Below, piece after piece: positions 1 through 64,000 of a DNA stretch of 64,000 bases; positions within the stretch are counted from its first letter, which is position 1, and every line of letters starts with the position of its first letter. The notes beneath the pieces were generated by a model. The model saw only the letters and a list, made by a program, of their open reading frames with translations. It was not told the DNA's origin and made no database searches. Origin of the DNA: Dendronephthya gigantea (lineage: Eukaryota > Cnidaria > Anthozoa > Malacalcyonacea > Nephtheidae); NCBI RefSeq assembly GCF_004324835.1, contig NW_021163034.1, forward strand, positions 1,330,501-1,394,500, read 5' to 3'. Both the position numbers and the translations under genes were made by a program.

Positions 1-93
1 TCATAACCTTGCTTGGAACAACCCGGAGGCCATCGATACAATAGTTCTCGTCTTACATCTCTCTCCAGATCGTGTTTGCAGCGATTCGTGAAT

Positions 94-1686
94 ATGTTGG
101 AAGAAATTGGGGGAATGATTTTGTCAGTTTTTTCGCTTTTCTTGGACGATGCGCCGAGTTTATCTCGGCATGAACCCCACGACCCCGAACACTCAAGTGA
201 AGGCCGCCGACCGATAGAACATGATAAATGGCTGCCATATATCAACAAAGAATACGATAATGGTAATAATGGCGACGAATTGAACTCTTCATTGCCCGAA
301 TTTACTAGGGGAAGATTGAGAAACTATCGAAGGCTTGGTGATGTCTCTTCTGAGCGTGTGAGTTATCGGGAGTCCATTTGCAAAAGTCTTTGGACAAGTC
401 TAAGCATAACAATCGCCATTGTCCCGCTAACGGCTTTCACAATGACCTTTCTATATTTGGATTTGAAGACAACTGATCTTTGCATAGAATGGCAATATCA
501 CAACCACAGTTTACCGTTGTCTGTAAAACGACTTCGAGTGATTGGCGACAGCGTGGAAGCGATAATAATAAACCTTTGGTTTCCCCTGACAACTGCGATG
601 CTGTTTAGCTGGAAGGTTTTCAAAATGAAGTACTTTTCTACTTTTTATGTTGGTGTTATTTTTGGACTAGCCGTAGTTATCTATTACCAGCTTTTACTGG
701 CTTATGGGATATACGGCGCCCATATTTATTATATCATTCCTGCAAACGCAATATCCTTAACTGGAGTAATAATATCTAGTATTATCATATTACGTAATAT
801 TCGAGCCAGCGAACAGACTGTGTCTTATTCTAACTTTCATATATTGGCTCTTGTATCGTCAGAATTTTTCCTGAGTTCTGTCCTGTCATTTGTTACCAGG
901 TACGGTACCATTCCTTTTTTCAATAGTGTGAAAAACGAACACTACAAGTTTTTGATCGCTGCTATGTTTCCTGGGTTGGCCATCATTCCCGCAGCAATCC
1001 TGAAGCACATTGCGTTAAGGAAAAGTTCCGAGGTAGTACATCCCGGTCGGAGTTTTGTCCTGGCGTACTGTATTCGAGGTGGAGTGATTTACGTATACCG
1101 TGCCATGCAAGCGAACTTTAAAAACATTTGGTTGTTCGTTGGACTCTCGTTGTTTTCTGGCGTTTTAAACTTTTTGAAGAAAGCAACCTATCGCGTAAGA
1201 ATGAGATTGTGGAGTTACATCATCTCACGGCTGAAGGGAACTGTTTGCTGTCAAAGACTTCACATGAAATCTCGTGACACACCACACTACAGAAGGTTAA
1301 GAGCGGATTTAGAAATTCAAGACATGCTTTTTGAGTATATTACACTTGTTCTGAGTCAAGGGATCTTGGTCTTGTTCATTGTAGAAAGTTTTAAACTTTC
1401 TGTTTCGTCCATCGTTTACGAGCCTTTGAGGAACATTGTTATCGGCATTGGAATCGACTTTTTTTTCAATGTTTTATCTAATTTTGTTCAAATCCATTAC
1501 TACAACATTCCAATTAGTCGCGTGTGGGGGAAATACTGGAAACGACATATGTTGGCTAACCTCATCATTCTCATGGTGACAGTGTCATATTTCAGCCGAG
1601 TCCTTCTCTCTGATTTTGAAGCGCGCATCAATGGGACTGGTGCGAGGAACGGGACATACATAATCAGGAATTGCTCATTGTTCTAG
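94..1686 (+). CDS. M1: intact 11-TM array-family protein, 530 aa
   Basis: Unrecognised family; this entry holds the shared description. Numbering follows the 531-residue member M21. Residues 1-18 are hydrophobic or amphipathic (MLEEI...FSLFLNE). Residues 20-100 are acidic and polar with DKWxPYINKEY. Likely membrane segments are near 102-123, 154-173, 184-207, 217-234, 249-269, 285-304, 320-336, 344-362, 412-432, 446-466 and 488-509. The loop at 363-411 is strongly basic and carries TPHYRRLRADLEIQ. Basic residues lie on the even-numbered (cytoplasmic) loops, while NHS in loop 1-2 and the C-terminal sequons lie on the other side, which supports N-in/C-out. I chose the ATG at 94 because MLEE/MLSE begins every member, although the frame is open upstream. 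M1 is group B; its tail carries NGT, NGT and NCS sequons. Only 93 bases of its upstream region are in the window. Function unknown. Confidence 0.82.
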   Translation: MLEEIGGMILSVFSLFLDDAPSLSRHEPHDPEHSSEGRRPIEHDKWLPYINKEYDNGNNGDELNSSLPEFTRGRLRNYRRLGDVSSERVSYRESICKSLWTSLSITIAIVPLTAFTMTFLYLDLKTTDLCIEWQYHNHSLPLSVKRLRVIGDSVEAIIINLWFPLTTAMLFSWKVFKMKYFSTFYVGVIFGLAVVIYYQLLLAYGIYGAHIYYIIPANAISLTGVIISSIIILRNIRASEQTVSYSNFHILALVSSEFFLSSVLSFVTRYGTIPFFNSVKNEHYKFLIAAMFPGLAIIPAAILKHIALRKSSEVVHPGRSFVLAYCIRGGVIYVYRAMQANFKNIWLFVGLSLFSGVLNFLKKATYRVRMRLWSYIISRLKGTVCCQRLHMKSRDTPHYRRLRADLEIQDMLFEYITLVLSQGILVLFIVESFKLSVSSIVYEPLRNIVIGIGIDFFFNVLSNFVQIHYYNIPISRVWGKYWKRHMLANLIILMVTVSYFSRVLLSDFEARINGTGARNGTYIIRNCSLF

Positions 1687-2461
1687 TCACATTGGGTGGT
1701 GCTGAAAATTGATCCTGTCCAAAAACCCGTCACTATCCTAGCTGATGTGAAGCCATTTTCATCATCCAACTGAGTCAGTTTCGGCAGTATTCTCCGTCTC
1801 AATGGCATCGTGGGATACAATGATGCATGTGAAAGTCGACTAGCCACTTGGAAGTTACAACAGAGTAAGAGCGGATCTAGCGAACTTGATGGCGCCATCA
1901 TTGCCATGAGAAAAACCCTCAAAAGTGGTTCTCACAATTCTTAGCATGCATGATTTTACTGTGTGGGAGGATGTTTTAGTAAAACTAAAGACAAAGAACT
2001 CTCAAAAATATAACAGCGAATGCTCTTCTTTTTCCACCTTATTAGGTCAGGATCTTTCAGGATTTCTCCTTGGAAAGCGAAAACACTGCCACGTGGTAAA
2101 TAAGTGGCGTCGCCAGCTCGATTAATGGACAGAAATGATCAAACTATTCTACGTTGTGTCTTTCAAATCGACTATTTCACGGATTAGTAAAGATGAGTGT
2201 ATAAAGACGCCTTTTTCATGCACCTATTAATTGATGCTGATTGGCAATTGAAAATATTGTTAATTATAGTTTGGTAATTGTTATATTGCCTTTCCAGGAT
2301 GATTAATGGCATCAACTTCCTGTTTGTCAAATAAATTCCTTGTTTTAGAAGCTATAAAATCCAGAGGCCATCGTGCACAGGACAAGAAAAATCTCATATA
2401 CGGATACAAGAATTATTATCGTGTCGCATCTTCCAGTTCGTGTCTTCAGCGATCCGTCCAA
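1687..2461. other. Spacer M1-M2, duplicated at 26,448-27,029
   Basis: This holds the 3' flank of M1 and the 5' flank of M2. The stretch 1,687-2,030 reappears downstream of the M14 fragment (26,448-26,800), and about 2,270-2,461 reappears just before M15. A short open frame at 1,925-2,125 has no recognisable features and I do not call it a gene. Confidence 0.6.
2315..2359 (+). promoter_or_regulatory. Candidate core promoter of M2
   Basis: ACTTCCTG (2,315-2,322, an ETS-like core on the opposite strand) lies about 30 bases before a TATA-box match, TATAAAA at 2,353-2,359. The TATA box is about 100 bases before the M2 ATG, leaving room for a short 5' UTR. The same order of motifs is seen before several other members. 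No transcript data are available. Confidence 0.5.
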
Positions 2462-4054
2462 ATGTTAGAAGAAATTGTGGGAATGATTTTGTCAGCGTTT
2501 TCGCTTTTCCTGAACGAAGTGCCGCGTTTGTCTCGGCGAGAACAACCTCTTCAGACACACGACTCAAGTGAAAGTCGACTGACAGAGGAAGATAAATGGC
2601 TGCCATATATCAACAAAGAATACGGGGACTGTAATAACGACGGTGAATTGACTTCGCCATTTCCCGAAATAACTGCAGAAAGATTGACAGTTTATCACAG
2701 GCTTGGTGATGTCTCATCCGAGCTTGTGAGTTATCGGGTGTCCATTTGCAAAAGCTTTTGGACAAGTATAAGTGTAACAATCGCTATTGTACCGATAACG
2801 GCGTTCGCAATGGCGCTTTTATATTTTCATTTAAAGACAACTGATCTTTGCATGGAATGGCAATATCTCAACCACAGTTTACCGTTGTCTGTAAAACGAC
2901 TTTGGGTAATTGGCGTGTGTGTGGAAGCAATAATAATTAACCTTTGGTTTCCCCTGACAACTGCGGTGCTGTTCAGCTGGAAGGTTTTCAAAATGAAGTA
3001 CATTTCTACTTTTTATATTTCTGTTATATTTGGATTAACGGTGGTTATCTATTACATGCTTTTACAGCTATTTGGGGTCTTCGGCACGCATTTGTATTAT
3101 AAATATCCTGCAAACGCACTAACCTTAACTGGAGTAATAATTTGTAGTATTGTGGTATTACACAATATTCGAGTCAGCGAGGAGGCCTTATCTTATTCTA
3201 ACTTCCATATATTTGCCATAGTATCGTCAGAATTTCTCCTGTGCTACCTGCTGTCATTTGTTTACAGATACGGCACCATTCCTTTCTTTACAAGTGTAAA
3301 AGAACAACAATATAAATTTCTGGTCGCTGCTATGGCTCCTGCGTTCGCCGTTATTCCTGCAGTAATCCTGAAGCACATTGCGTTGAGGCGAAGTTCCGAG
3401 GTGGTAGACCCCGGTCGGAGTTTTGTCCTGGCGTACTGTATTCGAGGTGGTGTAATATATGTATACCGTGCTATGCAAGCGGACTTCAAAAACATATGGC
3501 TGTTCGTTGGACTTTCATTATTTTCTGGAGCTTTGAACTTTTTGAAGAAAGCAACCTATCGCGTAAGAATGAGATTGTGGAGTTACGTCATCTCACGGTT
3601 AAAGCGAACTGTTTGCTGTCAAAGACTTCACGAAATATCTCGTGACACACCACACTACAGAAGGTTAAGAGCGGATTTAGAAATTCAAGACATGCTTTTT
3701 GAGTACATTACACTAGTTCTAAGCCAAGGCATGTTAGTCTTGTACATTGTGGACAGTTTTAAACTTTCTGTTTCGTCCGTCGTTTACGAGGCTTTGAGGA
3801 ACGTCGCTATTGGCATTGGAATCGACTTCTTTTTCAATGTTTTATCCAATTTTGTTCAAATTCATTACTACAACATTCCAATTAGTCGCGTGTGGTCAAA
3901 GTACTGGAAACGACATGTGTTGGCTAACCTCATCGTTCTCATGGTGATAGTGTCATATTTCAGCCCAGTCCTTTTCCCGGTTTTTCAAGCGTGGGCCAAT
4001 AGGACTGGCGCGAGGAACGGGACGTACATAGTCAAGAATTGCACGCTGCTTTAG
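2462..4054 (+). CDS. M2: intact 11-TM array-family protein, 530 aa
   Basis: Group B member with an undamaged frame. The frame is open 52 codons upstream to 2,306, but that stretch contains the TATA box and 5' UTR, so I take the ATG at 2,462. The acidic head reads SRREQPLQTHDSSES. The block around membrane segments 3-4 has its own version (LFGVFGTHLYYKYPANALTLTG). The tail holds NRT, NGT and NCT sequons, and the last residues are NCTLL. It is a likely integral membrane protein, with topology as for M1. Its 5' half closely resembles that of M15. Confidence 0.82.
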   Translation: MLEEIVGMILSAFSLFLNEVPRLSRREQPLQTHDSSESRLTEEDKWLPYINKEYGDCNNDGELTSPFPEITAERLTVYHRLGDVSSELVSYRVSICKSFWTSISVTIAIVPITAFAMALLYFHLKTTDLCMEWQYLNHSLPLSVKRLWVIGVCVEAIIINLWFPLTTAVLFSWKVFKMKYISTFYISVIFGLTVVIYYMLLQLFGVFGTHLYYKYPANALTLTGVIICSIVVLHNIRVSEEALSYSNFHIFAIVSSEFLLCYLLSFVYRYGTIPFFTSVKEQQYKFLVAAMAPAFAVIPAVILKHIALRRSSEVVDPGRSFVLAYCIRGGVIYVYRAMQADFKNIWLFVGLSLFSGALNFLKKATYRVRMRLWSYVISRLKRTVCCQRLHEISRDTPHYRRLRADLEIQDMLFEYITLVLSQGMLVLYIVDSFKLSVSSVVYEALRNVAIGIGIDFFFNVLSNFVQIHYYNIPISRVWSKYWKRHVLANLIVLMVIVSYFSPVLFPVFQAWANRTGARNGTYIVKNCTLL

Positions 4055-5059
4055 TCCGTCGGTGCTGAAGAAGATATCGCATTTATTACGAGATACAATA
4101 ATTTGGCGGACGATGCAATAGAACAAATGATTAATACTAATAAGCCAATCTCATAAGGTTATTTCCTTAGGGTAAAATCCTTGGCGGCCCAAATATGCGT
4201 GATAATTTGAACGCGAGAAATTACGACACCATGTTTACAAATTGGCGAGAAATTTTTCGCGTTCAAATTATCGCGCATTTTTGGGCTGCCTTTAGTACAA
4301 CAGTGGTGAACGCCAGGTAGAGCTAAATTCCAGCGTTTGCAAGACGTACGCATATTTCAAAATTTCTTCAGATATAAAAAAATGTGCGGTAAGGATTACA
4401 TTTTCATATTTTAGAAAATACGACTCTATTATAGAAGAAGTCCAAAATGACGGTCTTGGCGTCGAGAATCGATCGTAATCGGGGTTGAAATTTTAAATTC
4501 CAAATATTTTACTGAAAGCGTGGGAGAAACCCGGCTTGATGGGTAATATGAGCGTCACATGCATGATGCATGTGGCTACATTGTAGATTGCCAAGGTATT
4601 TGAGATAACATAATTTTAGCACTAGTCAAATTCGAGTTCAGACAATCTTTTTTTCATAAATATATTTCACAGCTCAATTCACCGAAAGGCTCACGCTGTT
4701 TGAAACACAAAAGGTGAAAATTCTCAAAGGTAGTTAATAACACAATTAAACATGGCTGTTTTAAAATTGGCATTGTGATTCAACAATAGGAGTTCCTGAA
4801 TCGATATTTGCAATGCTTGTTATGATTCAGCTTTTTCTGGTGCGAATCACGAAACAAAATATCGAAGGGAAACAAAAGCCATCTTAGGTATAGGCACCCT
4901 GTTACTAGCTTACTAAATCATTTTATGCAATCAAAACCAAACAAATCCTCTTCAGTAAACGGTAATACAAAATATTCTAACGTTGTCTGGTGTTTTTTTA
5001 ATTGCCTTTTAAGCATATTTACTTCCGTCTTCCCTCTTGTAATGAATAAATTCCTCTGC
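4055..5059. other. Spacer M2-M3
   Basis: No gene is supported. It contains one inverted-repeat element (4,183-4,290). At about 4,608-4,720 there is a recurring spacer block with the text GAGATAACATAATTT and CACTAGTCAAAT. That block returns near 7,925, 18,792, 26,125 and 30,215, always some hundreds of bases before the start of a member or remnant. Confidence 0.5.
4183..4290. mobile_element. Short inverted-repeat element (MITE-like), 108 bp
   Basis: The ends are imperfect inverted repeats of about 38 bases: GGCGGCCCAAATATGCG on the left against GGGCTGCC at the right end, continuing through GATAATTTGAACGCGA. There is no coding capacity and I could not define a clear target duplication. Confidence 0.5.
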
Positions 5060-5065
5060 TATAAG
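5060..5065 (+). promoter_or_regulatory. TATA-like box of the M3 remnant
   Basis: TATAAG follows TTCCTCTGC, at the position where other members have TATAAA(A/T). The 5' flank of M3 has survived although its coding region has not. Confidence 0.35.
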
Positions 5066-5162
5066 CTAGCTTGGAAAACCCCCACTGCAAGCCAAGAGGA
5101 ATCTAAGATACGGACACCTTAATCCTCGTGACACCTCTTCCCACAAAGAGTGATCTATCAAA

Positions 5163-5378
5163 ATGATAGAAGAATTTTTTATATTTCACCCCAGTCCTTC
5201 TAACGGTTTTTCATGCGCGCGTCCATGGAACTGCGGCGAGGTATGGTCTATATGGGGTCATACAGGTCATACGAGGTCATACATAGTCAAGAATTGCACG
5301 TTGTTTTATTCGGGCGGTGCTGAAGATATAGCATTTATATTACAATCATTTGCGGAGGCCAGTTGTACAAAGGACTAG
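5163..5378 (+). pseudogene. M3: deletion derivative of an array member
   Basis: The start codon and the first four codons (MIEE) are joined directly to the last coding segment, beginning at the TTTCACCCCAGTCC that precedes the C-terminal tail. Nearly all membrane segments are missing. The joined frame is shifted, then recovers as SYIVKNCTLF, and the usual stop codon is changed so the frame runs into the 3' flank. The promoter and 5' UTR are recognisable. It is a pseudogene of a host gene. Confidence 0.75.
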
Positions 5379-5500
5379 TTTACTTTTAACTGTAGTTAAG
5401 GACGGAATCAGTGGCCAATCAGAATCGTGTATTTCTGAGTTAACTAGGTTGCGAAATGTACTTAAAGAATTTTTTACAACCGCCTCCCGGACGATTTACG

Positions 5501-6533
5501 TCTTATTTTTGGATTAGCGGTGGTTATCTATTACCTGCTTTTACTGGCTTTTGGAGTCTACGACACCGATGTTTATTATATCACTCCTGTAAATGCTATA
5601 TGCTTAATTGGAGTGATAATTTGTAGTATTGTGCTGTTACGCAATATTCGAGCCAGCGAGGAGACCATATCTTATTCTAACATCCATATATTTGCCATAG
5701 TATCGTCAGAATTTCTCCTGTGCTACCTGCTGTCATTTGTTACCTGTTACGGTACCATTCCTTTTTTCAATGGCGTAAAAGAGAAAAAATATAAGTTCAT
5801 GATCGCTGCTATGGCACCTGCGTTGGCCATTATTCCTGCAGTAATCCTGAAGCATATTGCGTTGAGGCGAAGTTCCGAGGTAGTACATCCCGGTCGGAGT
5901 TTTGTTCTGGCGTACTGTATTCGAGGAGGTGTAATTTATGTATACCGTACCATGCAAGCGGACTTCACAAACATTTGGCTGTTCGTTGGACTTTCATTGT
6001 TCTCCGGAGTTTTGAACTTTTTGAAGAAAGCAACCTATCGCGTAAGAATGAGATTGTGGAGTTACATCATCTCACGGTTGAAGCGAACTGTTTGCTGTCA
6101 AAGACTTCACGAAATGCCTCGTGACACACCACACTACAGAAGGTTAAGAGCGGATTTAGAAATTCAAGACATGCTTTTTGAGTACATTACACTAGTTCTA
6201 AGTCAAGGGATGTTGGTCTTGTACATTGTGGACAGTTTTAAACTTTCTGTTTCGTCCATCGTTTATGAGTTTGTAAGGAACATTGCTATTGGCATTGGAA
6301 TCGACTTCTTTTTCAATGTCTTATCCAATTTTGTTCAAATTCATTACTACAACATTCCAATTTGTCGCGTGTGGTCAAAGTACTGGAAACGACATATGTT
6401 GGCTAACCTCATCATTCTCATGGTGTCAGTGTCATATTTCACCCCAGTCCTTCTCACGGTTCTTCAGGCGCGCGTCCAAGGGACTGCCGTGAGGTATGGG
6501 TCATACATAGTCAAGAATTGCACGTTATTTTAG
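5501..6533 (+). pseudogene. M4: 5'-truncated array member, 337+ codons
   Basis: It is open from within membrane segment 3 (LIFGLAVVIYY) to the normal C-terminus (SYIVKNCTLF). There is no ATG, no head and no segments 1-2. The sequence just upstream (about 5,400-5,497) matches the 3' flank found after M4 itself (about 6,610-6,725), so the break joins one member's 3' flank to the middle of another. The remaining frame has no stops, so truncation is probably recent. It is unlikely to make protein. Confidence 0.75.
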
Positions 6534-7228
6534 TCGGGCGGTGCTGAAGATATAGCATTTATATTACGATCATTTGCGGAAGCCAGTTGTACAAAGGACT
6601 AGTTTACTATTAACTGTAATCAAGGATGGAATCAGTGGCCAATCAGAGTCGTGTATTTCTAAGTTAACTAGGATTTAACTAGGATGCGAAATGTAGTTAA
6701 AGAATTTTATACAACCCCTGGACGATAGAATACAATAAAGGATTAATACTAATAAACCAATCACAAAATTTTTAAAACGTGGGAGAGCGGGCAGCCATGA
6801 CACAGATATAATAAATATCTCAATGCAACCCTACAATTATCTTAATGCTATTTCACAAGCACAGTTCACCACAACGTCAAAAACCATTTTAAGACGCTTG
6901 TGGACTCTGCCACTAGCTTAATAAATCTTTTTTATATATATAATCAAAGCCAAACCATCATTCAACCCCTCTTTGGTAAAATGCTATAAACAAAATATGT
7001 TAAACATTGTTCTGGTGTTTTTTAGTTCCCTTTAAGCATAATTAGTTCCGTCTTCTTGCTTGTAATTAATAAATTCCTTTGCTACAAGCTAGCTCGGAAA
7101 ACCCGTTCTATTCGGGAAAACCCGTTCTGTTCGGGAAAACCCGTTCTGTTCGGGAAAACCCGTTCTGTTCAGGAAACGGAAACATTAATTCTCGAGTCAC
7201 ATCTTCCCCCAAACAGCGATCTGTCAAA
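6534..7228. other. Spacer M4-M5
   Basis: This is the 3' flank of M4, partly a repeat of 5,379-5,497, followed by the 5' flank of M5. An AATAAA at 6,734-6,739 could serve as a polyadenylation signal. The 19-base minisatellite at 7,094-7,168 is described separately. Confidence 0.45.
7094..7168. repeat. Minisatellite, 19-bp unit, about 4 copies
   Basis: The unit TCGGGAAAACCCGTTCTGT repeats with one slightly changed first copy. It begins right after GCTACAAGCTAGC, where M3 has its TATA-like box. It is perfectly tandem with no spacers, so it is not a CRISPR array. Confidence 0.9.
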
Positions 7229-7568
7229 ATATTAGAAGAAATCGTGGGAATAGTTTTGTCCGGGTGTTTGCGCTTTTCTTTAACGACACGTTGCGTTTGT
7301 CTTTCCGAGAACAACCTCATCAGACAGGCAACTCAAGTGAAAGCTGTCTCATAGTCGAAGATAAAGCCCCGTATATCAACAAAGAGTACGGGAACTTCAA
7401 TAATGACGGCGAACGCTATACTGGAAGCGACATGCGCTAACCTCATCATTATTATGGAGACAATGTCATATTTTAGCCCAGTCCTTTTTCCAGTTTTTCG
7501 AGTGGCAGCTCATTAGGACTGGCACGAGAAACGGGACGTACACAGTCAAGAATCGCACGTTATTTTAG
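7229..7568 (+). pseudogene. M5: deletion derivative of an array member
   Basis: The start codon has become ATA. About 60 codons of head sequence (LEEIVGIVLS, then a frameshift, then recognisable PYINKEYGNFNN-coding DNA) are fused near 7,413 to the last coding segment (TGGAAGCGACATGCGCTAACC onward). The middle, with segments 1-10, is absent. It ends at the family stop codon and keeps the usual 3' flank. Confidence 0.72.
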
Positions 7569-8506
7569 TCAGGTTGTGTTGAAGATTTAGCATTTATTAC
7601 GATAATTGGCCGGAAAATACAATAGAACAAGGGGATAATACTGATGAATAAGTATATAAAAGAAAATATTTGAAGAAATGCGTAGATTTTAGAGTTTGGT
7701 ATAAAACCCAGCATGAATGGTGGGAGAGCGAGCAGCCATGAATTAAGTGTATCAAATGTTTGTTGTTGCCATTCAACATACAAATAATCCCAATGTTATT
7801 CTTACAAAAGGCTCTAGAGTTAAGTTTAGCAGAGTGATACACCATATTTGCAACACCACATAGCTTAGGTATATGAGCGTCACAAGCATGTGGCTACATA
7901 GGACTGAGATTGCCAAGTTACTTGAGATAACTTAATTTGAGCACTAGTCAAATATGAGTTCAGATTAATATTTCCTCACGGATATATTTCACGGCTCAAT
8001 TCGCCAAACGACCCCCATCTTTGAGAGACAAAAGAAGAAATTTTTCAAGTTAATTAACTGTTTTATCATAAACATATGCCTGACATTCAAGATTGGAGTT
8101 TGCGATTAAACATTAATTTTACAATGCATGCATATGTCAAATGACGGTGTTCTCTCTGGTACAAAAGCGAAAAATAGATTTGGAAGGATCAATGCACTAT
8201 CCTCAAAAGCCACTGAAGGGAGCTTATGCATTCCGCTACTAAATATATTAACGCGAAGCAAGATATTTCTTCATTCGTAGATGGCATTACAAAATAGTTT
8301 AACATTGTTAGGTCTTTGTAATTGCCTTTCACTATATGCATCGCTAATTTATATAGTGACTTCCTGCTTTTAATGTAAAAATTCCTTCGCTAAATCCAGA
8401 ACCCAGAACTCGACGAAAAGCAGGGAAAATACATATTATACGGATAGAATAATTCTCGTCTCACCTCTTGCTCCAAATCGTGTCTACAGCTATTCAGTCG
8501 TCAATC
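7569..8506. other. Spacer M5-M6
   Basis: No gene is supported. The stretch about 7,557-7,990 is duplicated at about 25,715-26,160, and 8,070-8,460 at about 30,340-30,780. The group A 5' flank, with ACTTCCTGC at 8,359-8,367 and a degenerate TATA region (CGCTAAATCC), lies in front of M6. Confidence 0.5.
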
Positions 8507-8903
8507 ATGTTGGAAGAAATTGTGGGAATGATTCTGTCAGTGTTTTCGCTTTTCATGAACGAAGCGCCGCGTTTGTCTTTGCGACAACAACTTCATGAGG
8601 CAGACGACTCTAGTGAAAGCCGACCGATGGAGGAAGATAAATGGCTGCCATATATCAATAAAGAATACGAGAACAATAATAGCGACGATGAATTGATTTC
8701 GCCATTGCCCGAATTCAGTAGACAAAGATTGGCAGACTATAGCAGGATTGGTGATGTGTCACCGGTTCAAATTGTGAGTTATCGGAAGTCTATTTGCAAG
8801 AGTTTTTGGACAAGTCTAAATATAACAATCGCTATTATACCCCTAACGGCATTTATGATGGCGTTGATATATTTGGATTTCAAGACAAATGATCTTTGCA
8901 TAG

Positions 8904-8908
8904 AATGG
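8904..8908. repeat. Target-site duplication, left copy (AATGG)
   Basis: AATGG precedes the TG of the 5' LTR and is repeated at 13,423-13,427 after the CA of the 3' LTR. Confidence 0.93.
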
Positions 8909-9136
8909 TGTAGTGTCGTAGCAAATAACGATCCCTCAGTAACAAAATAGAACTAAATATGCGCATAATTAGGTACTCATGCGTACGAACAGAGACATAT
9001 AAAAGGACAAATAATATATATATAAAAAGAAACGGAATACGGAGTCTTCGAGTAAACATTAATATTTTCGTTAGAAGTGTAATATATATCTAGAAACATA
9101 GGTGAATAAATATCGATACTAACACGATATCCTACA
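8909..9136 (+). repeat. 5' LTR, 228 bp
   Basis: It begins TGTAGTGTCG and ends TATCCTACA, with a TATAAAA at 8,998-9,004 as probable promoter. It matches the 3' LTR base for base as far as I can read. Confidence 0.95.
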
Positions 9137-9137
9137 T

Positions 9138-9153
9138 TGGCGACGAGGATAAC
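9138..9153 (+). other. Primer-binding site of the retrotransposon
   Basis: TGGCGACGAGGAT begins one base after the 5' LTR, the usual place for a tRNA primer site and with the usual TGG start. I do not assign the tRNA. Confidence 0.6.
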
Positions 9154-9201
9154 TAGACAAACACCCAAAGCTATAATCATAAAAGTTATACACGTGTTAA
9201 C

Positions 9202-10450
9202 ATGGCTAATAGCATGTCTATAAACTTTCCGCCGTTTGACCCAGACGTAGATCAAACGACAGTCGGCAACAGATTTACCAAATACGTTGATCGATTTAAG
9301 AACTATATAATCGCAATGGATATTAAAGACAAAGCCAGAAAAAGAGCCCTATTTCTACACACCGCGGGATTCAAGGTGCAAGACATTTTTGAAACGCTAG
9401 AGGAAACAGGAGACGATTTCGAAACGGCGGCTTCGAAGCTTGCAGAATATTTTCAACCCAAAAGGAACAATCTTTACAACATATACCAACTCAGACAAAT
9501 CCAACAAGAACAAGACGAAACCAGCGATGATTATTGCACAAGATTAAAGCAAGCAGCGAGATTATGTGAATTCCCAGAGGGCTGGCAAGACACCGAAATA
9601 CAATTGCAGATCATAGATAAAGGAAAATCGAAAAGACTACGACGACAATTGCTGAGTAAAGAACATACGCTACAAGAAGCGCTTGAGTTCGCAAGAGCAC
9701 AAGAGATAGCAGATAGCCAAGCATCGACGATCGAGAAAGGACTTAAGTATGAAAAATTACGAGTCGAAGAAATACATGAAACAAGAATAACACCAGAAAA
9801 AACCGAATCATCAAAGAAATGCTTCTTTTGTGGGGGAAAATTCCCGCATCAAGGTGGAAGGACCAAATGCCCAGCCTGGGGTAAAGAATGTAAAATATGT
9901 AACAAATCCAACCACTTCGCAAAATGTTGTAAAAGTTCAAACAGACTAAAGGCGGTAGGAAAGATCGAGAAGGAAGATAATGACAGCGTATCAGACAGTA
10001 GTGACGATATATCGGTTTACAATGTCGGGGCAGTAAGCGCTGGGGCAGTAGAACCTGAGCGTAGACCAGTTCGAACGATAAAGATAGACAACAGTAAGAT
10101 AGATGTCCTGGTAGATACGGGAGCCACGGCAAACATCATAGACGAGGAAGCGTTTAGGAAATTATACCCAAAAGGACAGACATTAAGAAAAGTAAAGAGC
10201 ATCATGCAACCATACCACACAGAGGAAAATCCAACTCCACCATTACGTATTATTGGCAAATTCGACGCGATGATTGAATCCGAGACAAGATTGGTGTCAG
10301 CAACATTTTACGTGGTAAAGGGGAAGACAAAAACAGAGCCATTGCTTAGCTACCAAACTGCCCAAGAACTGAACATGATTAAGGTTGTAACGGCAGTAAA
10401 GGAGCAACCCTCAAGAGTGGAGGAATTATTGACGACTTATAACGATAGAT
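9202..10450 (+). mobile_element. Retrotransposon gag and protease region
   Basis: A gag-like helical domain begins near 9,202. A cysteine-rich region with a CCHC zinc knuckle (CKICNKSNHFAKCC) lies near 9,820-9,950. The aspartic protease signature VLVDTGATANII is near 10,100-10,140. Described only as part of the fossil element. Confidence 0.85.
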
Positions 10451-10479
10451 TCGAAGGTATTGGGAAAATGAAAGGAGTA

Positions 10480-11750
10480 AAAGTCGACCTCAATATCGAC
10501 ACAGAAGTTAAACCAGTCGCACAACCACTTCGGCGGATACCGTTTAGTATACGTCCGAAGATAGAAGAAGAGTTGAAAAGGCTGGAGGAGAAAGATATCA
10601 TAGAGAAAATAGATAAACCTACTAGTTGGGTGTCCCCCACAGTAATCACCCCCAAGAAGAATCCAAACGAAATACGTCTCAACGTCGATATGAGAGTAGC
10701 TAATAGTGCCATCCCCGAGTGAACAGCATTACGCCAACGATCGAAGAAGTGATACATGAATTAAATGGAGCGGAAGTCTTTTCCCACCTAGATATGAACC
10801 ATGGATACCACCAGTTGGAGCTTGAAGAAAACAGCCGTGATATAACAACCTTCACGACACATACCGGATTCTACAGGTATAAGAGACTCAACTATGGGAC
10901 GAAATCAGCTGGTGACATATTTCAAAACAAAATACGGGAAGAACTGACCCAGCACATACCAGGCGTTATTAATATCAGCGACGATATACTGGTATCGGGG
11001 AGAAATCAACAGGAGCACGACGAAAGACTAGAACTACTTCTTGAAACAGCGAAAGATAAACAGGTTACTTTCAATAAATCGAAGTGCGAATTTAGCAAAG
11101 ACAAGTGTTTATATTTCGGGTTAGTATTCTCGAAGGACGGAGTAAGCCCAGACCCGGGCAAAGTTCAGGCAATCAAAACAACATCTCCACCACGGAATGC
11201 CAAGGAACTTAATTCATTTTTATGCACAGTGCAGTATAACGCTAGATTTATGAAAAGATTTGCACCTTCGACTGAAAAATTGAGGAGCCTTTTGAAAGAC
11301 GAACATTTTAAATGGGAAACTGAACACCAGAGAGCATTCGAAAACCTAAAAAAAGATTGTGTGACGAGACCAGCCTAGTGTACTTCGATCCCAAGGCGGA
11401 ACACGAAGTTCACGTAGATGGGTGTCCTCTGGGGATATCAGCAACACTGGTGCAAAGAAGTGACAAAGAGGGACCGTGGCGAGTAGTACAATACGCAAGC
11501 CGCTCGTTGACAGATACAGAAAGCAGGTACTCACAGATTGAGCTGGAAACCCTGGCTGTAGATTTCGCATGTAAGAAATTTCACCTGTATTTATACGGAA
11601 TACCTTTTACAATAATCACGGACCACAAACCATTAGAAGCAATCATAAATAATCCAAGACATCAAACCTCAATACGGCTACAGAGAATCTTGGTAAGGAT
11701 TGTGGACTACGATTTCAAGGTAGAATACAGGCCGGGAAAACAACATATCC
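10480..11750 (+). mobile_element. Retrotransposon reverse transcriptase and RNase H region
   Basis: Recognisable reverse transcriptase blocks include HLDMNHGYHQLEL and the SDDI catalytic box. They are followed by an RNase H domain with HVDGCPLGISATL and TDHKPLE. The region is part of the broken coding section. Confidence 0.85.
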
Positions 11751-11949
11751 GATTATACTTCAAGGCACCCGCTACCGCGTAAGGAGTGTACCAAGCAAGA
11801 GCTAAGTACAAGTAAGGAAGTAAAACAATATGTGAACTATATTCTCCAAAATGACGTGCCTATCTCGATTAGTATAGAGGAAATGAAGCAAGCTGTGAAA
11901 GAAGACCCAGCAATGAGAAAACTGTCGCAATGCATAAAAAGAGGACAAA

Positions 11950-13160
11950 TGGTGAATACAGAGGATATCAGTGGATATAAAAACGTATTCCAGGAACTGG
12001 CATTGGTGGACGACCTGATCATGCGAGGTGAAAGAATGGTAGTCCCAGACAAGTTGCAGAAACGAATGATACAGATTGCCCACGAAGGACATCAAGGAGT
12101 AGTACGAACTAAACAAATGCTCCGTGCACACGTCTGGTTCCCGGGAATAGATGCAGCAGTGAAAAACTACACGGACAAGTGTTTGGGATGTCAAGCAACT
12201 ACGCCATTGAATAACAGAGAGCCACTACAAATGACAGAACTACCAGATGGACCATGGGAAAAAGTCAGCATGGACTTCGCGGGACCCTTACCAAACAAAG
12301 ATACGATATTGGTAATGTGGGATCAATATGCCAAATACCCAGTAGTCGAATTCGTCACCACAACATCGGCAGAAACAACAATACGTGTGCTGGAACGTAT
12401 CTTCACTACATATGGTACTCCAAAAGAGATAAAGACAGATAATGGACCACCATTCAACTCGGGAAAATTTTCAGAATTTGCAAAAACGCTGGGTTTTAAA
12501 CACCGGAAAGTTACTCCAAAATGGGCCGAGGCAAATGGTGATGTCGAAAGAATGATTCAAATCATAAAAAAAAGTGCGAAGATAGCGAAAATAGAAGGAA
12601 AGAACATCCGACAGGAAATTCAAAAAACAATCAGAAGCTATCGAGACACGCCACATGGAAACACCGGAGAAACCCCCAACAAGTTGATCTTTGGGAGGGA
12701 ACTGAATGGTCGTCTACCACCTCGAATGAAGAAGAAGACAGTATCTGATGCAACCATCCGACAAAGAGACGCAACTGCTAAACAAAAGTGCAAGGCCTAT
12801 GCAGACAGCAGGAGACATACCAAAGCGATACACATCGAAGTGGGAGACAAAATACTTGTGGAGCAGGACAAAATTGACAGTCTAACCCCTCGTTATAATC
12901 CGGAACCGTTTGTGGTGATCGCAAGGAAAGGCTCGATGATAACAGCTCAGAAAGGAGAGACTATACTATGCAGAAATACAGCGAAGTGTAAACGTTTGAA
13001 ATGCGCTGAGGATGAAGAAAGCGACAATGAATGGCAACCATCATTAAGTAGGCAGATGCAACCTGATAGAGAAGAGAGAGAGCCGACGAGACAGAGGAGC
13101 CCACGACCAATGAGGAATAGAATATCGACAAAGCAAACAATATACAAGGATTTTCATACA
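11950..13160 (+). mobile_element. Retrotransposon integrase region
   Basis: The zinc-binding HHCC part (GHQGVVRTKQML...CLGCQ) is followed by a core with DFAGPLP, DNGPPFNS and an EANGDVER segment, as in Ty3/gypsy integrases. A basic C-terminal tail follows. Confidence 0.85.
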
Positions 13161-13182
13161 TAATAGACGGAAAATATATATA

Positions 13183-13194
13183 AGAGGGGAGGGA
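13183..13194 (+). other. Polypurine tract of the retrotransposon
   Basis: AGAGGGGAGGGA abuts the 3' LTR, the usual site of plus-strand priming. Confidence 0.8.
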
Positions 13195-13422
13195 TGTAGT
13201 GTCGTAGCAAATAACGATCCCTCAGTAACAAAATAGAACTAAATATGCGCATAATTAGGTACTCATGCGTACGAACAGAGACATATAAAAGGACAAATAA
13301 TATATATATAAAAAGAAACGGAATACGGAGTCTTCGAGTAAACATTAATATTTTCGTTAGAAGTGTAATATATATCTAGAAACATAGGTGAATAAATATC
13401 GATACTAACACGATATCCTACA
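13195..13422 (+). repeat. 3' LTR, 228 bp
   Basis: Same length and, by eye, same sequence as the 5' LTR. It is followed directly by the second AATGG. Confidence 0.95.
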
Positions 13423-13427
13423 AATGG
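13423..13427. repeat. Target-site duplication, right copy (AATGG)
   Basis: It duplicates 8,904-8,908. The coding frame of M6 resumes at 13,428. Confidence 0.93.
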
Positions 13428-14706
13428 CAATATCAAAACCACAGTTTACCGTTGTCTATAAAACGGACTCAATTGATTGGCCACAGTGTGGAAGTGTTAA
13501 TAATATTCCTTTGGTTTCCTCTGACAGCTGTAGTGCTGTTCAGCTGGAAAGTTTTCAAAATGAAGTACTTTTCTACTTTTTATGTTGGTGTTATTTTTGG
13601 ATTAATGGTAGTTATCTATTACTTATTTTTAATGGTATTTGGGGTCTACGAGACGCACGTGTATTACAGATCTCCTGCAAATGTTCTTTTCCTTATTGGA
13701 ATCATCGTCTGTTCTGTGCTTATATTGCACAATATTCGAGTCAGTGAGCAAAACATATCTTATTCCAACTTCCATATATTGTCTTTGGTATCGTCAGAAT
13801 TTCTCCTGGGTTCTCTGCTGGCATACATTCACAGATACGGCATAGTTCCTTTCTTCAATGGTGTAAAAGAAGAACAATATAAGTTTATGATCGCTGCTAT
13901 GACTCCTGCGTCAGCCATCATTCCTGCAGCAATATTGAAGCTCATTGCGTTGAGGCGAAGTTCCGAGATAGTAAATCCCGGTCGGAGTTTTCTTTTGGTG
14001 TACTGCATTCGAGGTGGAATAATTTTCGTATACCGTACCATGCAAGCGGACTTTAAAAACATTTGGCTGTTCGTTGGACTTTCATTATTTTTTGGTGTTT
14101 TGAACTTTTTGAAGAAAGCAACCTATCGCTTAAGAATGAGATTGTGGAGTTACATCATCTCACAGTTGAAGCGAACTGTTTGCTGTCAAAGACTTCACGA
14201 AATGCCTCGTGACACACCACACTACAGAAGATTAAGAGCCGATTTAGAAATTCAAGACATGCTTTTTGAGTACATTACACTAGTTCTAAGTCAAGGAACC
14301 TTAGTCTTGTACATTGTGGAAAGTTTTAAACTTTCTGTTTCGTCCATCGTATACGAGAGTTTGAGGAACATTGCTATTGGCATTGGAATCGACTTCTTTT
14401 TCAATGTTTTTTCCATTTTTGTTCAAATTCATTACTACAACATTCCAATTAGTCGCGTGTGGTCGAAGTACTGGAAACGACATGTGCTTGCTAACCTCAT
14501 CATTCTCATGGTGATGGTGTCGTATTTCAACTCAGTCCTTGTATCGATTTTTAAAGTCCGCATCAATTGGACCGGCACAGACCACGGGGCGTACATTGTC
14601 AGAAACTGTACCTCGTTTCAGTAACGAACAGCCCATTAAGAGGACGAGACAACTTAAGGCTGTCTATTTAGTCCTATCGAAATAGAATGTAGAATCAACT
14701 CTTAAT

Positions 14707-14840
14707 AGAAACGACATTTGTTTGCTAACCTCATCATTGTCATCGTTGTCATGGTGATGGTGTCCATGCGCGCGTCCAAGGAACGAAACCAGTGAACAGA
14801 ACAGACATTATACATAGTCAGGAACTGTCCTTTATTTTAG
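14707..14840 (+). pseudogene. M7: C-terminal fragment
   Basis: It matches the family from GAAACGACAT (segment 11 start) to the tail and stop (ACTGTCCTTTATTTTAG), with an internal repeat of GTCATCGTTGTCATGG and a deletion. It is only about 130 bases long. Its sister M10 sits at the same distance after M9, so it was copied with the flank. Confidence 0.7.
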
Positions 14841-15237
14841 GGCAGGCCTACCAAAAAAAATAAATAACTTTAAGACTCTGCATTAAGTCCATTTTAAGTG
14901 GAGTGTGGAATCAACCCTTATTATAGTGGTGTATTCCAGGTGATCTCGCTCTTATATTTTGGCCAATCAGCGGTCAAAATGGTTGCCGAAATGGAAATTT
15001 ATTCGCAGTATTTAATGGATTACATATGTTTATATCTCTCGTTATTCGTTATGAAACTTATCAAAATTTTTAGGACTAGGTTTAGTTCTTAAATAGTTCA
15101 GTTCGCCATAAATTTTAAACCGAAATAAAAGTATATTTCGACAGATATTAAAGTTTTTTATTCGGGAAGTGGATTTTTATTTGGCAACTAGTACAAGTCC
15201 CAGTATTTTCCCGCCATTTCAGATCAACTTGCCGAAT

Positions 15238-15455
15238 AGCGCTATCCACCGGATAGTGATTTTTTCAACCCTTCTAAAAATGCTTGAAAAGCAATAAAAT
15301 TTCAGCTTTGGAACGAAAATTTATTAAAGAGGATTCTCACTTTAGGAATACTAAGATTCAATCAAAGTTATACCCAACAACAGGCGACTTTGAAAGCAAG
15401 TGAAAAAATCACTATCCGGTGGATAGCGCTGTCCGGCTTTCATACAACCGGCCCC
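15238..15455. mobile_element. Inverted-repeat element (MITE), 5' end incomplete
   Basis: GCGCTATCCACCGGATAGTG near 15,240 is mirrored by CACTATCCGGTGGATAGCGC near 15,411-15,430. The right end continues to CATACAACCGGCCCC, while the left end lacks that outer part. It has no coding capacity. Confidence 0.65.
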
Positions 15456-15456
15456 A

Positions 15457-15703
15457 GGGGCCGATTGTATCAAGCCCGTTTAGCTTAAACGGTGGATAAG
15501 TTAAAATTAAAAAACACTCTTACATCTCTCTGGAATGAGTCAACTTTAATATTATGCACCGAATTCGAATATGTAGTTGTAAACCGCTTCTTTGAATTAA
15601 GTTTAAAAACATTTAGTTCGCTTGTTGAATAAAACGTTAGACTTGCTTTCTATTTTGAACTTATCCACCGTTTAAGCTAAACGGGCTTGATACAACCGGC
15701 CCC
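15457..15703. mobile_element. Inverted-repeat element (MITE), 247 bp, TIR about 49 bp
   Basis: It begins GGGGCCGATTGTATCAAGCC and ends with the near-perfect inverse GGCTTGATACAACCGGCCCC. The arms continue through TTTAGCTTAAACGGTGG. The outer bases match the right end of the element just before it, so both belong to one family. Non-coding. Confidence 0.75.
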
Positions 15704-16353
15704 TGATGAATAAGTTTACAACGGAAAATATATACGAAGGCCGGAATAGCTAAATTTCTAGAGTTTGAAAGCAGTGGCGAAACTAGAATGATTGTTTTGA
15801 AGTATTTATACATATATTCAACTTGGCGAGAATCGATATCGTAATTGATGTGTAAAAATATAAAGCCCAGCATAAAACATGGAAGAGCGAGCAGCCATGA
15901 ATCAAGTGCATCAAATGTTTTTGCTATGCAACACTACAATAATCCTAATGCTATTTCCACAAAAGCTCTGCTGGAGTCGCGCTTCAAGGAGGCGTTCCGA
16001 CCTGAATTTTAAAATTTATATTTCGTTTAACACTTCTTTTGATTAAGTTTAACCGGAGTTTGATTCACTACTAACTCTGCCACTAAGTTAAAATAATATT
16101 AAATCAAGCAAAGTAAAATATTTCAGTCTTGTTGGTAAATGGTAATACAAAATATTTTTAACATTGTCTGGCGTTTTGTAACAATACTGCCTTTCTGTAT
16201 GCATAGTTAATTCGATTTCCTGCTTGTAATGTACAAATTCCTCTGCTAAAACCACAACCCAGAGACCGTCGTAGGACAAAAGAATTATAATATACGAATA
16301 GAATAATTCTCGTCTCACCTCAAGTCGTGTCTACAGCGATTCAGTCGTCAATC

Positions 16354-17946
16354 ATGTTGGAAGAAATTCTGGGAATGATTCTGTCAGTGTTTTCGCTTTT
16401 CCTGAACGAAACGCCGCGTTTGTCTCGGCGAGAACAACTTCATGAGGCAGACGACTCTAGTGAAAGCCAACCGATGGAGGAAGATAAATGGCTGCCATAT
16501 ATCAACAAAGAATACGATGACTTTAATAACGAGAACGAATTGACTTCGTCATCCGAATCCACTAGAGGAAGATTGACAGAATATAGCAGGATTGTTGATG
16601 TCTCACCGGTTCAAATTGTGAGTTATCGGAAGTCTATTTGCAAAAGTTTTTGGACAAATCTGAGTATAACAATCGCTATTATACCCCTAACGGCATTTAT
16701 GATGGCGTTTATATATTTGGATTTCAAGACAAATGATCTTTGCATAGAATGGCAATATCACAACCACAGTTTACCGTTGTCTGTAAAACGGACTCGATTG
16801 ATTGGCCACAGTGTGGAAGTGTTAATAATATTCCTTTGGTTTCCTCTGACAGCTGTAGTGCTGTTCAGTTGGAAAGTTTTCAAAATGAAGTACTTTTCTA
16901 CTTTTTATGTTGGTCTTATTTTTGGATTAATAGTAGTTATCTATTACTCATTTCTGATGGTATTTGGAACCTATGATACGCATGTATATTATAAATATCC
17001 TGAAAATGTCCTTTTCTTTATTGGAATAATCATGTGTTGTGTAGTGATATTGCACAATATTCGCTCCAGTGAGCAGACCATATCTTATTCTAACTTCCAT
17101 ATAATGGCTCTGGTATCGTCAGAATTTCTCGTGGCTGCTTTACTGGCATTCATTTACGGATACGGCATAGTTCCTTTCTTTAATAGTGTAATGGAAAAAC
17201 AGTATAAGTTTCTGATCACTACTATGACTCCTGCGTTGTTCATTATTCCTGCAGCAATCCAAAAGCATATTGCGTCGAGGAAAAGTTCCGAGATAATACA
17301 TCCCGGCCGGTGTTTTGTGCTGGTGTACTGTATCCGATGTGGTATAATTTACTTATTCCGTATCATGCAAGCAGACTTTAAAAACATTTGGCTGTTCGTT
17401 GGACTTTCATTGTTTTCCGGAGTTTTGAACTTTTTGAAGAAAGCAACCTATCCCGTAAGAATGAGATTGTGGAGTTATATCATCTCACGGTTGAGGCGAA
17501 CTGTTTGCTGTCAAAGACTTCATGAAATGCCTTGTGACACACCACACTACAGAAGGTTAAGAGCGGATTTAGAAATTCAAAACATGCTTTTTGAGTACAT
17601 TACACTAGTTCTAAGTCAAGGGATGTTGGTCTTGTACATTGTGGATAGTTTTAAACTTTCTGTTTCGTCCATCATTTACGAGACTTTGAGGAACATTGCT
17701 ATTGGCATTGGAATCGACTTCTTTTTCAATGTTTTATCCAATTTTGTTCAAATTCATTACTACAACATTCCAATTAGTCGTGTGTGGTCAAGGTACTGGA
17801 AACGACATATGCTTGCTAACGTCATCGTTCTCATGGTGATAGTGTCATATTTCACCCCAGTCCTACTCTCCGTTTTTCATGCGCGCGTGACTACGAATGG
17901 GGCGAGGAACGGAACCTACATAGTAAATAATTGCACGTCGTTTTAG
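16354..17946 (+). CDS. M8: intact 11-TM array-family protein, 530 aa
   Basis: Group A. The frame extends upstream only to a GTG, so the ATG at 16,354 (MLEEILGM) is the start. The head has QLHEADDSSESQPMEEDKW and the group A marker VQIVSYRKS. It has several private changes at otherwise conserved places, such as YGYGIVPFF after segment 5, IRCGIIYLFR in segment 7, KATYPVRM and EIQNML. It ends VNNCTSF with sequons in the tail. These scattered changes suggest it has been exchanging sequence less than its neighbours. Confidence 0.82.
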   Translation: MLEEILGMILSVFSLFLNETPRLSRREQLHEADDSSESQPMEEDKWLPYINKEYDDFNNENELTSSSESTRGRLTEYSRIVDVSPVQIVSYRKSICKSFWTNLSITIAIIPLTAFMMAFIYLDFKTNDLCIEWQYHNHSLPLSVKRTRLIGHSVEVLIIFLWFPLTAVVLFSWKVFKMKYFSTFYVGLIFGLIVVIYYSFLMVFGTYDTHVYYKYPENVLFFIGIIMCCVVILHNIRSSEQTISYSNFHIMALVSSEFLVAALLAFIYGYGIVPFFNSVMEKQYKFLITTMTPALFIIPAAIQKHIASRKSSEIIHPGRCFVLVYCIRCGIIYLFRIMQADFKNIWLFVGLSLFSGVLNFLKKATYPVRMRLWSYIISRLRRTVCCQRLHEMPCDTPHYRRLRADLEIQNMLFEYITLVLSQGMLVLYIVDSFKLSVSSIIYETLRNIAIGIGIDFFFNVLSNFVQIHYYNIPISRVWSRYWKRHMLANVIVLMVIVSYFTPVLLSVFHARVTTNGARNGTYIVNNCTSF

Positions 17947-18388
17947 TGAAGCGATGCTGAAGATATCGCACTTATTACGATAATTTACATGAAAATACAG
18001 TAGAACAAAGAAGTAATACTGATTAATAAGTTTATAAAGGAGAAATATACGAAGGAATAATGATTAACTTTCTAGAGTTTCAGTTTGAAAGTATTTATAT
18101 TTCTGTAATTCTGCAGATGTAATCAATAAAAGTGTGGGAAAATTTACAGAATTGTTTCATACTTTAAATCTTGATACTTGCCGAGCATGCGCAATAAAAA
18201 GTGGGTACACTAGTTCCAGCTGTGTATCTATTGTATGAATATTGCGAGTCCAATTGCACGGCCAGTGTTTACAATAAGAGAAGCAAGTTCAAAATGCCGG
18301 CACCATACTCGAATGATCTACGGTGGCGAATCATATTTCATCGCGTCTATATTTCTTGCTTTTCATCGTGTGAAGTAACCTTAATAGA

Positions 18389-18600
18389 GAGCTTTAGCAG
18401 TGAGTACGAGTACGACTACGACTACGAGATTCGTCATTCTCGCGCGTTGTTTGCTTACGTCATCAGTCAAAACTCGTAGTCGTTGGAAGTCGTTGGGCTT
18501 TTGAGTAAGAGTTTTTTGATAAATTTTGTACTCGAAAGCCCAACCACAGATTAGCTATAGGTTATCTGTGGCCCAACTTAGTCACTGCTAAAGCTCCCTA
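18389..18600. mobile_element. Inverted-repeat element with GAGCTTTAGCA(G) ends
   Basis: GAGCTTTAGCAGTGAGTAC on the left is mirrored by GTCACTGCTAAAGCTCCC on the right. A related element lies at about 29,920-30,014, with its core in the opposite orientation relative to shared flanks. Non-coding. Confidence 0.65.
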
Positions 18601-19093
18601 ATTACTCTGTGGCAGCACAACAAAGACCCTAATATACTATTTCTTAAAAAAGGCTCTGAAGTTGTACTTCAAGCAGGCGTTCCGAACTGAACTCTAATAT
18701 GTCGTTTGACACTTCTTTTGATTTAGTTTAGCAATGTTTGATATAACCTATTTGCAACACAACATAGCTGCATAGAAGATTGCCCATTAATTTGAAATAA
18801 CATAATTTGAGCACTAGTTCAGATAATTGTTTTCTCACGGATATATTTCACGGTTCAATTCGCCAAACGACCCACGCTTTGTGAGAGACAATCGAAGAAA
18901 GGTAATTAACTGTTTTATCGTAGAAATGCCTGGCATTCAAGTTTGGAGTTTGCGATTAATCATTGTTACAATCATTGACACAATTAACATTGTTACAATC
19001 ATTGACATAATGAATTGGAACGATGTCTTACAAGCGCACAAATTCGCCATGCAAGCGAAAAATACCACATATTTCCGTTCAATATCGCTTATA

Positions 19094-19204
19094 TACCACC
19101 CCTCCGCCTTCCCCCAAACAATGTTGATTCAACTGATAATGTATGTGTTGAATTAGATATTTTATTACAGTAGCAGGAACATTGTTTGGGGGGATTGGGG
19201 GTGG
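19094..19204. repeat. Inverted repeat, 111 bp
   Basis: CCACCCCTCCGCCTTCCCCC followed by AAACAATGTT is mirrored by AACATTGTTTGGGGGGATTG then GGGGTGG. The arms are about 27 bases. It is absent from the paralogous spacer before M17, so it may be a small foldback insertion. Confidence 0.6.
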
Positions 19205-19295
19205 CACGAGCCTCCATGCGCGTTCGTTTCAGCCTATTTGTCAATGATTGTAGGTCTTTGTAATTGCCCTTTCATTATATGCATGGCTAATTCGT

Positions 19296-19333
19296 CTTCC
19301 TGCTTTCAATGTACAAATTCCTTCGCTATAAAT
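19296..19333 (+). promoter_or_regulatory. Candidate core promoter of M9
   Basis: CTTCCTGC (19,296-19,303) precedes TATAAAT (19,327-19,333) by about 24 bases. The ATG is about 110 bases beyond the TATA box. The arrangement matches M2. Confidence 0.5.
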
Positions 19334-19444
19334 CCAGAAACCAGAACTCGACGAAAACCAAGCGAAATACATACTATACGGATAGAATAATTCTCGTCTC
19401 ACCTCTCGCCCCAAATCGTGTCTACAGCGATTCAGTCGTCAATC

Positions 19445-21043
19445 ATGTTGCAAGAAATTCTGGGAATGATTTTGTCAGTGTTTTCGCTTTTCCTGAACGA
19501 AACGCCGCGTTTGTTTCGGCGAGAACAACTTCATGAGGCAGACGACTCTAGTGAAAGCCGACCGATGGAGGAAGATAAATGGCTGCCATATATCAATAAA
19601 GAATACGAGAATATTAATAGCGACGATGAATCGATTTCGCCATTGCCCGAATTCACTAGAGGAAGATTGACAGACTATAGCAGGATTGGTGATGTGTCAC
19701 CGGTTCAAATTGTGAGTTATCGGAAGTCTATTCGCAAAAGTTTTTGGACAAGTCTAAGTATAACAATCGCTATTATACCTCTAACGGCATTTATGATGGC
19801 GTTTATATACTTGGATTTCAAGACAAATGATCTTTGCATAGAATGGCAATATCACAACCACAGTTTACCGTTGTCTGTAAAACGGACTCGATTGATTGGC
19901 CACAGTGTGGGAGTGTTAATAGCGAACCTTTGGTTTCCCCTGACAACTGCCGTGCTGTTCAGCTGGAAAGTTTTTAAGATGAAATACTTTTCTACTTTTT
20001 ATGTTGGCCTTATTTTTGGATTAATGGTAGTTATCTATTACTTATTTTTAATGGTATTTGGGGCCTACGAGACGCACGTGTATTACAAATCTGCTGCAAA
20101 TGTTCTTTTCTTTATTGGAATAATCATCTGTTGTGTGGTGATATTGTACAATATTCGAGCCAGTGAGCAAAACATATCTTATTCCAACTTCCATATATTG
20201 GCTTTGGTATCGTCAGAATTTCTCCTGGGTTCTCTGCTGTCATACATTTACAGATACGGCATAGTTCTTTTCTTCAATGGTGTAAAAGAAGAACAATATA
20301 AGTTTATGATCGCTGCTATGGCTCCTGCGTCGGCCATCATTCCTGCAGCAATCCTGAAGCACATTGCGTTGAGGCGAAGTTCCGAGATAGTAAATCCTGG
20401 TCGGAGTTTTCTTTTGGTGTACTGCATTCGAGGTGGAATAATTTTCGTATACCGTACCATGCAAGCGGACTTTAAAAACATTTGGCTGTTCGTTGGACTT
20501 TCATTATTTTCTGGTGTTTTGAATTTTTTGGAGAAAGCAACCTATCGCGTAAGAATGAGATTGTGGAGGTACATCATCTCACGGCTGAAGCGAACTGTTT
20601 GCTGTCAAAGACTTCACGAAATGCCTCGTGACACACCACACTACAGAAGATTAAGAGCCGATTTAGAAATTCAAGACATGCTTTTTGAGTACATTACATT
20701 AGTTCTAAGTCAAGGAACCTTGGTCTTGTACATTGTGGAAAGTTTTAAATTTTCTGTTTCTTCCATCATTTACGAGACTTTGAGAAACGTCGCTATTGGC
20801 ATTGGAATCGACTTCTTTTTCAATGTTTTATCCAATTTTGTTCAAATTCATTACTACAACATTCCTATTAGTCGCGTGTGGTCGAAGTACTGGAAACGAC
20901 ATATGCTTGCTAACTTCATCATTCTCATGGTGATGGTGTCATATTTCACTTCAATTTTTATATCGGTTTTTAAAGTCCGCGTCAATGGGACTGGCACAGA
21001 CCACGGGGCATACATTGTCAAAAACTGTACCTTGTCTCAGTAA
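19445..21043 (+). CDS. M9: intact 11-TM array-family protein, 532 aa
   Basis: Group A, starting MLQEILGM at the ATG. The head carries QLHEADDSSES and VQIVSYRKSIRKS. In the basic cytoplasmic loop it has FLEKATYRVRM and LWRYIISRL, charge changes not shared by most members. The C-terminus (FKVRVNGTGTDHGAYIVKNCTLSQ, split here in words: an NGT sequon, then TDHGAYIV, then an NCT sequon) is of the type otherwise found only in M6, and the 3' flank is also a duplicate of M6's. Confidence 0.82.
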   Translation: MLQEILGMILSVFSLFLNETPRLFRREQLHEADDSSESRPMEEDKWLPYINKEYENINSDDESISPLPEFTRGRLTDYSRIGDVSPVQIVSYRKSIRKSFWTSLSITIAIIPLTAFMMAFIYLDFKTNDLCIEWQYHNHSLPLSVKRTRLIGHSVGVLIANLWFPLTTAVLFSWKVFKMKYFSTFYVGLIFGLMVVIYYLFLMVFGAYETHVYYKSAANVLFFIGIIICCVVILYNIRASEQNISYSNFHILALVSSEFLLGSLLSYIYRYGIVLFFNGVKEEQYKFMIAAMAPASAIIPAAILKHIALRRSSEIVNPGRSFLLVYCIRGGIIFVYRTMQADFKNIWLFVGLSLFSGVLNFLEKATYRVRMRLWRYIISRLKRTVCCQRLHEMPRDTPHYRRLRADLEIQDMLFEYITLVLSQGTLVLYIVESFKFSVSSIIYETLRNVAIGIGIDFFFNVLSNFVQIHYYNIPISRVWSKYWKRHMLANFIILMVMVSYFTSIFISVFKVRVNGTGTDHGAYIVKNCTLSQ

Positions 21044-21121
21044 CAGCCTATTAAGAGGACGAGACAACTTAAGACTATCTATTTAGTCCAATCGAAGTAG
21101 AGTGTAGAATCAACTGTTAAT

Positions 21122-21255
21122 AGAAACGACATTTGTTTGCTAACCTCATCGTTGTCATCGTTGTCATGGTGATGGTGTCCATGCGCGCGTCCAAGGAACG
21201 GAACCAGTGAGCAGAACAGGCATTATACATAGTCAGGAACTGTCCTTTATTTTAG
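21122..21255 (+). pseudogene. M10: C-terminal fragment
   Basis: This is the sister copy of M7, with the same deletion and the same internal repeat of GTCATCGTTGTCATGG, ending at TTTATTTTAG. Non-functional. Confidence 0.7.
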
Positions 21256-21898
21256 GGCAGGCCTACCAAAAAATATAAAAGTAACTTTAAAACTCTCCAT
21301 TAAGTCCATTTTAAGTAGAGTGTGGAATCAACCCTTGCTATAGTGGTGTATTCCAGGTGATCTCGCTGTTATATTTTGGCCAATCAGCGGTCGAAATGGT
21401 TGCCGAAATGGAAATTCATTTGCAGTATTTAATGGATTTTATATGTTTATATCTCTCGTTATTCGTTATGAAACTTATCGAAAATTTGGGACTAGGTTTA
21501 GTTCATAAATAGTTCAGTTCGCCATAAATTTTAAACCGAAATAAAAGTACATTTTAACAGATATTAAAGTTTTTTAACCAGGAAGGGGATTTTTATTTGG
21601 CAACTAGTACTATTCCCAGTATTTTCCCGCTATTTCAGATCAACTTGGAAGTACAATGTCGTAGGTTATGTTCATACGAGCGTCGTTTTCGAGCGTTTTC
21701 AAAATCGTTTTTGTTTATTTTATTGTATAGACACGATCAAAGGGAAAATATGCTAAATATGGTAAATTAGCTTCATTTTCTATTGCAAATTGACGGTATT
21801 TGAAACGGCGTTTTGGCATGAAGACGAAAATGAAAACACTCGAAAAAGTTTTCGTGTCCACATGCATAGCCTTGCAATCCGAAAGGGAGCTTCAGCAG

Positions 21899-21945
21899 CA
21901 ACCTCGTACCCAGGACACAGAGAAAACACCCTGGGTACGAGGTTG
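21899..21945. mobile_element. 47-bp foldback element with 9-bp target duplication
   Basis: CAACCTCGTACCCAGG is mirrored by CCTGGGTACGAGGTTG. Both sides carry CTTCAGCAG (21,890-21,898 and 21,946-21,954), a perfect 9-bp direct repeat. Extremely short for a mobile element, but the duplication argues for insertion. Confidence 0.75.
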
Positions 21946-22050
21946 CTTCAGCAGTGACTACGAATGACTTTTTACGTCGTTGTGCAAAACTCGTCTGGTT
22001 AAGAATGACTATCGGGAATAACAAAGAAGAAATTGTGCCTTAGCTAACAG

Positions 22051-22070
22051 CCCCCCACCCCCCCCCCCCC
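22051..22070. repeat. C-rich homopolymer-like run
   Basis: Nineteen C with one A. A similar but shorter C run is present in the duplicated block near 37,795. Confidence 0.9.
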
Positions 22071-22600
22071 ATCTCCGTCATTCAACGTTTGCCGTCGTAA
22101 ACAAAACAGAAAAAATACTTCTAAATGCACGTTGAGAGGAAGTCAAGATTTACCAAGCATATGAAAACGAATGAATCAAATGTTGATTGATGAATTTCTC
22201 GACCCTTCGAGCCTGTAGCTTCGTACGACTAAATCTCCAAACGAGGGCTTTTTGGTCAAAATGTAGCGAACCATTTTTAACTATTTCAGACCGCTGTCAC
22301 ACCACAATTGATAATTGATTCAAATCGCTGTAAAGACCCAGAAGTAGTCTGGATATTATCTAGCACTGTGGTTCCTATCTGAATTGATGCATATGTATCA
22401 TAGCTAGATCAGTCAAATTTTGTCTTTTAAATAAAATTGAAATATAGTTAATATACTTCAAATTTTTCGACCTATTTCGTTTTCGATTTGGAATATAACT
22501 CAGCAAACAAATCGTCATATTCCCGACACACTTGCATTTCCCTTTCATAAACATCATTTTTCATAAACATGCATGTCTCTAACTCGGGCTTTACATTGTA

Positions 22601-22771
22601 GTACATTGTAGAAAGTTTTAAACTTTCTGTTTCGTCCATCATTTACGAGACTTTGAGGAACGTTGTTATTGGCATTGGAATCGACTTCTTTTTCAATTTT
22701 TTATCCAATTTTGTTCAAATCCATTACTACAACATTCCAATTAGTCGTGTGTGGTCAAAGGACTGGAAACA
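22601..22771 (+). pseudogene. M11: internal fragment of an array member
   Basis: It matches segment 9 end to segment 11 start (GTACATTGTAGAAAG through GTGTGGTCAAAGGACTGGAAAC). It is cut at both ends. It keeps high identity to intact members and has few changes (for example TTTTTATCC for GTTTTATCC), so it is a young fragment. Confidence 0.75.
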
Positions 22772-22851
22772 TTGGAAATTTTCTTAACATTGTCTGGGGT
22801 TTTCTACAAATATTGCCCTTTCAGTATGCATAATGAATTAAACTTAATTTG

Positions 22852-22880
22852 ACTTCCTGCTTGGACCGTTGTAGGACAAA
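22852..22880 (+). promoter_or_regulatory. M12 promoter region with a core deletion
   Basis: ACTTCCTGCTTGG is joined directly to ACCGTTGTAGG. Compared with M8 (16,215-16,275) about 38 bases, including the TATA-like stretch, are missing. ATTATAATATACG at about 22,883-22,895 could act instead. Confidence 0.5.
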
Positions 22881-22962
22881 AGAATTATAATATACGAATA
22901 GAGTAATTTTCGTGTCCCTTGTTGCTGCAAAAATCGTGTCTACAGCGATTCAGTCGTCAATC

Positions 22963-24558
22963 ATGTTGGAAGAAATTCTGGGAATGATTCTGTCAGTGTT
23001 TTCGCTTTTCCTGAACGAAACGCCGCGTTTGTCTCGGCGAGAACAACTTCATGAGGCAGACGACTCTAATGAAAGCCAACCGATGAAGGAAGATAAATGG
23101 CTGCCGTATATCAACCAAGAATACGATAACTTTATTGGCAACGCTGAATTGATTTCGCCATTGCCCGAATTCACTAGACAAAGATTGGCAGAATATTGCA
23201 GGATTGGTGATGACTCAACGGTTCAGATTGTGAGTTATCGAAAGTCTATTTGCAAAAGTTTTTGGACAAGTCTAAGTATAACAATCGCTATTATACCCTT
23301 AACGGCATTTATGATGGCGTCTATATATTTGGATTTCAAGACAACTGATCTTTGCATAGAATGGCAATATCACAACCACAGTTTACCGTTGTCTATAGAA
23401 CGGACTCGATTGATTGGCCACAGTCTGGGAGTGTTAATAGCGAACCTTTGGTTTCCCCTGACAACTGCGGTGCTGTTCAGCTGGAAAGTTTTTAAGATGA
23501 AATACTTTTCTACTTTTTATGTTAGCGTTATTTTTGGGTTAATGGTAGTTATCTATTACTTATTTTTAATGGTATTTGGGGCCTACGAGACGCACGTGTA
23601 TTACAAATCTCCTGCAAATGTTCTTTTCTTTATTGGAATAATCATCTGTTGTGTGGTGATATTGCGCAATATTCGAGCTGGTGAGCAAAACATATCTTAT
23701 TCCAACTTCCATATATTGTTTTTGGTATCGTCAGAATTTCTCCTGGGTTCTCTACTGTCATACGTTTACAGATACGCCATAGTTCCTTTCTTCAATGGTG
23801 TAAAAGAAGAACAATATAAGTTTATGATCGCTGCTATGGCTCCTGCGTCGGCCATCCTTCCTGCAGTAATTCTGAAGCACATTGCGTGGAGGCAAAGTTC
23901 CGAAGTAGTAAATCCCGGTCGGAGTTTTGCGCTGGTGTACTGTATTCGAGGTGCAGTGATTTATCTATACCGTACCATGCAAGCGGACTTTAAAAACATT
24001 TGGCTGTTCGTTGGACTTTCATTATTTTCTGGTGTTTTTAACTTTTTGGAGAAAGCAACCTATCGTTTAAGAATGAGATTGTGGAGTTACATCATCTCAC
24101 GGTTGAAGCGAACTGTTTGCTGTCAAAGACTTCACGAAATGCCTCATGACACACCACACTACAGAAGATTAAGAGCGGATTTAGAAATTCAAGACATGCT
24201 TTTTGAGTACATTACACTCGTTGTAAGTCAAGGAACCTTGGTCTTGTTCATTGTAGAAAGTTTTAAAATTTCTGTTTCGTCCATCGTTTACGAGACTTTG
24301 AGGAACATTGCTATTGGCATTGGAATCGACTTCTTTTTCAATGTCTTATCCAATTTTCTTCAAATTCATTACTACAACATTCCAATTAGTCGTGTGTGGT
24401 CGAAATATTGGAAACGACATATGTTGGCTAATGTCATCATTCTCATGGTGATGGTGTCGTATTTCACCCCAGTCCTTGTCTCCGTTTTTCATGCGCGCGT
24501 GACTAAGAATGGGGCGAGGAACGGAACCTACATAGTAAATAATTGCACGTCGTTTTAG
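22963..24558 (+). CDS. M12: intact 11-TM array-family protein, 531 aa
   Basis: Group A, ATG at 22,963 (MLEEILGM); the upstream open stretch has no family likeness. The head has DDSNESQPMKEDKWLPYINQEY, a departure from the usual EEDKW and NKEY. Segment 10 ends FLQIHYYN where other members have FVQIHYYN. The tail (VTKNGARNGTYIVNNCTSF) is shared with M15 and M17. The frame is whole, but its promoter has lost the usual TATA position, so expression may differ. Confidence 0.8.
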   Translation: MLEEILGMILSVFSLFLNETPRLSRREQLHEADDSNESQPMKEDKWLPYINQEYDNFIGNAELISPLPEFTRQRLAEYCRIGDDSTVQIVSYRKSICKSFWTSLSITIAIIPLTAFMMASIYLDFKTTDLCIEWQYHNHSLPLSIERTRLIGHSLGVLIANLWFPLTTAVLFSWKVFKMKYFSTFYVSVIFGLMVVIYYLFLMVFGAYETHVYYKSPANVLFFIGIIICCVVILRNIRAGEQNISYSNFHILFLVSSEFLLGSLLSYVYRYAIVPFFNGVKEEQYKFMIAAMAPASAILPAVILKHIAWRQSSEVVNPGRSFALVYCIRGAVIYLYRTMQADFKNIWLFVGLSLFSGVFNFLEKATYRLRMRLWSYIISRLKRTVCCQRLHEMPHDTPHYRRLRADLEIQDMLFEYITLVVSQGTLVLFIVESFKISVSSIVYETLRNIAIGIGIDFFFNVLSNFLQIHYYNIPISRVWSKYWKRHMLANVIILMVMVSYFTPVLVSVFHARVTKNGARNGTYIVNNCTSF

Positions 24559-25115
24559 TGAGGCTATATAGCGTTTATTACGTTAATGATATATAACAAG
24601 AAAATGACAATAGAACAAAGGAGTAATACTGATGAATAGGTTTATAAAGGAAAATATACGATGACTAACTAAATTTCTAGTGTTTAGAAGTAGTTCATAT
24701 TTCAGTAATTCCGCAGATATAAATAAAAGTATGGTAAAAATTGCACTTTTTTACTAATGTTTTGGAAAATATTACTGTGAAGTTGGTAAGACCACCTTAT
24801 GACCTTAAAGTCGCAAATAATGAACTTGGCGAGAATCGATATCGTAATAATTGATGTTTATAAATTTTAATATAAAGCCCAGCATAAAACGTGAGGGAGC
24901 AAGCAGCCATGAATCAAGTGTATCAAATGTTGTGGCCATGCAACACTATAATAATACTAATGATATTTCTTACAATAAATTTCTTTGTAATCATTGTCAA
25001 GTATTTAAGGAAGTCCTCGTGGCTCATGATGATTAATTCGTCTTCCTTTTTGATGAAATCAGGCCTATTTTAAGGAATCCAATTGAGAGTCATCGATCCC
25101 CCGTGTTTAAAATAC

Positions 25116-25321
25116 AAGCAATGTTATATAAAACGTGGAAGCATGTATCCTCCCAATATTGTTTTTGCGTACAAAGTATGAAAGGAAACGGGGGGGTGTA
25201 GTTGCCCTCCCCCCAGTGGTACTACTGAGGGCCAATTACACCCCGGTTAACATTTTGGCAAATTCACAAAAAAATATTGGCGACATGGATACATGCTTAT
25301 ATATTTTATATAACATTGCTT
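25116..25321. mobile_element. MITE with AAGCAATGTTATATAAAA ends, copy 1
   Basis: The left arm runs from AAGCAATGTTATATAAAAC to GCATGTATCC. The right arm is its inverse, ending TTTTATATAACATTGCTT. The centre includes GGGGGGTGTAGTTGCC. Two further copies follow M15 and M17. Non-coding. Confidence 0.72.
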
Positions 25322-25472
25322 ATATTTTATGTAGGGGGGTCCGCTTTCTCTCAAAATGACTGATTAAAAAGGCTCTGGATAAAATAAAATACTCTCTCGG
25401 CTGTAATCCTGGAATATAACCCAGAGAACATCGTAATAATTGCAAAGGAAAACGATCAACGAACACAATGGA

Positions 25473-25738
25473 TACGAGACTTTGAGGAACATTGTTATTG
25501 GCATTGGAATCGTCTTCTTTTTCAATGTTTTATCCAATTTTGTTCAAATTCATTACTACAACATTCCAATTAGTCGTGTGTGGTCAAAGTACTGGAAACG
25601 ATATATGTTGGCTAACCTCGTCATTTTTATGGTGATAATGTCATATTTTAGTCCTGTCCTTTTTCCAGTTTTTCGAGCGCAATTCAATAGGGCACAGTAC
25701 ACAGCCAAGAATTCCACGTTGTTTTACTCAGGCTGTGC
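25473..25738 (+). pseudogene. M13: C-terminal fragment
   Basis: It runs from YETLRNIVIGIGI (before segment 10) to the tail, with the normal stop TAG changed to TAC, so the frame runs on into the 3' flank to 25,784. The coding part is otherwise open, with IGIVFFFN in place of IGIDFFFN. It is joined upstream to unrelated spacer. Confidence 0.75.
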
Positions 25739-26208
25739 TGAAGATTTAGCATTTATTGCGATAATTTGCAGGAAGATACAATAGAACAAGGGGATAATAC
25801 TGATGAATAAGTTTATAAAAGAAAATATTTGAAGGAATGCGTAGATTTTAGAGTTTGGTATAAAGCCAAGCATGAAAGGTGGGAGAGCGAGCAGCCATGA
25901 ATGAGGTGAGTCAAATGTTTCTTGTTGCCATTCAACATACAAATAATCCCAATTCTATTCTTACAAAAGCCTCTAGAGTTCAGTGCACTTTATGCAGGCA
26001 TTCCGATTTGGACGGTAAAACTCATTAAGTTAAGCAGAGTGATACACCCTATTTGCAACACCACATAGCTTAGGTATATGAGCGTCACAAGCACGTGGCT
26101 ACATAGGAGATTGCCAAGTTATTTGAGATAACTTAATTTGAGCACTAGTCAAATATGAGTTCAGATTAATATTTCCTCACGGATATATTTCACGGCTCAA
26201 TTCACCGT

Positions 26209-26447
26209 AAGAATTTCTCCTGGGTTCTCTGCTGTCACACGTTTACAGATACGGCATAGTTCTTTTCTTCAATGGTGTAAAAGAAGAACAATATAAGTTT
26301 ATTATCGCTGCTATGGCTCCTGCGTCGGCCATCATTCCTGCAGTGTCACATTTCAGCCGAGTCCTTCTCTCTGATTTTCAAGCGCGCGTCAATGGAACTG
26401 GCGCGAGGAACGGGACATACATAATCAGGAATTGCTCGTTGTTCTAG
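26209..26447 (+). pseudogene. M14: deletion derivative (segments 5-6 joined to the tail)
   Basis: Coding sequence from EFLLGSLLSH to AIIPA is joined at about 26,342 to the M1-type tail (VSHFSRVLLSDFQARVNGTGARNG, read here in pieces: SHFSRVLL, then NGT sequons). The first part is group A-like and the second is M1-like, so the junction joins two different members. Confidence 0.75.
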
Positions 26448-26910
26448 TCGAGTGGTGCTGAAAATTGATTCTGTCCAAAAACCCGTCACTGTCCTAGCTG
26501 ATGTGAAGCCATTTTGATCGTCCAACTGAGTCAGTTTCGGCTGTTCTAAATTGCTAAATCCGTAGAATACATTTTAAATATTCTCGGTCTCAATGGCGTC
26601 GTGGGCCACAATGATGTATGTGAAAGTCGACTAGCCACTTGGAGGTAACATAGCAAGAGCGGATCTAGCGAACTTGATAACGCCATCATTGCCATGAGAA
26701 AAACCCTCAAAAGTGGTTCTCACAATTGTTAGCATGCGTGATTTCATTGTCCGGGAGGATGTTCTAGTAAAAGTAAAGACAAAGAACTTTCGTAAAAAGA
26801 ACAGCGAATAGTGAATACTACTCTTCTTGTTTGGTAATTGATATATTGCCTTTCCTGGTTGATTGCATCAACTTCTCTTTGTAAAAAAAATTTTTTCCTG
26901 CTTTAGAAGC

Positions 26911-26917
26911 TATAAAA
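26911..26917 (+). promoter_or_regulatory. TATA box of M15
   Basis: TATAAAA sits about 113 bases before the M15 ATG in a flank copied from M2. The upstream CTTCCTG of M2 is damaged here to CTTCTCT, though TTTTCCTGC occurs 14 bases before the TATA box. Confidence 0.5.
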
Positions 26918-27029
26918 TCCAAAGGCCATCGTGTACAGGACAAGGAAAATCTCATAATTTTATACGGACACAATAATTATTTATCGTGTGACATCTCCTT
27001 CCAGTTCGTGTCTTCAGCGACCCGTCAAA

Positions 27030-28628
27030 ATGTTAGAAGAAATTCTAGGAATGATTTTGTCAGCGTTTTCGCTTTTCCTGAACGAAGCGCCGCGTTTGTC
27101 TCGGCGAGAACAACCTCTTCAGACTCACGACTCAAGTGAAAGTCGACTGACAGAGGAAGATAAATGGCTGCCATATATCAACAAAGAATATGAGAACATT
27201 ATTCCCGAAGACGAATTGACTTCTTCATTGGCCGAATTGACAGGACAAAGATTGAGAAACTATCGCCGGCTTGGCCATGGTGATGTCTCTTCTGAGCTTG
27301 TGAGTTATCGGAAATCCATTTGCAAAAGCTTTTGGACAACTCTAAGTATAACTATCGCTATTATGCCCATAACGGCTTTCACGATGACTTTTCTATATTT
27401 GGATTTAAAGACAACTGATCTTTGCATAGAATGGCAATATCACAACCACAGTTTACCGTTGTCTGTAAAACGACTTCGAGTGATTGGCGACATCGTGGAA
27501 GCAATAATAATAAACCTTTGGTTTCCTCTGACAACTGCCGTGCTGTTCAGTTGGAACGTTTTCAAAATGAAGTACTTTTCTACTTTTTATGTTGGTGTTA
27601 TTTTTGGATTAACGGCAGTTATTTATTACCTATTGCTACTGGTATTTGGAGCCTATGGTACACATATGTATTATAGATATCCTTTAAATGTTCTTTTCTT
27701 TACTGGAATAATCACTGGCAGTATGGTGGTATTACGCAATATAAGAGCCAGCGAGCAGATTGTGTCTTATTCCAACTTTCATATATTGGCTCTTGTATCG
27801 TCAGAATTTCTCGTGTGTTCTGTACTGTCATTTGTTTACAGATACGGCACAATTCCTGTCTTTTTAAGTGTAAAAGAAGAGCAATATAAGTTTCTGGTCG
27901 CTGCTATGGCTCCTGCGTTGGCCATCATTCCTGCAGTAATCCTGAAGCACATTGCGTTGAGGCGAAGTTCCGGGATAGTACATCCCGGTCGGAGTTTCGT
28001 TCTTGTGTACTGTATTCGAGGTGGTGTAATTTACCTATACCGTACCATGCAAGCGGACTTTACAAACATTTGGCTGTTCGTTGGACTTTCATTGTTTTCC
28101 GGAGTTTTGAACTTTTTGAAGAAAGCAACCTATCGCTTAAGAATGAAATTGTGGAGTCACATCATCTCACGGTTGAAGCGAACTGTTTGCTGTCAAAGAC
28201 TTCACGAGATGCCTTGTAACACACCACACTACAGAAGGTTAAGAGCGGATTTAGAAATTCAAGACATGCTTTTTGAGTACATTTCACTCGTTTTAAGTCA
28301 AGGGATGTTGGTTTTGTACATTGTAGAAAGTTTTAAACTTTCTGTTTCGTCCATCGTTTACGAGACTTTGAGGAACATTGCTATTGGCATTGGAATCGAC
28401 TTCTTTTTCAATGTCTTATCCAATTTTGTTCAAATTCATTACTACAACATTCCAATTAGTCGCGTGTGGTCGAAATACTGGAAACGACATATGTTGGCTA
28501 ACGTCATCATTCTCATGGTGATAGTGTCATATTTCACCCCAGTCCTTCTCTCCGTTTTTCATGCGCGCGTGACTAAGAATGGGGCGAGCAACGGAACCTA
28601 CATAGTAAATAATTGCACGTCGTTTTAG
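27030..28628 (+). CDS. M15: intact 11-TM array-family protein, 532 aa (mosaic)
   Basis: The head and 5' flank are group B (REQPLQTHDSSESRLTEEDKW as in M2), whereas the tail (VTKNGASNGTYIVNNCTSF) and 3' flank are group A as in M12. Segments 3-4 are of the LVFGAYGTHMYYRYPLNVLF type shared with M19, M21 and M28. It carries a two-residue insertion, RRLGHGDVSSE, where others have RLGDVSSE. The ATG at 27,030 is used; the earlier ATG at 26,988 lies in the 5' UTR. Confidence 0.82.
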   Translation: MLEEILGMILSAFSLFLNEAPRLSRREQPLQTHDSSESRLTEEDKWLPYINKEYENIIPEDELTSSLAELTGQRLRNYRRLGHGDVSSELVSYRKSICKSFWTTLSITIAIMPITAFTMTFLYLDLKTTDLCIEWQYHNHSLPLSVKRLRVIGDIVEAIIINLWFPLTTAVLFSWNVFKMKYFSTFYVGVIFGLTAVIYYLLLLVFGAYGTHMYYRYPLNVLFFTGIITGSMVVLRNIRASEQIVSYSNFHILALVSSEFLVCSVLSFVYRYGTIPVFLSVKEEQYKFLVAAMAPALAIIPAVILKHIALRRSSGIVHPGRSFVLVYCIRGGVIYLYRTMQADFTNIWLFVGLSLFSGVLNFLKKATYRLRMKLWSHIISRLKRTVCCQRLHEMPCNTPHYRRLRADLEIQDMLFEYISLVLSQGMLVLYIVESFKLSVSSIVYETLRNIAIGIGIDFFFNVLSNFVQIHYYNIPISRVWSKYWKRHMLANVIILMVIVSYFTPVLLSVFHARVTKNGASNGTYIVNNCTSF

Positions 28629-28787
28629 TGAGGCTATATAGCGTTTATTACGTTAATGATATATTGCAAGAAAATACAATAGAACAAAGGAGTAATACTG
28701 ATGAATAGGTTTATAAAGGAAAATATACGAAGAATAACTAAATTTCTAGAGTTTAGAAGTAGCTAGTTCATATTTCTGTAATTTCGC

Positions 28788-28789
<2 letters not shown>

Positions 28790-28848
<59 letters not shown>
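28790..28848. repeat. (TA)n microsatellite, about 29 units
   Basis: Uninterrupted TA run. The paralogous site after M12 (about 24,716-24,722) has only a short ATAT, so the array expanded after the duplication. Confidence 0.95.
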
Positions 28849-28852
<4 letters not shown>

Positions 28853-29242
28853 AAGTGTGGTAAAAATTGCACTTTTAAACTTATGTTTTGGAAAATATTA
28901 CTGTGTAGTTGGTAAGACCACCTTACGACCTTAAAGTCGCAAGTAATGAACTTGGCAAGAATCGATATCGTAATAATTGATGTTTATAAATTTTAATATA
29001 AAGCCCAGCATAAAACGTGGGGGAGCAAGCAGCCATGAATCAAGTGTATCAAATGTTGTGGCCATGCAACAGTATAATAACACTAATGATATTTCTTACA
29101 ATAAATTTCTTTGTAATCATTGTCAAGTATTTAAGGAAGTCCTCGTGGCTCATTATAATTAATTCGTCTTCCTTTTTGATAAAATCAGGGCCTTTTCTAA
29201 GAAATCCTATTAAGAGTCATCGATCCCCCGTGTTTAAAATAC

Positions 29243-29450
29243 AAGCAATCTTATATAAAACATAGAAGCATGTAGCCACCCAATATTGTTTTTGCGTACA
29301 AAGTATGAAAGGAAACAGGGGGGTGTAGTTGCCCCCTCACCAGTGGTACTACTGAGGGCCTATTACACCCCCCTGTTAACATTTTGGCAAATTCATGAAA
29401 CAATGCTGGCAACATGGATACATGCTTATATGTTTTATATAACATTGCTT
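29243..29450. mobile_element. MITE with AAGCAATGTTATATAAAA ends, copy 2
   Basis: Same arms and centre as the copy at 25,116-25,321, lying in the matching position of the duplicated spacer. Confidence 0.72.
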
Positions 29451-29668
29451 ACATTTTATGCAGGGGAGTCGCTTTCTCTCAAAATGACCCTTTAAAAAAG
29501 GCTCTGGATAAAATAAAATACTCTTCCGGCTGTAATATTGGAATAACCCAGAGAACATCGTAATAATTGCAAGGGAAAACGATCAACGAACACAATGGTG
29601 TCTACAGCATTAAAATGAATAAAGCAATTTATTTTATGCATCTCAATGGTCTACAACCATCCGTTAAT

Positions 29669-29710
29669 ATCCTGCAGGAAATCATGGGAACAATTTTTGT
29701 TAGTTGTTAA
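29669..29710 (+). pseudogene. M16: N-terminal remnant
   Basis: About 14 codons related to LQEIMGTILLVV, with ATC in place of the start codon and a frameshift after ACAATTTTTG. It is preceded by the text CATCTCAATGGTCTACAACC, which also precedes M18 and M20. Confidence 0.6.
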
Positions 29711-29919
29711 AAGGAAAAATATACGAAGGAATAACTGATTAACTTTCTAGAGTTTCAGTTTGGAAGTATTTATATTTCTGTAATTCTGCAGATGTAATTA
29801 ATAAAAGTGTGGGAAAAATTGCAGAATTGTTTCATACTTGAAATCTCGGTACTTGCCGAGCATGCGCATTAAAAAGTGGGTACACTAGTTACAGCTCTGT
29901 ATCTATTAGACTCAAAAGC

Positions 29920-30014
29920 TCGGCGACTACGAGTTTTGACTGATGGCGTAAGCGAATAACGTACGAGGATGACGAATCTCGTATTCGTACTCGTAGACCG
30001 TGCTAAAGCTCCCT
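29920..30014. mobile_element. Inverted-repeat element, core flipped relative to 18,389-18,600
   Basis: The core CGACTACGAGTTTTGACTGA... is the reverse complement of TCAGTCAAAACTCGTAGTCG at about 18,464-18,483. The flanks (TCTGTATCTATT left, GCTAAAGCTCCCTAATTACT right) keep the same orientation as there. Confidence 0.6.
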
Positions 30015-30816
30015 AATTACTCTGTGGCAGCACTACAAACACCCTAATATACTATTTCTTTAAAAAGGCTCTGGAGTTGCACTTCAAGCAGGCGTTCCGA
30101 ACTGAACTGTGATATGTCGTTTGACACTTCTATCGATTTAGTTTAGCAATGTTTGATACACCCTATTTGCAACACAATTACATAGCTACATAGAAGATTG
30201 CCCCTTTATTTGAAATAACATAATTTAGCACTAGTTCAGATAAATATTTTCTCACGGATATATTTCACGGCTCAATTCGCCAAACCACCCACGCTCTTTA
30301 AGAGACAAAAGAAGAAAGTTTCCAAAGTAATTAACTGTTTTATCATAAAAATACCTGGCATTCAAGATTGGAGTTTGCGATTAAACATTTTACAATGCAT
30401 GCATGTGTCAAATGACGGTGTTCTCTCTGGTACAAAAGCGAAAAATAAATTTGGAAGGATCAAGGCACTATACTCATAAGCCACTGAAGGGAGCTTATGC
30501 ATTCCGCTACTAAATATATTAATGCAAGCAAAGTAAGATATTTCTTCTTTCGTAGATGGTATTATAAAATAGTTTAACATTGTTCGGTCTTTGTAATTGC
30601 CCTGTCACTATAAGCGAGCGTGGTTATTTTTTCTTCCTGCTTTTAATGTACAAATTCTTTTGCTAAATCCAGAACCCAGAACTCGACGAAAAGCAAGGGA
30701 AATACATATACGGATGAAATAATTCTCAATACAACTTTCTTCAATACACTATACGGATAAAATAATTCTCTTCTCACCTTTCGCCCCAAATCGTGTCTAC
30801 AGCGATTCAATCGTTA

Positions 30817-32415
30817 ATGATGTTGGAAGAAATTGTGGGAATGATTCTGTCAGTGTTTTCGCTTATCCTCAACGAAACGCCTCGTGTGTCTTTGCGAGAA
30901 CAACTTCATGAGGCAGACGATTCTAGTGAAAGGCAACCGATGGAGGTAGATAAATGGCTGCCATATATCAATAAAGAATACGAGAACATTAATAGCGACG
31001 ATGAATTGATTTCGTCATTGCCCGAATTCACTAGACAAAGATTGGCAGAATATTGCAGGATTGGTGATGTCGCAACGGTCCAAATTGTGAGTTATCGCAA
31101 GTCTATTCGCAAAAGTTTTTGGACAAGTCTAAGTATAACAATCGCTATTATACCCCTAACGGCATTTCTGATGGCTTTTTTATATTTGGATTTCAAGACA
31201 AATGATCTTTGCGTAGAATGGCAATATCACAACCACAGTTTACCGTTGTCTGTAAAACATACTCGATTGATTGGCCACCTTGTGGAAGTGTTAATAGCGA
31301 ACCTTTGGTTTCCCCTGACAACTGCGGTGCTGTTCAGCTGGAAAGTTTTTAAAATTAAGTACTTTTCAACTTTTTATGTTGGTCTTATTTTTGGATTCAT
31401 GGTAGTTATCTATTACTTATTTTTAATGGTATTTGGGGCCTACGAGACGCACGTGTATTACAAATCTCCTGCAAATGTTCTTTTCTTTATTGGAATAATC
31501 ATCTGTTGTGTGGTGATATTGCACAATATTCGAGCCAGTGAGCAGAACATATCTTATTCCAACTTCCATATATTGTCTTTGATATCGTCAGAGTTTCTCC
31601 TGGGTTCTCTGCTGGCATACATTCACAGATACGGCATAGTTCTTTTCTTCAATGGTGTAAAAGAAGAACAATATAAGTTTATGATCGCTGCTATGACTCC
31701 TGCGTCAGCCATCATTCCTGCAGCAATCCTGAAGCACATTGCGTTGAAGCAAAGTTCCGAGGTAGTAAATCCCGGTCGGAGTTTTGTGCTGGTGTACTGT
31801 ATTCGAGGTGCAGTGATTTACCTATACCGTACCATGCAAGCGGACTTTAAAAACATTTGGCTGTTCGTTGGACTTTCATTGTTTTCTGGTGTTTTGAACT
31901 TTTTGAAGAAAGCAACCAATCGCTTAAGAATGAGATTGTGGAGTTACATCATCTCACGGTTGAGGCGAACTGTTTGCTGTCAAAGCATTCACGAAATGCC
32001 TCGTGACACACCACACTACAGAAGATTAAGAGCGGATTTAGAAATTCAAGACATGCTTTTTGAGTACATTACACTAGTTCTAAGTCAAGGAACCTTGGTC
32101 TTGTACATTGTGGAAAGTTTTAAACTTTCTGTTTCATCCATCATTTACGAGTCTTTGAGGAACATCGCTATTGGCATTGGAATCGACTTCTTTTTCAATG
32201 TCTTATCCAATTTTGTTCAAATCCATTACTACAACATTCCAATTAGTCGCTTGTGGTCGAAGTACTGGAAACGACATATGTTGGCTAACGTCATCATTCT
32301 CATGGTGATGGTGTCGTATTTCACCCCAGTCCTTGTCTCCGTTTTTCATGCGCGCGTGACTAAGAATGGGGCGAGGAACGGAACCTACATAGTAAATAAT
32401 TGCACGTCGTTTTAG
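30817..32415 (+). CDS. M17: intact 11-TM array-family protein, 532 aa
   Basis: Group A. Two ATGs stand in tandem (30,817 and 30,820); the second is the family position (MLEEIVGM), and I annotate the first. The head has QLHEADDSSERQPMEVDKW, with V for the usual E. Other private changes are FKIKYFSTFY before segment 3, KATNRLRM in the basic loop and CCQSIHEM. The tail is VTKNGARNGTYIVNNCTSF as in M12. Immediately after the stop the 3' flank is cut short and a MITE begins 15 bases downstream. Confidence 0.8.
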   Translation: MMLEEIVGMILSVFSLILNETPRVSLREQLHEADDSSERQPMEVDKWLPYINKEYENINSDDELISSLPEFTRQRLAEYCRIGDVATVQIVSYRKSIRKSFWTSLSITIAIIPLTAFLMAFLYLDFKTNDLCVEWQYHNHSLPLSVKHTRLIGHLVEVLIANLWFPLTTAVLFSWKVFKIKYFSTFYVGLIFGFMVVIYYLFLMVFGAYETHVYYKSPANVLFFIGIIICCVVILHNIRASEQNISYSNFHILSLISSEFLLGSLLAYIHRYGIVLFFNGVKEEQYKFMIAAMTPASAIIPAAILKHIALKQSSEVVNPGRSFVLVYCIRGAVIYLYRTMQADFKNIWLFVGLSLFSGVLNFLKKATNRLRMRLWSYIISRLRRTVCCQSIHEMPRDTPHYRRLRADLEIQDMLFEYITLVLSQGTLVLYIVESFKLSVSSIIYESLRNIAIGIGIDFFFNVLSNFVQIHYYNIPISRLWSKYWKRHMLANVIILMVMVSYFTPVLVSVFHARVTKNGARNGTYIVNNCTSF

Positions 32416-32430
32416 TGATTGTTGTAATAC

Positions 32431-32636
32431 AAGCAATGTTATATAAAACATGGAAGCATGTATCCTCCCAATATTGTTTTTGCGTACAATGAATGAAAGG
32501 AAACAGGGGGGTGTAGTTGCCCTCCCCCTAGTGGTACTTTTGAGGGCCAATTACACCCCTGTTAGCATTTTAGCAAATTCACAAAACAATATTGGCCAGA
32601 AGGATACATGCTTATATGTTTTATATAACATTGCTT
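32431..32636. mobile_element. MITE with AAGCAATGTTATATAAAA ends, copy 3
   Basis: Same arms as the other two copies, with GGGGGGTGTAGTTGCC in the centre. It lies almost directly after the M17 stop codon. Confidence 0.72.
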
Positions 32637-32823
32637 ATATTTTATGCAGGGGGGTCCGCTTTCTCCCAAAATGACTGCTTAAAAAGGCCCTGGATAAAAT
32701 AAAATTAATACTCTCCCGGCTGTAATCCTGGAATAACCCAGAGAACATCGTAATAATAGCAAGGGAAAACGATTAACGAACACAATGGTATCTACAGTAT
32801 TGAGATGAATAAATAGAAAATGC

Positions 32824-32930
32824 GCGAAAATATGGAATTTCTAGCGTTGAGAATGATATCGAAGGAGTGAGCGCAGCGAACGAGTGAGATACCTTTCTCA
32901 ACACGAGAAATAAATTCCATATTTCCAAGC
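32824..32930. repeat. Imperfect inverted repeat
   Basis: AAATATGGAATTTCTAGCGT near 32,827 is mirrored by AATAAATTCCATATTT near 32,910-32,926. The centre reads GGAGTGAGCGCAGCGAACGA. It may be an old MITE. Confidence 0.45.
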
Positions 32931-33110
32931 ATCCATGCATTCCAGATCGGTGGATCAAACACGATAATCGCACATGTGTTATTATCATAAATAATCGCAC
33001 ATGTATTATTATCGCTTTTCAAAATGGCAGATTCGTCAATAAAACACTGCATTTTATATAATAAAGCAATTTATTTTATTCATCTCAATGGTCTACAACC
33101 ATCCGTTAAT

Positions 33111-33293
33111 ATGCTGCAGGAAATCATGGGAACAATTTTGTTAGTTGTTTCCCTTATTTTGAGCGAAGCACCGCATGTGTCTTTGCGAAACCCCAGTTTC
33201 GTTGCTAGCTCGACGTGTGAGGGACTCATATTCAAATATTCGTGCTCTACATTATTTTCTTCTTTTGAAATCGATTGTTTCACCGGTCAGTGA
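33111..33293 (+). pseudogene. M18: N-terminal remnant, 60 codons
   Basis: MLQEIMGTILLVVSLILSEA is clearly the family head with family-like PHVSLR after it, then unrelated sequence ending CFTGQ and stop. The rest of the gene is absent. The same truncated form occurs as M20, so the truncation came before that duplication. A 60-residue product with one hydrophobic segment is possible but not supported by anything beyond the open frame. Confidence 0.6.
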
Positions 33294-33464
33294 ACACTAA
33301 TTAAAATATGAAAATGCAAGCCTCCAATTATCCATGCTGGCAAATTTCATTGTTAAATATACTCTGGTATTTGTAATTGCCTTTAACATAAGATTTAGAT
33401 TTATTAAAAGAATCAATTTCGCAGTCAGAGACTGAATTACTTTGGATAAGCATGGTTAATTCGT

Positions 33465-33472
33465 CTTCCTGC
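33465..33472 (+). promoter_or_regulatory. CTTCCTGC motif upstream of M19
   Basis: It occurs about 125 bases before the start of M19, in a group C flank duplicated at 35,755-35,762 before M21. No TATA box is evident in group C. Confidence 0.35.
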
Positions 33473-33594
33473 TCGTGGGAAATGAATTGCTCGGCTCAGT
33501 TTAATTTTGGAATGAACCAGAGTCCATTGTAAGCCGCAAAATATTTCTCGCGTGCCCTCTTCCCCCAGATCGAGTTTACAGCTATCCGTCAATC

Positions 33595-34965
33595 ATGTTG
33601 GAAGAAATTGTGGGAATCGTTTTGCCAGTGTTTTCGCTTTTCCTAAACGACGCGCCGCGTTTGTCATTTTCTACTTTTTATGTTGGTCTTATTTTTGGAT
33701 TAACGGCAGTTATCTATTATCTATTGCTACTGGTATTTGGAGCCTATGGTACACATATGTATTATAGATATCCTTTAAATGCTCTTTTCTTTACCGGAAT
33801 AATCACTGGCAGTATTGTCGTATTACGCAATATTCGAGCCAGCGAACCGACTGTGTCTTATTCTAACTTTCATATATTCGCTCTTGTATCGTCAGAATTA
33901 CTCGTGTGTACTGTACTAACATTTGTTTACAGATACGGCACAATTCCTGTCTTTATAAGTGTGAAAGAAGAGCAATATAAGTTTCTGGTCGCTGCTATGG
34001 CTCCTGCGACGGCCATCATTCCTGCAGCAATCTTGAAGCACATTGCGTTGATGCGAAGTTCCGAGGTAGTACATCCCGGTCGGAGTTTTGTTCTAGTGTA
34101 CTGTATTCGAGGTGGTGTAATTTACGTATACCGAACCATGCAAGCGGACTTTAAAAACATTTGGCTGTTCGTTGGACTTTCATTGTTTTCCGGGGTTTTG
34201 AATTTTTTGAAGAAAGCAACCTATCGCTTAAGAATGAGACTGTGGAGTTACATCATCTCACGGTTGAAGCGAACTGTTTGCTGTCAAAGACTTCACGAAA
34301 TGCCTCGTGACCAGGGCCGTCCTCAGGATATTTTACAGGGGGGTGTAAGGTCATCTTAACCGACTGATCGACGGACTTGTACCGACTACACTCTGGATGA
34401 AACTTTGTCAAGTTTATATTGGATCGGTCTATAGTGTCAAAAATATTTTTGTCTGCCGACTAAAATAGCAATTTTACCGACTGAACCTCAGAATAAACGT
34501 TTTTCTGGGGGTGTGTGACACCCCCCCAAACCCCCCCGTAACTCCGGGCCTGCTCGTGACACACCACACTACAGAAGATTAAGAGCGGATTTAGAAATTC
34601 AAGATATGCTTTTTGAGTACATTACACTTGTTGTAAGTCAAGGGATGTTGGTTTTGTACATTGTAGAAAGTTTTAAACTTTCTGTTTCGTCCATCGTTTA
34701 CGAGACTTTGAGGAACATGGTTATTGGCATTGGAATCGACTTCTTTTTCAATGTCTTATCCAATTTTGTTCAAATTCATCACTTCAACATTCCAATTAGT
34801 CGTGTGTGGTCAAAGTACTGGAGAAGACATATGTTGGCTAACCTCGTTTTTGCTTTGACCATGTTGTACTATAGCCCAGTCCTTCTCTCGGTTTTTCATG
34901 CGCGCGCCAATGGGACTGGCGCAAGGAACGGGACATACATAGCTAAAAACTGTACCTTACTTTAG
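33595..34965 (+). pseudogene. M19: array member with internal deletion and a MITE insertion
   Basis: The head (MLEEIVGIVLPVFSLFLNDAPRLS) jumps straight to FSTFYVGLIFG at the start of segment 3, losing about 155 codons including segments 1-2. The frame is kept over the junction. In the basic loop, after MPRD, a 241-bp MITE is inserted with an 8-bp target duplication. The coding sequence then resumes (TPHYRRLRADLEIQ) and runs to the normal stop. Group C. Two independent lesions make it non-functional. Confidence 0.85.
34312..34552. mobile_element. hAT-type MITE, 241 bp, inside M19
   Basis: It begins CAGGGCCGTCC and ends GGGCCTG, with an exact 8-bp duplication CTCGTGAC (34,304-34,311 and 34,553-34,560). 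The CAGGG ends and 8-bp duplications are typical of hAT transposons. It has no coding capacity. Confidence 0.88.
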
Positions 34966-35400
34966 TCCGGGCCTAACAAGAATTTTTGGTAACTTAAGAT
35001 TCTCCATTTAGTCCATCAAGTAGGTTGTAGATTCAAGCCTTAAAGTAGAGTTGGCCCGGGAGGGGTTAATTCGTAGTCACATGACTTTAAATAAATGCAA
35101 TGTTTCCCGCCAGGGAAAGAAGAGAAAAATTGTTGCCCGCATATTGTCATAACAAAGTATTTTGAAATGAAATTGTTGTGTAACATGTATGTTTTTGTTC
35201 CGATATAACAAAACACTTAATGTTCGCTACACCTCGGGAAATAGTGAGTTTTGTTTTCCCTCGGGTCTCAATGTTTCCCTCGACTTCGTCTCCGGAAACA
35301 TTCAGACTCTTGGGAAAACAAAACTCACTATTTCCCTCGGGAGCATACATTAAGTGTATGTTATTTTATTCATCTTAATGGTCTACAACCATCCGTTAAT
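34966..35400. other. Spacer M19-M20
   Basis: It has the M19 3' flank and an inverted-repeat element (35,212-35,358). It is followed by TTATTTTATTCATCTTAATGG, the leader seen before M18. No gene is supported. Confidence 0.5.
35212..35358. mobile_element. Foldback or MITE with ACACTTAATGT ends
   Basis: ACACTTAATGT on the left is mirrored by ACATTAAGTGT on the right. Inside, GGGAAATAGTGAGTTTTGTT is mirrored by AACAAAACTCACTATTTCCC. The arms cover most of the element, so the RNA or single strand would form a long hairpin. Confidence 0.75.
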
Positions 35401-35583
35401 ATCCTCCAGGAAATCATGGGAACAATTTTGTTAGTTGTTTCCCTTATTTTGAGCGAAGCACCGCATGTGTCTTTGCGAAACCCCAGTTTCGTTGCTAGCT
35501 CGACGTGTGAGGGACTCAAATTCAAATATTCGTGTTCTACATTATTTACTTCTTTTGAAATCGATTGTTTCACCGGTCAGTGA
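35401..35583 (+). pseudogene. M20: N-terminal remnant, sister of M18
   Basis: Same 60-codon frame as M18 (LQEIMGTILLVV... to CFTGQ), but the start codon is ATC. Its flanks, up to the CTTCCTGC before M21, match those of M18 up to M19, so M18-M19 and M20-M21 form a tandem duplication. Confidence 0.65.
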
Positions 35584-35754
35584 ACACTAAATATGAAAAT
35601 GCAAGCCTCCAATTATCCATGCTTGCAAATTTCATTGTTAATTATACTCTGGTATTTGTAATTGCCGTTTAATATAAGATTTAGATTTATTAAAAGAACC
35701 AATTTCGCAGTCAGAGACTGAATTACATTGCGTGGTTAAGGATGGTTAATTCGT

Positions 35755-35762
35755 CTTCCTGC
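35755..35762 (+). promoter_or_regulatory. CTTCCTGC motif upstream of M21
   Basis: It lies about 125 bases before the M21 ATG. It is the same motif as in groups A and B; here it is followed by TTGTGGGAAATAAATTGCTC instead of a clear TATA box. Confidence 0.4.
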
Positions 35763-35884
35763 TTGTGGGAAATAAATTGCTCGGCTCAGTTTAATCTTGG
35801 AATGAACCAGAGACCATTGTAAGCCGCAAAATAATTCTCGCGTGCCCTCTTCCCCCAGATCGAGTTTACAGCTATCCGTCAATT

Positions 35885-37480
35885 ATGTTGGAAGAAATTG
35901 TGGGAATCGTTTTGCCAGTGTTTTCGCTTTTCCTAAACGAAGCGCCGCGTTTGTCATTCCGAGAACAACCTCGTTCGACGGGCGACGACTCAAGTGAAGG
36001 CAGTGTTATAGTCGAAGATAAATGGCCGCCATATATCAACAAAGAATACGAGGACCTCAATAATGACGACGAATTAACTTTGCCATTGCTCGAATCAACT
36101 AGTGAAAGATCAACAGACTATCACAGGCTTGGTGATGTCTCATCTGAGCTTGTGAGTTATCGTGAGTCCATTTGGAAAAGCCTTTGGACAAGTCTAAGTA
36201 TAACCATCGCTATTATGCCCATAACAGCTTTCATGATGGCGTTTATATATTTGGATTTGAAGACAACTGATCTTTGCATAGAATGGGAATATCACAGCCA
36301 CAGTTTGCTGTTGTCTGTAAAACGACTTCGAGTGATTGGCGACAGTGTGGAAGCAATAATAATAAACCTTTGGTTTCCCCTGACAACTGCAGTGCTGTTC
36401 AGCTGGAAAGTTTTTAAAATGAAATACTTTTCTACTTTTTATGTTGGTCTCATTTTTGGATTAACGGCAGTTATCTATTACCTATTGCTACTGGTATTTG
36501 GAGCCTATGGTACACATATGTATTATAGATATCCTTTAAATGTTCTTTTCTTTACCGGAATAATCACTGGCAGTGTTGTCGTATTACGCAATATTCGAGC
36601 CAGCGAACCGACTGTGTCTTATTCTAACTTTCATATATTCGCTCTGGTTTCGTCAGAATTACTCGTGTGTACTGTACTAACATTTGTTTACAGATACGGT
36701 ACAATTCCTTTCTTTATAAGTGTGAAAGAAGAGCAATATAAGTTTCTGGTTGCTGCTATGGCTCCTGCGTTGGCTATTATTCCTGCAGCAATCCTGAAGC
36801 ACAGTGCGTTGATGCGAAGTTCCGGGGTAGTGCATCCCGGTCGGAGTTTTGTTCTAGTGTACTGTATTCGAGGTGGAGTGATTTACGTATACAGAACCAT
36901 GCAAGCGGACTTCACAAACATTTGGCTGTTCGTTGGACTTTCATTGTTTTCCGGTGTTTTGAATTTTTTGAAGAAAGCAACCTATCGCGTAAGAATGAGA
37001 TTGTGGAGTTACATCATCTCACGGTTGAAGCGAACTGTTTGCTGTCAAAGACTTAACGAAATGCCTCGTGACACACCACACTACAGAAGGTTAAGAGCGG
37101 ATTTAGAAATTCAGGACATGCTTTTTGAATACATTACACTAGTTTTAAGTCAAGGGATGTTGGTCTTGTACATTGTGGACAGTTTTAAACTTTCTGTTTC
37201 ATCCGTCGTTTACGAGACTTTGAGGAACATCGTTATTGGCATTGGAATCGACTTCTTTTTCAATGTTTTATCCAATTTTGTTCAAATTCATTACTACAAC
37301 ATTCCAATTAGTCGTGTGTGGTCAAGGTACTGGAAACGACATATGTTGGCTAACCTCATTTTTGCTTTGACCATGGTATCGTACTATAGCCCAGTCCTTC
37401 TCTCGGTTTTTCAGGCGCGCGCCAATGGGACTGGCGCAAGGAACGGGACATACATAGCTAAAAACTGTACCTTACTTTAG
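35885..37480 (+). CDS. M21: intact 11-TM array-family protein, 531 aa
   Basis: Group C and the reference for the residue numbers given under M1. The start is MLEEIVGIVLPVFSL. The head has REQPRSTGDDSSEGSVIVEDKWPPY. The loop 1-2 sequon NHS is lost (SHS), but the tail keeps NGT, NGT and NCT. Segment 11 has FALTMVSYYSPVLLS, a version shared only with M19. It is the intact twin of the broken M19 in the duplicated pair. Confidence 0.83.
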   Translation: MLEEIVGIVLPVFSLFLNEAPRLSFREQPRSTGDDSSEGSVIVEDKWPPYINKEYEDLNNDDELTLPLLESTSERSTDYHRLGDVSSELVSYRESIWKSLWTSLSITIAIMPITAFMMAFIYLDLKTTDLCIEWEYHSHSLLLSVKRLRVIGDSVEAIIINLWFPLTTAVLFSWKVFKMKYFSTFYVGLIFGLTAVIYYLLLLVFGAYGTHMYYRYPLNVLFFTGIITGSVVVLRNIRASEPTVSYSNFHIFALVSSELLVCTVLTFVYRYGTIPFFISVKEEQYKFLVAAMAPALAIIPAAILKHSALMRSSGVVHPGRSFVLVYCIRGGVIYVYRTMQADFTNIWLFVGLSLFSGVLNFLKKATYRVRMRLWSYIISRLKRTVCCQRLNEMPRDTPHYRRLRADLEIQDMLFEYITLVLSQGMLVLYIVDSFKLSVSSVVYETLRNIVIGIGIDFFFNVLSNFVQIHYYNIPISRVWSRYWKRHMLANLIFALTMVSYYSPVLLSVFQARANGTGARNGTYIAKNCTLL

Positions 37481-38530
37481 TCCGGGTCTAACAAGAATTT
37501 TAATTAACTTAAGACTCTCCATTTAGTCTATCAAGTAGGGTGTAGATTGAAGCCTTAAAAGCAGTGTCGCCCGGGGGGACGGTTAATATTGGGCCTAATA
37601 ATCAGTTCTGCCAGTCAGGCAAGTTTTTATTGTTAGCTATGATAGTAACAAAAGAAGTCCGTCGAGCAGAACTGGATATATAAATTATATTCACCCTCCA
37701 TCCTCCAGCCCACCCCAATGACCCCATTGTCGTTCTAGTTACGCCACTGGATGACTGTTGAGGATAACAAAAAAATATTTTGCCCAAGCTGACCTCCCCC
37801 CGTCCCCGTTATTCAACAGTTAACATCGTGAACAGCACAGAAATAATTATTTCATCGAAATGCAAGTTGAGAGGAAGTGAAGATTTACCAAGCATATAAA
37901 AACTGATGAAACATGAATCTATAATGTTGACTGATAAATTTCTCGATCCTTCGAGCCACTGATTGCCTTCGTAGGATTAAATCTTCGAACGAGAGCTTTT
38001 AGATCGAAAAGTGGCGAACCTTTTTTAACTATTTCAGACATGTTATATACACCACATTTGATTATTTATTCAAATCACTCTAACGCTGCTCGTTTAGTAA
38101 AGACACACACGCTGCTCGCTGGTTTAGTAAAAACACAAAGGTAGTCTGGATATTATCTAGCACTATTCTTATCTGAATTGATGCATATGTATCATAGCTG
38201 GATCAGTAAATATTTTTTTTAATAAAATTGATATATACTTATTCGACCTTTTTCGTTTTCGATATGGAAAATAACTCAGCAAACAAATTCTCGACACACT
38301 TTCATTTGCCTTTTATAAACGTCATCTTTCATAAAGTGCACGTCGCTAGTCGCTAACTCGAGTTTTCTTTAGTCAACCGAGGCAATACCGTGAAGATTTC
38401 GCAGAAATTGCCGCACAAATTTTGTCGGAAAAAATCACATAACGTTGATCATTGTGTAATCCAGGCGGGAAAAAATGGAGTGATCGTATTTTTACCGAGT
38501 ATAATCGTATCTATAAAGCAATCTGTCAAT
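37481..38530. other. Spacer M21-M22
   Basis: No gene is supported. After the M21 3' flank, about 37,800-38,370 repeats the block seen at 22,070-22,600 (GCAAGTTGAGAGGAAGTGAA, CTGGATATTATCTAGCACT). A short local duplication, ACGCTGCTCG...TTTAGTAAA, occurs at about 38,091-38,140. AGTTACGCCACTGG near 37,737-37,750 resembles a hAT MITE end, but no partner was found. Confidence 0.45.
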
Positions 38531-38749
38531 ATGTTCGAAGAATTTCTAGAAATGATTTTGCCACTTTTTTCTCTTTTCGTAAACGAAACGTCGGATGTCT
38601 CTTTCCGAGAGCTACATAACCAGACAGTTTGCAATTCAGGAAACTCGACTGGTACCGATAGTCGAAGTTCAATGGCTGCTATGCATATATTAACAACGAA
38701 TACGAGAGCTTTGATACGACGACTTCTATACATTGGCTGGATTAACTGA
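38531..38749 (+). pseudogene. M22: decayed N-terminal fragment
   Basis: MFEEFLEMILPLFSLFVNET starts like a group D or E member. The head then departs from frame after GTDSRSS: the DNA still resembles the ATGGCTGC...ATATC...AACGAATACG stretch that codes PYINKEY. It ends in spacer near the DELTS position. No membrane segments remain. Confidence 0.65.
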
Positions 38750-39149
38750 ACAAAGATTAACAAGTCCCAACTATTGAATCGTCTACAGCAATTCTCGATT
38801 TAAACACCAGATCTGTTGTATAATCCAAGCATGAAAAATATGGAAACCTACCAAAGTGTTCAATTTCAAACTTGAACCTAAATAAAATTGAAATATAGCT
38901 AATTTATTTTCATCAACGATTTTATTTTCGATTTGCGAAAAACCGGGCAAGGAAATGGTCCTTTGATATATTCATTTGTTTTGGCCGCACTTTTTAATTC
39001 ATTCTACTTTTAAAAATGTCGTGAAGATTACAGGCACGTTAAAAGACAGGCGGTATAGATAACATTGACCATAGTATAATTTTATCGGAAAAGATTCAGT
39101 AATCCTTTGCGCCACCGACTGATAATAGTTTCCAAAGCGATCCGTCAAT
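38750..39149. other. Group D 5' flank of M23
   Basis: Repeated with small changes before M24 (about 42,520-42,926) and M26 (about 46,180-46,570). It includes ATAAAATTGAAATATAGCTA and AAGATTGCAGGCACGTTAAA-type text. There is no clear TATA box at the distance seen in groups A and B. Confidence 0.5.
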
Positions 39150-40745
39150 ATGCTGTCAGAAATTCTTGAAATTATTTTATCTTTTTTTTCACTTTTCACG
39201 AACGAAACGCCGCATGTGGCTTTCCGAAAACAATCTGATCAGACAGGCGACGACTCAAGTGAAAGCCGTCTGGCAGTCGAAGATAAATGGCTGCCGTATA
39301 TCAACAAAGAATATGGCAACTTCAATAATGACGACGACTTGACTTCTTTCTTGCCTGAATTACCAAGAGAAAGATCAACAGACTATCGTAGGCTTGGTGA
39401 TGTCTCATCTGAGCTTGTGAGTTATCGGGAGTCCATTTGGAATAGCTTTCGGACTAGTCTAAATGTAACAATCGCTATTGTGCCCCTAACGACTTTGACG
39501 GTGGCATTTTTGTATCTGGATTTGAAGACAACTGATCTTTGCATAGAATGGCAATATCATAACCACACTTTACCGTTGTCTGTAAAACGACTTCGAGTGA
39601 TTGGCGACAGTGTAGAAGCGATAATAATAAACCTTTGGTTTCCCCTGACAACTGCGGTGCTGTTCAGCTGGAAGGTTTTCAAAATGAAGTACTTTTCTAC
39701 TTTTTATGTTGGTGTTATTTTTGGATTCGGGGTAGTTATCCTTTACCTGGTTTTACTGGTATTTGGGGTTTACAGCACCTACCAATTCTACATCTATCTT
39801 GCAAATACTTTTACATTTATTGGATTTATAGTTTGTGGTATGGTGTTAATGCGCAATATTCGAGCCTGCGAACACGCCGTATCTTATTCTAATTTTCATA
39901 TAATGGTGCTGGTGTCATCGGAATTTCTCGTGTGTGCTCTGCTGTCATACGTCTACAGATTTGGCATAATTCCTTTTTTCAACAGCGTGGAAGAACAACA
40001 ATATAAGTTCCTTATTGCTGCTATGGCACCCGCGTTGGCCAGTATTCCCGCAGCAATCCTGAAGCACATTGCGTTGAGGCAAAGTTCCGAGATAATAAAT
40101 CCCGGTAGGAGTTTTGTCCTGGCGTACTGTATTCGAGGTGGTGTAATTTATGTATACCGTACCATGCAAGCGGACTTCACAAACATTTGGTTGTTCGTTG
40201 GACTTTCATTATTTTCTGGTGCTTTGAACTTTTTGGCGAAAGCAACCGATCGCGTAAGAATGAGATTGTGGAGTTACATCATCTCACGGTTGAGGCGAAC
40301 TGTTTGCTGTCAAAGACTTCACGAGATGCCTTTTAACACACCACACTACAGAAGGTTAAGAGCGGATTTAGAAATTCAAGACATGCTTTTTGAGTACATT
40401 ACACTAGTTCTAAGTCAAGGAACCTTGGTCTTGTACATTAGAGAAAGTTTTAAACTTTCTGTTTCATCCATCATTTACGAGTCTTTGAGGAACGTTGCTA
40501 TTGGCATTGGAATCGACTTCTTTTTCAATGTTTTATCCAATTTTGTTTAAATCCATTACTACAACATTCCAATTTGTCGCGTGTGGTCAAAGTACTGGAA
40601 ACGACATATGTTGGCTAACCTCATCGTTGTCATGGTGATGGTGTCGTACTTTAGCCCAGTCCTTCTCTCGGTTTTTCAAGGGCGAAACAATCAGACTAAT
40701 GCAAGGAATATAACGTACATAGTCAGAAACTGCACGTTATTTTAG
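39150..40745 (+). pseudogene. M23: array member with one nonsense codon
   Basis: Group D (MLSEILEIILSFFSLF). The frame is 532 codons long, interrupted only by TAA at 40,548-40,550, where all others have CAA in FVQIHYYN. The remaining 64 codons run on in frame to the normal stop. A truncated product would lack segment 11 and the glycosylated tail. Segments 3-5 are of an unusual type (FGVYSTYQFYIY... RACEHAVSYSNFHIMVL) shared only with M27. As one base alone is at fault, it could be an allele of a working gene or a sequencing error. Confidence 0.82.
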
Positions 40746-40843
40746 GCTCTCGCCACATTGTAACAAGAGTAAGGAAGTTGAAAGTTGAAAACTTCATTTG
40801 TATTGTATCATACTGCCAGAACTGAAAATGAGACTATTATGAG

Positions 40844-40995
40844 CAGTAGCGTAGCCAGCCTGACGATTTGTCCCGCTATGCTAATATTTTGGTGTTCATT
40901 GACTGTGAAAACAATGAATTTCTAAAGATATGAATAATTATAATAACTTGAAATTTACATTGCGGGACAAAATTGTCAGGCTGATTACGCCACTG
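40844..40995. mobile_element. hAT-type MITE, 152 bp, copy 1
   Basis: CAGTAGCGTAGCCAGCCTGA is mirrored by TCAGGCTGATTACGCCACTG. The target duplication ATTATGAG (40,836-40,843 and 40,996-41,003) is exact. Further copies lie at 45,437 and 59,624. Confidence 0.88.
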
Positions 40996-41215
40996 ATTAT
41001 GAGTATTAAGGTAAAGGATGTTCAGGTGATCATAGTAAACACTATCTTTTCATTTTTAACTACATAACTTTAGCACACTAGAGTTTATGAATTCTTGTCA
41101 TGGGAACAAGCAGGAATTTCGTTTTAGCGTAGGTAAACTTGAAAAAGAAAACCGTCTAAGTTGCACAAAACGGAACTTCGAATGACTCATGAAAAAACCA
41201 GACACAGTACTAAAA

Positions 41216-42105
41216 TGCGGTGCCCGCAATGCTTGTCTAGAAATAAAACGTCCGCTCATTTCTAACGACATCACCAACTTACATTCTCCTGTCGGCCGCA
41301 GCCTGGTTGGTTGGTACATTAAGGTCAAAATTGCGCCGTTTTAAAATCTTCAGAAATAAAATATTTAGGCTAAAAATACTATCTAAGAATACTATCAAAA
41401 TGAAGAGAAACGTGAGACGAATAAACTGGCGTAGAGCCGGAAACTAGAAAAGCAACGATACAGAAGTCAAGGATTAAGCGTACTGCATTTTTAATTTGTT
41501 TAATAATTTTGAGCGATTTGTCATAAAGTTCGCTTATTGAAACTATACTTTAAAACCTTCGAAATAGAATATATTTGGCTCAAAGTACTATAAAATAAAT
41601 CGCAATGTAAGACCGATCCACTTATTTAAGGACGAAAATTAAAAGAGAAAACCAACGATAGGAAAGATGTCAAAGACCAAACTTACTATTACTAGTAAAG
41701 TATAGCATAGTAATTTTGAGCGATTTGTCAACAATTCAATTTCGTTTGTCTTTCAAACGTCATAAATCGCTGCGAATACTCTTGTTTAGTAATATATTTA
41801 AGAACTATAAGTATAATTTCTTACGCTGAATCGAATGGTGGTATTTTTGTCCTTCTTGGGTGCATAAAAACAGAGATACACGCAATTATCAGAGTTTGAG
41901 ATTGAAATTGAAAAAAGAACGTTCCTTTAAAAAAGGAATTTGCCAAACGTACAACAAGATTAATAGTAATAATTAGGAAAAAATTCCAAACATTCCAAGT
42001 ATGTGCAAGGAATTTTTACTTGGCGATTAAGGAAACGTATTGATGCGAACAAACAAACTCACAGGCAGAATATAATGCGGTGCCAAACTTGGCGCGGGCA
42101 CCGCA
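41216..42105. mobile_element. Probable non-autonomous transposon, 890 bp
   Basis: It starts TGCGGTGCCCGC and ends GCGGGCACCGCA, exact 12-bp inverted repeats. The paralogous spacer near 45,788 joins the two flanks with no insert, apart from about 20 extra bases on the left here. The inside is AT-rich and holds a diverged tandem duplication of about 210 bp, with AATTTTGAGCGATTTGTCA at about 41,506 and 41,722. No long frame. Superfamily not assigned. Confidence 0.65.
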
Positions 42106-42926
42106 ATAACAGGAGAATCACCTAATTTAGTGGAGGTCTTCATAATTCATATATCATGAAACTGATCCTCCTCGAGAAAGATTAGAAATAATTTTGAAGC
42201 TTTGTCGCCAGCGCATTCACCAAATTAGTTTGGGTCTATTCTTTCAACCATAGAATCTGATAACCATGCAGTGAAAGACTCTGCAATCTTGTTGGCTTTC
42301 GCGTGATGAAGTTGGTTTCTGATAAATGCCGGCGTCTCTGCAGACAGAAGGTTTCCATATTGTTGTTATTGGTAAGCTTCCTGAATAGGCGCATCCAAAA
42401 TAGAACAGAACGGAAGGCTTAAAATATCAGAAAAGTTTTTTATAACTGAGACAATTTGGAAAATTATCAATCGAGACCTTCGGCTCTATACGTCGTTAAA
42501 ACGAGATAGTCCAAACTATTGAATCGTCTACAGCAATTCTCAATTTAAACACCAGAGTCTGTTGTATAATCCAAGCATAAAAAATATGGAAACCTACCAA
42601 AGTGTTCAATTTCAATCTCTAACCTAAATAAAATTGAAATATAGCTACTTTATTTTCATCAAACGATTTTATTTTCGAAATACGGAAAAACTAGGCAAGA
42701 AAATGGTCCTTTGATATATTCATTTGTTTCCGGAGCACACGTTTTTAAAGTGTATCTTGCTTATTCCAGTTTTCATTCAATTCTACTCCTAAAAATGTCG
42801 TGAAGATTGCAGGCACGTTAAAAGACAGGCGGTAGATAACATTGACCATAGTATAATTTTATCGGAAGAGATTCAGTAATCCTTTGCGCCACCGACTGAT
42901 AATCGTTTCCGAAGCGATCCGTCAAT

Positions 42927-44516
42927 ATGCTGTCAGAAATTCTTGAAATTATTTTATCTTTTTTTTCACTTTTCACGAACGAAACGCCGCATGTGTCTTT
43001 CCGAGAACAATCTGATCAGACAGGCGACGACTCAAATGAAAGCCGTCTGGCAGTCGAAGATAAATGGCTGCCGTATATCAACAAAGAATATGGCAACTTC
43101 AATAATGACGACGACTTGACTTCCTTCTTGCCTGAATTACCAAGAGAAAGATCAACAGACTATCGAAGGCTTGGTGATGTCTCATCTGAGCTTGTGAGTT
43201 ATCGGGAGTCCATTTGGAATAGCTTTCGGACTAGCCTAAGTGTAACAATCGCTATTGTGCCCCTAACGACTTTGACGGTGGCATTTTTGTATCTGGATTT
43301 GAAGACAACTGATCTTTGCATAGAATGGCAATATCACAACCACAGTTTACCGTTGTCTGTAAAACGACTTCGAGTGATTGGCGACAGTGTGGAAGCAATA
43401 ATAATAAACCTTTGGTTTCCCCTGACAGCTGTGGTTCTGTTCAGCTGGAAAATTTTTAAAATGAAGTACTTTTCTACTTTTTATATTAGTGTTATATTTG
43501 GATTAACTGTATTTATCTATTACATGCTTTTACTGGTATTTGGAGTCCACGCTACGCATATGTATTATACATATCCTGCAAACGCCCTAACTTTAACTGG
43601 AGTAATTATCTGTGGTATAGTGGTATTACGCAATATTCGAGCCAGCGAGCAGACCGTATCTTATTCCAACTTCCATATATCGTCTTTGATGTCGTTACAA
43701 TTTATCCTGGGTTCTCTACTGTCATACGTTTACAAATACGCCATAGTTCCTTTCTTCAATAGTGTAAAAGAAAAACAATATAAATTCCTGGTCGCTGCTA
43801 TGGGGCCAGCGATAGCCATCATTCCTGCAGCAATCCTGGAGCATATTGCGTTGAGGCAAAGTTCCGAGGTAATACACCCCGGTCGGAGTTTTGTTCTGGC
43901 GTACTGTATTCGAAGTGGTGTAATTTACGTTTACCGTACCATGCAAGCGGACTTCACAAACATTTGGCTGTTTGTTGGACTTTCATTGTTCTCCGGAGTT
44001 TTGAACTTTTTGAAGAAAGCAACCTATCGCGTAAGAATGAGATTGTGGAGTTACATCATCTCACGGTTGAAGCGAACTGTTTGCTGTCAAAAACTTCACG
44101 AAATGCCTCGTGACACACCACACTACAGAAGATTAAGAGCGGATTTAGAAATTCAAGACATGCTTTTTGAGTACATTTCACTAGTCTTAAGTCAATGGAC
44201 CTTGGTCATGTTCATTGTAGAGAGTTTTACAATTTTGTCGGTGATTTACGAGTCTTTGAGGAACATTGTTATTGGCATTGGAATCGACTTCTTTTTCAAT
44301 GTCTTATCCAATTTTGTTCAAATTCATTACTACAACATTCCAATTAGTCGCGTGTGGTCAAAGTACTGGAAACGACACATGTTGGCTAATCTTATCGTTG
44401 TCATGGTGATGGTGTCGTACTTTAACGCAGTCCTTCTCACGGTTTTTCGTGCGCGCGTCAATGAAACTGGTGCGAGGAACAAAATGTACACAGTCAGAAA
44501 CTGTACATTGTTTTAG
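42927..44516 (+). CDS. M24: intact 11-TM array-family protein, 529 aa
   Basis: Group D, start MLSEILEIILSFF. The head is almost the same as M23 (REQSDQTGDDSNES). Segments 3-4 read LVFGVHATHMYYTYPANALTLTG. It has the short form of the loop before segment 10 (SFTILSVIYESLRN, against SFKLSVSSIIYES elsewhere), shared with M26 and M27. The tail has an NET sequon, then NKMYTVRNCTLF. Confidence 0.83.
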   Translation: MLSEILEIILSFFSLFTNETPHVSFREQSDQTGDDSNESRLAVEDKWLPYINKEYGNFNNDDDLTSFLPELPRERSTDYRRLGDVSSELVSYRESIWNSFRTSLSVTIAIVPLTTLTVAFLYLDLKTTDLCIEWQYHNHSLPLSVKRLRVIGDSVEAIIINLWFPLTAVVLFSWKIFKMKYFSTFYISVIFGLTVFIYYMLLLVFGVHATHMYYTYPANALTLTGVIICGIVVLRNIRASEQTVSYSNFHISSLMSLQFILGSLLSYVYKYAIVPFFNSVKEKQYKFLVAAMGPAIAIIPAAILEHIALRQSSEVIHPGRSFVLAYCIRSGVIYVYRTMQADFTNIWLFVGLSLFSGVLNFLKKATYRVRMRLWSYIISRLKRTVCCQKLHEMPRDTPHYRRLRADLEIQDMLFEYISLVLSQWTLVMFIVESFTILSVIYESLRNIVIGIGIDFFFNVLSNFVQIHYYNIPISRVWSKYWKRHMLANLIVVMVMVSYFNAVLLTVFRARVNETGARNKMYTVRNCTLF

Positions 44517-44624
44517 TGAGGGTCTCTTAAGAAATTAAGATATCTCAGGGTTCTCCATTACGTGAAGTGTGAAATTAAGCCTTAAATTGAATGTTATACT
44601 TATGCCTAAAAACCTGGCCAAGCG

Positions 44625-44690
44625 TAGCCTGCGTCACAGTCCACTCCTCGTAGTGCACTCACTACGGGAAGTGGACTGTGACGCAGGCTA
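44625..44690. mobile_element. 66-bp foldback element, copy 1
   Basis: TAGCCTGCGTCACAGTCCAC is mirrored by GTGGACTGTGACGCAGGCTA. It is flanked by GGCCAAGCG (44,616-44,624) and GGCCAAGCA (44,691-44,699), a 9-bp target duplication with one change. Confidence 0.78.
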
Positions 44691-44718
44691 GGCCAAGCAA
44701 TGTTGAAGTTAATTATTA

Positions 44719-44945
44719 ATAGACCTTTTCGGTAATTACGTCACAACGTTTTAAATTTAGAACCACTTTAAATGAAATTGATTTCATGCTTTACTCTCAC
44801 GAGCCACGTGCAAAGATACAAGATATTGTTCTTCAACACATGCATGAATTTTTTTTTATTTTGACCGCGAACCTCGTTCCCGCGCGTTATGTCTTATTTC
44901 CATACTTATTGGCCGGAATAAAAAATTCCTTTTCATGCCCGGGTT
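44719..44945. mobile_element. MITE, right end lost at the M25 junction
   Basis: The left arm is ATAGACCTTTTCGGTAATTA... as at 48,363, and the interior is the same up to GGGTTGTAGAAG. There the sequence switches to array coding sequence, so the right arm is missing. Confidence 0.65.
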
Positions 44946-45343
44946 GTAGAAGATTAAGAGCGGATTTAGAAATTCAAGACATGCTTTTTGAGTACATTAC
45001 ACTAGTTCTAAGTCAAGGAACCTTGGTCTTGTACATTAGAGAAAGTTTTAAACTTTCTGTTTCATCCATCATTTACGAGTCTTTGAGGAACGTTGCTATT
45101 GGCATTGGAATCGACTTCTTTTTCAATGTTTTATCCAATTTTGTTCAAATCCATTACTACAACATTCCAATTTGTCGCGTGTGGTCAAAGTACTGGAAAC
45201 GACATATGTTAGCTAACCTCATCGTTGTCATGGTGATGGTGTCGTACTTTAGCCCAGTCCTTCTCTCGGTTTTTCAAGGGCGAAACAATCAGACTAATGC
45301 AAGGAATATAACGTACATAGTCAGAAACTGCACGTTATTTTAG
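44946..45343 (+). pseudogene. M25: C-terminal fragment fused to a MITE
   Basis: RRLRADLEIQ to the final NCTLF, 130-odd codons with segments 9-11. It is almost identical to the M23 end, but with CAA where M23 has the nonsense TAA. The frame is open upstream through the MITE to 44,786, giving a chimeric reading frame of 185 codons with no known promoter. The junction lies at shared TAGAAG/CAGAAG text. Confidence 0.75.
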
Positions 45344-45436
45344 GCTCTCGCCACATTGTAACAAGGGTAAGAGCACATTGAAAACTTCATTTGTATTGTA
45401 TCATACTGCCAGAACTGAAAATGAGACTATTATGAG

Positions 45437-45588
45437 CAGTAGCGTAGCCAGCCTGACGATTTGTTCCGCTATGCTAATATTTTGTTGTTCATTGACTGTG
45501 AAAACAATGAATTTCTAAAGAAATGAATAATTATAATGACTCGAAATTTACATTGCGGGTCAAAATCGTCAGGCTGACTACGCCACTG
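45437..45588. mobile_element. hAT-type MITE, 152 bp, copy 2
   Basis: Same ends and same target duplication (ATTATGAG at 45,429-45,436 and 45,589-45,596) as copy 1, so it was copied with the spacer and did not insert separately. Confidence 0.85.
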
Positions 45589-46570
45589 ATTATGAGTATT
45601 AAGGTAAAGGATGTTCAGATGATCATGGTAAACACTATCTTTTCATTTTTAACTACATAACTTTAGCACACTAGAGTCTATGAATTCTTGTCATGGGAAC
45701 AAGCAGGAATTTCGTTTTAGCGTAGGTAAACTTGAAAAAGAAAACCGCCATAAGTTGCACAAAACGGAACTTCGAATGACTCATGAAAAAATAACAGTAG
45801 AATCACCTAATTTAGTGAAGGTCTTCATAATTCATTTATCATGAAACTGATCCTCCTCGAGAAAGATTGGAAATAATTTTGAAGCTTTGTCGCCAGCGCA
45901 TTCACCAAATTGGTTTGGGTCTATTCTTGGTTTGCGTGATGATAAATGCTGGTTTCTGATAAATGCCGGCGTCTCTGCAGACAGAAGGTTTCCATATTGT
46001 TGTTATTGGTAAGCTTCCTGAATAGACGGAAGGCCTAAAATATCAGAAAAGTTTTTTTATAACTGAGACAATTTGGAAATTATCGATTGGGCCTTTTTCG
46101 GCTCTACGTCGGTTAAAATGAGATAAACGTCAACTTGTCAACGAAGTTGTCACTCCGAAGTTTTCATTGTCAATGTCAATTTAAAGACCAGAGTCTGTTA
46201 TATAATCCAAGCATCAAAAATATGGAAACCTATCAAAGACAAAGTGTTCAATTTCAAACTTGAACCTAAATAAAATTGAAATATAGCTACTTTATTTTCA
46301 TCAAACGATTTTATTTTCGAAATACGGAAAAACTAGGCAAGGAAATGGTCCTTTGATATATTCATATGTTTCCGGAGCACACGTTTTTAAAGCGTATCTT
46401 GTTTATTCCAGTTTTCATTCAATTCTACTCCTAAAAATGTCGTGAAGATTGCAGGCACGTTAAAAGACAGGCGGTATAGATAACTTTGGCCATAGTATAA
46501 TTTTAGTGGAAAAGATTCAGTAATCCTATGCTGCACTGACTGACAATCGTTTCCAAAGCGATCCGTCAAT

Positions 46571-48160
46571 ATGCTGTCAGAAATTCTTGAAATTATTTTA
46601 TCTGTTTTTTCACTTTTCACGAACGAAACGCCGCATGTGTCTTTCCGAGAACAACCTGATCAGACAGGCGACGACTCAAGTGAAAACAGTCTGGCAGTCG
46701 AAGATAAATGGCTGCCGTATATCAACAAAGAATATGGCACCTTCAATAATGACGACAACTTGCCTTCTTCCTTGCCTGAATTACCAAGTGAAAGATCAAC
46801 AGACTATCGAAGGCTTGGTGGTGTCTCATCTGAGCTTGTGAGTTATCGGGAGTCCATTTGGAATAGCTTTCGGACTAGCCTAAGTGTAACAATCGCTATT
46901 GTGCCCCTAACGACTTTGACGGTGGCATTTTTATATCTGGATTTCAAGACAAGTAATCTTTGCGTAGAATGGCAATATCACAACCACAGTTTACCGTTGT
47001 CTGTAAAACGACTTCGAGTGATTGGCGTCAGTGTGGAAGCAATAATAATAAACCTTTGGTTTCCCCTGACAACCGCGGTGCTGTTCAGCTGGAAAGTTTT
47101 CAAAATGAAGTACTTTTCTACTTTTTATATCTCTGCTATTTTTGGATTAACGACAATTATCTATTACATCATTTTACTGCTTTTGGGGGTCTACGGCAGG
47201 CATATGTATTATAGATACCCCGTAAATGTACTTCATTTCACTGGAGTAATCATTTGTAGTATTGTTGTATTACACAATATTCGAGCCAGCGAGCAGACCA
47301 TATCTTATTCCAACTTCCATATATTGTCTTTGGTATCGTTAGAATTTATCCTGGTTTCTCTACTGTCTGTCGTTTACAGATTCGCCATGGTTCCTTTCTT
47401 CAATAGTGTAAAAGAAGAACAATATAAATTCCTGGTCGCTGCTATGACTCCTGTGATAGCCATTATTCCTGCAACAATCCTGAAGCATATTGCGTTGAGG
47501 CAAAGTTCCGAGGTAATACACCCCGGTCGGAGTTTTGTCCTGGCGTACTGTATTCGAGGTGGTGTAATTTACCTATACCGTACCATGCAAGCGAACTTCA
47601 CAAACATTTGGCTGTTCGTTGGACTTTCATTGCTCTCCGGAGTTTTGAACTTTTTGAAGAAAGCAACGTATCGCTTAAGAATGAGATTGTGGAGTTACAT
47701 CATCTCACGGTTGAAGCAAACTGTTTGCTGTCAAAGACTTCACGAAATGCCTCGTGACACACCACACTACAGAAGGTTAAGAGCGGATTTAGAAATACAA
47801 GACATGCTTTTTGAGTACATTTCACTAGTCTTAAGTCAATGGACCTTGGTCTTGTTCATTGTTGAGAGTTTTACAATCTTATCCGTGATTTACGAGTCTT
47901 TGAGAAACATCGCTATTGGCATTGGAATCGACTTCTTTTTCAATGTCTTATCCAATTTTGTTCAAATTCATTACTACAACATTCCAATTAGTCGCGTGTG
48001 GTCAAAATACTGGAAACGACACATGTTGGCTAATCTTATCGTTGTCATGGTGATGGTGTCGTACTTTAACGCAGTCCTCCTCACGGTTTTTCGAGCGCGC
48101 GTCAATGAAACTGGCACAAGTAACAAAATGTACACAGTCAGAAACTGTACATTGTTTTAG
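46571..48160 (+). CDS. M26: intact 11-TM array-family protein, 529 aa
   Basis: Group D, start MLSEILEIILSVF, head REQPDQTGDDSSENSLAVEDKW. Segment 3-4 region (LLLGVYGRHMYYRYPVNVLHFTG) matches the group E pseudogene M29 and not its neighbours M23 and M24. Private changes include RLGGVSSE, LKTSNL-type loop (FKTSNLCVEW) and SRLKQTVCC in the basic loop. The tail is NETGTSNKMYTVRNCTLF, with NET and NCT sequons. Confidence 0.83.
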   Translation: MLSEILEIILSVFSLFTNETPHVSFREQPDQTGDDSSENSLAVEDKWLPYINKEYGTFNNDDNLPSSLPELPSERSTDYRRLGGVSSELVSYRESIWNSFRTSLSVTIAIVPLTTLTVAFLYLDFKTSNLCVEWQYHNHSLPLSVKRLRVIGVSVEAIIINLWFPLTTAVLFSWKVFKMKYFSTFYISAIFGLTTIIYYIILLLLGVYGRHMYYRYPVNVLHFTGVIICSIVVLHNIRASEQTISYSNFHILSLVSLEFILVSLLSVVYRFAMVPFFNSVKEEQYKFLVAAMTPVIAIIPATILKHIALRQSSEVIHPGRSFVLAYCIRGGVIYLYRTMQANFTNIWLFVGLSLLSGVLNFLKKATYRLRMRLWSYIISRLKQTVCCQRLHEMPRDTPHYRRLRADLEIQDMLFEYISLVLSQWTLVLFIVESFTILSVIYESLRNIAIGIGIDFFFNVLSNFVQIHYYNIPISRVWSKYWKRHMLANLIVVMVMVSYFNAVLLTVFRARVNETGTSNKMYTVRNCTLF

Positions 48161-48268
48161 TGAGGGTCTCTTAAGAAATTAAGATATCTCAGGGCTCTCC
48201 ATTACGTGAAGTGGTAAATTAAGCCTTAAATTGAATGTTATACTTATGCCTAAAAACCTGGCCAAGCA

Positions 48269-48334
48269 TAGCCTGCGTCACAGTCCACTCCTCGTAGTGC
48301 ACTCACTACGGGAAGTGGACTGTGACGCAGGCTA
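48269..48334. mobile_element. 66-bp foldback element, copy 2
   Basis: Same arms as the copy at 44,625-44,690. The target duplication GGCCAAGCA is exact here (48,260-48,268 and 48,335-48,343). Confidence 0.82.
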
Positions 48335-48361
48335 GGCCAAGCAATGTTGATGTTAATTATT

Positions 48362-48671
48362 AATAGACCTTTTCGGTAATTACGTCACAACGTTTTAAAT
48401 TTAGAACCACTTTAAATGAAATTGATTTCATGCTTTACTCTCACGAGCCACGTGCAAAGATACAAGATATTGTTCTTCAACACATGCATGAATTTTTTTT
48501 TATTTTGACCGCGAACCTCGTTCCCGCGCGTTATGTCTTATTTCCATACTTATTGGCCGAAATAAAAAATTCTTTTTCATGCCCGGGTTGTAGAAGGATG
48601 CCATCTCATTTAAGGTGGTTCTAAATTCAAAACGATAATGTTGTGGCGTAATTACCGAAAAGGTCTGCTAT
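48362..48671. mobile_element. MITE with ATAGACCTTTTCGGTAATTA ends
   Basis: The left arm continues through ACGTCACAACGTTTTAAA and TTTAGAACCACTTTAAATGA. The right arm is its inverse (TCATTTAAGGTGGTTCTAAA ... TAATTACCGAAAAGGTCT). About 310 bp, non-coding. Confidence 0.72.
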
Positions 48672-48936
48672 CTGTCAGTGTAGTCAAATTAAGCTTCATC
48701 TGTTGTAAATTTCAACTATACAAGTAACACATAATTCTGATGTTCTGAGGAGAGAAGTAATTTATGTACAACTAAAGTGATATTAATATTATAATATTGG
48801 TAACTTATTGCTGCTCAACTTCCTTTTTAAATTTTCCCATACAGGAGATTTTTAAGTTCGTGGTGTTAATAGGTTATTCCAAATTCGAACAGCTCGATTT
48901 ATATCACTGATTAACTTATTTGGTCTTATGTAGTTC

Positions 48937-49172
48937 TGTATATAGAGATTTCGACGCCATCTTCAGAAAGAAAATGTAAACAAATTGCCGCCAAAATGAC
49001 ATACGACAATTTTTCACGTGTGAAGAATATCGTACGTTGAATCAAAAGTCGTGTATGGCATTTTTTCACACGTGAAAAACATCGTACGTCCAATCAAAAT
49101 GCATGAAATTAGTTTTTACAGTGATATACGATTTTTATTTCATCATTCTGCTGTGCATAAATCTCTATACAC
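48937..49172. mobile_element. Inverted-repeat element with internal tandem repeat
   Basis: TGTATATAGAGATTT on the left is mirrored by AAATCTCTATACACA on the right. Inside, TTTTCACGTGTGAAGAATATCG and TTTTTCACACGTGAAAAACA mark two copies of a unit of about 55 bases with CACGTG-like palindromes. Each copy has ATCGTACGT(C/T)(C/G)AATCAAAA downstream. Confidence 0.55.
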
Positions 49173-49507
49173 ATATAATAAAGGTGAATATGTGCTAGTT
49201 CTCTATTGCTAGTTCGCCAAACATGGAGTTCACCGTGTTTACTAATCAACTTTTTACCCAAATATGGCGGCGCAAGTCGGCTCCTACCCTTATAAGTCAT
49301 GATTGCATTCCTCTATATTGTTCCTTTGGCTTTCATGGGAAGCCATCAGACATCCCGTAGAGCGGGTGCAATACGATCAAATTTGTTTGTGTTTGTGATG
49401 ATTCCGGCTGTGAAATTCTAGCCTGCCTGCAATTTCGTAATATCGGTAGCGGAAGCGTCCGATGAGATTCGGAACATCTTCCTGGTAAGGGTCAAATAAA
49501 GTATTTG

Positions 49508-49516
49508 ACTTCCTGT
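49508..49516 (+). promoter_or_regulatory. ACTTCCTGT motif upstream of M27
   Basis: It lies about 75 bases before the M27 ATG. It is the same motif as before groups A-C, here in otherwise unrelated flank, without an evident TATA box. Confidence 0.35.
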
Positions 49517-49588
49517 TAGCACAACGGAAAAGATTCAATATTTCAATTCTATGTTTTACTGTAATCGTGTGGACGAAAACCTTTCGCA

Positions 49589-51178
49589 ATGTTGGAAGAA
49601 TTGGTAGGAATGATTCTATCCGTGTTTTCGCTTTTCATGAACGAAAGGCCGCGTGTATCATTCCGAGAACAACCCTGTGATGCAGGCGACTCAAGTGAAT
49701 GCCGCCGTCTGCTAGAGGAAGATAAATGGCTGCCATATATCAACAGAGAATACGAGAACTTCAATAATGACAACGAATTGACCTCTTCATTGCCCGAATT
49801 TACTAGGGGAAGATTGACAAACTATCGCACGTTTGGTGACGTCTCATCTGAGCTCGTGAGTTATCGGAAGTCCATTTGCAAGAGCATTTGGACAAGTCTA
49901 AGTGTAACTATCGCTGTTTTACCGATAACGGCTTTCGCGATGGCGCTTTTATATATGCATTTAAAGACATACGATCTTTGCCGAGAATGGGAATATCAAA
50001 ACCACAGCTTACCGTTGTCTGTAGTACGACTTCGACTGATTGGCAATGGCGTGGAAGCGATAATAGTAAACCTTTGGTTTCCCCTGACTACTGCGGTGCT
50101 GTTCGGCTGGAAAGATTTTAAAATGAAGTACTTTTCTACAGTTTCTGTAGGTGTTATTTTTGGATTTTCGGTAGTTATCTATTACCTGCTTTTACTGGCA
50201 TTTAGGGTCTACGACACACACAAATACTATATCTATCCTGCAAATGTATTTACATTTACTGGAATGATAGTTTGTGGTATAGTGTTAATGCGCAATATTC
50301 GAGCCTGCGAGCACGCCGTATCTTATTCTAATTTTCATATAATGGTGCTGGTGTCATCGGAATTTCTTGTGTGTGCTCTGCTGTCATACGTCTATAGATT
50401 TGGCATAATTCCTTTCTTTATAAGTGTAAAAGAACAACAATATAAGTTCCTGGTCGCTGCTATGGCTCCTGCGTTCGCCGTTATTCCTGCAGTAATCCTG
50501 AAGCACATTGCGTTGAGGCGAAGTTCCGAGGTAATATATCCTGGTCGGAGTTTTGTCCTGGCGTACTGTATTCGAGGTGGTGTAATTTACTTATACCGTG
50601 CCATGCAAGCGAATTTCACAAACATTTGGCTGTTCGTTGGACTTTCATTGTTTTCCGGAGTTTCGAACTTTTTGAAGAAAGCAACGTATCGCGTAAGAAT
50701 GAGATTGTGGAGTTACATCATCTCACGGTTGAAGGGAACTGTCTGCTGTCAAAGACTTCACGAAATGCCTCGTGACACACCACACTACAGAAGATTAAGA
50801 GCGGATTTAGAAATTCAAGACATGCTTTTTGAGTACATTTCACTTGTTCTAAGTCAATGGACCTTGGTCTTGTTCATTGTAGAGAGTTTTACAATTTTGT
50901 CCGTGATTTACGAGAGTTTGAGGAACATTGCTATTGGGATTGGAATCGACTTTTTTTTCAATGTTTTATCCAATTTTGTTCAAATCCATTACTACAACAT
51001 TCCAATTAGTCGTTTGTGGTCTAAATACTGGAAACGACATATGTTGGCTAACCTCATCGTTGTCATGGTGATGGTGTCATACTTTAGCTCAGTCCTCCTC
51101 ACGGTTTTTCATGCGCGCGTCAATGGAACTGGCGCGAGGAACAAAATGTACACAGTCAGAAACTGTACATTGTTTTAG
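49589..51178 (+). CDS. M27: intact 11-TM array-family protein, 529 aa (mosaic)
   Basis: Group E, start MLEELVGMILSVFSLFMNE. The head is the most divergent in the plus-strand set: REQPCDAGDSSECRRLLEEDKW, then KTYDLCREWEYQNHSLPLSVVRL in loop 1-2 (in pieces: YDLCREW, NHS sequon, SVVRL). Segments 3-5 match pseudogene M23 (RACEHAVSYSNFHIMVLVSS), pointing to a conversion tract. The end matches M24 and M26 (SFTILSVIYES, NKMYTVRNCTLF). Confidence 0.83.
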   Translation: MLEELVGMILSVFSLFMNERPRVSFREQPCDAGDSSECRRLLEEDKWLPYINREYENFNNDNELTSSLPEFTRGRLTNYRTFGDVSSELVSYRKSICKSIWTSLSVTIAVLPITAFAMALLYMHLKTYDLCREWEYQNHSLPLSVVRLRLIGNGVEAIIVNLWFPLTTAVLFGWKDFKMKYFSTVSVGVIFGFSVVIYYLLLLAFRVYDTHKYYIYPANVFTFTGMIVCGIVLMRNIRACEHAVSYSNFHIMVLVSSEFLVCALLSYVYRFGIIPFFISVKEQQYKFLVAAMAPAFAVIPAVILKHIALRRSSEVIYPGRSFVLAYCIRGGVIYLYRAMQANFTNIWLFVGLSLFSGVSNFLKKATYRVRMRLWSYIISRLKGTVCCQRLHEMPRDTPHYRRLRADLEIQDMLFEYISLVLSQWTLVLFIVESFTILSVIYESLRNIAIGIGIDFFFNVLSNFVQIHYYNIPISRLWSKYWKRHMLANLIVVMVMVSYFSSVLLTVFHARVNGTGARNKMYTVRNCTLF

Positions 51179-52555
51179 TGAGGGTCTATTAGGAAATTAA
51201 TGCATCTCAAGGCTCTCCATTACATGAAGTGTGAAATTAAGCCTGAAATTGAATGTTATACTTAATTCAGTTTAGGCCGAAAAGCCTTGCCAAGTAATGA
51301 CTTTAATGTCCTATATGTTGAAGTTAATAACAAAGAGAAATTTCCTTTTAAAGTAATCGGCATATTTGTTTACATTTTTCAGACAAAGCCAATCAGAATG
51401 CCTAAATACTTCAGTTTCCTTCCTTTGAAATTTGCATGCAGGATTAGGGGGGGGAGGGAGAGTCAGGGTTGGTATTTGTATTTTGTAGCCCCTCTTTCAG
51501 AATTATAAGTTTGTTTGTAAAACCAGCTAAACCACACGAAATTATAAAACAATGCTCTTCACTGACTGAAGGTAGACCAGAGCCGTAGCTAGACCGCTTA
51601 ATTGGAGGGGATGTATATTCATATATTCATGTTTATCTAGCGCAGGAACAATAGCGTACAAAAGAAATCAGTCGGACATAAGATGAATTTATGAATATAC
51701 ACCCCCCCCCCAATTAAGCTTCTAGCTACGGCCCTGAGATAGACCATCTGTACATCCAAACAAAAATGAGAAAGGAAACCGTGACAAGTTGTTCTGGAGT
51801 GTAGTCTTACCCCTAATAAAACCAATATCACCGCAACTATTCAGTCCATTCTTATTCTTGCGACTAAATTTCTTCACTTTTTTTTCTCGAGTAATAATGT
51901 CGTCAAAAGTTGACCTTCCTGTTACTGCCGGCATTCCAATTTGAAGTGCTCCTCAAGTATTAATTCAATAAATTAACTCGCGCTGACCAATTCATTTGAT
52001 ATCAAAATTTTCAACTTCCTGTGCAAACAGACAAGTGAAATTTCGTTTCAAATCAAACTGACCAATAGAAAGCACGCAAGAAGTAAAAATATTTCTCGTT
52101 CTGAAACACATATATTTCAATTTTAGCGGAACTGCCGAAATTCAAAGTTCTTAGTTACGATTACTGATTGTGAACTTTTCTTCCTTGAAAATAGTTTAAA
52201 TTTGCTTTAAAGCTGATGTTATAAACGTCCATAATTAAGTACATAAAAAAGAAGAACATTTATTGCAACAACAACAAAATATAATGCAGAACATAATGTT
52301 AACAATAACTCTCAGAAATACTGTACCGGATGTTCAAAATTCGTAAATTTATCCTAATCGGTAAATATTTGGTAGACGATTCTGATTGGTCTATTGTTTA
52401 ATGTATTGAATCAAAATGTGAATCAACGTTTGAGGTCACTTCAATTGAAATCGCCGTAGGTACCATTACATTGAACATTCTACTATCACGGCGGAAACAA
52501 TCCACTCTTCAGTGTAATCGTTTATAGTTTCCCTTATCCCTAACGACCTTTCATA
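51179..52555. other. Spacer M27-M28
   Basis: Contains a hAT-type MITE (51,578-51,736). The remainder, including GTTGACCTTCCTGTTACTG near 51,910 and CAACTTCCTGTG near 52,013, shows no gene. Parts near 51,800-51,930 resemble 54,920-55,140 before M29 (AAACCAATATCAC, CGACTAAATT), so this too is a duplicated flank. Confidence 0.45.
51578..51736. mobile_element. hAT-type MITE, 159 bp
   Basis: CAGAGCCGTAGCTAGA is mirrored by TCTAGCTACGGCCCTG. The 8-bp flanks AGGTAGAC (51,570-51,577) and AGATAGAC (51,737-51,744) differ at one base, so this copy is older than the others. Confidence 0.8.
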
Positions 52556-54154
52556 ATGTTAGAAGAAATTATAGGGATGATTTTGACAGTGTTTTCACTT
52601 TTCACGAACGAAACGCCGCGGGTGACTTTCCGAGAACAACCTCGTCAGACGGGCGACGACTCAAGTGAAAGCCGATCGACGATCAAAGATAAATGGCCGC
52701 CATATATCGACAAAGAATACGAGAACTTCAATAATGATGACGAATTGACTTCGCCATTGCCCGAATCAACCAGAGAAAGATCAACAGACTATCGAAGGCT
52801 TGGTGATGTCTCATCTGAGCTTGTGAGTTATCGGGAGTCCATTTGCAAGAGCCTTTGGACAAGTCTAAGCGTAACAATCGCCATTGTACCCATAACAGCT
52901 TTTATGATGGCGTTTCTATATTTGGACTCAAAGACAACTAATCTTTGCATAGAATGGCAATATCACAACCACAGTTTACCCTTGTCTGTAAAACGACTTC
53001 GAGTGATTGGCGACAGCGTGGAAGCAATAATAATAAACCTTTGGTTTCCCCTGACAGCTGCGGTTCTGTTCAGCTGGAAAGTTTTTAAAATGAAGTACTT
53101 TTCTACCTTTTATGTTGGTCTTATTTTTGGATTAGCAGCAGTTATTTATTACCTATTGTTACTGGCATTTGGAGCCTATGGTACACATGTATATTATAGA
53201 TATCCTTTAAATGTTCTTTTCTTTACTGGAATAATCACTGGCAGTATTATCGTATTACGCAATATAAGAGCTAGCGAGCAGACTGTGTCTTATTCTAACT
53301 TTCATATATTGGCTCTTGTATCGTCAGAATTACTCGTGTGTTCTGTACTGTCATTTATTTACAGATACGGCACAATACCTTTCTTTATAAGTGTGAAAAA
53401 AGAGCAATATAAGTTCATGATCGCTGCTATGGCTCCTGCGTTGGCCATCATTCCTGCAGTAATCCTGAAGCATATTGCGTCCAGGAAAAGTTCCGAGATA
53501 ATACATCCCGGTCGGAGTTTTGTCCTGGTATTCTTCATTCGAGGTGGCGTGATTTACGTATACCGTACCATGCAAGCGAACTTTAAAAACATTTGGCTGT
53601 TCGTTGGACTTTCATTATTTTCCGGCGTTTTGAACTTTTTGAAGAAAGCAACCTATCGCTTAAGAATGAGATTGTGGAGTTACATCATCTCACGGTTGAA
53701 GCGAACTGTTTGCTGTCAAAAACTTCACGAAATGCCTCGTGACACACCACACTACAGAAGGTTAAGAGCGGATTTAGAAATCCAAGACATGCTTTTCGAG
53801 TACATTTCACTAGTTCTGAGTCAAGGGATCTTGGTTTTGTACATTGTAGAAAGTTTTAGACTTTCTGTTTCTTCCATCATTTACGAGACTTTGAGGAACA
53901 TCGCTATTGGCATTGGAATCGACTTCTTTTTCAATGTCTTATCCAATTTTGTTCAAATTCATTACTACAACATTCCAATCAGTCGTGTGTGGTCAAAGTA
54001 CTGGAAACGACATATGTTGGCTAACCTTATCGTTGTCATGGTGATGGTGTCTTACTTTAGCTCAGTCCTCCTCACGGTTTTTCGAGCGCGCGTCAATAGG
54101 ATTGGCGCGAGTAACAAAATGTACACCGTCAGAAACTGTACGTTGTTTTGGTGA
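52556..54154 (+). CDS. M28: intact 11-TM array-family protein, 532 aa
   Basis: Group E, start MLEEIIGMILTVFSLFTNE. Head REQPRQTGDDSSESRSTIKDKWPPYIDKEY. Segments 3-4 are of the AYGTHVYYRYPLNVLFFTG type of groups C and M15, while the tail is of the NKMYTVRNCTLF type. The usual TAG is TGG here, so the protein has one extra W before TGA. Segment 7 is VFFIRGGVIYVYR, without the usual Cys. Confidence 0.83.
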   Translation: MLEEIIGMILTVFSLFTNETPRVTFREQPRQTGDDSSESRSTIKDKWPPYIDKEYENFNNDDELTSPLPESTRERSTDYRRLGDVSSELVSYRESICKSLWTSLSVTIAIVPITAFMMAFLYLDSKTTNLCIEWQYHNHSLPLSVKRLRVIGDSVEAIIINLWFPLTAAVLFSWKVFKMKYFSTFYVGLIFGLAAVIYYLLLLAFGAYGTHVYYRYPLNVLFFTGIITGSIIVLRNIRASEQTVSYSNFHILALVSSELLVCSVLSFIYRYGTIPFFISVKKEQYKFMIAAMAPALAIIPAVILKHIASRKSSEIIHPGRSFVLVFFIRGGVIYVYRTMQANFKNIWLFVGLSLFSGVLNFLKKATYRLRMRLWSYIISRLKRTVCCQKLHEMPRDTPHYRRLRADLEIQDMLFEYISLVLSQGILVLYIVESFRLSVSSIIYETLRNIAIGIGIDFFFNVLSNFVQIHYYNIPISRVWSKYWKRHMLANLIVVMVMVSYFSSVLLTVFRARVNRIGASNKMYTVRNCTLFW

Positions 54155-54205
54155 GGGTTTATTAAAAAATTAAGATATCTCAAGGCTCTCCATTACGTGA
54201 AGTAT

Positions 54206-54311
54206 CTACCTCCTCCGCAGGCGCTGGGAGCATTTCGAGCGATTTAAATTTCTACCCGCAAAATATCACCGCCCGCCATATTTGCCCGAAAAGAGCCTGC
54301 GAAGGAGGTAG
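54206..54311. mobile_element. 106-bp inverted-repeat element with 9-bp target duplication
   Basis: CTACCTCCTCCGCAGGC is mirrored by GCCTGCGAAGGAGGTAG. GTGAAGTAT flanks it exactly (54,197-54,205 and 54,312-54,320). Other group D and E 3' flanks have the uninterrupted CATTACGTGAAGTGTGAAAT, showing the empty site. Confidence 0.85.
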
Positions 54312-55166
54312 GTGAAGTATGAAATGAAGCCTGAAAGTCCCTGACTGATGCCGCAAAAAAGCGTAGCATGGCAATAACTTCAATGTTCTTATATTGAAGA
54401 TAATTATGAGAAAGATTTTCATATTAAAAGGTTAATCACTGTGCAAAAATGTTTGTACAAAATATTAGTACTCTTATATCGTATGAAAACAGAACACAGT
54501 TTCCCTACTTTAAAATTTACATACAGTTTCTATAATATAAATTTCCAATTTTCTTGATGGACGAATGTGAGAAACTATTTTGAAAAGTGAACTGGTATAT
54601 GAAAATGACAATAACGCCTGTATTCTGAAAGATCGCGCGCATTCAAACTCGTTGAGTTACAGATCTAATTTTCCTGACAACGATTCTCCTGATAAGGTAT
54701 TTCCAGTCGCAAGTTTGATTTTCATTGTTTTACTTTAAACATTTTTACTGGTTAGTTAAAAAGGATGTTTATGTTGATCAGAAAAAAACAAGATATTTAT
54801 GTCACCTTCATTGTGTGTTTGTGAGCTTTTCGCCCGAATTCAGGCGTAGATATGTCTAGGGTCGGGTGGAGTGAGGTTTGTATTTGTTACTCTCCTTTCA
54901 GGATAATTAGTTGATCTTCCTGTTTGTCTTTGACTTTCCTGTTAAGCCCTGCCATACGTTGGTATTTGATGATGTTGGTCTGTGTAAATATATTCTCACC
55001 TTAAACAAAACCAATATCACGGCAATTATCCTTATTCCTTCCGACTAAATTCCCCCGTTTCTTTCTCCAGCGATGCTTTTAGTTAATACTATAACATACT
55101 GCGGAAACAATGTTGTGAACGGTCGACCTTCCTGTTGGGGGTCATGCACATAACATTGAATATTCT

Positions 55167-55346
55167 AGCCCCGTTCACACTACACTCAATTCAGTTATTA
55201 GCTTGCACGGCACGGCTGAAATTGGTACCCGTGTCTATTTTTATCAGTGTTCAGGCTACCAATACAAAGGCCGAGTGTCGATGAAATTGGTACGTGACCA
55301 CTTTAAGTCTGGTGTGCCAAAAATAATTGTAGTGTAAACGGGCTTA
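55167..55346. mobile_element. MITE with AGCCC(C)GTTYACACTACA ends
   Basis: AGCCCCGTTCACACTACACT is mirrored by AATTGTAGTGTAAACGGGCT. About 180 bp, non-coding. The target duplication is unclear, perhaps a 3-bp TA-rich site. Confidence 0.6.
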
Positions 55347-55441
55347 ATGTTCATAGAGATTAAATAGCGGAACTTCTATTATCACGGCGGAAGAGAAACA
55401 ATTCTTTTTAAGTGTCATCGTTTCCTTAATGATATTGCATA

Positions 55442-57029
55442 ATGCTGGAAGAAATTATAGGGATGATTTTGTCAGTGTTTTCACTTTTCACAAGCGAAAC
55501 GCCGCGTGTGTCTTTCCGAGAACAGCCTCGTCAAACAAACGGAGACGACAGTGAAAGCCGTCCGGTAGTCGAAGATAAATGGCTGCCATATATTAACAAA
55601 GAATACGAGAACTTCAATAATGTCGACGTATTGACTTCCTCCTTGCCTGAATTAACTAGAGAAAGATCAACAGACTATCGAAGGTTTGGTGATGTCTCAT
55701 CTGAGCTTGTGAGTTATCGGAAGTCCATTTGCAAAAGCCTTTGGACAAGTCTAAGTATAACCATCGCTATTATGCCCATGACAGCTTTCATGCTGGCGTT
55801 TTTATATCTGGATTTGAAGACAACTGATCTTTGCATGGAATGGGAATATCACAACCACAGTTTACCGTTGTCTGTAAAACGACTTCGAGTGCTTGGCGAC
55901 AGTGTGGAAGCAATAATAATAAACCTTTGGTTTCCCCTGACAACCGCTGTGCTGTTCAGCTGGAACGTTTTTAAAATGAAGTACTTTTCTACTTTTTATA
56001 TCTCTGTTATTTTTGGATTAACGACAGTTATCTATTACATAATTTTACTGCTTTTGGGGGTCTACGGCAGGCATATGTATTATAGATACCCTGTAAATGT
56101 ACTTGATTTCACTGGAGTAATCATTTGTAGTATTGTGGTATTACGCAATATTCGCTCTGGTGAGCAGACCACATCTTATTCTAATTTCCATATATTGTCT
56201 TTGGTATCGTCAGAATTTCTCCTGGGTTCTCTACTGGCATACGTTTACAGATACGGCATAGTTCCTTTCTTCAATGGTGTAAAAGAAGAACAATATAAAT
56301 TTACGATCGCTGCTATGGCGCCTGTGTCGGTCATCATTCCTGCAGTAATTCTGAAGCACATCGCGTTGAGGCGGAGTTCCGAGGTAGTACATCCTGGTCG
56401 GAGTTTTGTGCTGGTGTACTTTATCCGAGGTGGAGTAATTTACTTATACCGTACCATGCAAGCGGACTTCACAAACATTTGGCTGTTCGTTGGACTTTCA
56501 TTATTTTCCGGCGTTTTTAACTTTTTGAAGAAAGCAACCTATCGCGTAAGAATGAGATTGTGGAGTTACATCATCTCACGGTTGAAGCGAACTGTTTGCT
56601 GTCAAAGACTTCACGAAATGCCTCGTGACACACCACACTACAGAAGGTTAAGAGCGGATTTAGAAATTCAAAACATGCTTTTTGAGTACATTACACTAGT
56701 TCTAAGTCAAGGGATCTTGGTCTTGTACATTGTAGAAAGTTTTAAACTTTCTGTTTCGTCCATCATTTACGAGACTTTGAGGAACGTCGCTATTGGCATT
56801 GGAATCGACTTCTTTTTCAATGTCTTATCTAATTTTGTTCAATTATACACATAACGTGGTGTGGTCGAAGCACTGGAAACGACATATGTTGGCTAACGTC
56901 ATCATTGTCATGGTGATGGGTTCGTACTTTAGTTCAGTCCTCCTCACAGTTTTTCAAACGCGTGTGAAGGGGGTTGGTGCTGTTAATGGAACATACGTAG
57001 TCAGAAACTGCACCTTGTCTATATTGTGA
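55442..57029 (+). pseudogene. M29: array member with a small deletion and frameshift
   Basis: Group E, start MLEEIIGMILSVFSLFTSE. The frame is whole for 467 codons to NVLSNFVQ. There GTTCAATTATACACATAACGTG replaces the longer normal text, a net loss of about 14 bases that brings in a stop. The tail (KHWKRHMLANVIIVMVMGSYF ... NGTYVVRNCT) follows in another frame and ends with an altered SIL. It is the last plus-strand member. Segments 3-4 match M26. Confidence 0.83.
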
Positions 57030-57088
57030 TATTCTGCCGTGCACTGAGCGTGTTTTAAGAGACGACCTGAAATATTAACTACAGTTCG

Positions 57089-57231
57089 GGAGCCCGATTT
57101 ACACTTCCAGTAAACGAGGACATGCAAAAACACTTTTCTGAGGTCACTATAGAGCGAAAAATACTTTGTCTATTGGAAAGTAATACAGCCTGATTTCATC
57201 ATTTCATTGAAAGGAGCTAGTGTGAATCAGG
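57089..57231. mobile_element. Possible MITE with imperfect ends
   Basis: GCCCGATTTACACT on the left resembles the inverse of AGTGTGAATCAGGC on the right. Only about 12 of 14 bases pair and no target duplication is clear. Confidence 0.35.
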
Positions 57232-57840
57232 CCTAATCACATTAACAAGGTAAACACTCCTTTTGAAATGCAGTCAAAGCAATGTGTGAAACGTTCAACC
57301 CTTCACAAACTGTTTTGAAAGTTGACCCAACAAAAACATTTTCGCAAACTCTAATTTCTCAACACTTGAAAACTTCACGAATGGATCCTGTCTCTTGACA
57401 AGTTAAAGCGCACTATCATTAATCTCATAGTTTCACCTCTGGGTATATACAGGCAACCACTTAAATATGCAAGAATATTAATATTGTTCGGGTTTGCACC
57501 ACAGTTCAGCTAAAATGACTTTTAGCATTTTAAATGAAGGATTAAGAGCCATTTTCAATTCCCAGAGGTGCGTATCTATTGCGCTTTAGAGCTGTATTAA
57601 TGTCTTGCATATTTAAGTAGTTGCGTTTTTTTTGAGACACCCTGTATAGATCTCTTGCCCTTCGTAAACAGATCATATGATCAAATCAGACCGCATGACA
57701 TGAATGTCACCCTATCTTACGGTCTTTTGCAACCCATAAAATCTTATAAAACCTAGAAATTTAACCATGAGTTCGTAGTATGCTCATTGGCGGCCATTGC
57801 TCAATACACATCCAAATGGAAAGCCTACGTGGCGCTTGAG

Positions 57841-57990
57841 CCCGCCGCACATGAGAGATGTGATCAGCTGCATGAGCTAAGCCGCCTCGCGAGGCAGTTA
57901 GCTCAGCCCGAAAACCATCCGCACACGAGAGTAACCTGTTGCGCTAACAGCCTCGCGAGGTCTTTAGCTCAGCTCTCGTGTGCGGCGGGG
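57841..57990. repeat. Foldback structure, GC-rich
   Basis: CCGCCGCACATGAGAG is mirrored by CTCTCGTGTGCGGCGG, and CCTCGCGAGG palindromes occur in both halves next to TTAGCTCAG. It is probably a foldback element. The 91-codon frame across it is a by-product. Confidence 0.55.
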
Positions 57991-58942
57991 TTTAATCCAG
58001 ACCCCTATGCGATGCGACACCGCAGAAATTGGTGTTTAAGACGTTTCAACCCGAAAATCTAATCGCTGGTTCACAATTGTGCATTTCTGTATCGCCCTAT
58101 CAAAGAGAAACCTTTTGAATATCTTAAAAAAGTTCAATTTTTCTTCTGAATACGCATTCTGCAATCTTTTGACAGTTCATCATACACATCTGACCGCTGT
58201 GAAATGGCCATTTTGAGGCTTAAAGTATACACAAGGGTTATTAATTCAGACGATTCGTTTTTACCGTGAGCAAGCTTCAAATCTTTTGTGCAAGACATAT
58301 TTTCTTGAATATTTATAAATCTTTTTCCTCACCAAGTTTGAAGTCTAAGTATCGAGAATTGCGGCTAAGCCTATACCAATTTCCGCGGTGTCATGCGATG
58401 CAAGTTAATTTGATTTCGTTTAAGGCTATTGAAGTGGAAACAAATTTAGGTCACGAGATTTATTCTTTAACAAGTTTGCATCAGAATCATAAGTTTATTT
58501 TAGGGGAAGACGTCGTGCTATTATGATAGGAATAGAAAAATATAGCGGAAATAATCGATCATTTTGATTCATTGTCTCAACCACTCAAATTAGCAGTTTT
58601 TTTACGCGATCAAGATTGTAATTATCTCACCGATATATCTAAAAACAGGAAATGAGATTCATTGAAGTTTGTATATTCTTGTGTTTCATTTCATTTGACG
58701 TATTTAATTCCCGAGGGTCAACTCGAAATCGAGACACAATATTTCAAGGATGATTGTTATGTTCTTTATTGCGATTACCATTCAGCTGACTATATACTCA
58801 ACCATGTCAATCATTTCAATCCCTACCATTCTGCTGACTATATATACTCAACAATCAAACTATTCTATTCATCGAAATCACATACATGCATGCATGCACC
58901 ATAGATCTTTAACCTTGTTCATCATGAGTTCCAAGTTTGTTT

Positions 58943-60544
58943 CTAACATGGAGATCTGTACGGTTTTACTTTGTATTGACCGCTTTTTAACTTCTCAAAA
59001 GCCATATCGAAAACGTATGCAAGTTTCCCGACACTCTGAACGCGGAAAACGTGTTTGATCGCCGGAGAGGAGGCTACATGAGCCATTTCCTTTATCGCAT
59101 CTGTATCAAGGTCGCTTACGGCCACAACAGAGATTTGAACACCCATTTTCTTCAGCTCCTGAGCCTTTGGTACTGTCATCGATTTATTTACATTCGATTG
59201 TCCATCCGTTATGAGAAGGACCTTCAATTTTGAAAAGCGTCGGCTTCCTATGTTGAAAAGACATTCAAGTAGCTGCATACGCATCTTATAATGCACTATT
59301 GCCAACTATAGATGTCTTGGGTGTATCTTACAGGGCTGTACATGCACTGCTGTTGATTTCCATTTTTTGGACTTCGAATTTGTTCGTTGGAAAACTTGAG
59401 AATCCGGTAAGATGACTGCAAATTAACTCAGTGCAGTTAAAAAACTGCTAATTCAGTTGAATTAATGTTGTTGCATTGATATCAAGATGATTTATGATGG
59501 ATGCCTTTTCAATGGATACTTGTGAATGTACATTTGAACCAATGGTAAAAGTACTAGTCAGGTAACAAGTAAAAAATATGTTTCAACAGTTCATATTCGT
59601 GATGTAATAATTACTGTTATGGTCAGTAGCGTAGCCAGCCTGTCGATTTGTCCCGCTATGCTAATATTTTCGTGTTCACGGACTGTGAAAACAATAGATT
59701 TCTAAAGACATGAATAATTATAATAACTCGAAATTTACATAGCGGGACAAAATCGTCGGGCTAGCTACGCCACTGGTTATGGTTCATCCCCAAACAAAGG
59801 CTTAATTAACTTAGGTTGTATAGGTTAATTTTTGAATGTAGATCTTAAATTTCGAGGGCTATATATAGTAACGCTTTAATAGATTATATCGTACAGTACC
59901 TTTCAAAAGCAGGTCCTTAGCAAAAGCCAACCCTGCTTGTGTGTTTGTGCTGCCACCGGGATACGGGATTGAACCAATTCGCTGACTTGCTTGCGCAGAA
60001 GAAAGGAAAGAGAAGTCGACTTTTGCAAGCGAAGAAAAAGTGACCGCAGCGTGTCGACAGCTGTATATCTTACCACCTCTGGGGGTCTCGCACATCTCTA
60101 TCGCTTGTGTGAACGCCTTCAAGCCCTGACGAAATTCACATTCAGGAACTGACCCAGAACCGTCCAGCACAAAAACGATATCTTCCAGAACCACGGACCT
60201 TCTATTGCGATTTCCGGCCACCGGATAAAAATCAAAGAAATTTTCCAGCACCGTCTCTGCAGTCTTTTGTGGAGGTGGAATTATTTGCAGTTCTAAAAAC
60301 ATAAAAGAAGTGAACTGAGGGTGAAGTGAACTGCCATGAGCTGAAGGTTTGATAGTATAGCATCGAAGAAGTGAATAAAACATTGCACTAAACGGTATTT
60401 ACTTTGGTAAATCGGAGCATTGGAATCCGATGGCAATGTCGTTGTTGGTGCTGGAGTAGTCTCGGCGAATCTCCAAAAGGTTTGTTCACTGTTCTTTGGC
60501 AAAACACAGAACAACAAAAGCGATAATACAACAACCGATTTCAT
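58943..60544 (-). CDS. Secreted von Willebrand factor A domain protein, 3 exons, 279 aa
   Basis: Exons by my splice model: 60,544-60,403, 60,292-59,900 and 59,247-58,943, with GT-AG introns of 110 and 652 bases and phases that fit exactly. Residues 1-20 are a signal peptide (MKSVVVLSLLLFCVLP). Residues 28-41 are a Thr/Pro linker. RNRR at 76-79 is a furin-like site. The vWA domain begins near 85: DGSGS at 91-95 and TDG at 192-194 are the metal-ion (MIDAS) residues, with GSTNTQAG between them. It probably binds a protein or matrix ligand outside the cell. The hAT MITE at 59,624-59,775 sits in intron 2. Start and end exons rest on the sequence alone. Unrelated to the array. Confidence 0.78.
59624..59775. 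mobile_element. hAT-type MITE, 152 bp, copy 3
   Basis: Same ends as copies 1 and 2 (CAGTAGCGTAGCC...GCTACGCCACTG), but with its own target duplication GTTATGGT (59,616-59,623 and 59,776-59,783), so it is an independent insertion, in intron 2 of the vWA gene. Confidence 0.88.
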
Positions 60545-62141
60545 AGCTTCTTCTTCTGGGAGAGTTTGGTTTCGCGCTTCTCAGCAGTTGATGGACGGAA
60601 ATGAAAAATGTTCAACCGTATTTGACCGTTTTATTCGCTGCGTGGTCGTTGATTGATGAGGTTTTTGCGAAAACACAGGAAGTCCTAATGCATGTGTCAA
60701 TTTTGTGCCCTTGTTTGTTTTTCTTTTTTACTCCGAGGTGAAAAGAAGCGAAAGTTGTCAGTTTCAAAGCAAAGCAAAGCCAAGCCAAGGGGCATTCCGA
60801 ACACAGATAAAAAATCAGATATCCCTTGAACCAGTTGAGTCGTGCGTGCATGTCTATAGCGTAATGGCGCGTGATCTCCACAATGTCAGTGTGTTTGGCG
60901 TTAAACTAGTAAAACTGAAATCATGAAACGGCAGACGTCTTTCCAGTGTCAATGTTTAAAACCGGGTCGTCGAAAATCTAAACATAGGCAAACTCGGTAT
61001 ATGCATTTAACGTGCTTATTGACCGGCCTTGCTCACACCTTCTGATTGACTGGCGTAAAAAGATAAACTTCTTAGCGTAAAATGCAGCAAAACGCACCAA
61101 TTTACATCTTTTCGTGGCGAACAATTTTTAAAAACAGGCGGCTAACAGTTGATGAAGAAATTGAGCAACCATGCAACCATAAGCAACTATCGGACCCGGA
61201 CGTTGAGAATGAAGCATTTCAGAAAATTTACTCACTCTAACACCAGTATTTGTCCACTTGGGAACTTACCAACTGCTTGTGCACCTGACAGTGGAAAGCT
61301 ATTTAGGACCACTTATTACTGGTGTCCCTCGCAGCAAGCGAGACTGAAAGGTAGAGGAAGGTAGCGTCCACCCTCTTTCAGTTCAGCCTCTTCGAGCACG
61401 CAAGGGCAGTCGAGACCCACACACTTCGGTCATTGAAGGTGTGTGAGTTTTTTTTGTTTATAAGATCAAACTTCAAAGGTATTCAACAAGTATCTTTTTA
61501 TAAACAAGAGAGAAGTGCTCTCAAAAATGCTGTTTCAAGTGCGTTCCAGTCGCACAGACCAGATATAATTACAAATGTGTGTTGTGTTATTATAATTTCA
61601 TGCTATAATGTAGGACTTTAAATCTACCGGTGACCACAGACAGTGTTTGTTTGAATTTAGTTTCTTCTGTCATGCAGAGCTGTTAGACCTGAGGAATGCA
61701 CTCATACATTCTCGTCGATGAGAGACGGAGATCGTGAGGTGCTTGTTCTTAATCGATGGTTAAACCATTTGAAGTGGAACCTCAGTTGAGTAAGAGACTA
61801 TGCTCAAAAAAATGGCAGCTCCGAGATATCGTTCCAGTTAACATATAGAGTCCACCCTAGTCGTAGTAATTCAAAGTCCAGAATCCACGTATATAATCCT
61901 GGCTTTAATCCCTAACCTCACCCCAACCCTTAAGAAACTATTAACCCTAACGAATAAAATAACTGATTAAATATTAATATTTGTCCCTTCTGGACATAGA
62001 ATTACTATTACCAGCCCAACCCTGACCATTGGTAATTGGTATACTAATCCTAAATCGGTTTGTCTTAATCCAGATTCACATTCAGCATGCTCTTCCAGCT
62101 TTTTGCCTTAATGAACTATATCATAATGCGTTATCGTTAAT
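60545..62141. other. Intergenic region between the vWA gene and M30
   Basis: It should hold the promoter and 5' UTR of the minus-strand vWA gene near 60,545-60,800 and the 3' end of M30 near 62,100. Short open frames on both strands lack any recognisable feature. Irregular CCCTAA-like text near 61,910-61,950 is not a telomeric array. Confidence 0.4.
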
Positions 62142-63704
62142 CTAACGCCAGTTTTCAAACGGCAAGGAGCAGTTTCTTATTGGGTACGCCTGAGAATCGT
62201 GCATTCGAACTTGAAACACCGTCAGCAAAACGCTAGTGAAGTAACAGACAACCACGACAAGGATCACAGCATTCGCTACGATGTGTCTACGCCAGCATCG
62301 CCACCAAACGCGCGGAATTGGAATGTTATACCAGTGAATGTGTATAAAAATCGACAAAAAGTTAAAAAAGAATTCAATGGACAATCCGATTGCGAGCCTC
62401 ACGAGGGATTCACGTAACACGCTCCAATCTGAGAGTTCAAAACTTATGATCATATACAAGGCCAGGTACGCTTGACTGATTATCAAAGTGTTGTTCTCGA
62501 ATAGCATATTTTGTATTTCGGTGTCGGCCTTCAATCGTCTTGAATGAGGTGTGTTCACGGGCAGTTGTCGCAGCGATGCACAACAGGTTCTTCTCAACAA
62601 CTTAAAAACTTGAGCCCAAACGCGATTTCGAATGTTCATCGTTGCTGTTCGAAGCACGCTCGATGCGCCAGAGAATAAGGACAGACCGATAAACAGCCAA
62701 ATGCTCTTGAAGTCCGCTTGCATGATGCGATACAAGGTGATGCTTGCCCCGCGCATGAAATACAAAAGTACGAAACTTCGTTGAGGTTCGATTATCTCCG
62801 AGGAACGCCACAAGGCCATGTGCCTGCATACAGCGGTTGGGAGCAACGTCAGCAATGGTATCATGGTGGCCACGATGAACTTATAGATTTCGTTGTTCAG
62901 GGAGTTGAACCAAGGAACCGCAGCATATCTATAGTACATTGCAATCACAAAGGAAGCTAAGAATTCCGTGGAAATGACTGACATTATCTGAACGTCGGAA
63001 TAGGTGACCGTTGGATGGGCTTCTCTGACTTTCCGGACAACAAGATGACATCCTACTATCAGATTGGCTGCAAACAGTACATTACCAGGCACACGATACA
63101 CAACGTCCGTATCGTAAGCACCGAACAACAGTAGAAACGTCAAATACATCGTGGCAATCACACCAAATAGAAGACCCACAAATACAGTTAGAACATAACG
63201 CTTCTTGAACTCAGGCCACCCGAACAAGACCACCAAACTTGCTGGAAGCCAAAAATTTAGCAAGATCCCCTGAATGCAGTCACCGATCAATTTGAACCTC
63301 ATGACGGCAAACGGTATGGTATTGTTGTGAGTTTTCCACTCGAAACACAAATCGCAAGTTCTCATGTCAAAATACAGGAAAGCAATCCCGATCGCGGAGA
63401 GAATGAGGACGGATGAGGTGATGCTGAGATTTGTCTTAAGACTTCTCACGAGAGACTGACGGATCGTGGGCTTGACTTGCACTGATTTATCTTCCTCGGT
63501 CAGTTGTACGTATCCAGATTTGGCGTGGATAAATGAGACGCTCTCCTCATTAAATGTACCATATTCGCTGTGTGTTTCGTTTTGCCATAGCGCTGTCTCG
63601 CAGGAGTCGGGATGGTTGTTCGCTTTATCCCGGAACAGTTGCGGCGTGTCCAAGGTGAACGCAGAAAATATCGAAAGAAAACCGGCAAGAATTTCTTCTA
63701 ACAT
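62142..63704 (-). CDS. M30: divergent, intact 11-TM family protein, 520 aa
   Basis: Minus strand, single exon. The ATG at 63,704 gives MLEEILAGFLSIFSAFTLDT, matching the family start; a TTG three codons upstream is not used. The head is unlike the array (DKANNHPDSCETALWQNE). The core is conserved: RRLKADTEIQNMLFE, MQADFKSIWLFIGLSLFSGA, FFFNFLSIFIHIHWYNIPI, RVWWRCWRRH and RNCSLP. Membrane segments fall in the same places. The tail keeps only the NCS sequon and adds FENWR. Its far greater divergence and opposite strand suggest an old paralogue outside the conversion zone. Sites shared with the array are the best guide to functional residues. Confidence 0.83.
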   Translation of the reverse strand: MLEEILAGFLSIFSAFTLDTPQLFRDKANNHPDSCETALWQNETHSEYGTFNEESVSFIHAKSGYVQLTEEDKSVQVKPTIRQSLVRSLKTNLSITSSVLILSAIGIAFLYFDMRTCDLCFEWKTHNNTIPFAVMRFKLIGDCIQGILLNFWLPASLVVLFGWPEFKKRYVLTVFVGLLFGVIATMYLTFLLLFGAYDTDVVYRVPGNVLFAANLIVGCHLVVRKVREAHPTVTYSDVQIMSVISTEFLASFVIAMYYRYAAVPWFNSLNNEIYKFIVATMIPLLTLLPTAVCRHMALWRSSEIIEPQRSFVLLYFMRGASITLYRIMQADFKSIWLFIGLSLFSGASSVLRTATMNIRNRVWAQVFKLLRRTCCASLRQLPVNTPHSRRLKADTEIQNMLFENNTLIISQAYLALYMIISFELSDWSVLRESLVRLAIGLSIEFFFNFLSIFIHIHWYNIPIPRVWWRCWRRHIVANAVILVVVVCYFTSVLLTVFQVRMHDSQAYPIRNCSLPFENWR

Positions 63705-64000
63705 TCTACTCAAACCAATTAAGCTGTGTAAATATAAACACGTTATACGATTCCTGGATCAGAGCAACAGAAAGTGGTAAAGCATATTGAGTATCACTGT
63801 TCTGCTAGTCAATTCAAACTATACACAGTTACTATATAAATAAGCAAATTCTCGCCCCGGAAATCCCAAGTATACTTAAGCAGTTCCTAAAATACAATCC
63901 TTAATGGTGCAAATATAGAGTATGACTTAATTTCCATAGAAATTGGCTTTATTCTTGCCCATCACAACACTTAAAATGCTCTCTATAATTATATTGGACT

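Follow-up and report, generated by a model that had tools for sequence, protein, structure and literature searches.

The 64,000-nucleotide stretch analysed here, referred to as the window, carries a single gene family at 24 loci, which we delimited with open reading frames (ORFs) and tblastn; 13 of these loci are intact and 11 have decayed. Six-frame reading revealed that the intact members are single-exon ORFs of 520-532 aa, counted from the family start codon, of which 12 lie on the plus strand and one, a divergent member, on the minus strand. That 13 homologous ORFs of such length remain uninterrupted is far beyond chance. The family members, together with the LTR retroelement inside one of them, are as follows, with the evidence in brackets.

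94-1686, plus: intact member, 530 aa (ORF, tblastn)
2462-4054, plus: intact member, 530 aa; the open frame reaches an upstream ATG at 2306 (ORF)
5182-6530, plus: decayed member; TM3 to the end open (5502-6530), 5' part lost or scrambled (tblastn)
7199-7566, plus: decayed fragment; N-terminal piece fused to C-terminal piece, frames broken (tblastn)
8507-14624, plus: member split by the LTR element; 5' part 8507-8908, 3' part 13423-14624 (tblastn)
8909-13422, strand not assigned: Ty3-type LTR retroelement inside the preceding member (LTRs, target duplication, domains)
16354-17946, plus: intact member, 530 aa (ORF)
19445-21043, plus: intact member, 532 aa (ORF)
22560-22772, plus: decayed C-terminal fragment (tblastn)
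22963-24558, plus: intact member, 531 aa (ORF)
25473-25739, plus: decayed C-terminal fragment (tblastn)
26211-26444, plus: decayed fragments, a TM5-TM6 piece and a C-terminal piece (tblastn)
27030-28628, plus: intact member, 532 aa (ORF)
30817-32415, plus: intact member, 532 aa (ORF)
33592-34962, plus: decayed member; lacks residues 26-181 and has unrelated sequence around the TM8-TM9 loop (tblastn)
35885-37480, plus: intact member, 531 aa; residues are numbered after this copy (ORF)
38513-38715, plus: decayed N-terminal fragment (tblastn)
39150-40742, plus: near-intact member; single in-frame stop at codon 467 (ORF, tblastn)
42927-44516, plus: intact member, 529 aa (ORF)
44879-45340, plus: decayed C-terminal fragment; matches the 3' end of the 39150 copy at 97% identity, 393/405 nt (tblastn)
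46571-48160, plus: intact member, 529 aa (ORF)
49589-51178, plus: intact member, 529 aa (ORF)
52556-54154, plus: intact member, 532 aa (ORF)
55442-57020, plus: decayed member; reading frame lost around codon 470 (ORF, tblastn)
62142-63704, minus: intact divergent member, 520 aa (ORF, tblastn)

The other full-length plus-strand copies share 74-84% identity with the 35885 member over almost their entire length. The minus-strand copy is 41-46% identical to the full-length plus-strand members (45% to the 35885 member). An earlier note on this DNA had described a tandem, single-exon family of polytopic membrane proteins undergoing birth and decay, with 12 intact frames on the plus strand and one on the minus strand, and our reading of the window upholds this description and reproduces these counts. 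Its figure of about 30 members agrees with the 29-30 pieces returned when all members were searched against the window by tblastn, but these pieces resolve into 24 separate loci, 11 of them decayed loci beyond the intact set. The same note treated positions 1-63704 as array; the span does hold the 24 loci, but also the LTR element and a VWA-domain gene. As for its proposal of a larger array past the left edge, the 5' flank is indeed cut, given that the array's first gene begins at position 94, but we found no evidence of a copy beyond.

The plus-strand array runs out near 57 kb, and the minus-strand copy sits past the VWA-domain gene. This gene (58946-60580, minus strand) comprises at least two exons over separate open stretches, and an exon that begins near 60544 may encode a signal peptide. 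The split structure of the gene, like the presence of the Ty3-type element, is in keeping with an animal genome. Several repeats were also observed. A 169-bp dispersed repeat, with about 89% identity, occurs at 40833-41001, 45426-45594 and 59613-59781, and hence also outside the array, while a 19-bp tandem repeat (GGAAAACCCGTTCTGTTCG) is present in four copies at 7096-7176. The 3' flanks of three units have repeats in common, in both orientations (palindromic or inverted; 25062-25471, 29186-29623 and 32426-32813), which possibly represent a small mobile element. A conserved short block about 20 nt 5' of the ATG contains an AG in 11 of 14 plus-strand copies (absent from 49589, 52556 and 55442), which makes it a candidate acceptor site for an intron in the 5' UTR. 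The tRNA and Rfam scans of the window found nothing.

The modes of decay are ordinary: truncation, internal deletion (33592-34962), an in-frame stop (39150), a broken frame (55442) and LTR insertion. The inserted element has two identical LTRs of 228 bp (8909-9136 and 13195-13422), is bordered by a 5-bp target duplication, AATGG, and contains RVP protease and H2C2/rve integrase domains. By these features it appears to be an ordinary and young Ty3-type element, and its insertion accounts for one split copy.

The duplicated flanks provide insights into how the copies were made. The flanks of the 42927 and 46571 members are homologous over about 800 bp on the upstream side and 436 bp on the downstream side, and the 22963 and 27030 members share about 900 bp of homologous sequence downstream, indicating DNA-level copying and unequal crossing-over. 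Retroposition as the copying mechanism is ruled out by this homology, which extends far past the gene on both sides. Moreover, the copies have exchanged segments. Over 267 two-state informative sites, the conflict between neighbouring sites was 0.345, as compared to a mean of 0.448 and a minimum of 0.424 in 300 shuffles of site order; conflicts between nearby sites are thus fewer than in the shuffled data, which reveals recombination or gene conversion among the paralogues. The closest paralogue switches along the gene. The 42927 and 46571 members are 91-97% identical in five of six blocks of 240 nt, while in the third block (residues ~160-240, from TM2 to TM4) both are nearest to the 2462 member, at 87-88%. 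In a tree of the copies, five of ten inner branches are poorly supported, and with genes that are mosaics a single tree is only a rough guide to the copies.

Our analyses of substitution rates revealed that the proteins are maintained. Among the intact plus-strand copies, the median dN/dS (NG86) is 0.36, with a range of 0.27-0.56, and all 66 pairs fall below 1, indicating purifying selection on the encoded proteins; the minus-strand copy was left out since its silent-site distances are saturated. Along the protein, the regional medians are 0.47 (residues 1-95), 0.37 (96-183), 0.41 (184-305), 0.33 (306-400), 0.16 (401-490) and 0.36 (491-531). No region with a mean dN/dS above 1 was found among those compared in the intact plus-strand copies, and the rates thus give no sign of diversifying selection. 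The silent-site distance itself is low at residues 306-400 (dS 0.22, against 0.45 for 184-305 and 0.61 for 491-531; an example is the stretch 36800-37084), probably as a result of stronger homogenisation by gene conversion. These rates bear on the idea that the array is a decaying or silent amplification with no present function. Decay of 11 of the 24 copies, one of them split by a recent LTR insertion, would be expected of such an amplification, but the constraint seen in every intact plus-strand pair, with dN/dS well below 1 and as low as 0.16 in the C-terminal core, renders this explanation highly improbable.

Averaged hydropathy and the helices of structural models delineate 11 membrane segments, so that the 11-TM architecture of the earlier note is supported as a prediction from hydropathy and charge. 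TM7 (~317-337) is the weak segment, being the least hydrophobic helix and carrying the invariant arginines R320, R329 and R337. The basic loops, TM2-TM3, TM8-TM9 and TM10-TM11, all lie on one side, which is cytosolic if the N-terminus is inside; the TM8-TM9 loop has on average 11.3 K+R against 3.7 D+E, and the TM10-TM11 loop 4.0 against 0. All 13 intact members, the minus-strand copy among them, carry a C-terminal N-glycosylation sequon (N527), and a sequon in the first outer loop (N138) occurs in every intact member but 35885, the minus-strand copy again included. Taken together, the hydropathy, the positive-inside charge and the two conserved sequons lead to a predicted topology in which the chain starts in the cytosol, crosses the membrane through 11 TM helices and ends outside. 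In this topology, the invariant C131 (loop 1) and C528 (C-tail) are both outside, and a C131-C528 disulfide is possible. The outer loops are short, with 7-29 residues, and an extracellular domain is absent. Several conserved polar residues, R329, E415, Q423, E444, D/E456 and N460, are buried in the predicted helices.

Mapping the variation onto this topology revealed a difference between the two faces of the membrane. The outer halves of the TM helices have a mean entropy of 0.61 and the inner halves 0.40, a difference found in 9 of the 11 helices, with p = 0.0008 in a permutation test that takes sites as independent. The loops follow the same pattern (outer 0.60 versus cytosolic 0.28), as does dN/dS (0.40 for outer versus 0.25 for inner residues; dS 0.38 versus 0.30). 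The TM8-TM10 region and its cytosolic loops barely vary; TM8, TM10 and the TM10-TM11 loop in particular show next to no variation. The asymmetry fits a shared inside-facing function combined with copy-specific outward contacts, and is equally compatible with a receptor, a channel or a carrier. Relaxed constraint on the outer face accounts for it without positive selection.

Mosaic genes and a more variable outer face could also be expected of surface proteins engaged in recognition of self and non-self, microbes or symbionts, or of targets in an arms race, in which gene conversion would shuffle the exposed half; in corals, most tandem families encode transmembrane receptors or proteins of adhesion and signalling (PMC10236652). 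The short outer loops, with no extracellular domain, would however leave little surface for contact with macromolecules, and mean dN/dS stays below 1 in every region compared. We therefore consider this explanation quite unlikely.

The family, which the earlier note had not recognised, also went unnamed in our searches of Pfam, NCBIfam and PDB sequences. In Pfam, the 13 members, their consensus and its two halves matched no family above cut-off; in NCBIfam, nothing exceeded the curated cut-off; and neither profile detected a relative among PDB sequences. Protein-pattern and tblastn searches of viral contigs, GTDB genomes, phages and plasmids likewise found no relatives. Since animal genomes are not part of these collections, the negative result speaks only against carriage of the family by the phages, plasmids and prokaryotes represented there. 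Relatives labelled as uncharacterised proteins may well exist in animal genomes, as would be expected, and although we found no description of such a family in open-access literature text, being new to the libraries searched (Pfam, NCBIfam, PDB and the viral, phage, plasmid and prokaryote collections) is not the same as being new to science. Two candidates were rejected as chance matches: a 32-aa phage minor coat protein (best PHROG E 0.0009, also in PDB), which involved short stretches and did not recur with the minus-strand copy, and the calcium-channel gamma-8 subunit (PDB, E 0.0035), a short stretch repeated neither with the profile nor with the minus-strand copy.

Two AlphaFold models, built from alignments of the window's own sequences only (13 and 21 rows), have low confidence (pLDDT 44 and 51; pTM 0.33 and 0.28), and both contain about 11 membrane-length helices. 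Foldseek searches with these low-confidence models gave no match under E 0.1, and the rows from Foldseek and VIA were a mix of unrelated helical proteins within the tool's stated chance level. Neither a 7TMIC nor an XKR structure was among the matches listed for the models, which excludes nothing.

These searches also bear on the view that the array encodes lineage-specific transporters of solutes or lipids, amplified for uptake, excretion or detoxification, with a core that moves the substrate and a variable outer half that sets specificity. A polytopic architecture, a length of about 530 aa, charged or polar residues conserved within the predicted helices (R329, E415, E444, D/E456 and N460), a big basic cytosolic loop and an array under purifying selection are what such a family would present. 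Pfam and NCBIfam, however, returned matches at chance level only (ABC_perm1, E 0.45; Cation_ATPase_C, with a consensus fragment, E 0.03, below cut-off), with no solute carrier or ABC permease above the curated cut-offs of either library, and an hhalign profile comparison detected no internal repeat between the halves, the one higher score being due to six columns common to both segments. The internal symmetry of transporters is often visible in structures only. We regard a transporter family as quite possible, if doubtful. A membrane enzyme or lipid scramblase of unknown fold, for example of the acyltransferase or scramblase type, could likewise have eleven helices and invariant polar residues, among which are H469 and H486 here. 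Against this, XKR, TMEM16 and MBOAT have no Pfam match here, and the conserved histidine lies just 45 residues from the C-terminus, a position unlike that of the histidine in MBOAT enzymes; such a function seems very unlikely to us.

The array constitutes a tandem and apparently lineage-restricted family of single-exon polytopic membrane proteins of about 530 aa, whose outside C-tail would be glycosylated. Its best reading, which we put forward tentatively and short of calling it probable, may be a repertoire of ligand-recognising membrane proteins, either receptors or ligand-gated channels; we favour it in first place, with a transporter family close behind. In such a repertoire, copies would arise by DNA-level duplication, swap segments by gene conversion and decay, steps that have left their traces in the sequence. 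TM8-TM10 and the two basic loops on the cytosolic side, TM8-TM9 and TM10-TM11, would form a common working core performing the same inside-facing job in all paralogues, while the outer loops, together with the outward ends of the helices in the N-terminal part, may bind different extracellular small ligands in each paralogue. The likeliest use would be ligand sensing, a putative role in which diversity is kept by birth, death and conversion. The earlier note had pointed to chemoreceptor or other recognition families, and the variability of the outer face and the exchange of segments speak in favour of this idea, in which recognition, chemoreception included, is a putative function. Against the sensing reading, the Pfam and PDB sequence searches yielded no receptor or channel signature. 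Transporters, immune surface proteins or detoxification families could also show such an array, its decay and the divergence of the outer face, and either a transporter or a channel could make use of the buried conserved polar residues. A more specific version of the sensing reading, an undescribed class of eleven-helix receptors or ligand-gated channels, N-in and C-out and unrelated to GPCRs or 7TMICs, whose outward helices are diversified by duplication and conversion around a fixed signalling core, is unlikely in our estimation. The evidence as it stands would also fit an ordinary lineage-specific expansion.

Large tandem families of single-exon membrane proteins are the usual animal route to the diversification of sensing, transport and immunity, and they can usually be named. 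Here, no family is found in the libraries searched, yet constraint, an inner/outer asymmetry and gene conversion are all present. If the members are receptors, they would form a further class besides the GPCRs and 7TMICs; as transporters, they would represent a carrier family with no present assignment.

Among known systems, solute carriers, XKR, TMEM16 and MBOAT proteins (10-12 helices) resemble the family in helix number, XKR, TMEM16 and MBOAT having 10-11, and in their buried conserved polar residues. They differ in that our family has no Pfam, NCBIfam or PDB sequence match, internal repeat or recognised catalytic or transport motif. The tandem rhodopsin-like GPCRs of marine invertebrates, cnidarians among them, are similarly lineage-specific, membrane-spanning and often intronless. 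GPCRs have seven helices and an outside N-terminus, whereas the present family has 11 predicted helices, an N-terminus predicted inside and no Pfam 7tm match; weak 7TM-like structure rows obtained for TM1-TM7 (Z of 8.2 at most, with an rmsd of 7.0 across 178 residues) were within the tool's chance range. With the 7TMICs, which include insect gustatory and odorant receptors and GRLs, the family has in common a cytosolic N-terminus and an outside C-terminus (here as predicted), N-terminal helices that vary more than the C-terminal part, a C-terminal part with cytosolic loops longer than the outer ones, and tandem arrays with pseudogenes. The difference lies in the helices, seven there and 11 predicted here from hydropathy and charge, in agreement with the low-confidence models. 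The 7TMIC Pfam models matched none of the 13 members nor the consensus at E up to 10; identity within that superfamily can fall to 8%, and its fold is defined by an anchor domain and a split TM7 (PMC9998090). Tandem clusters with many pseudogenes and birth-and-death evolution are typical of chemoreceptor families (PMC11526382). Tandem duplications are also pervasive in stony-coral genomes, where the amplified families are mostly genes for transmembrane receptors, adhesion and signalling, vary between genera and are thought to serve immunity or symbiosis (PMC10236652), and in Acropora they recur via non-allelic recombination (PMC12314368). In an anthozoan host, the present array would fall into this described pattern of tandem duplication.
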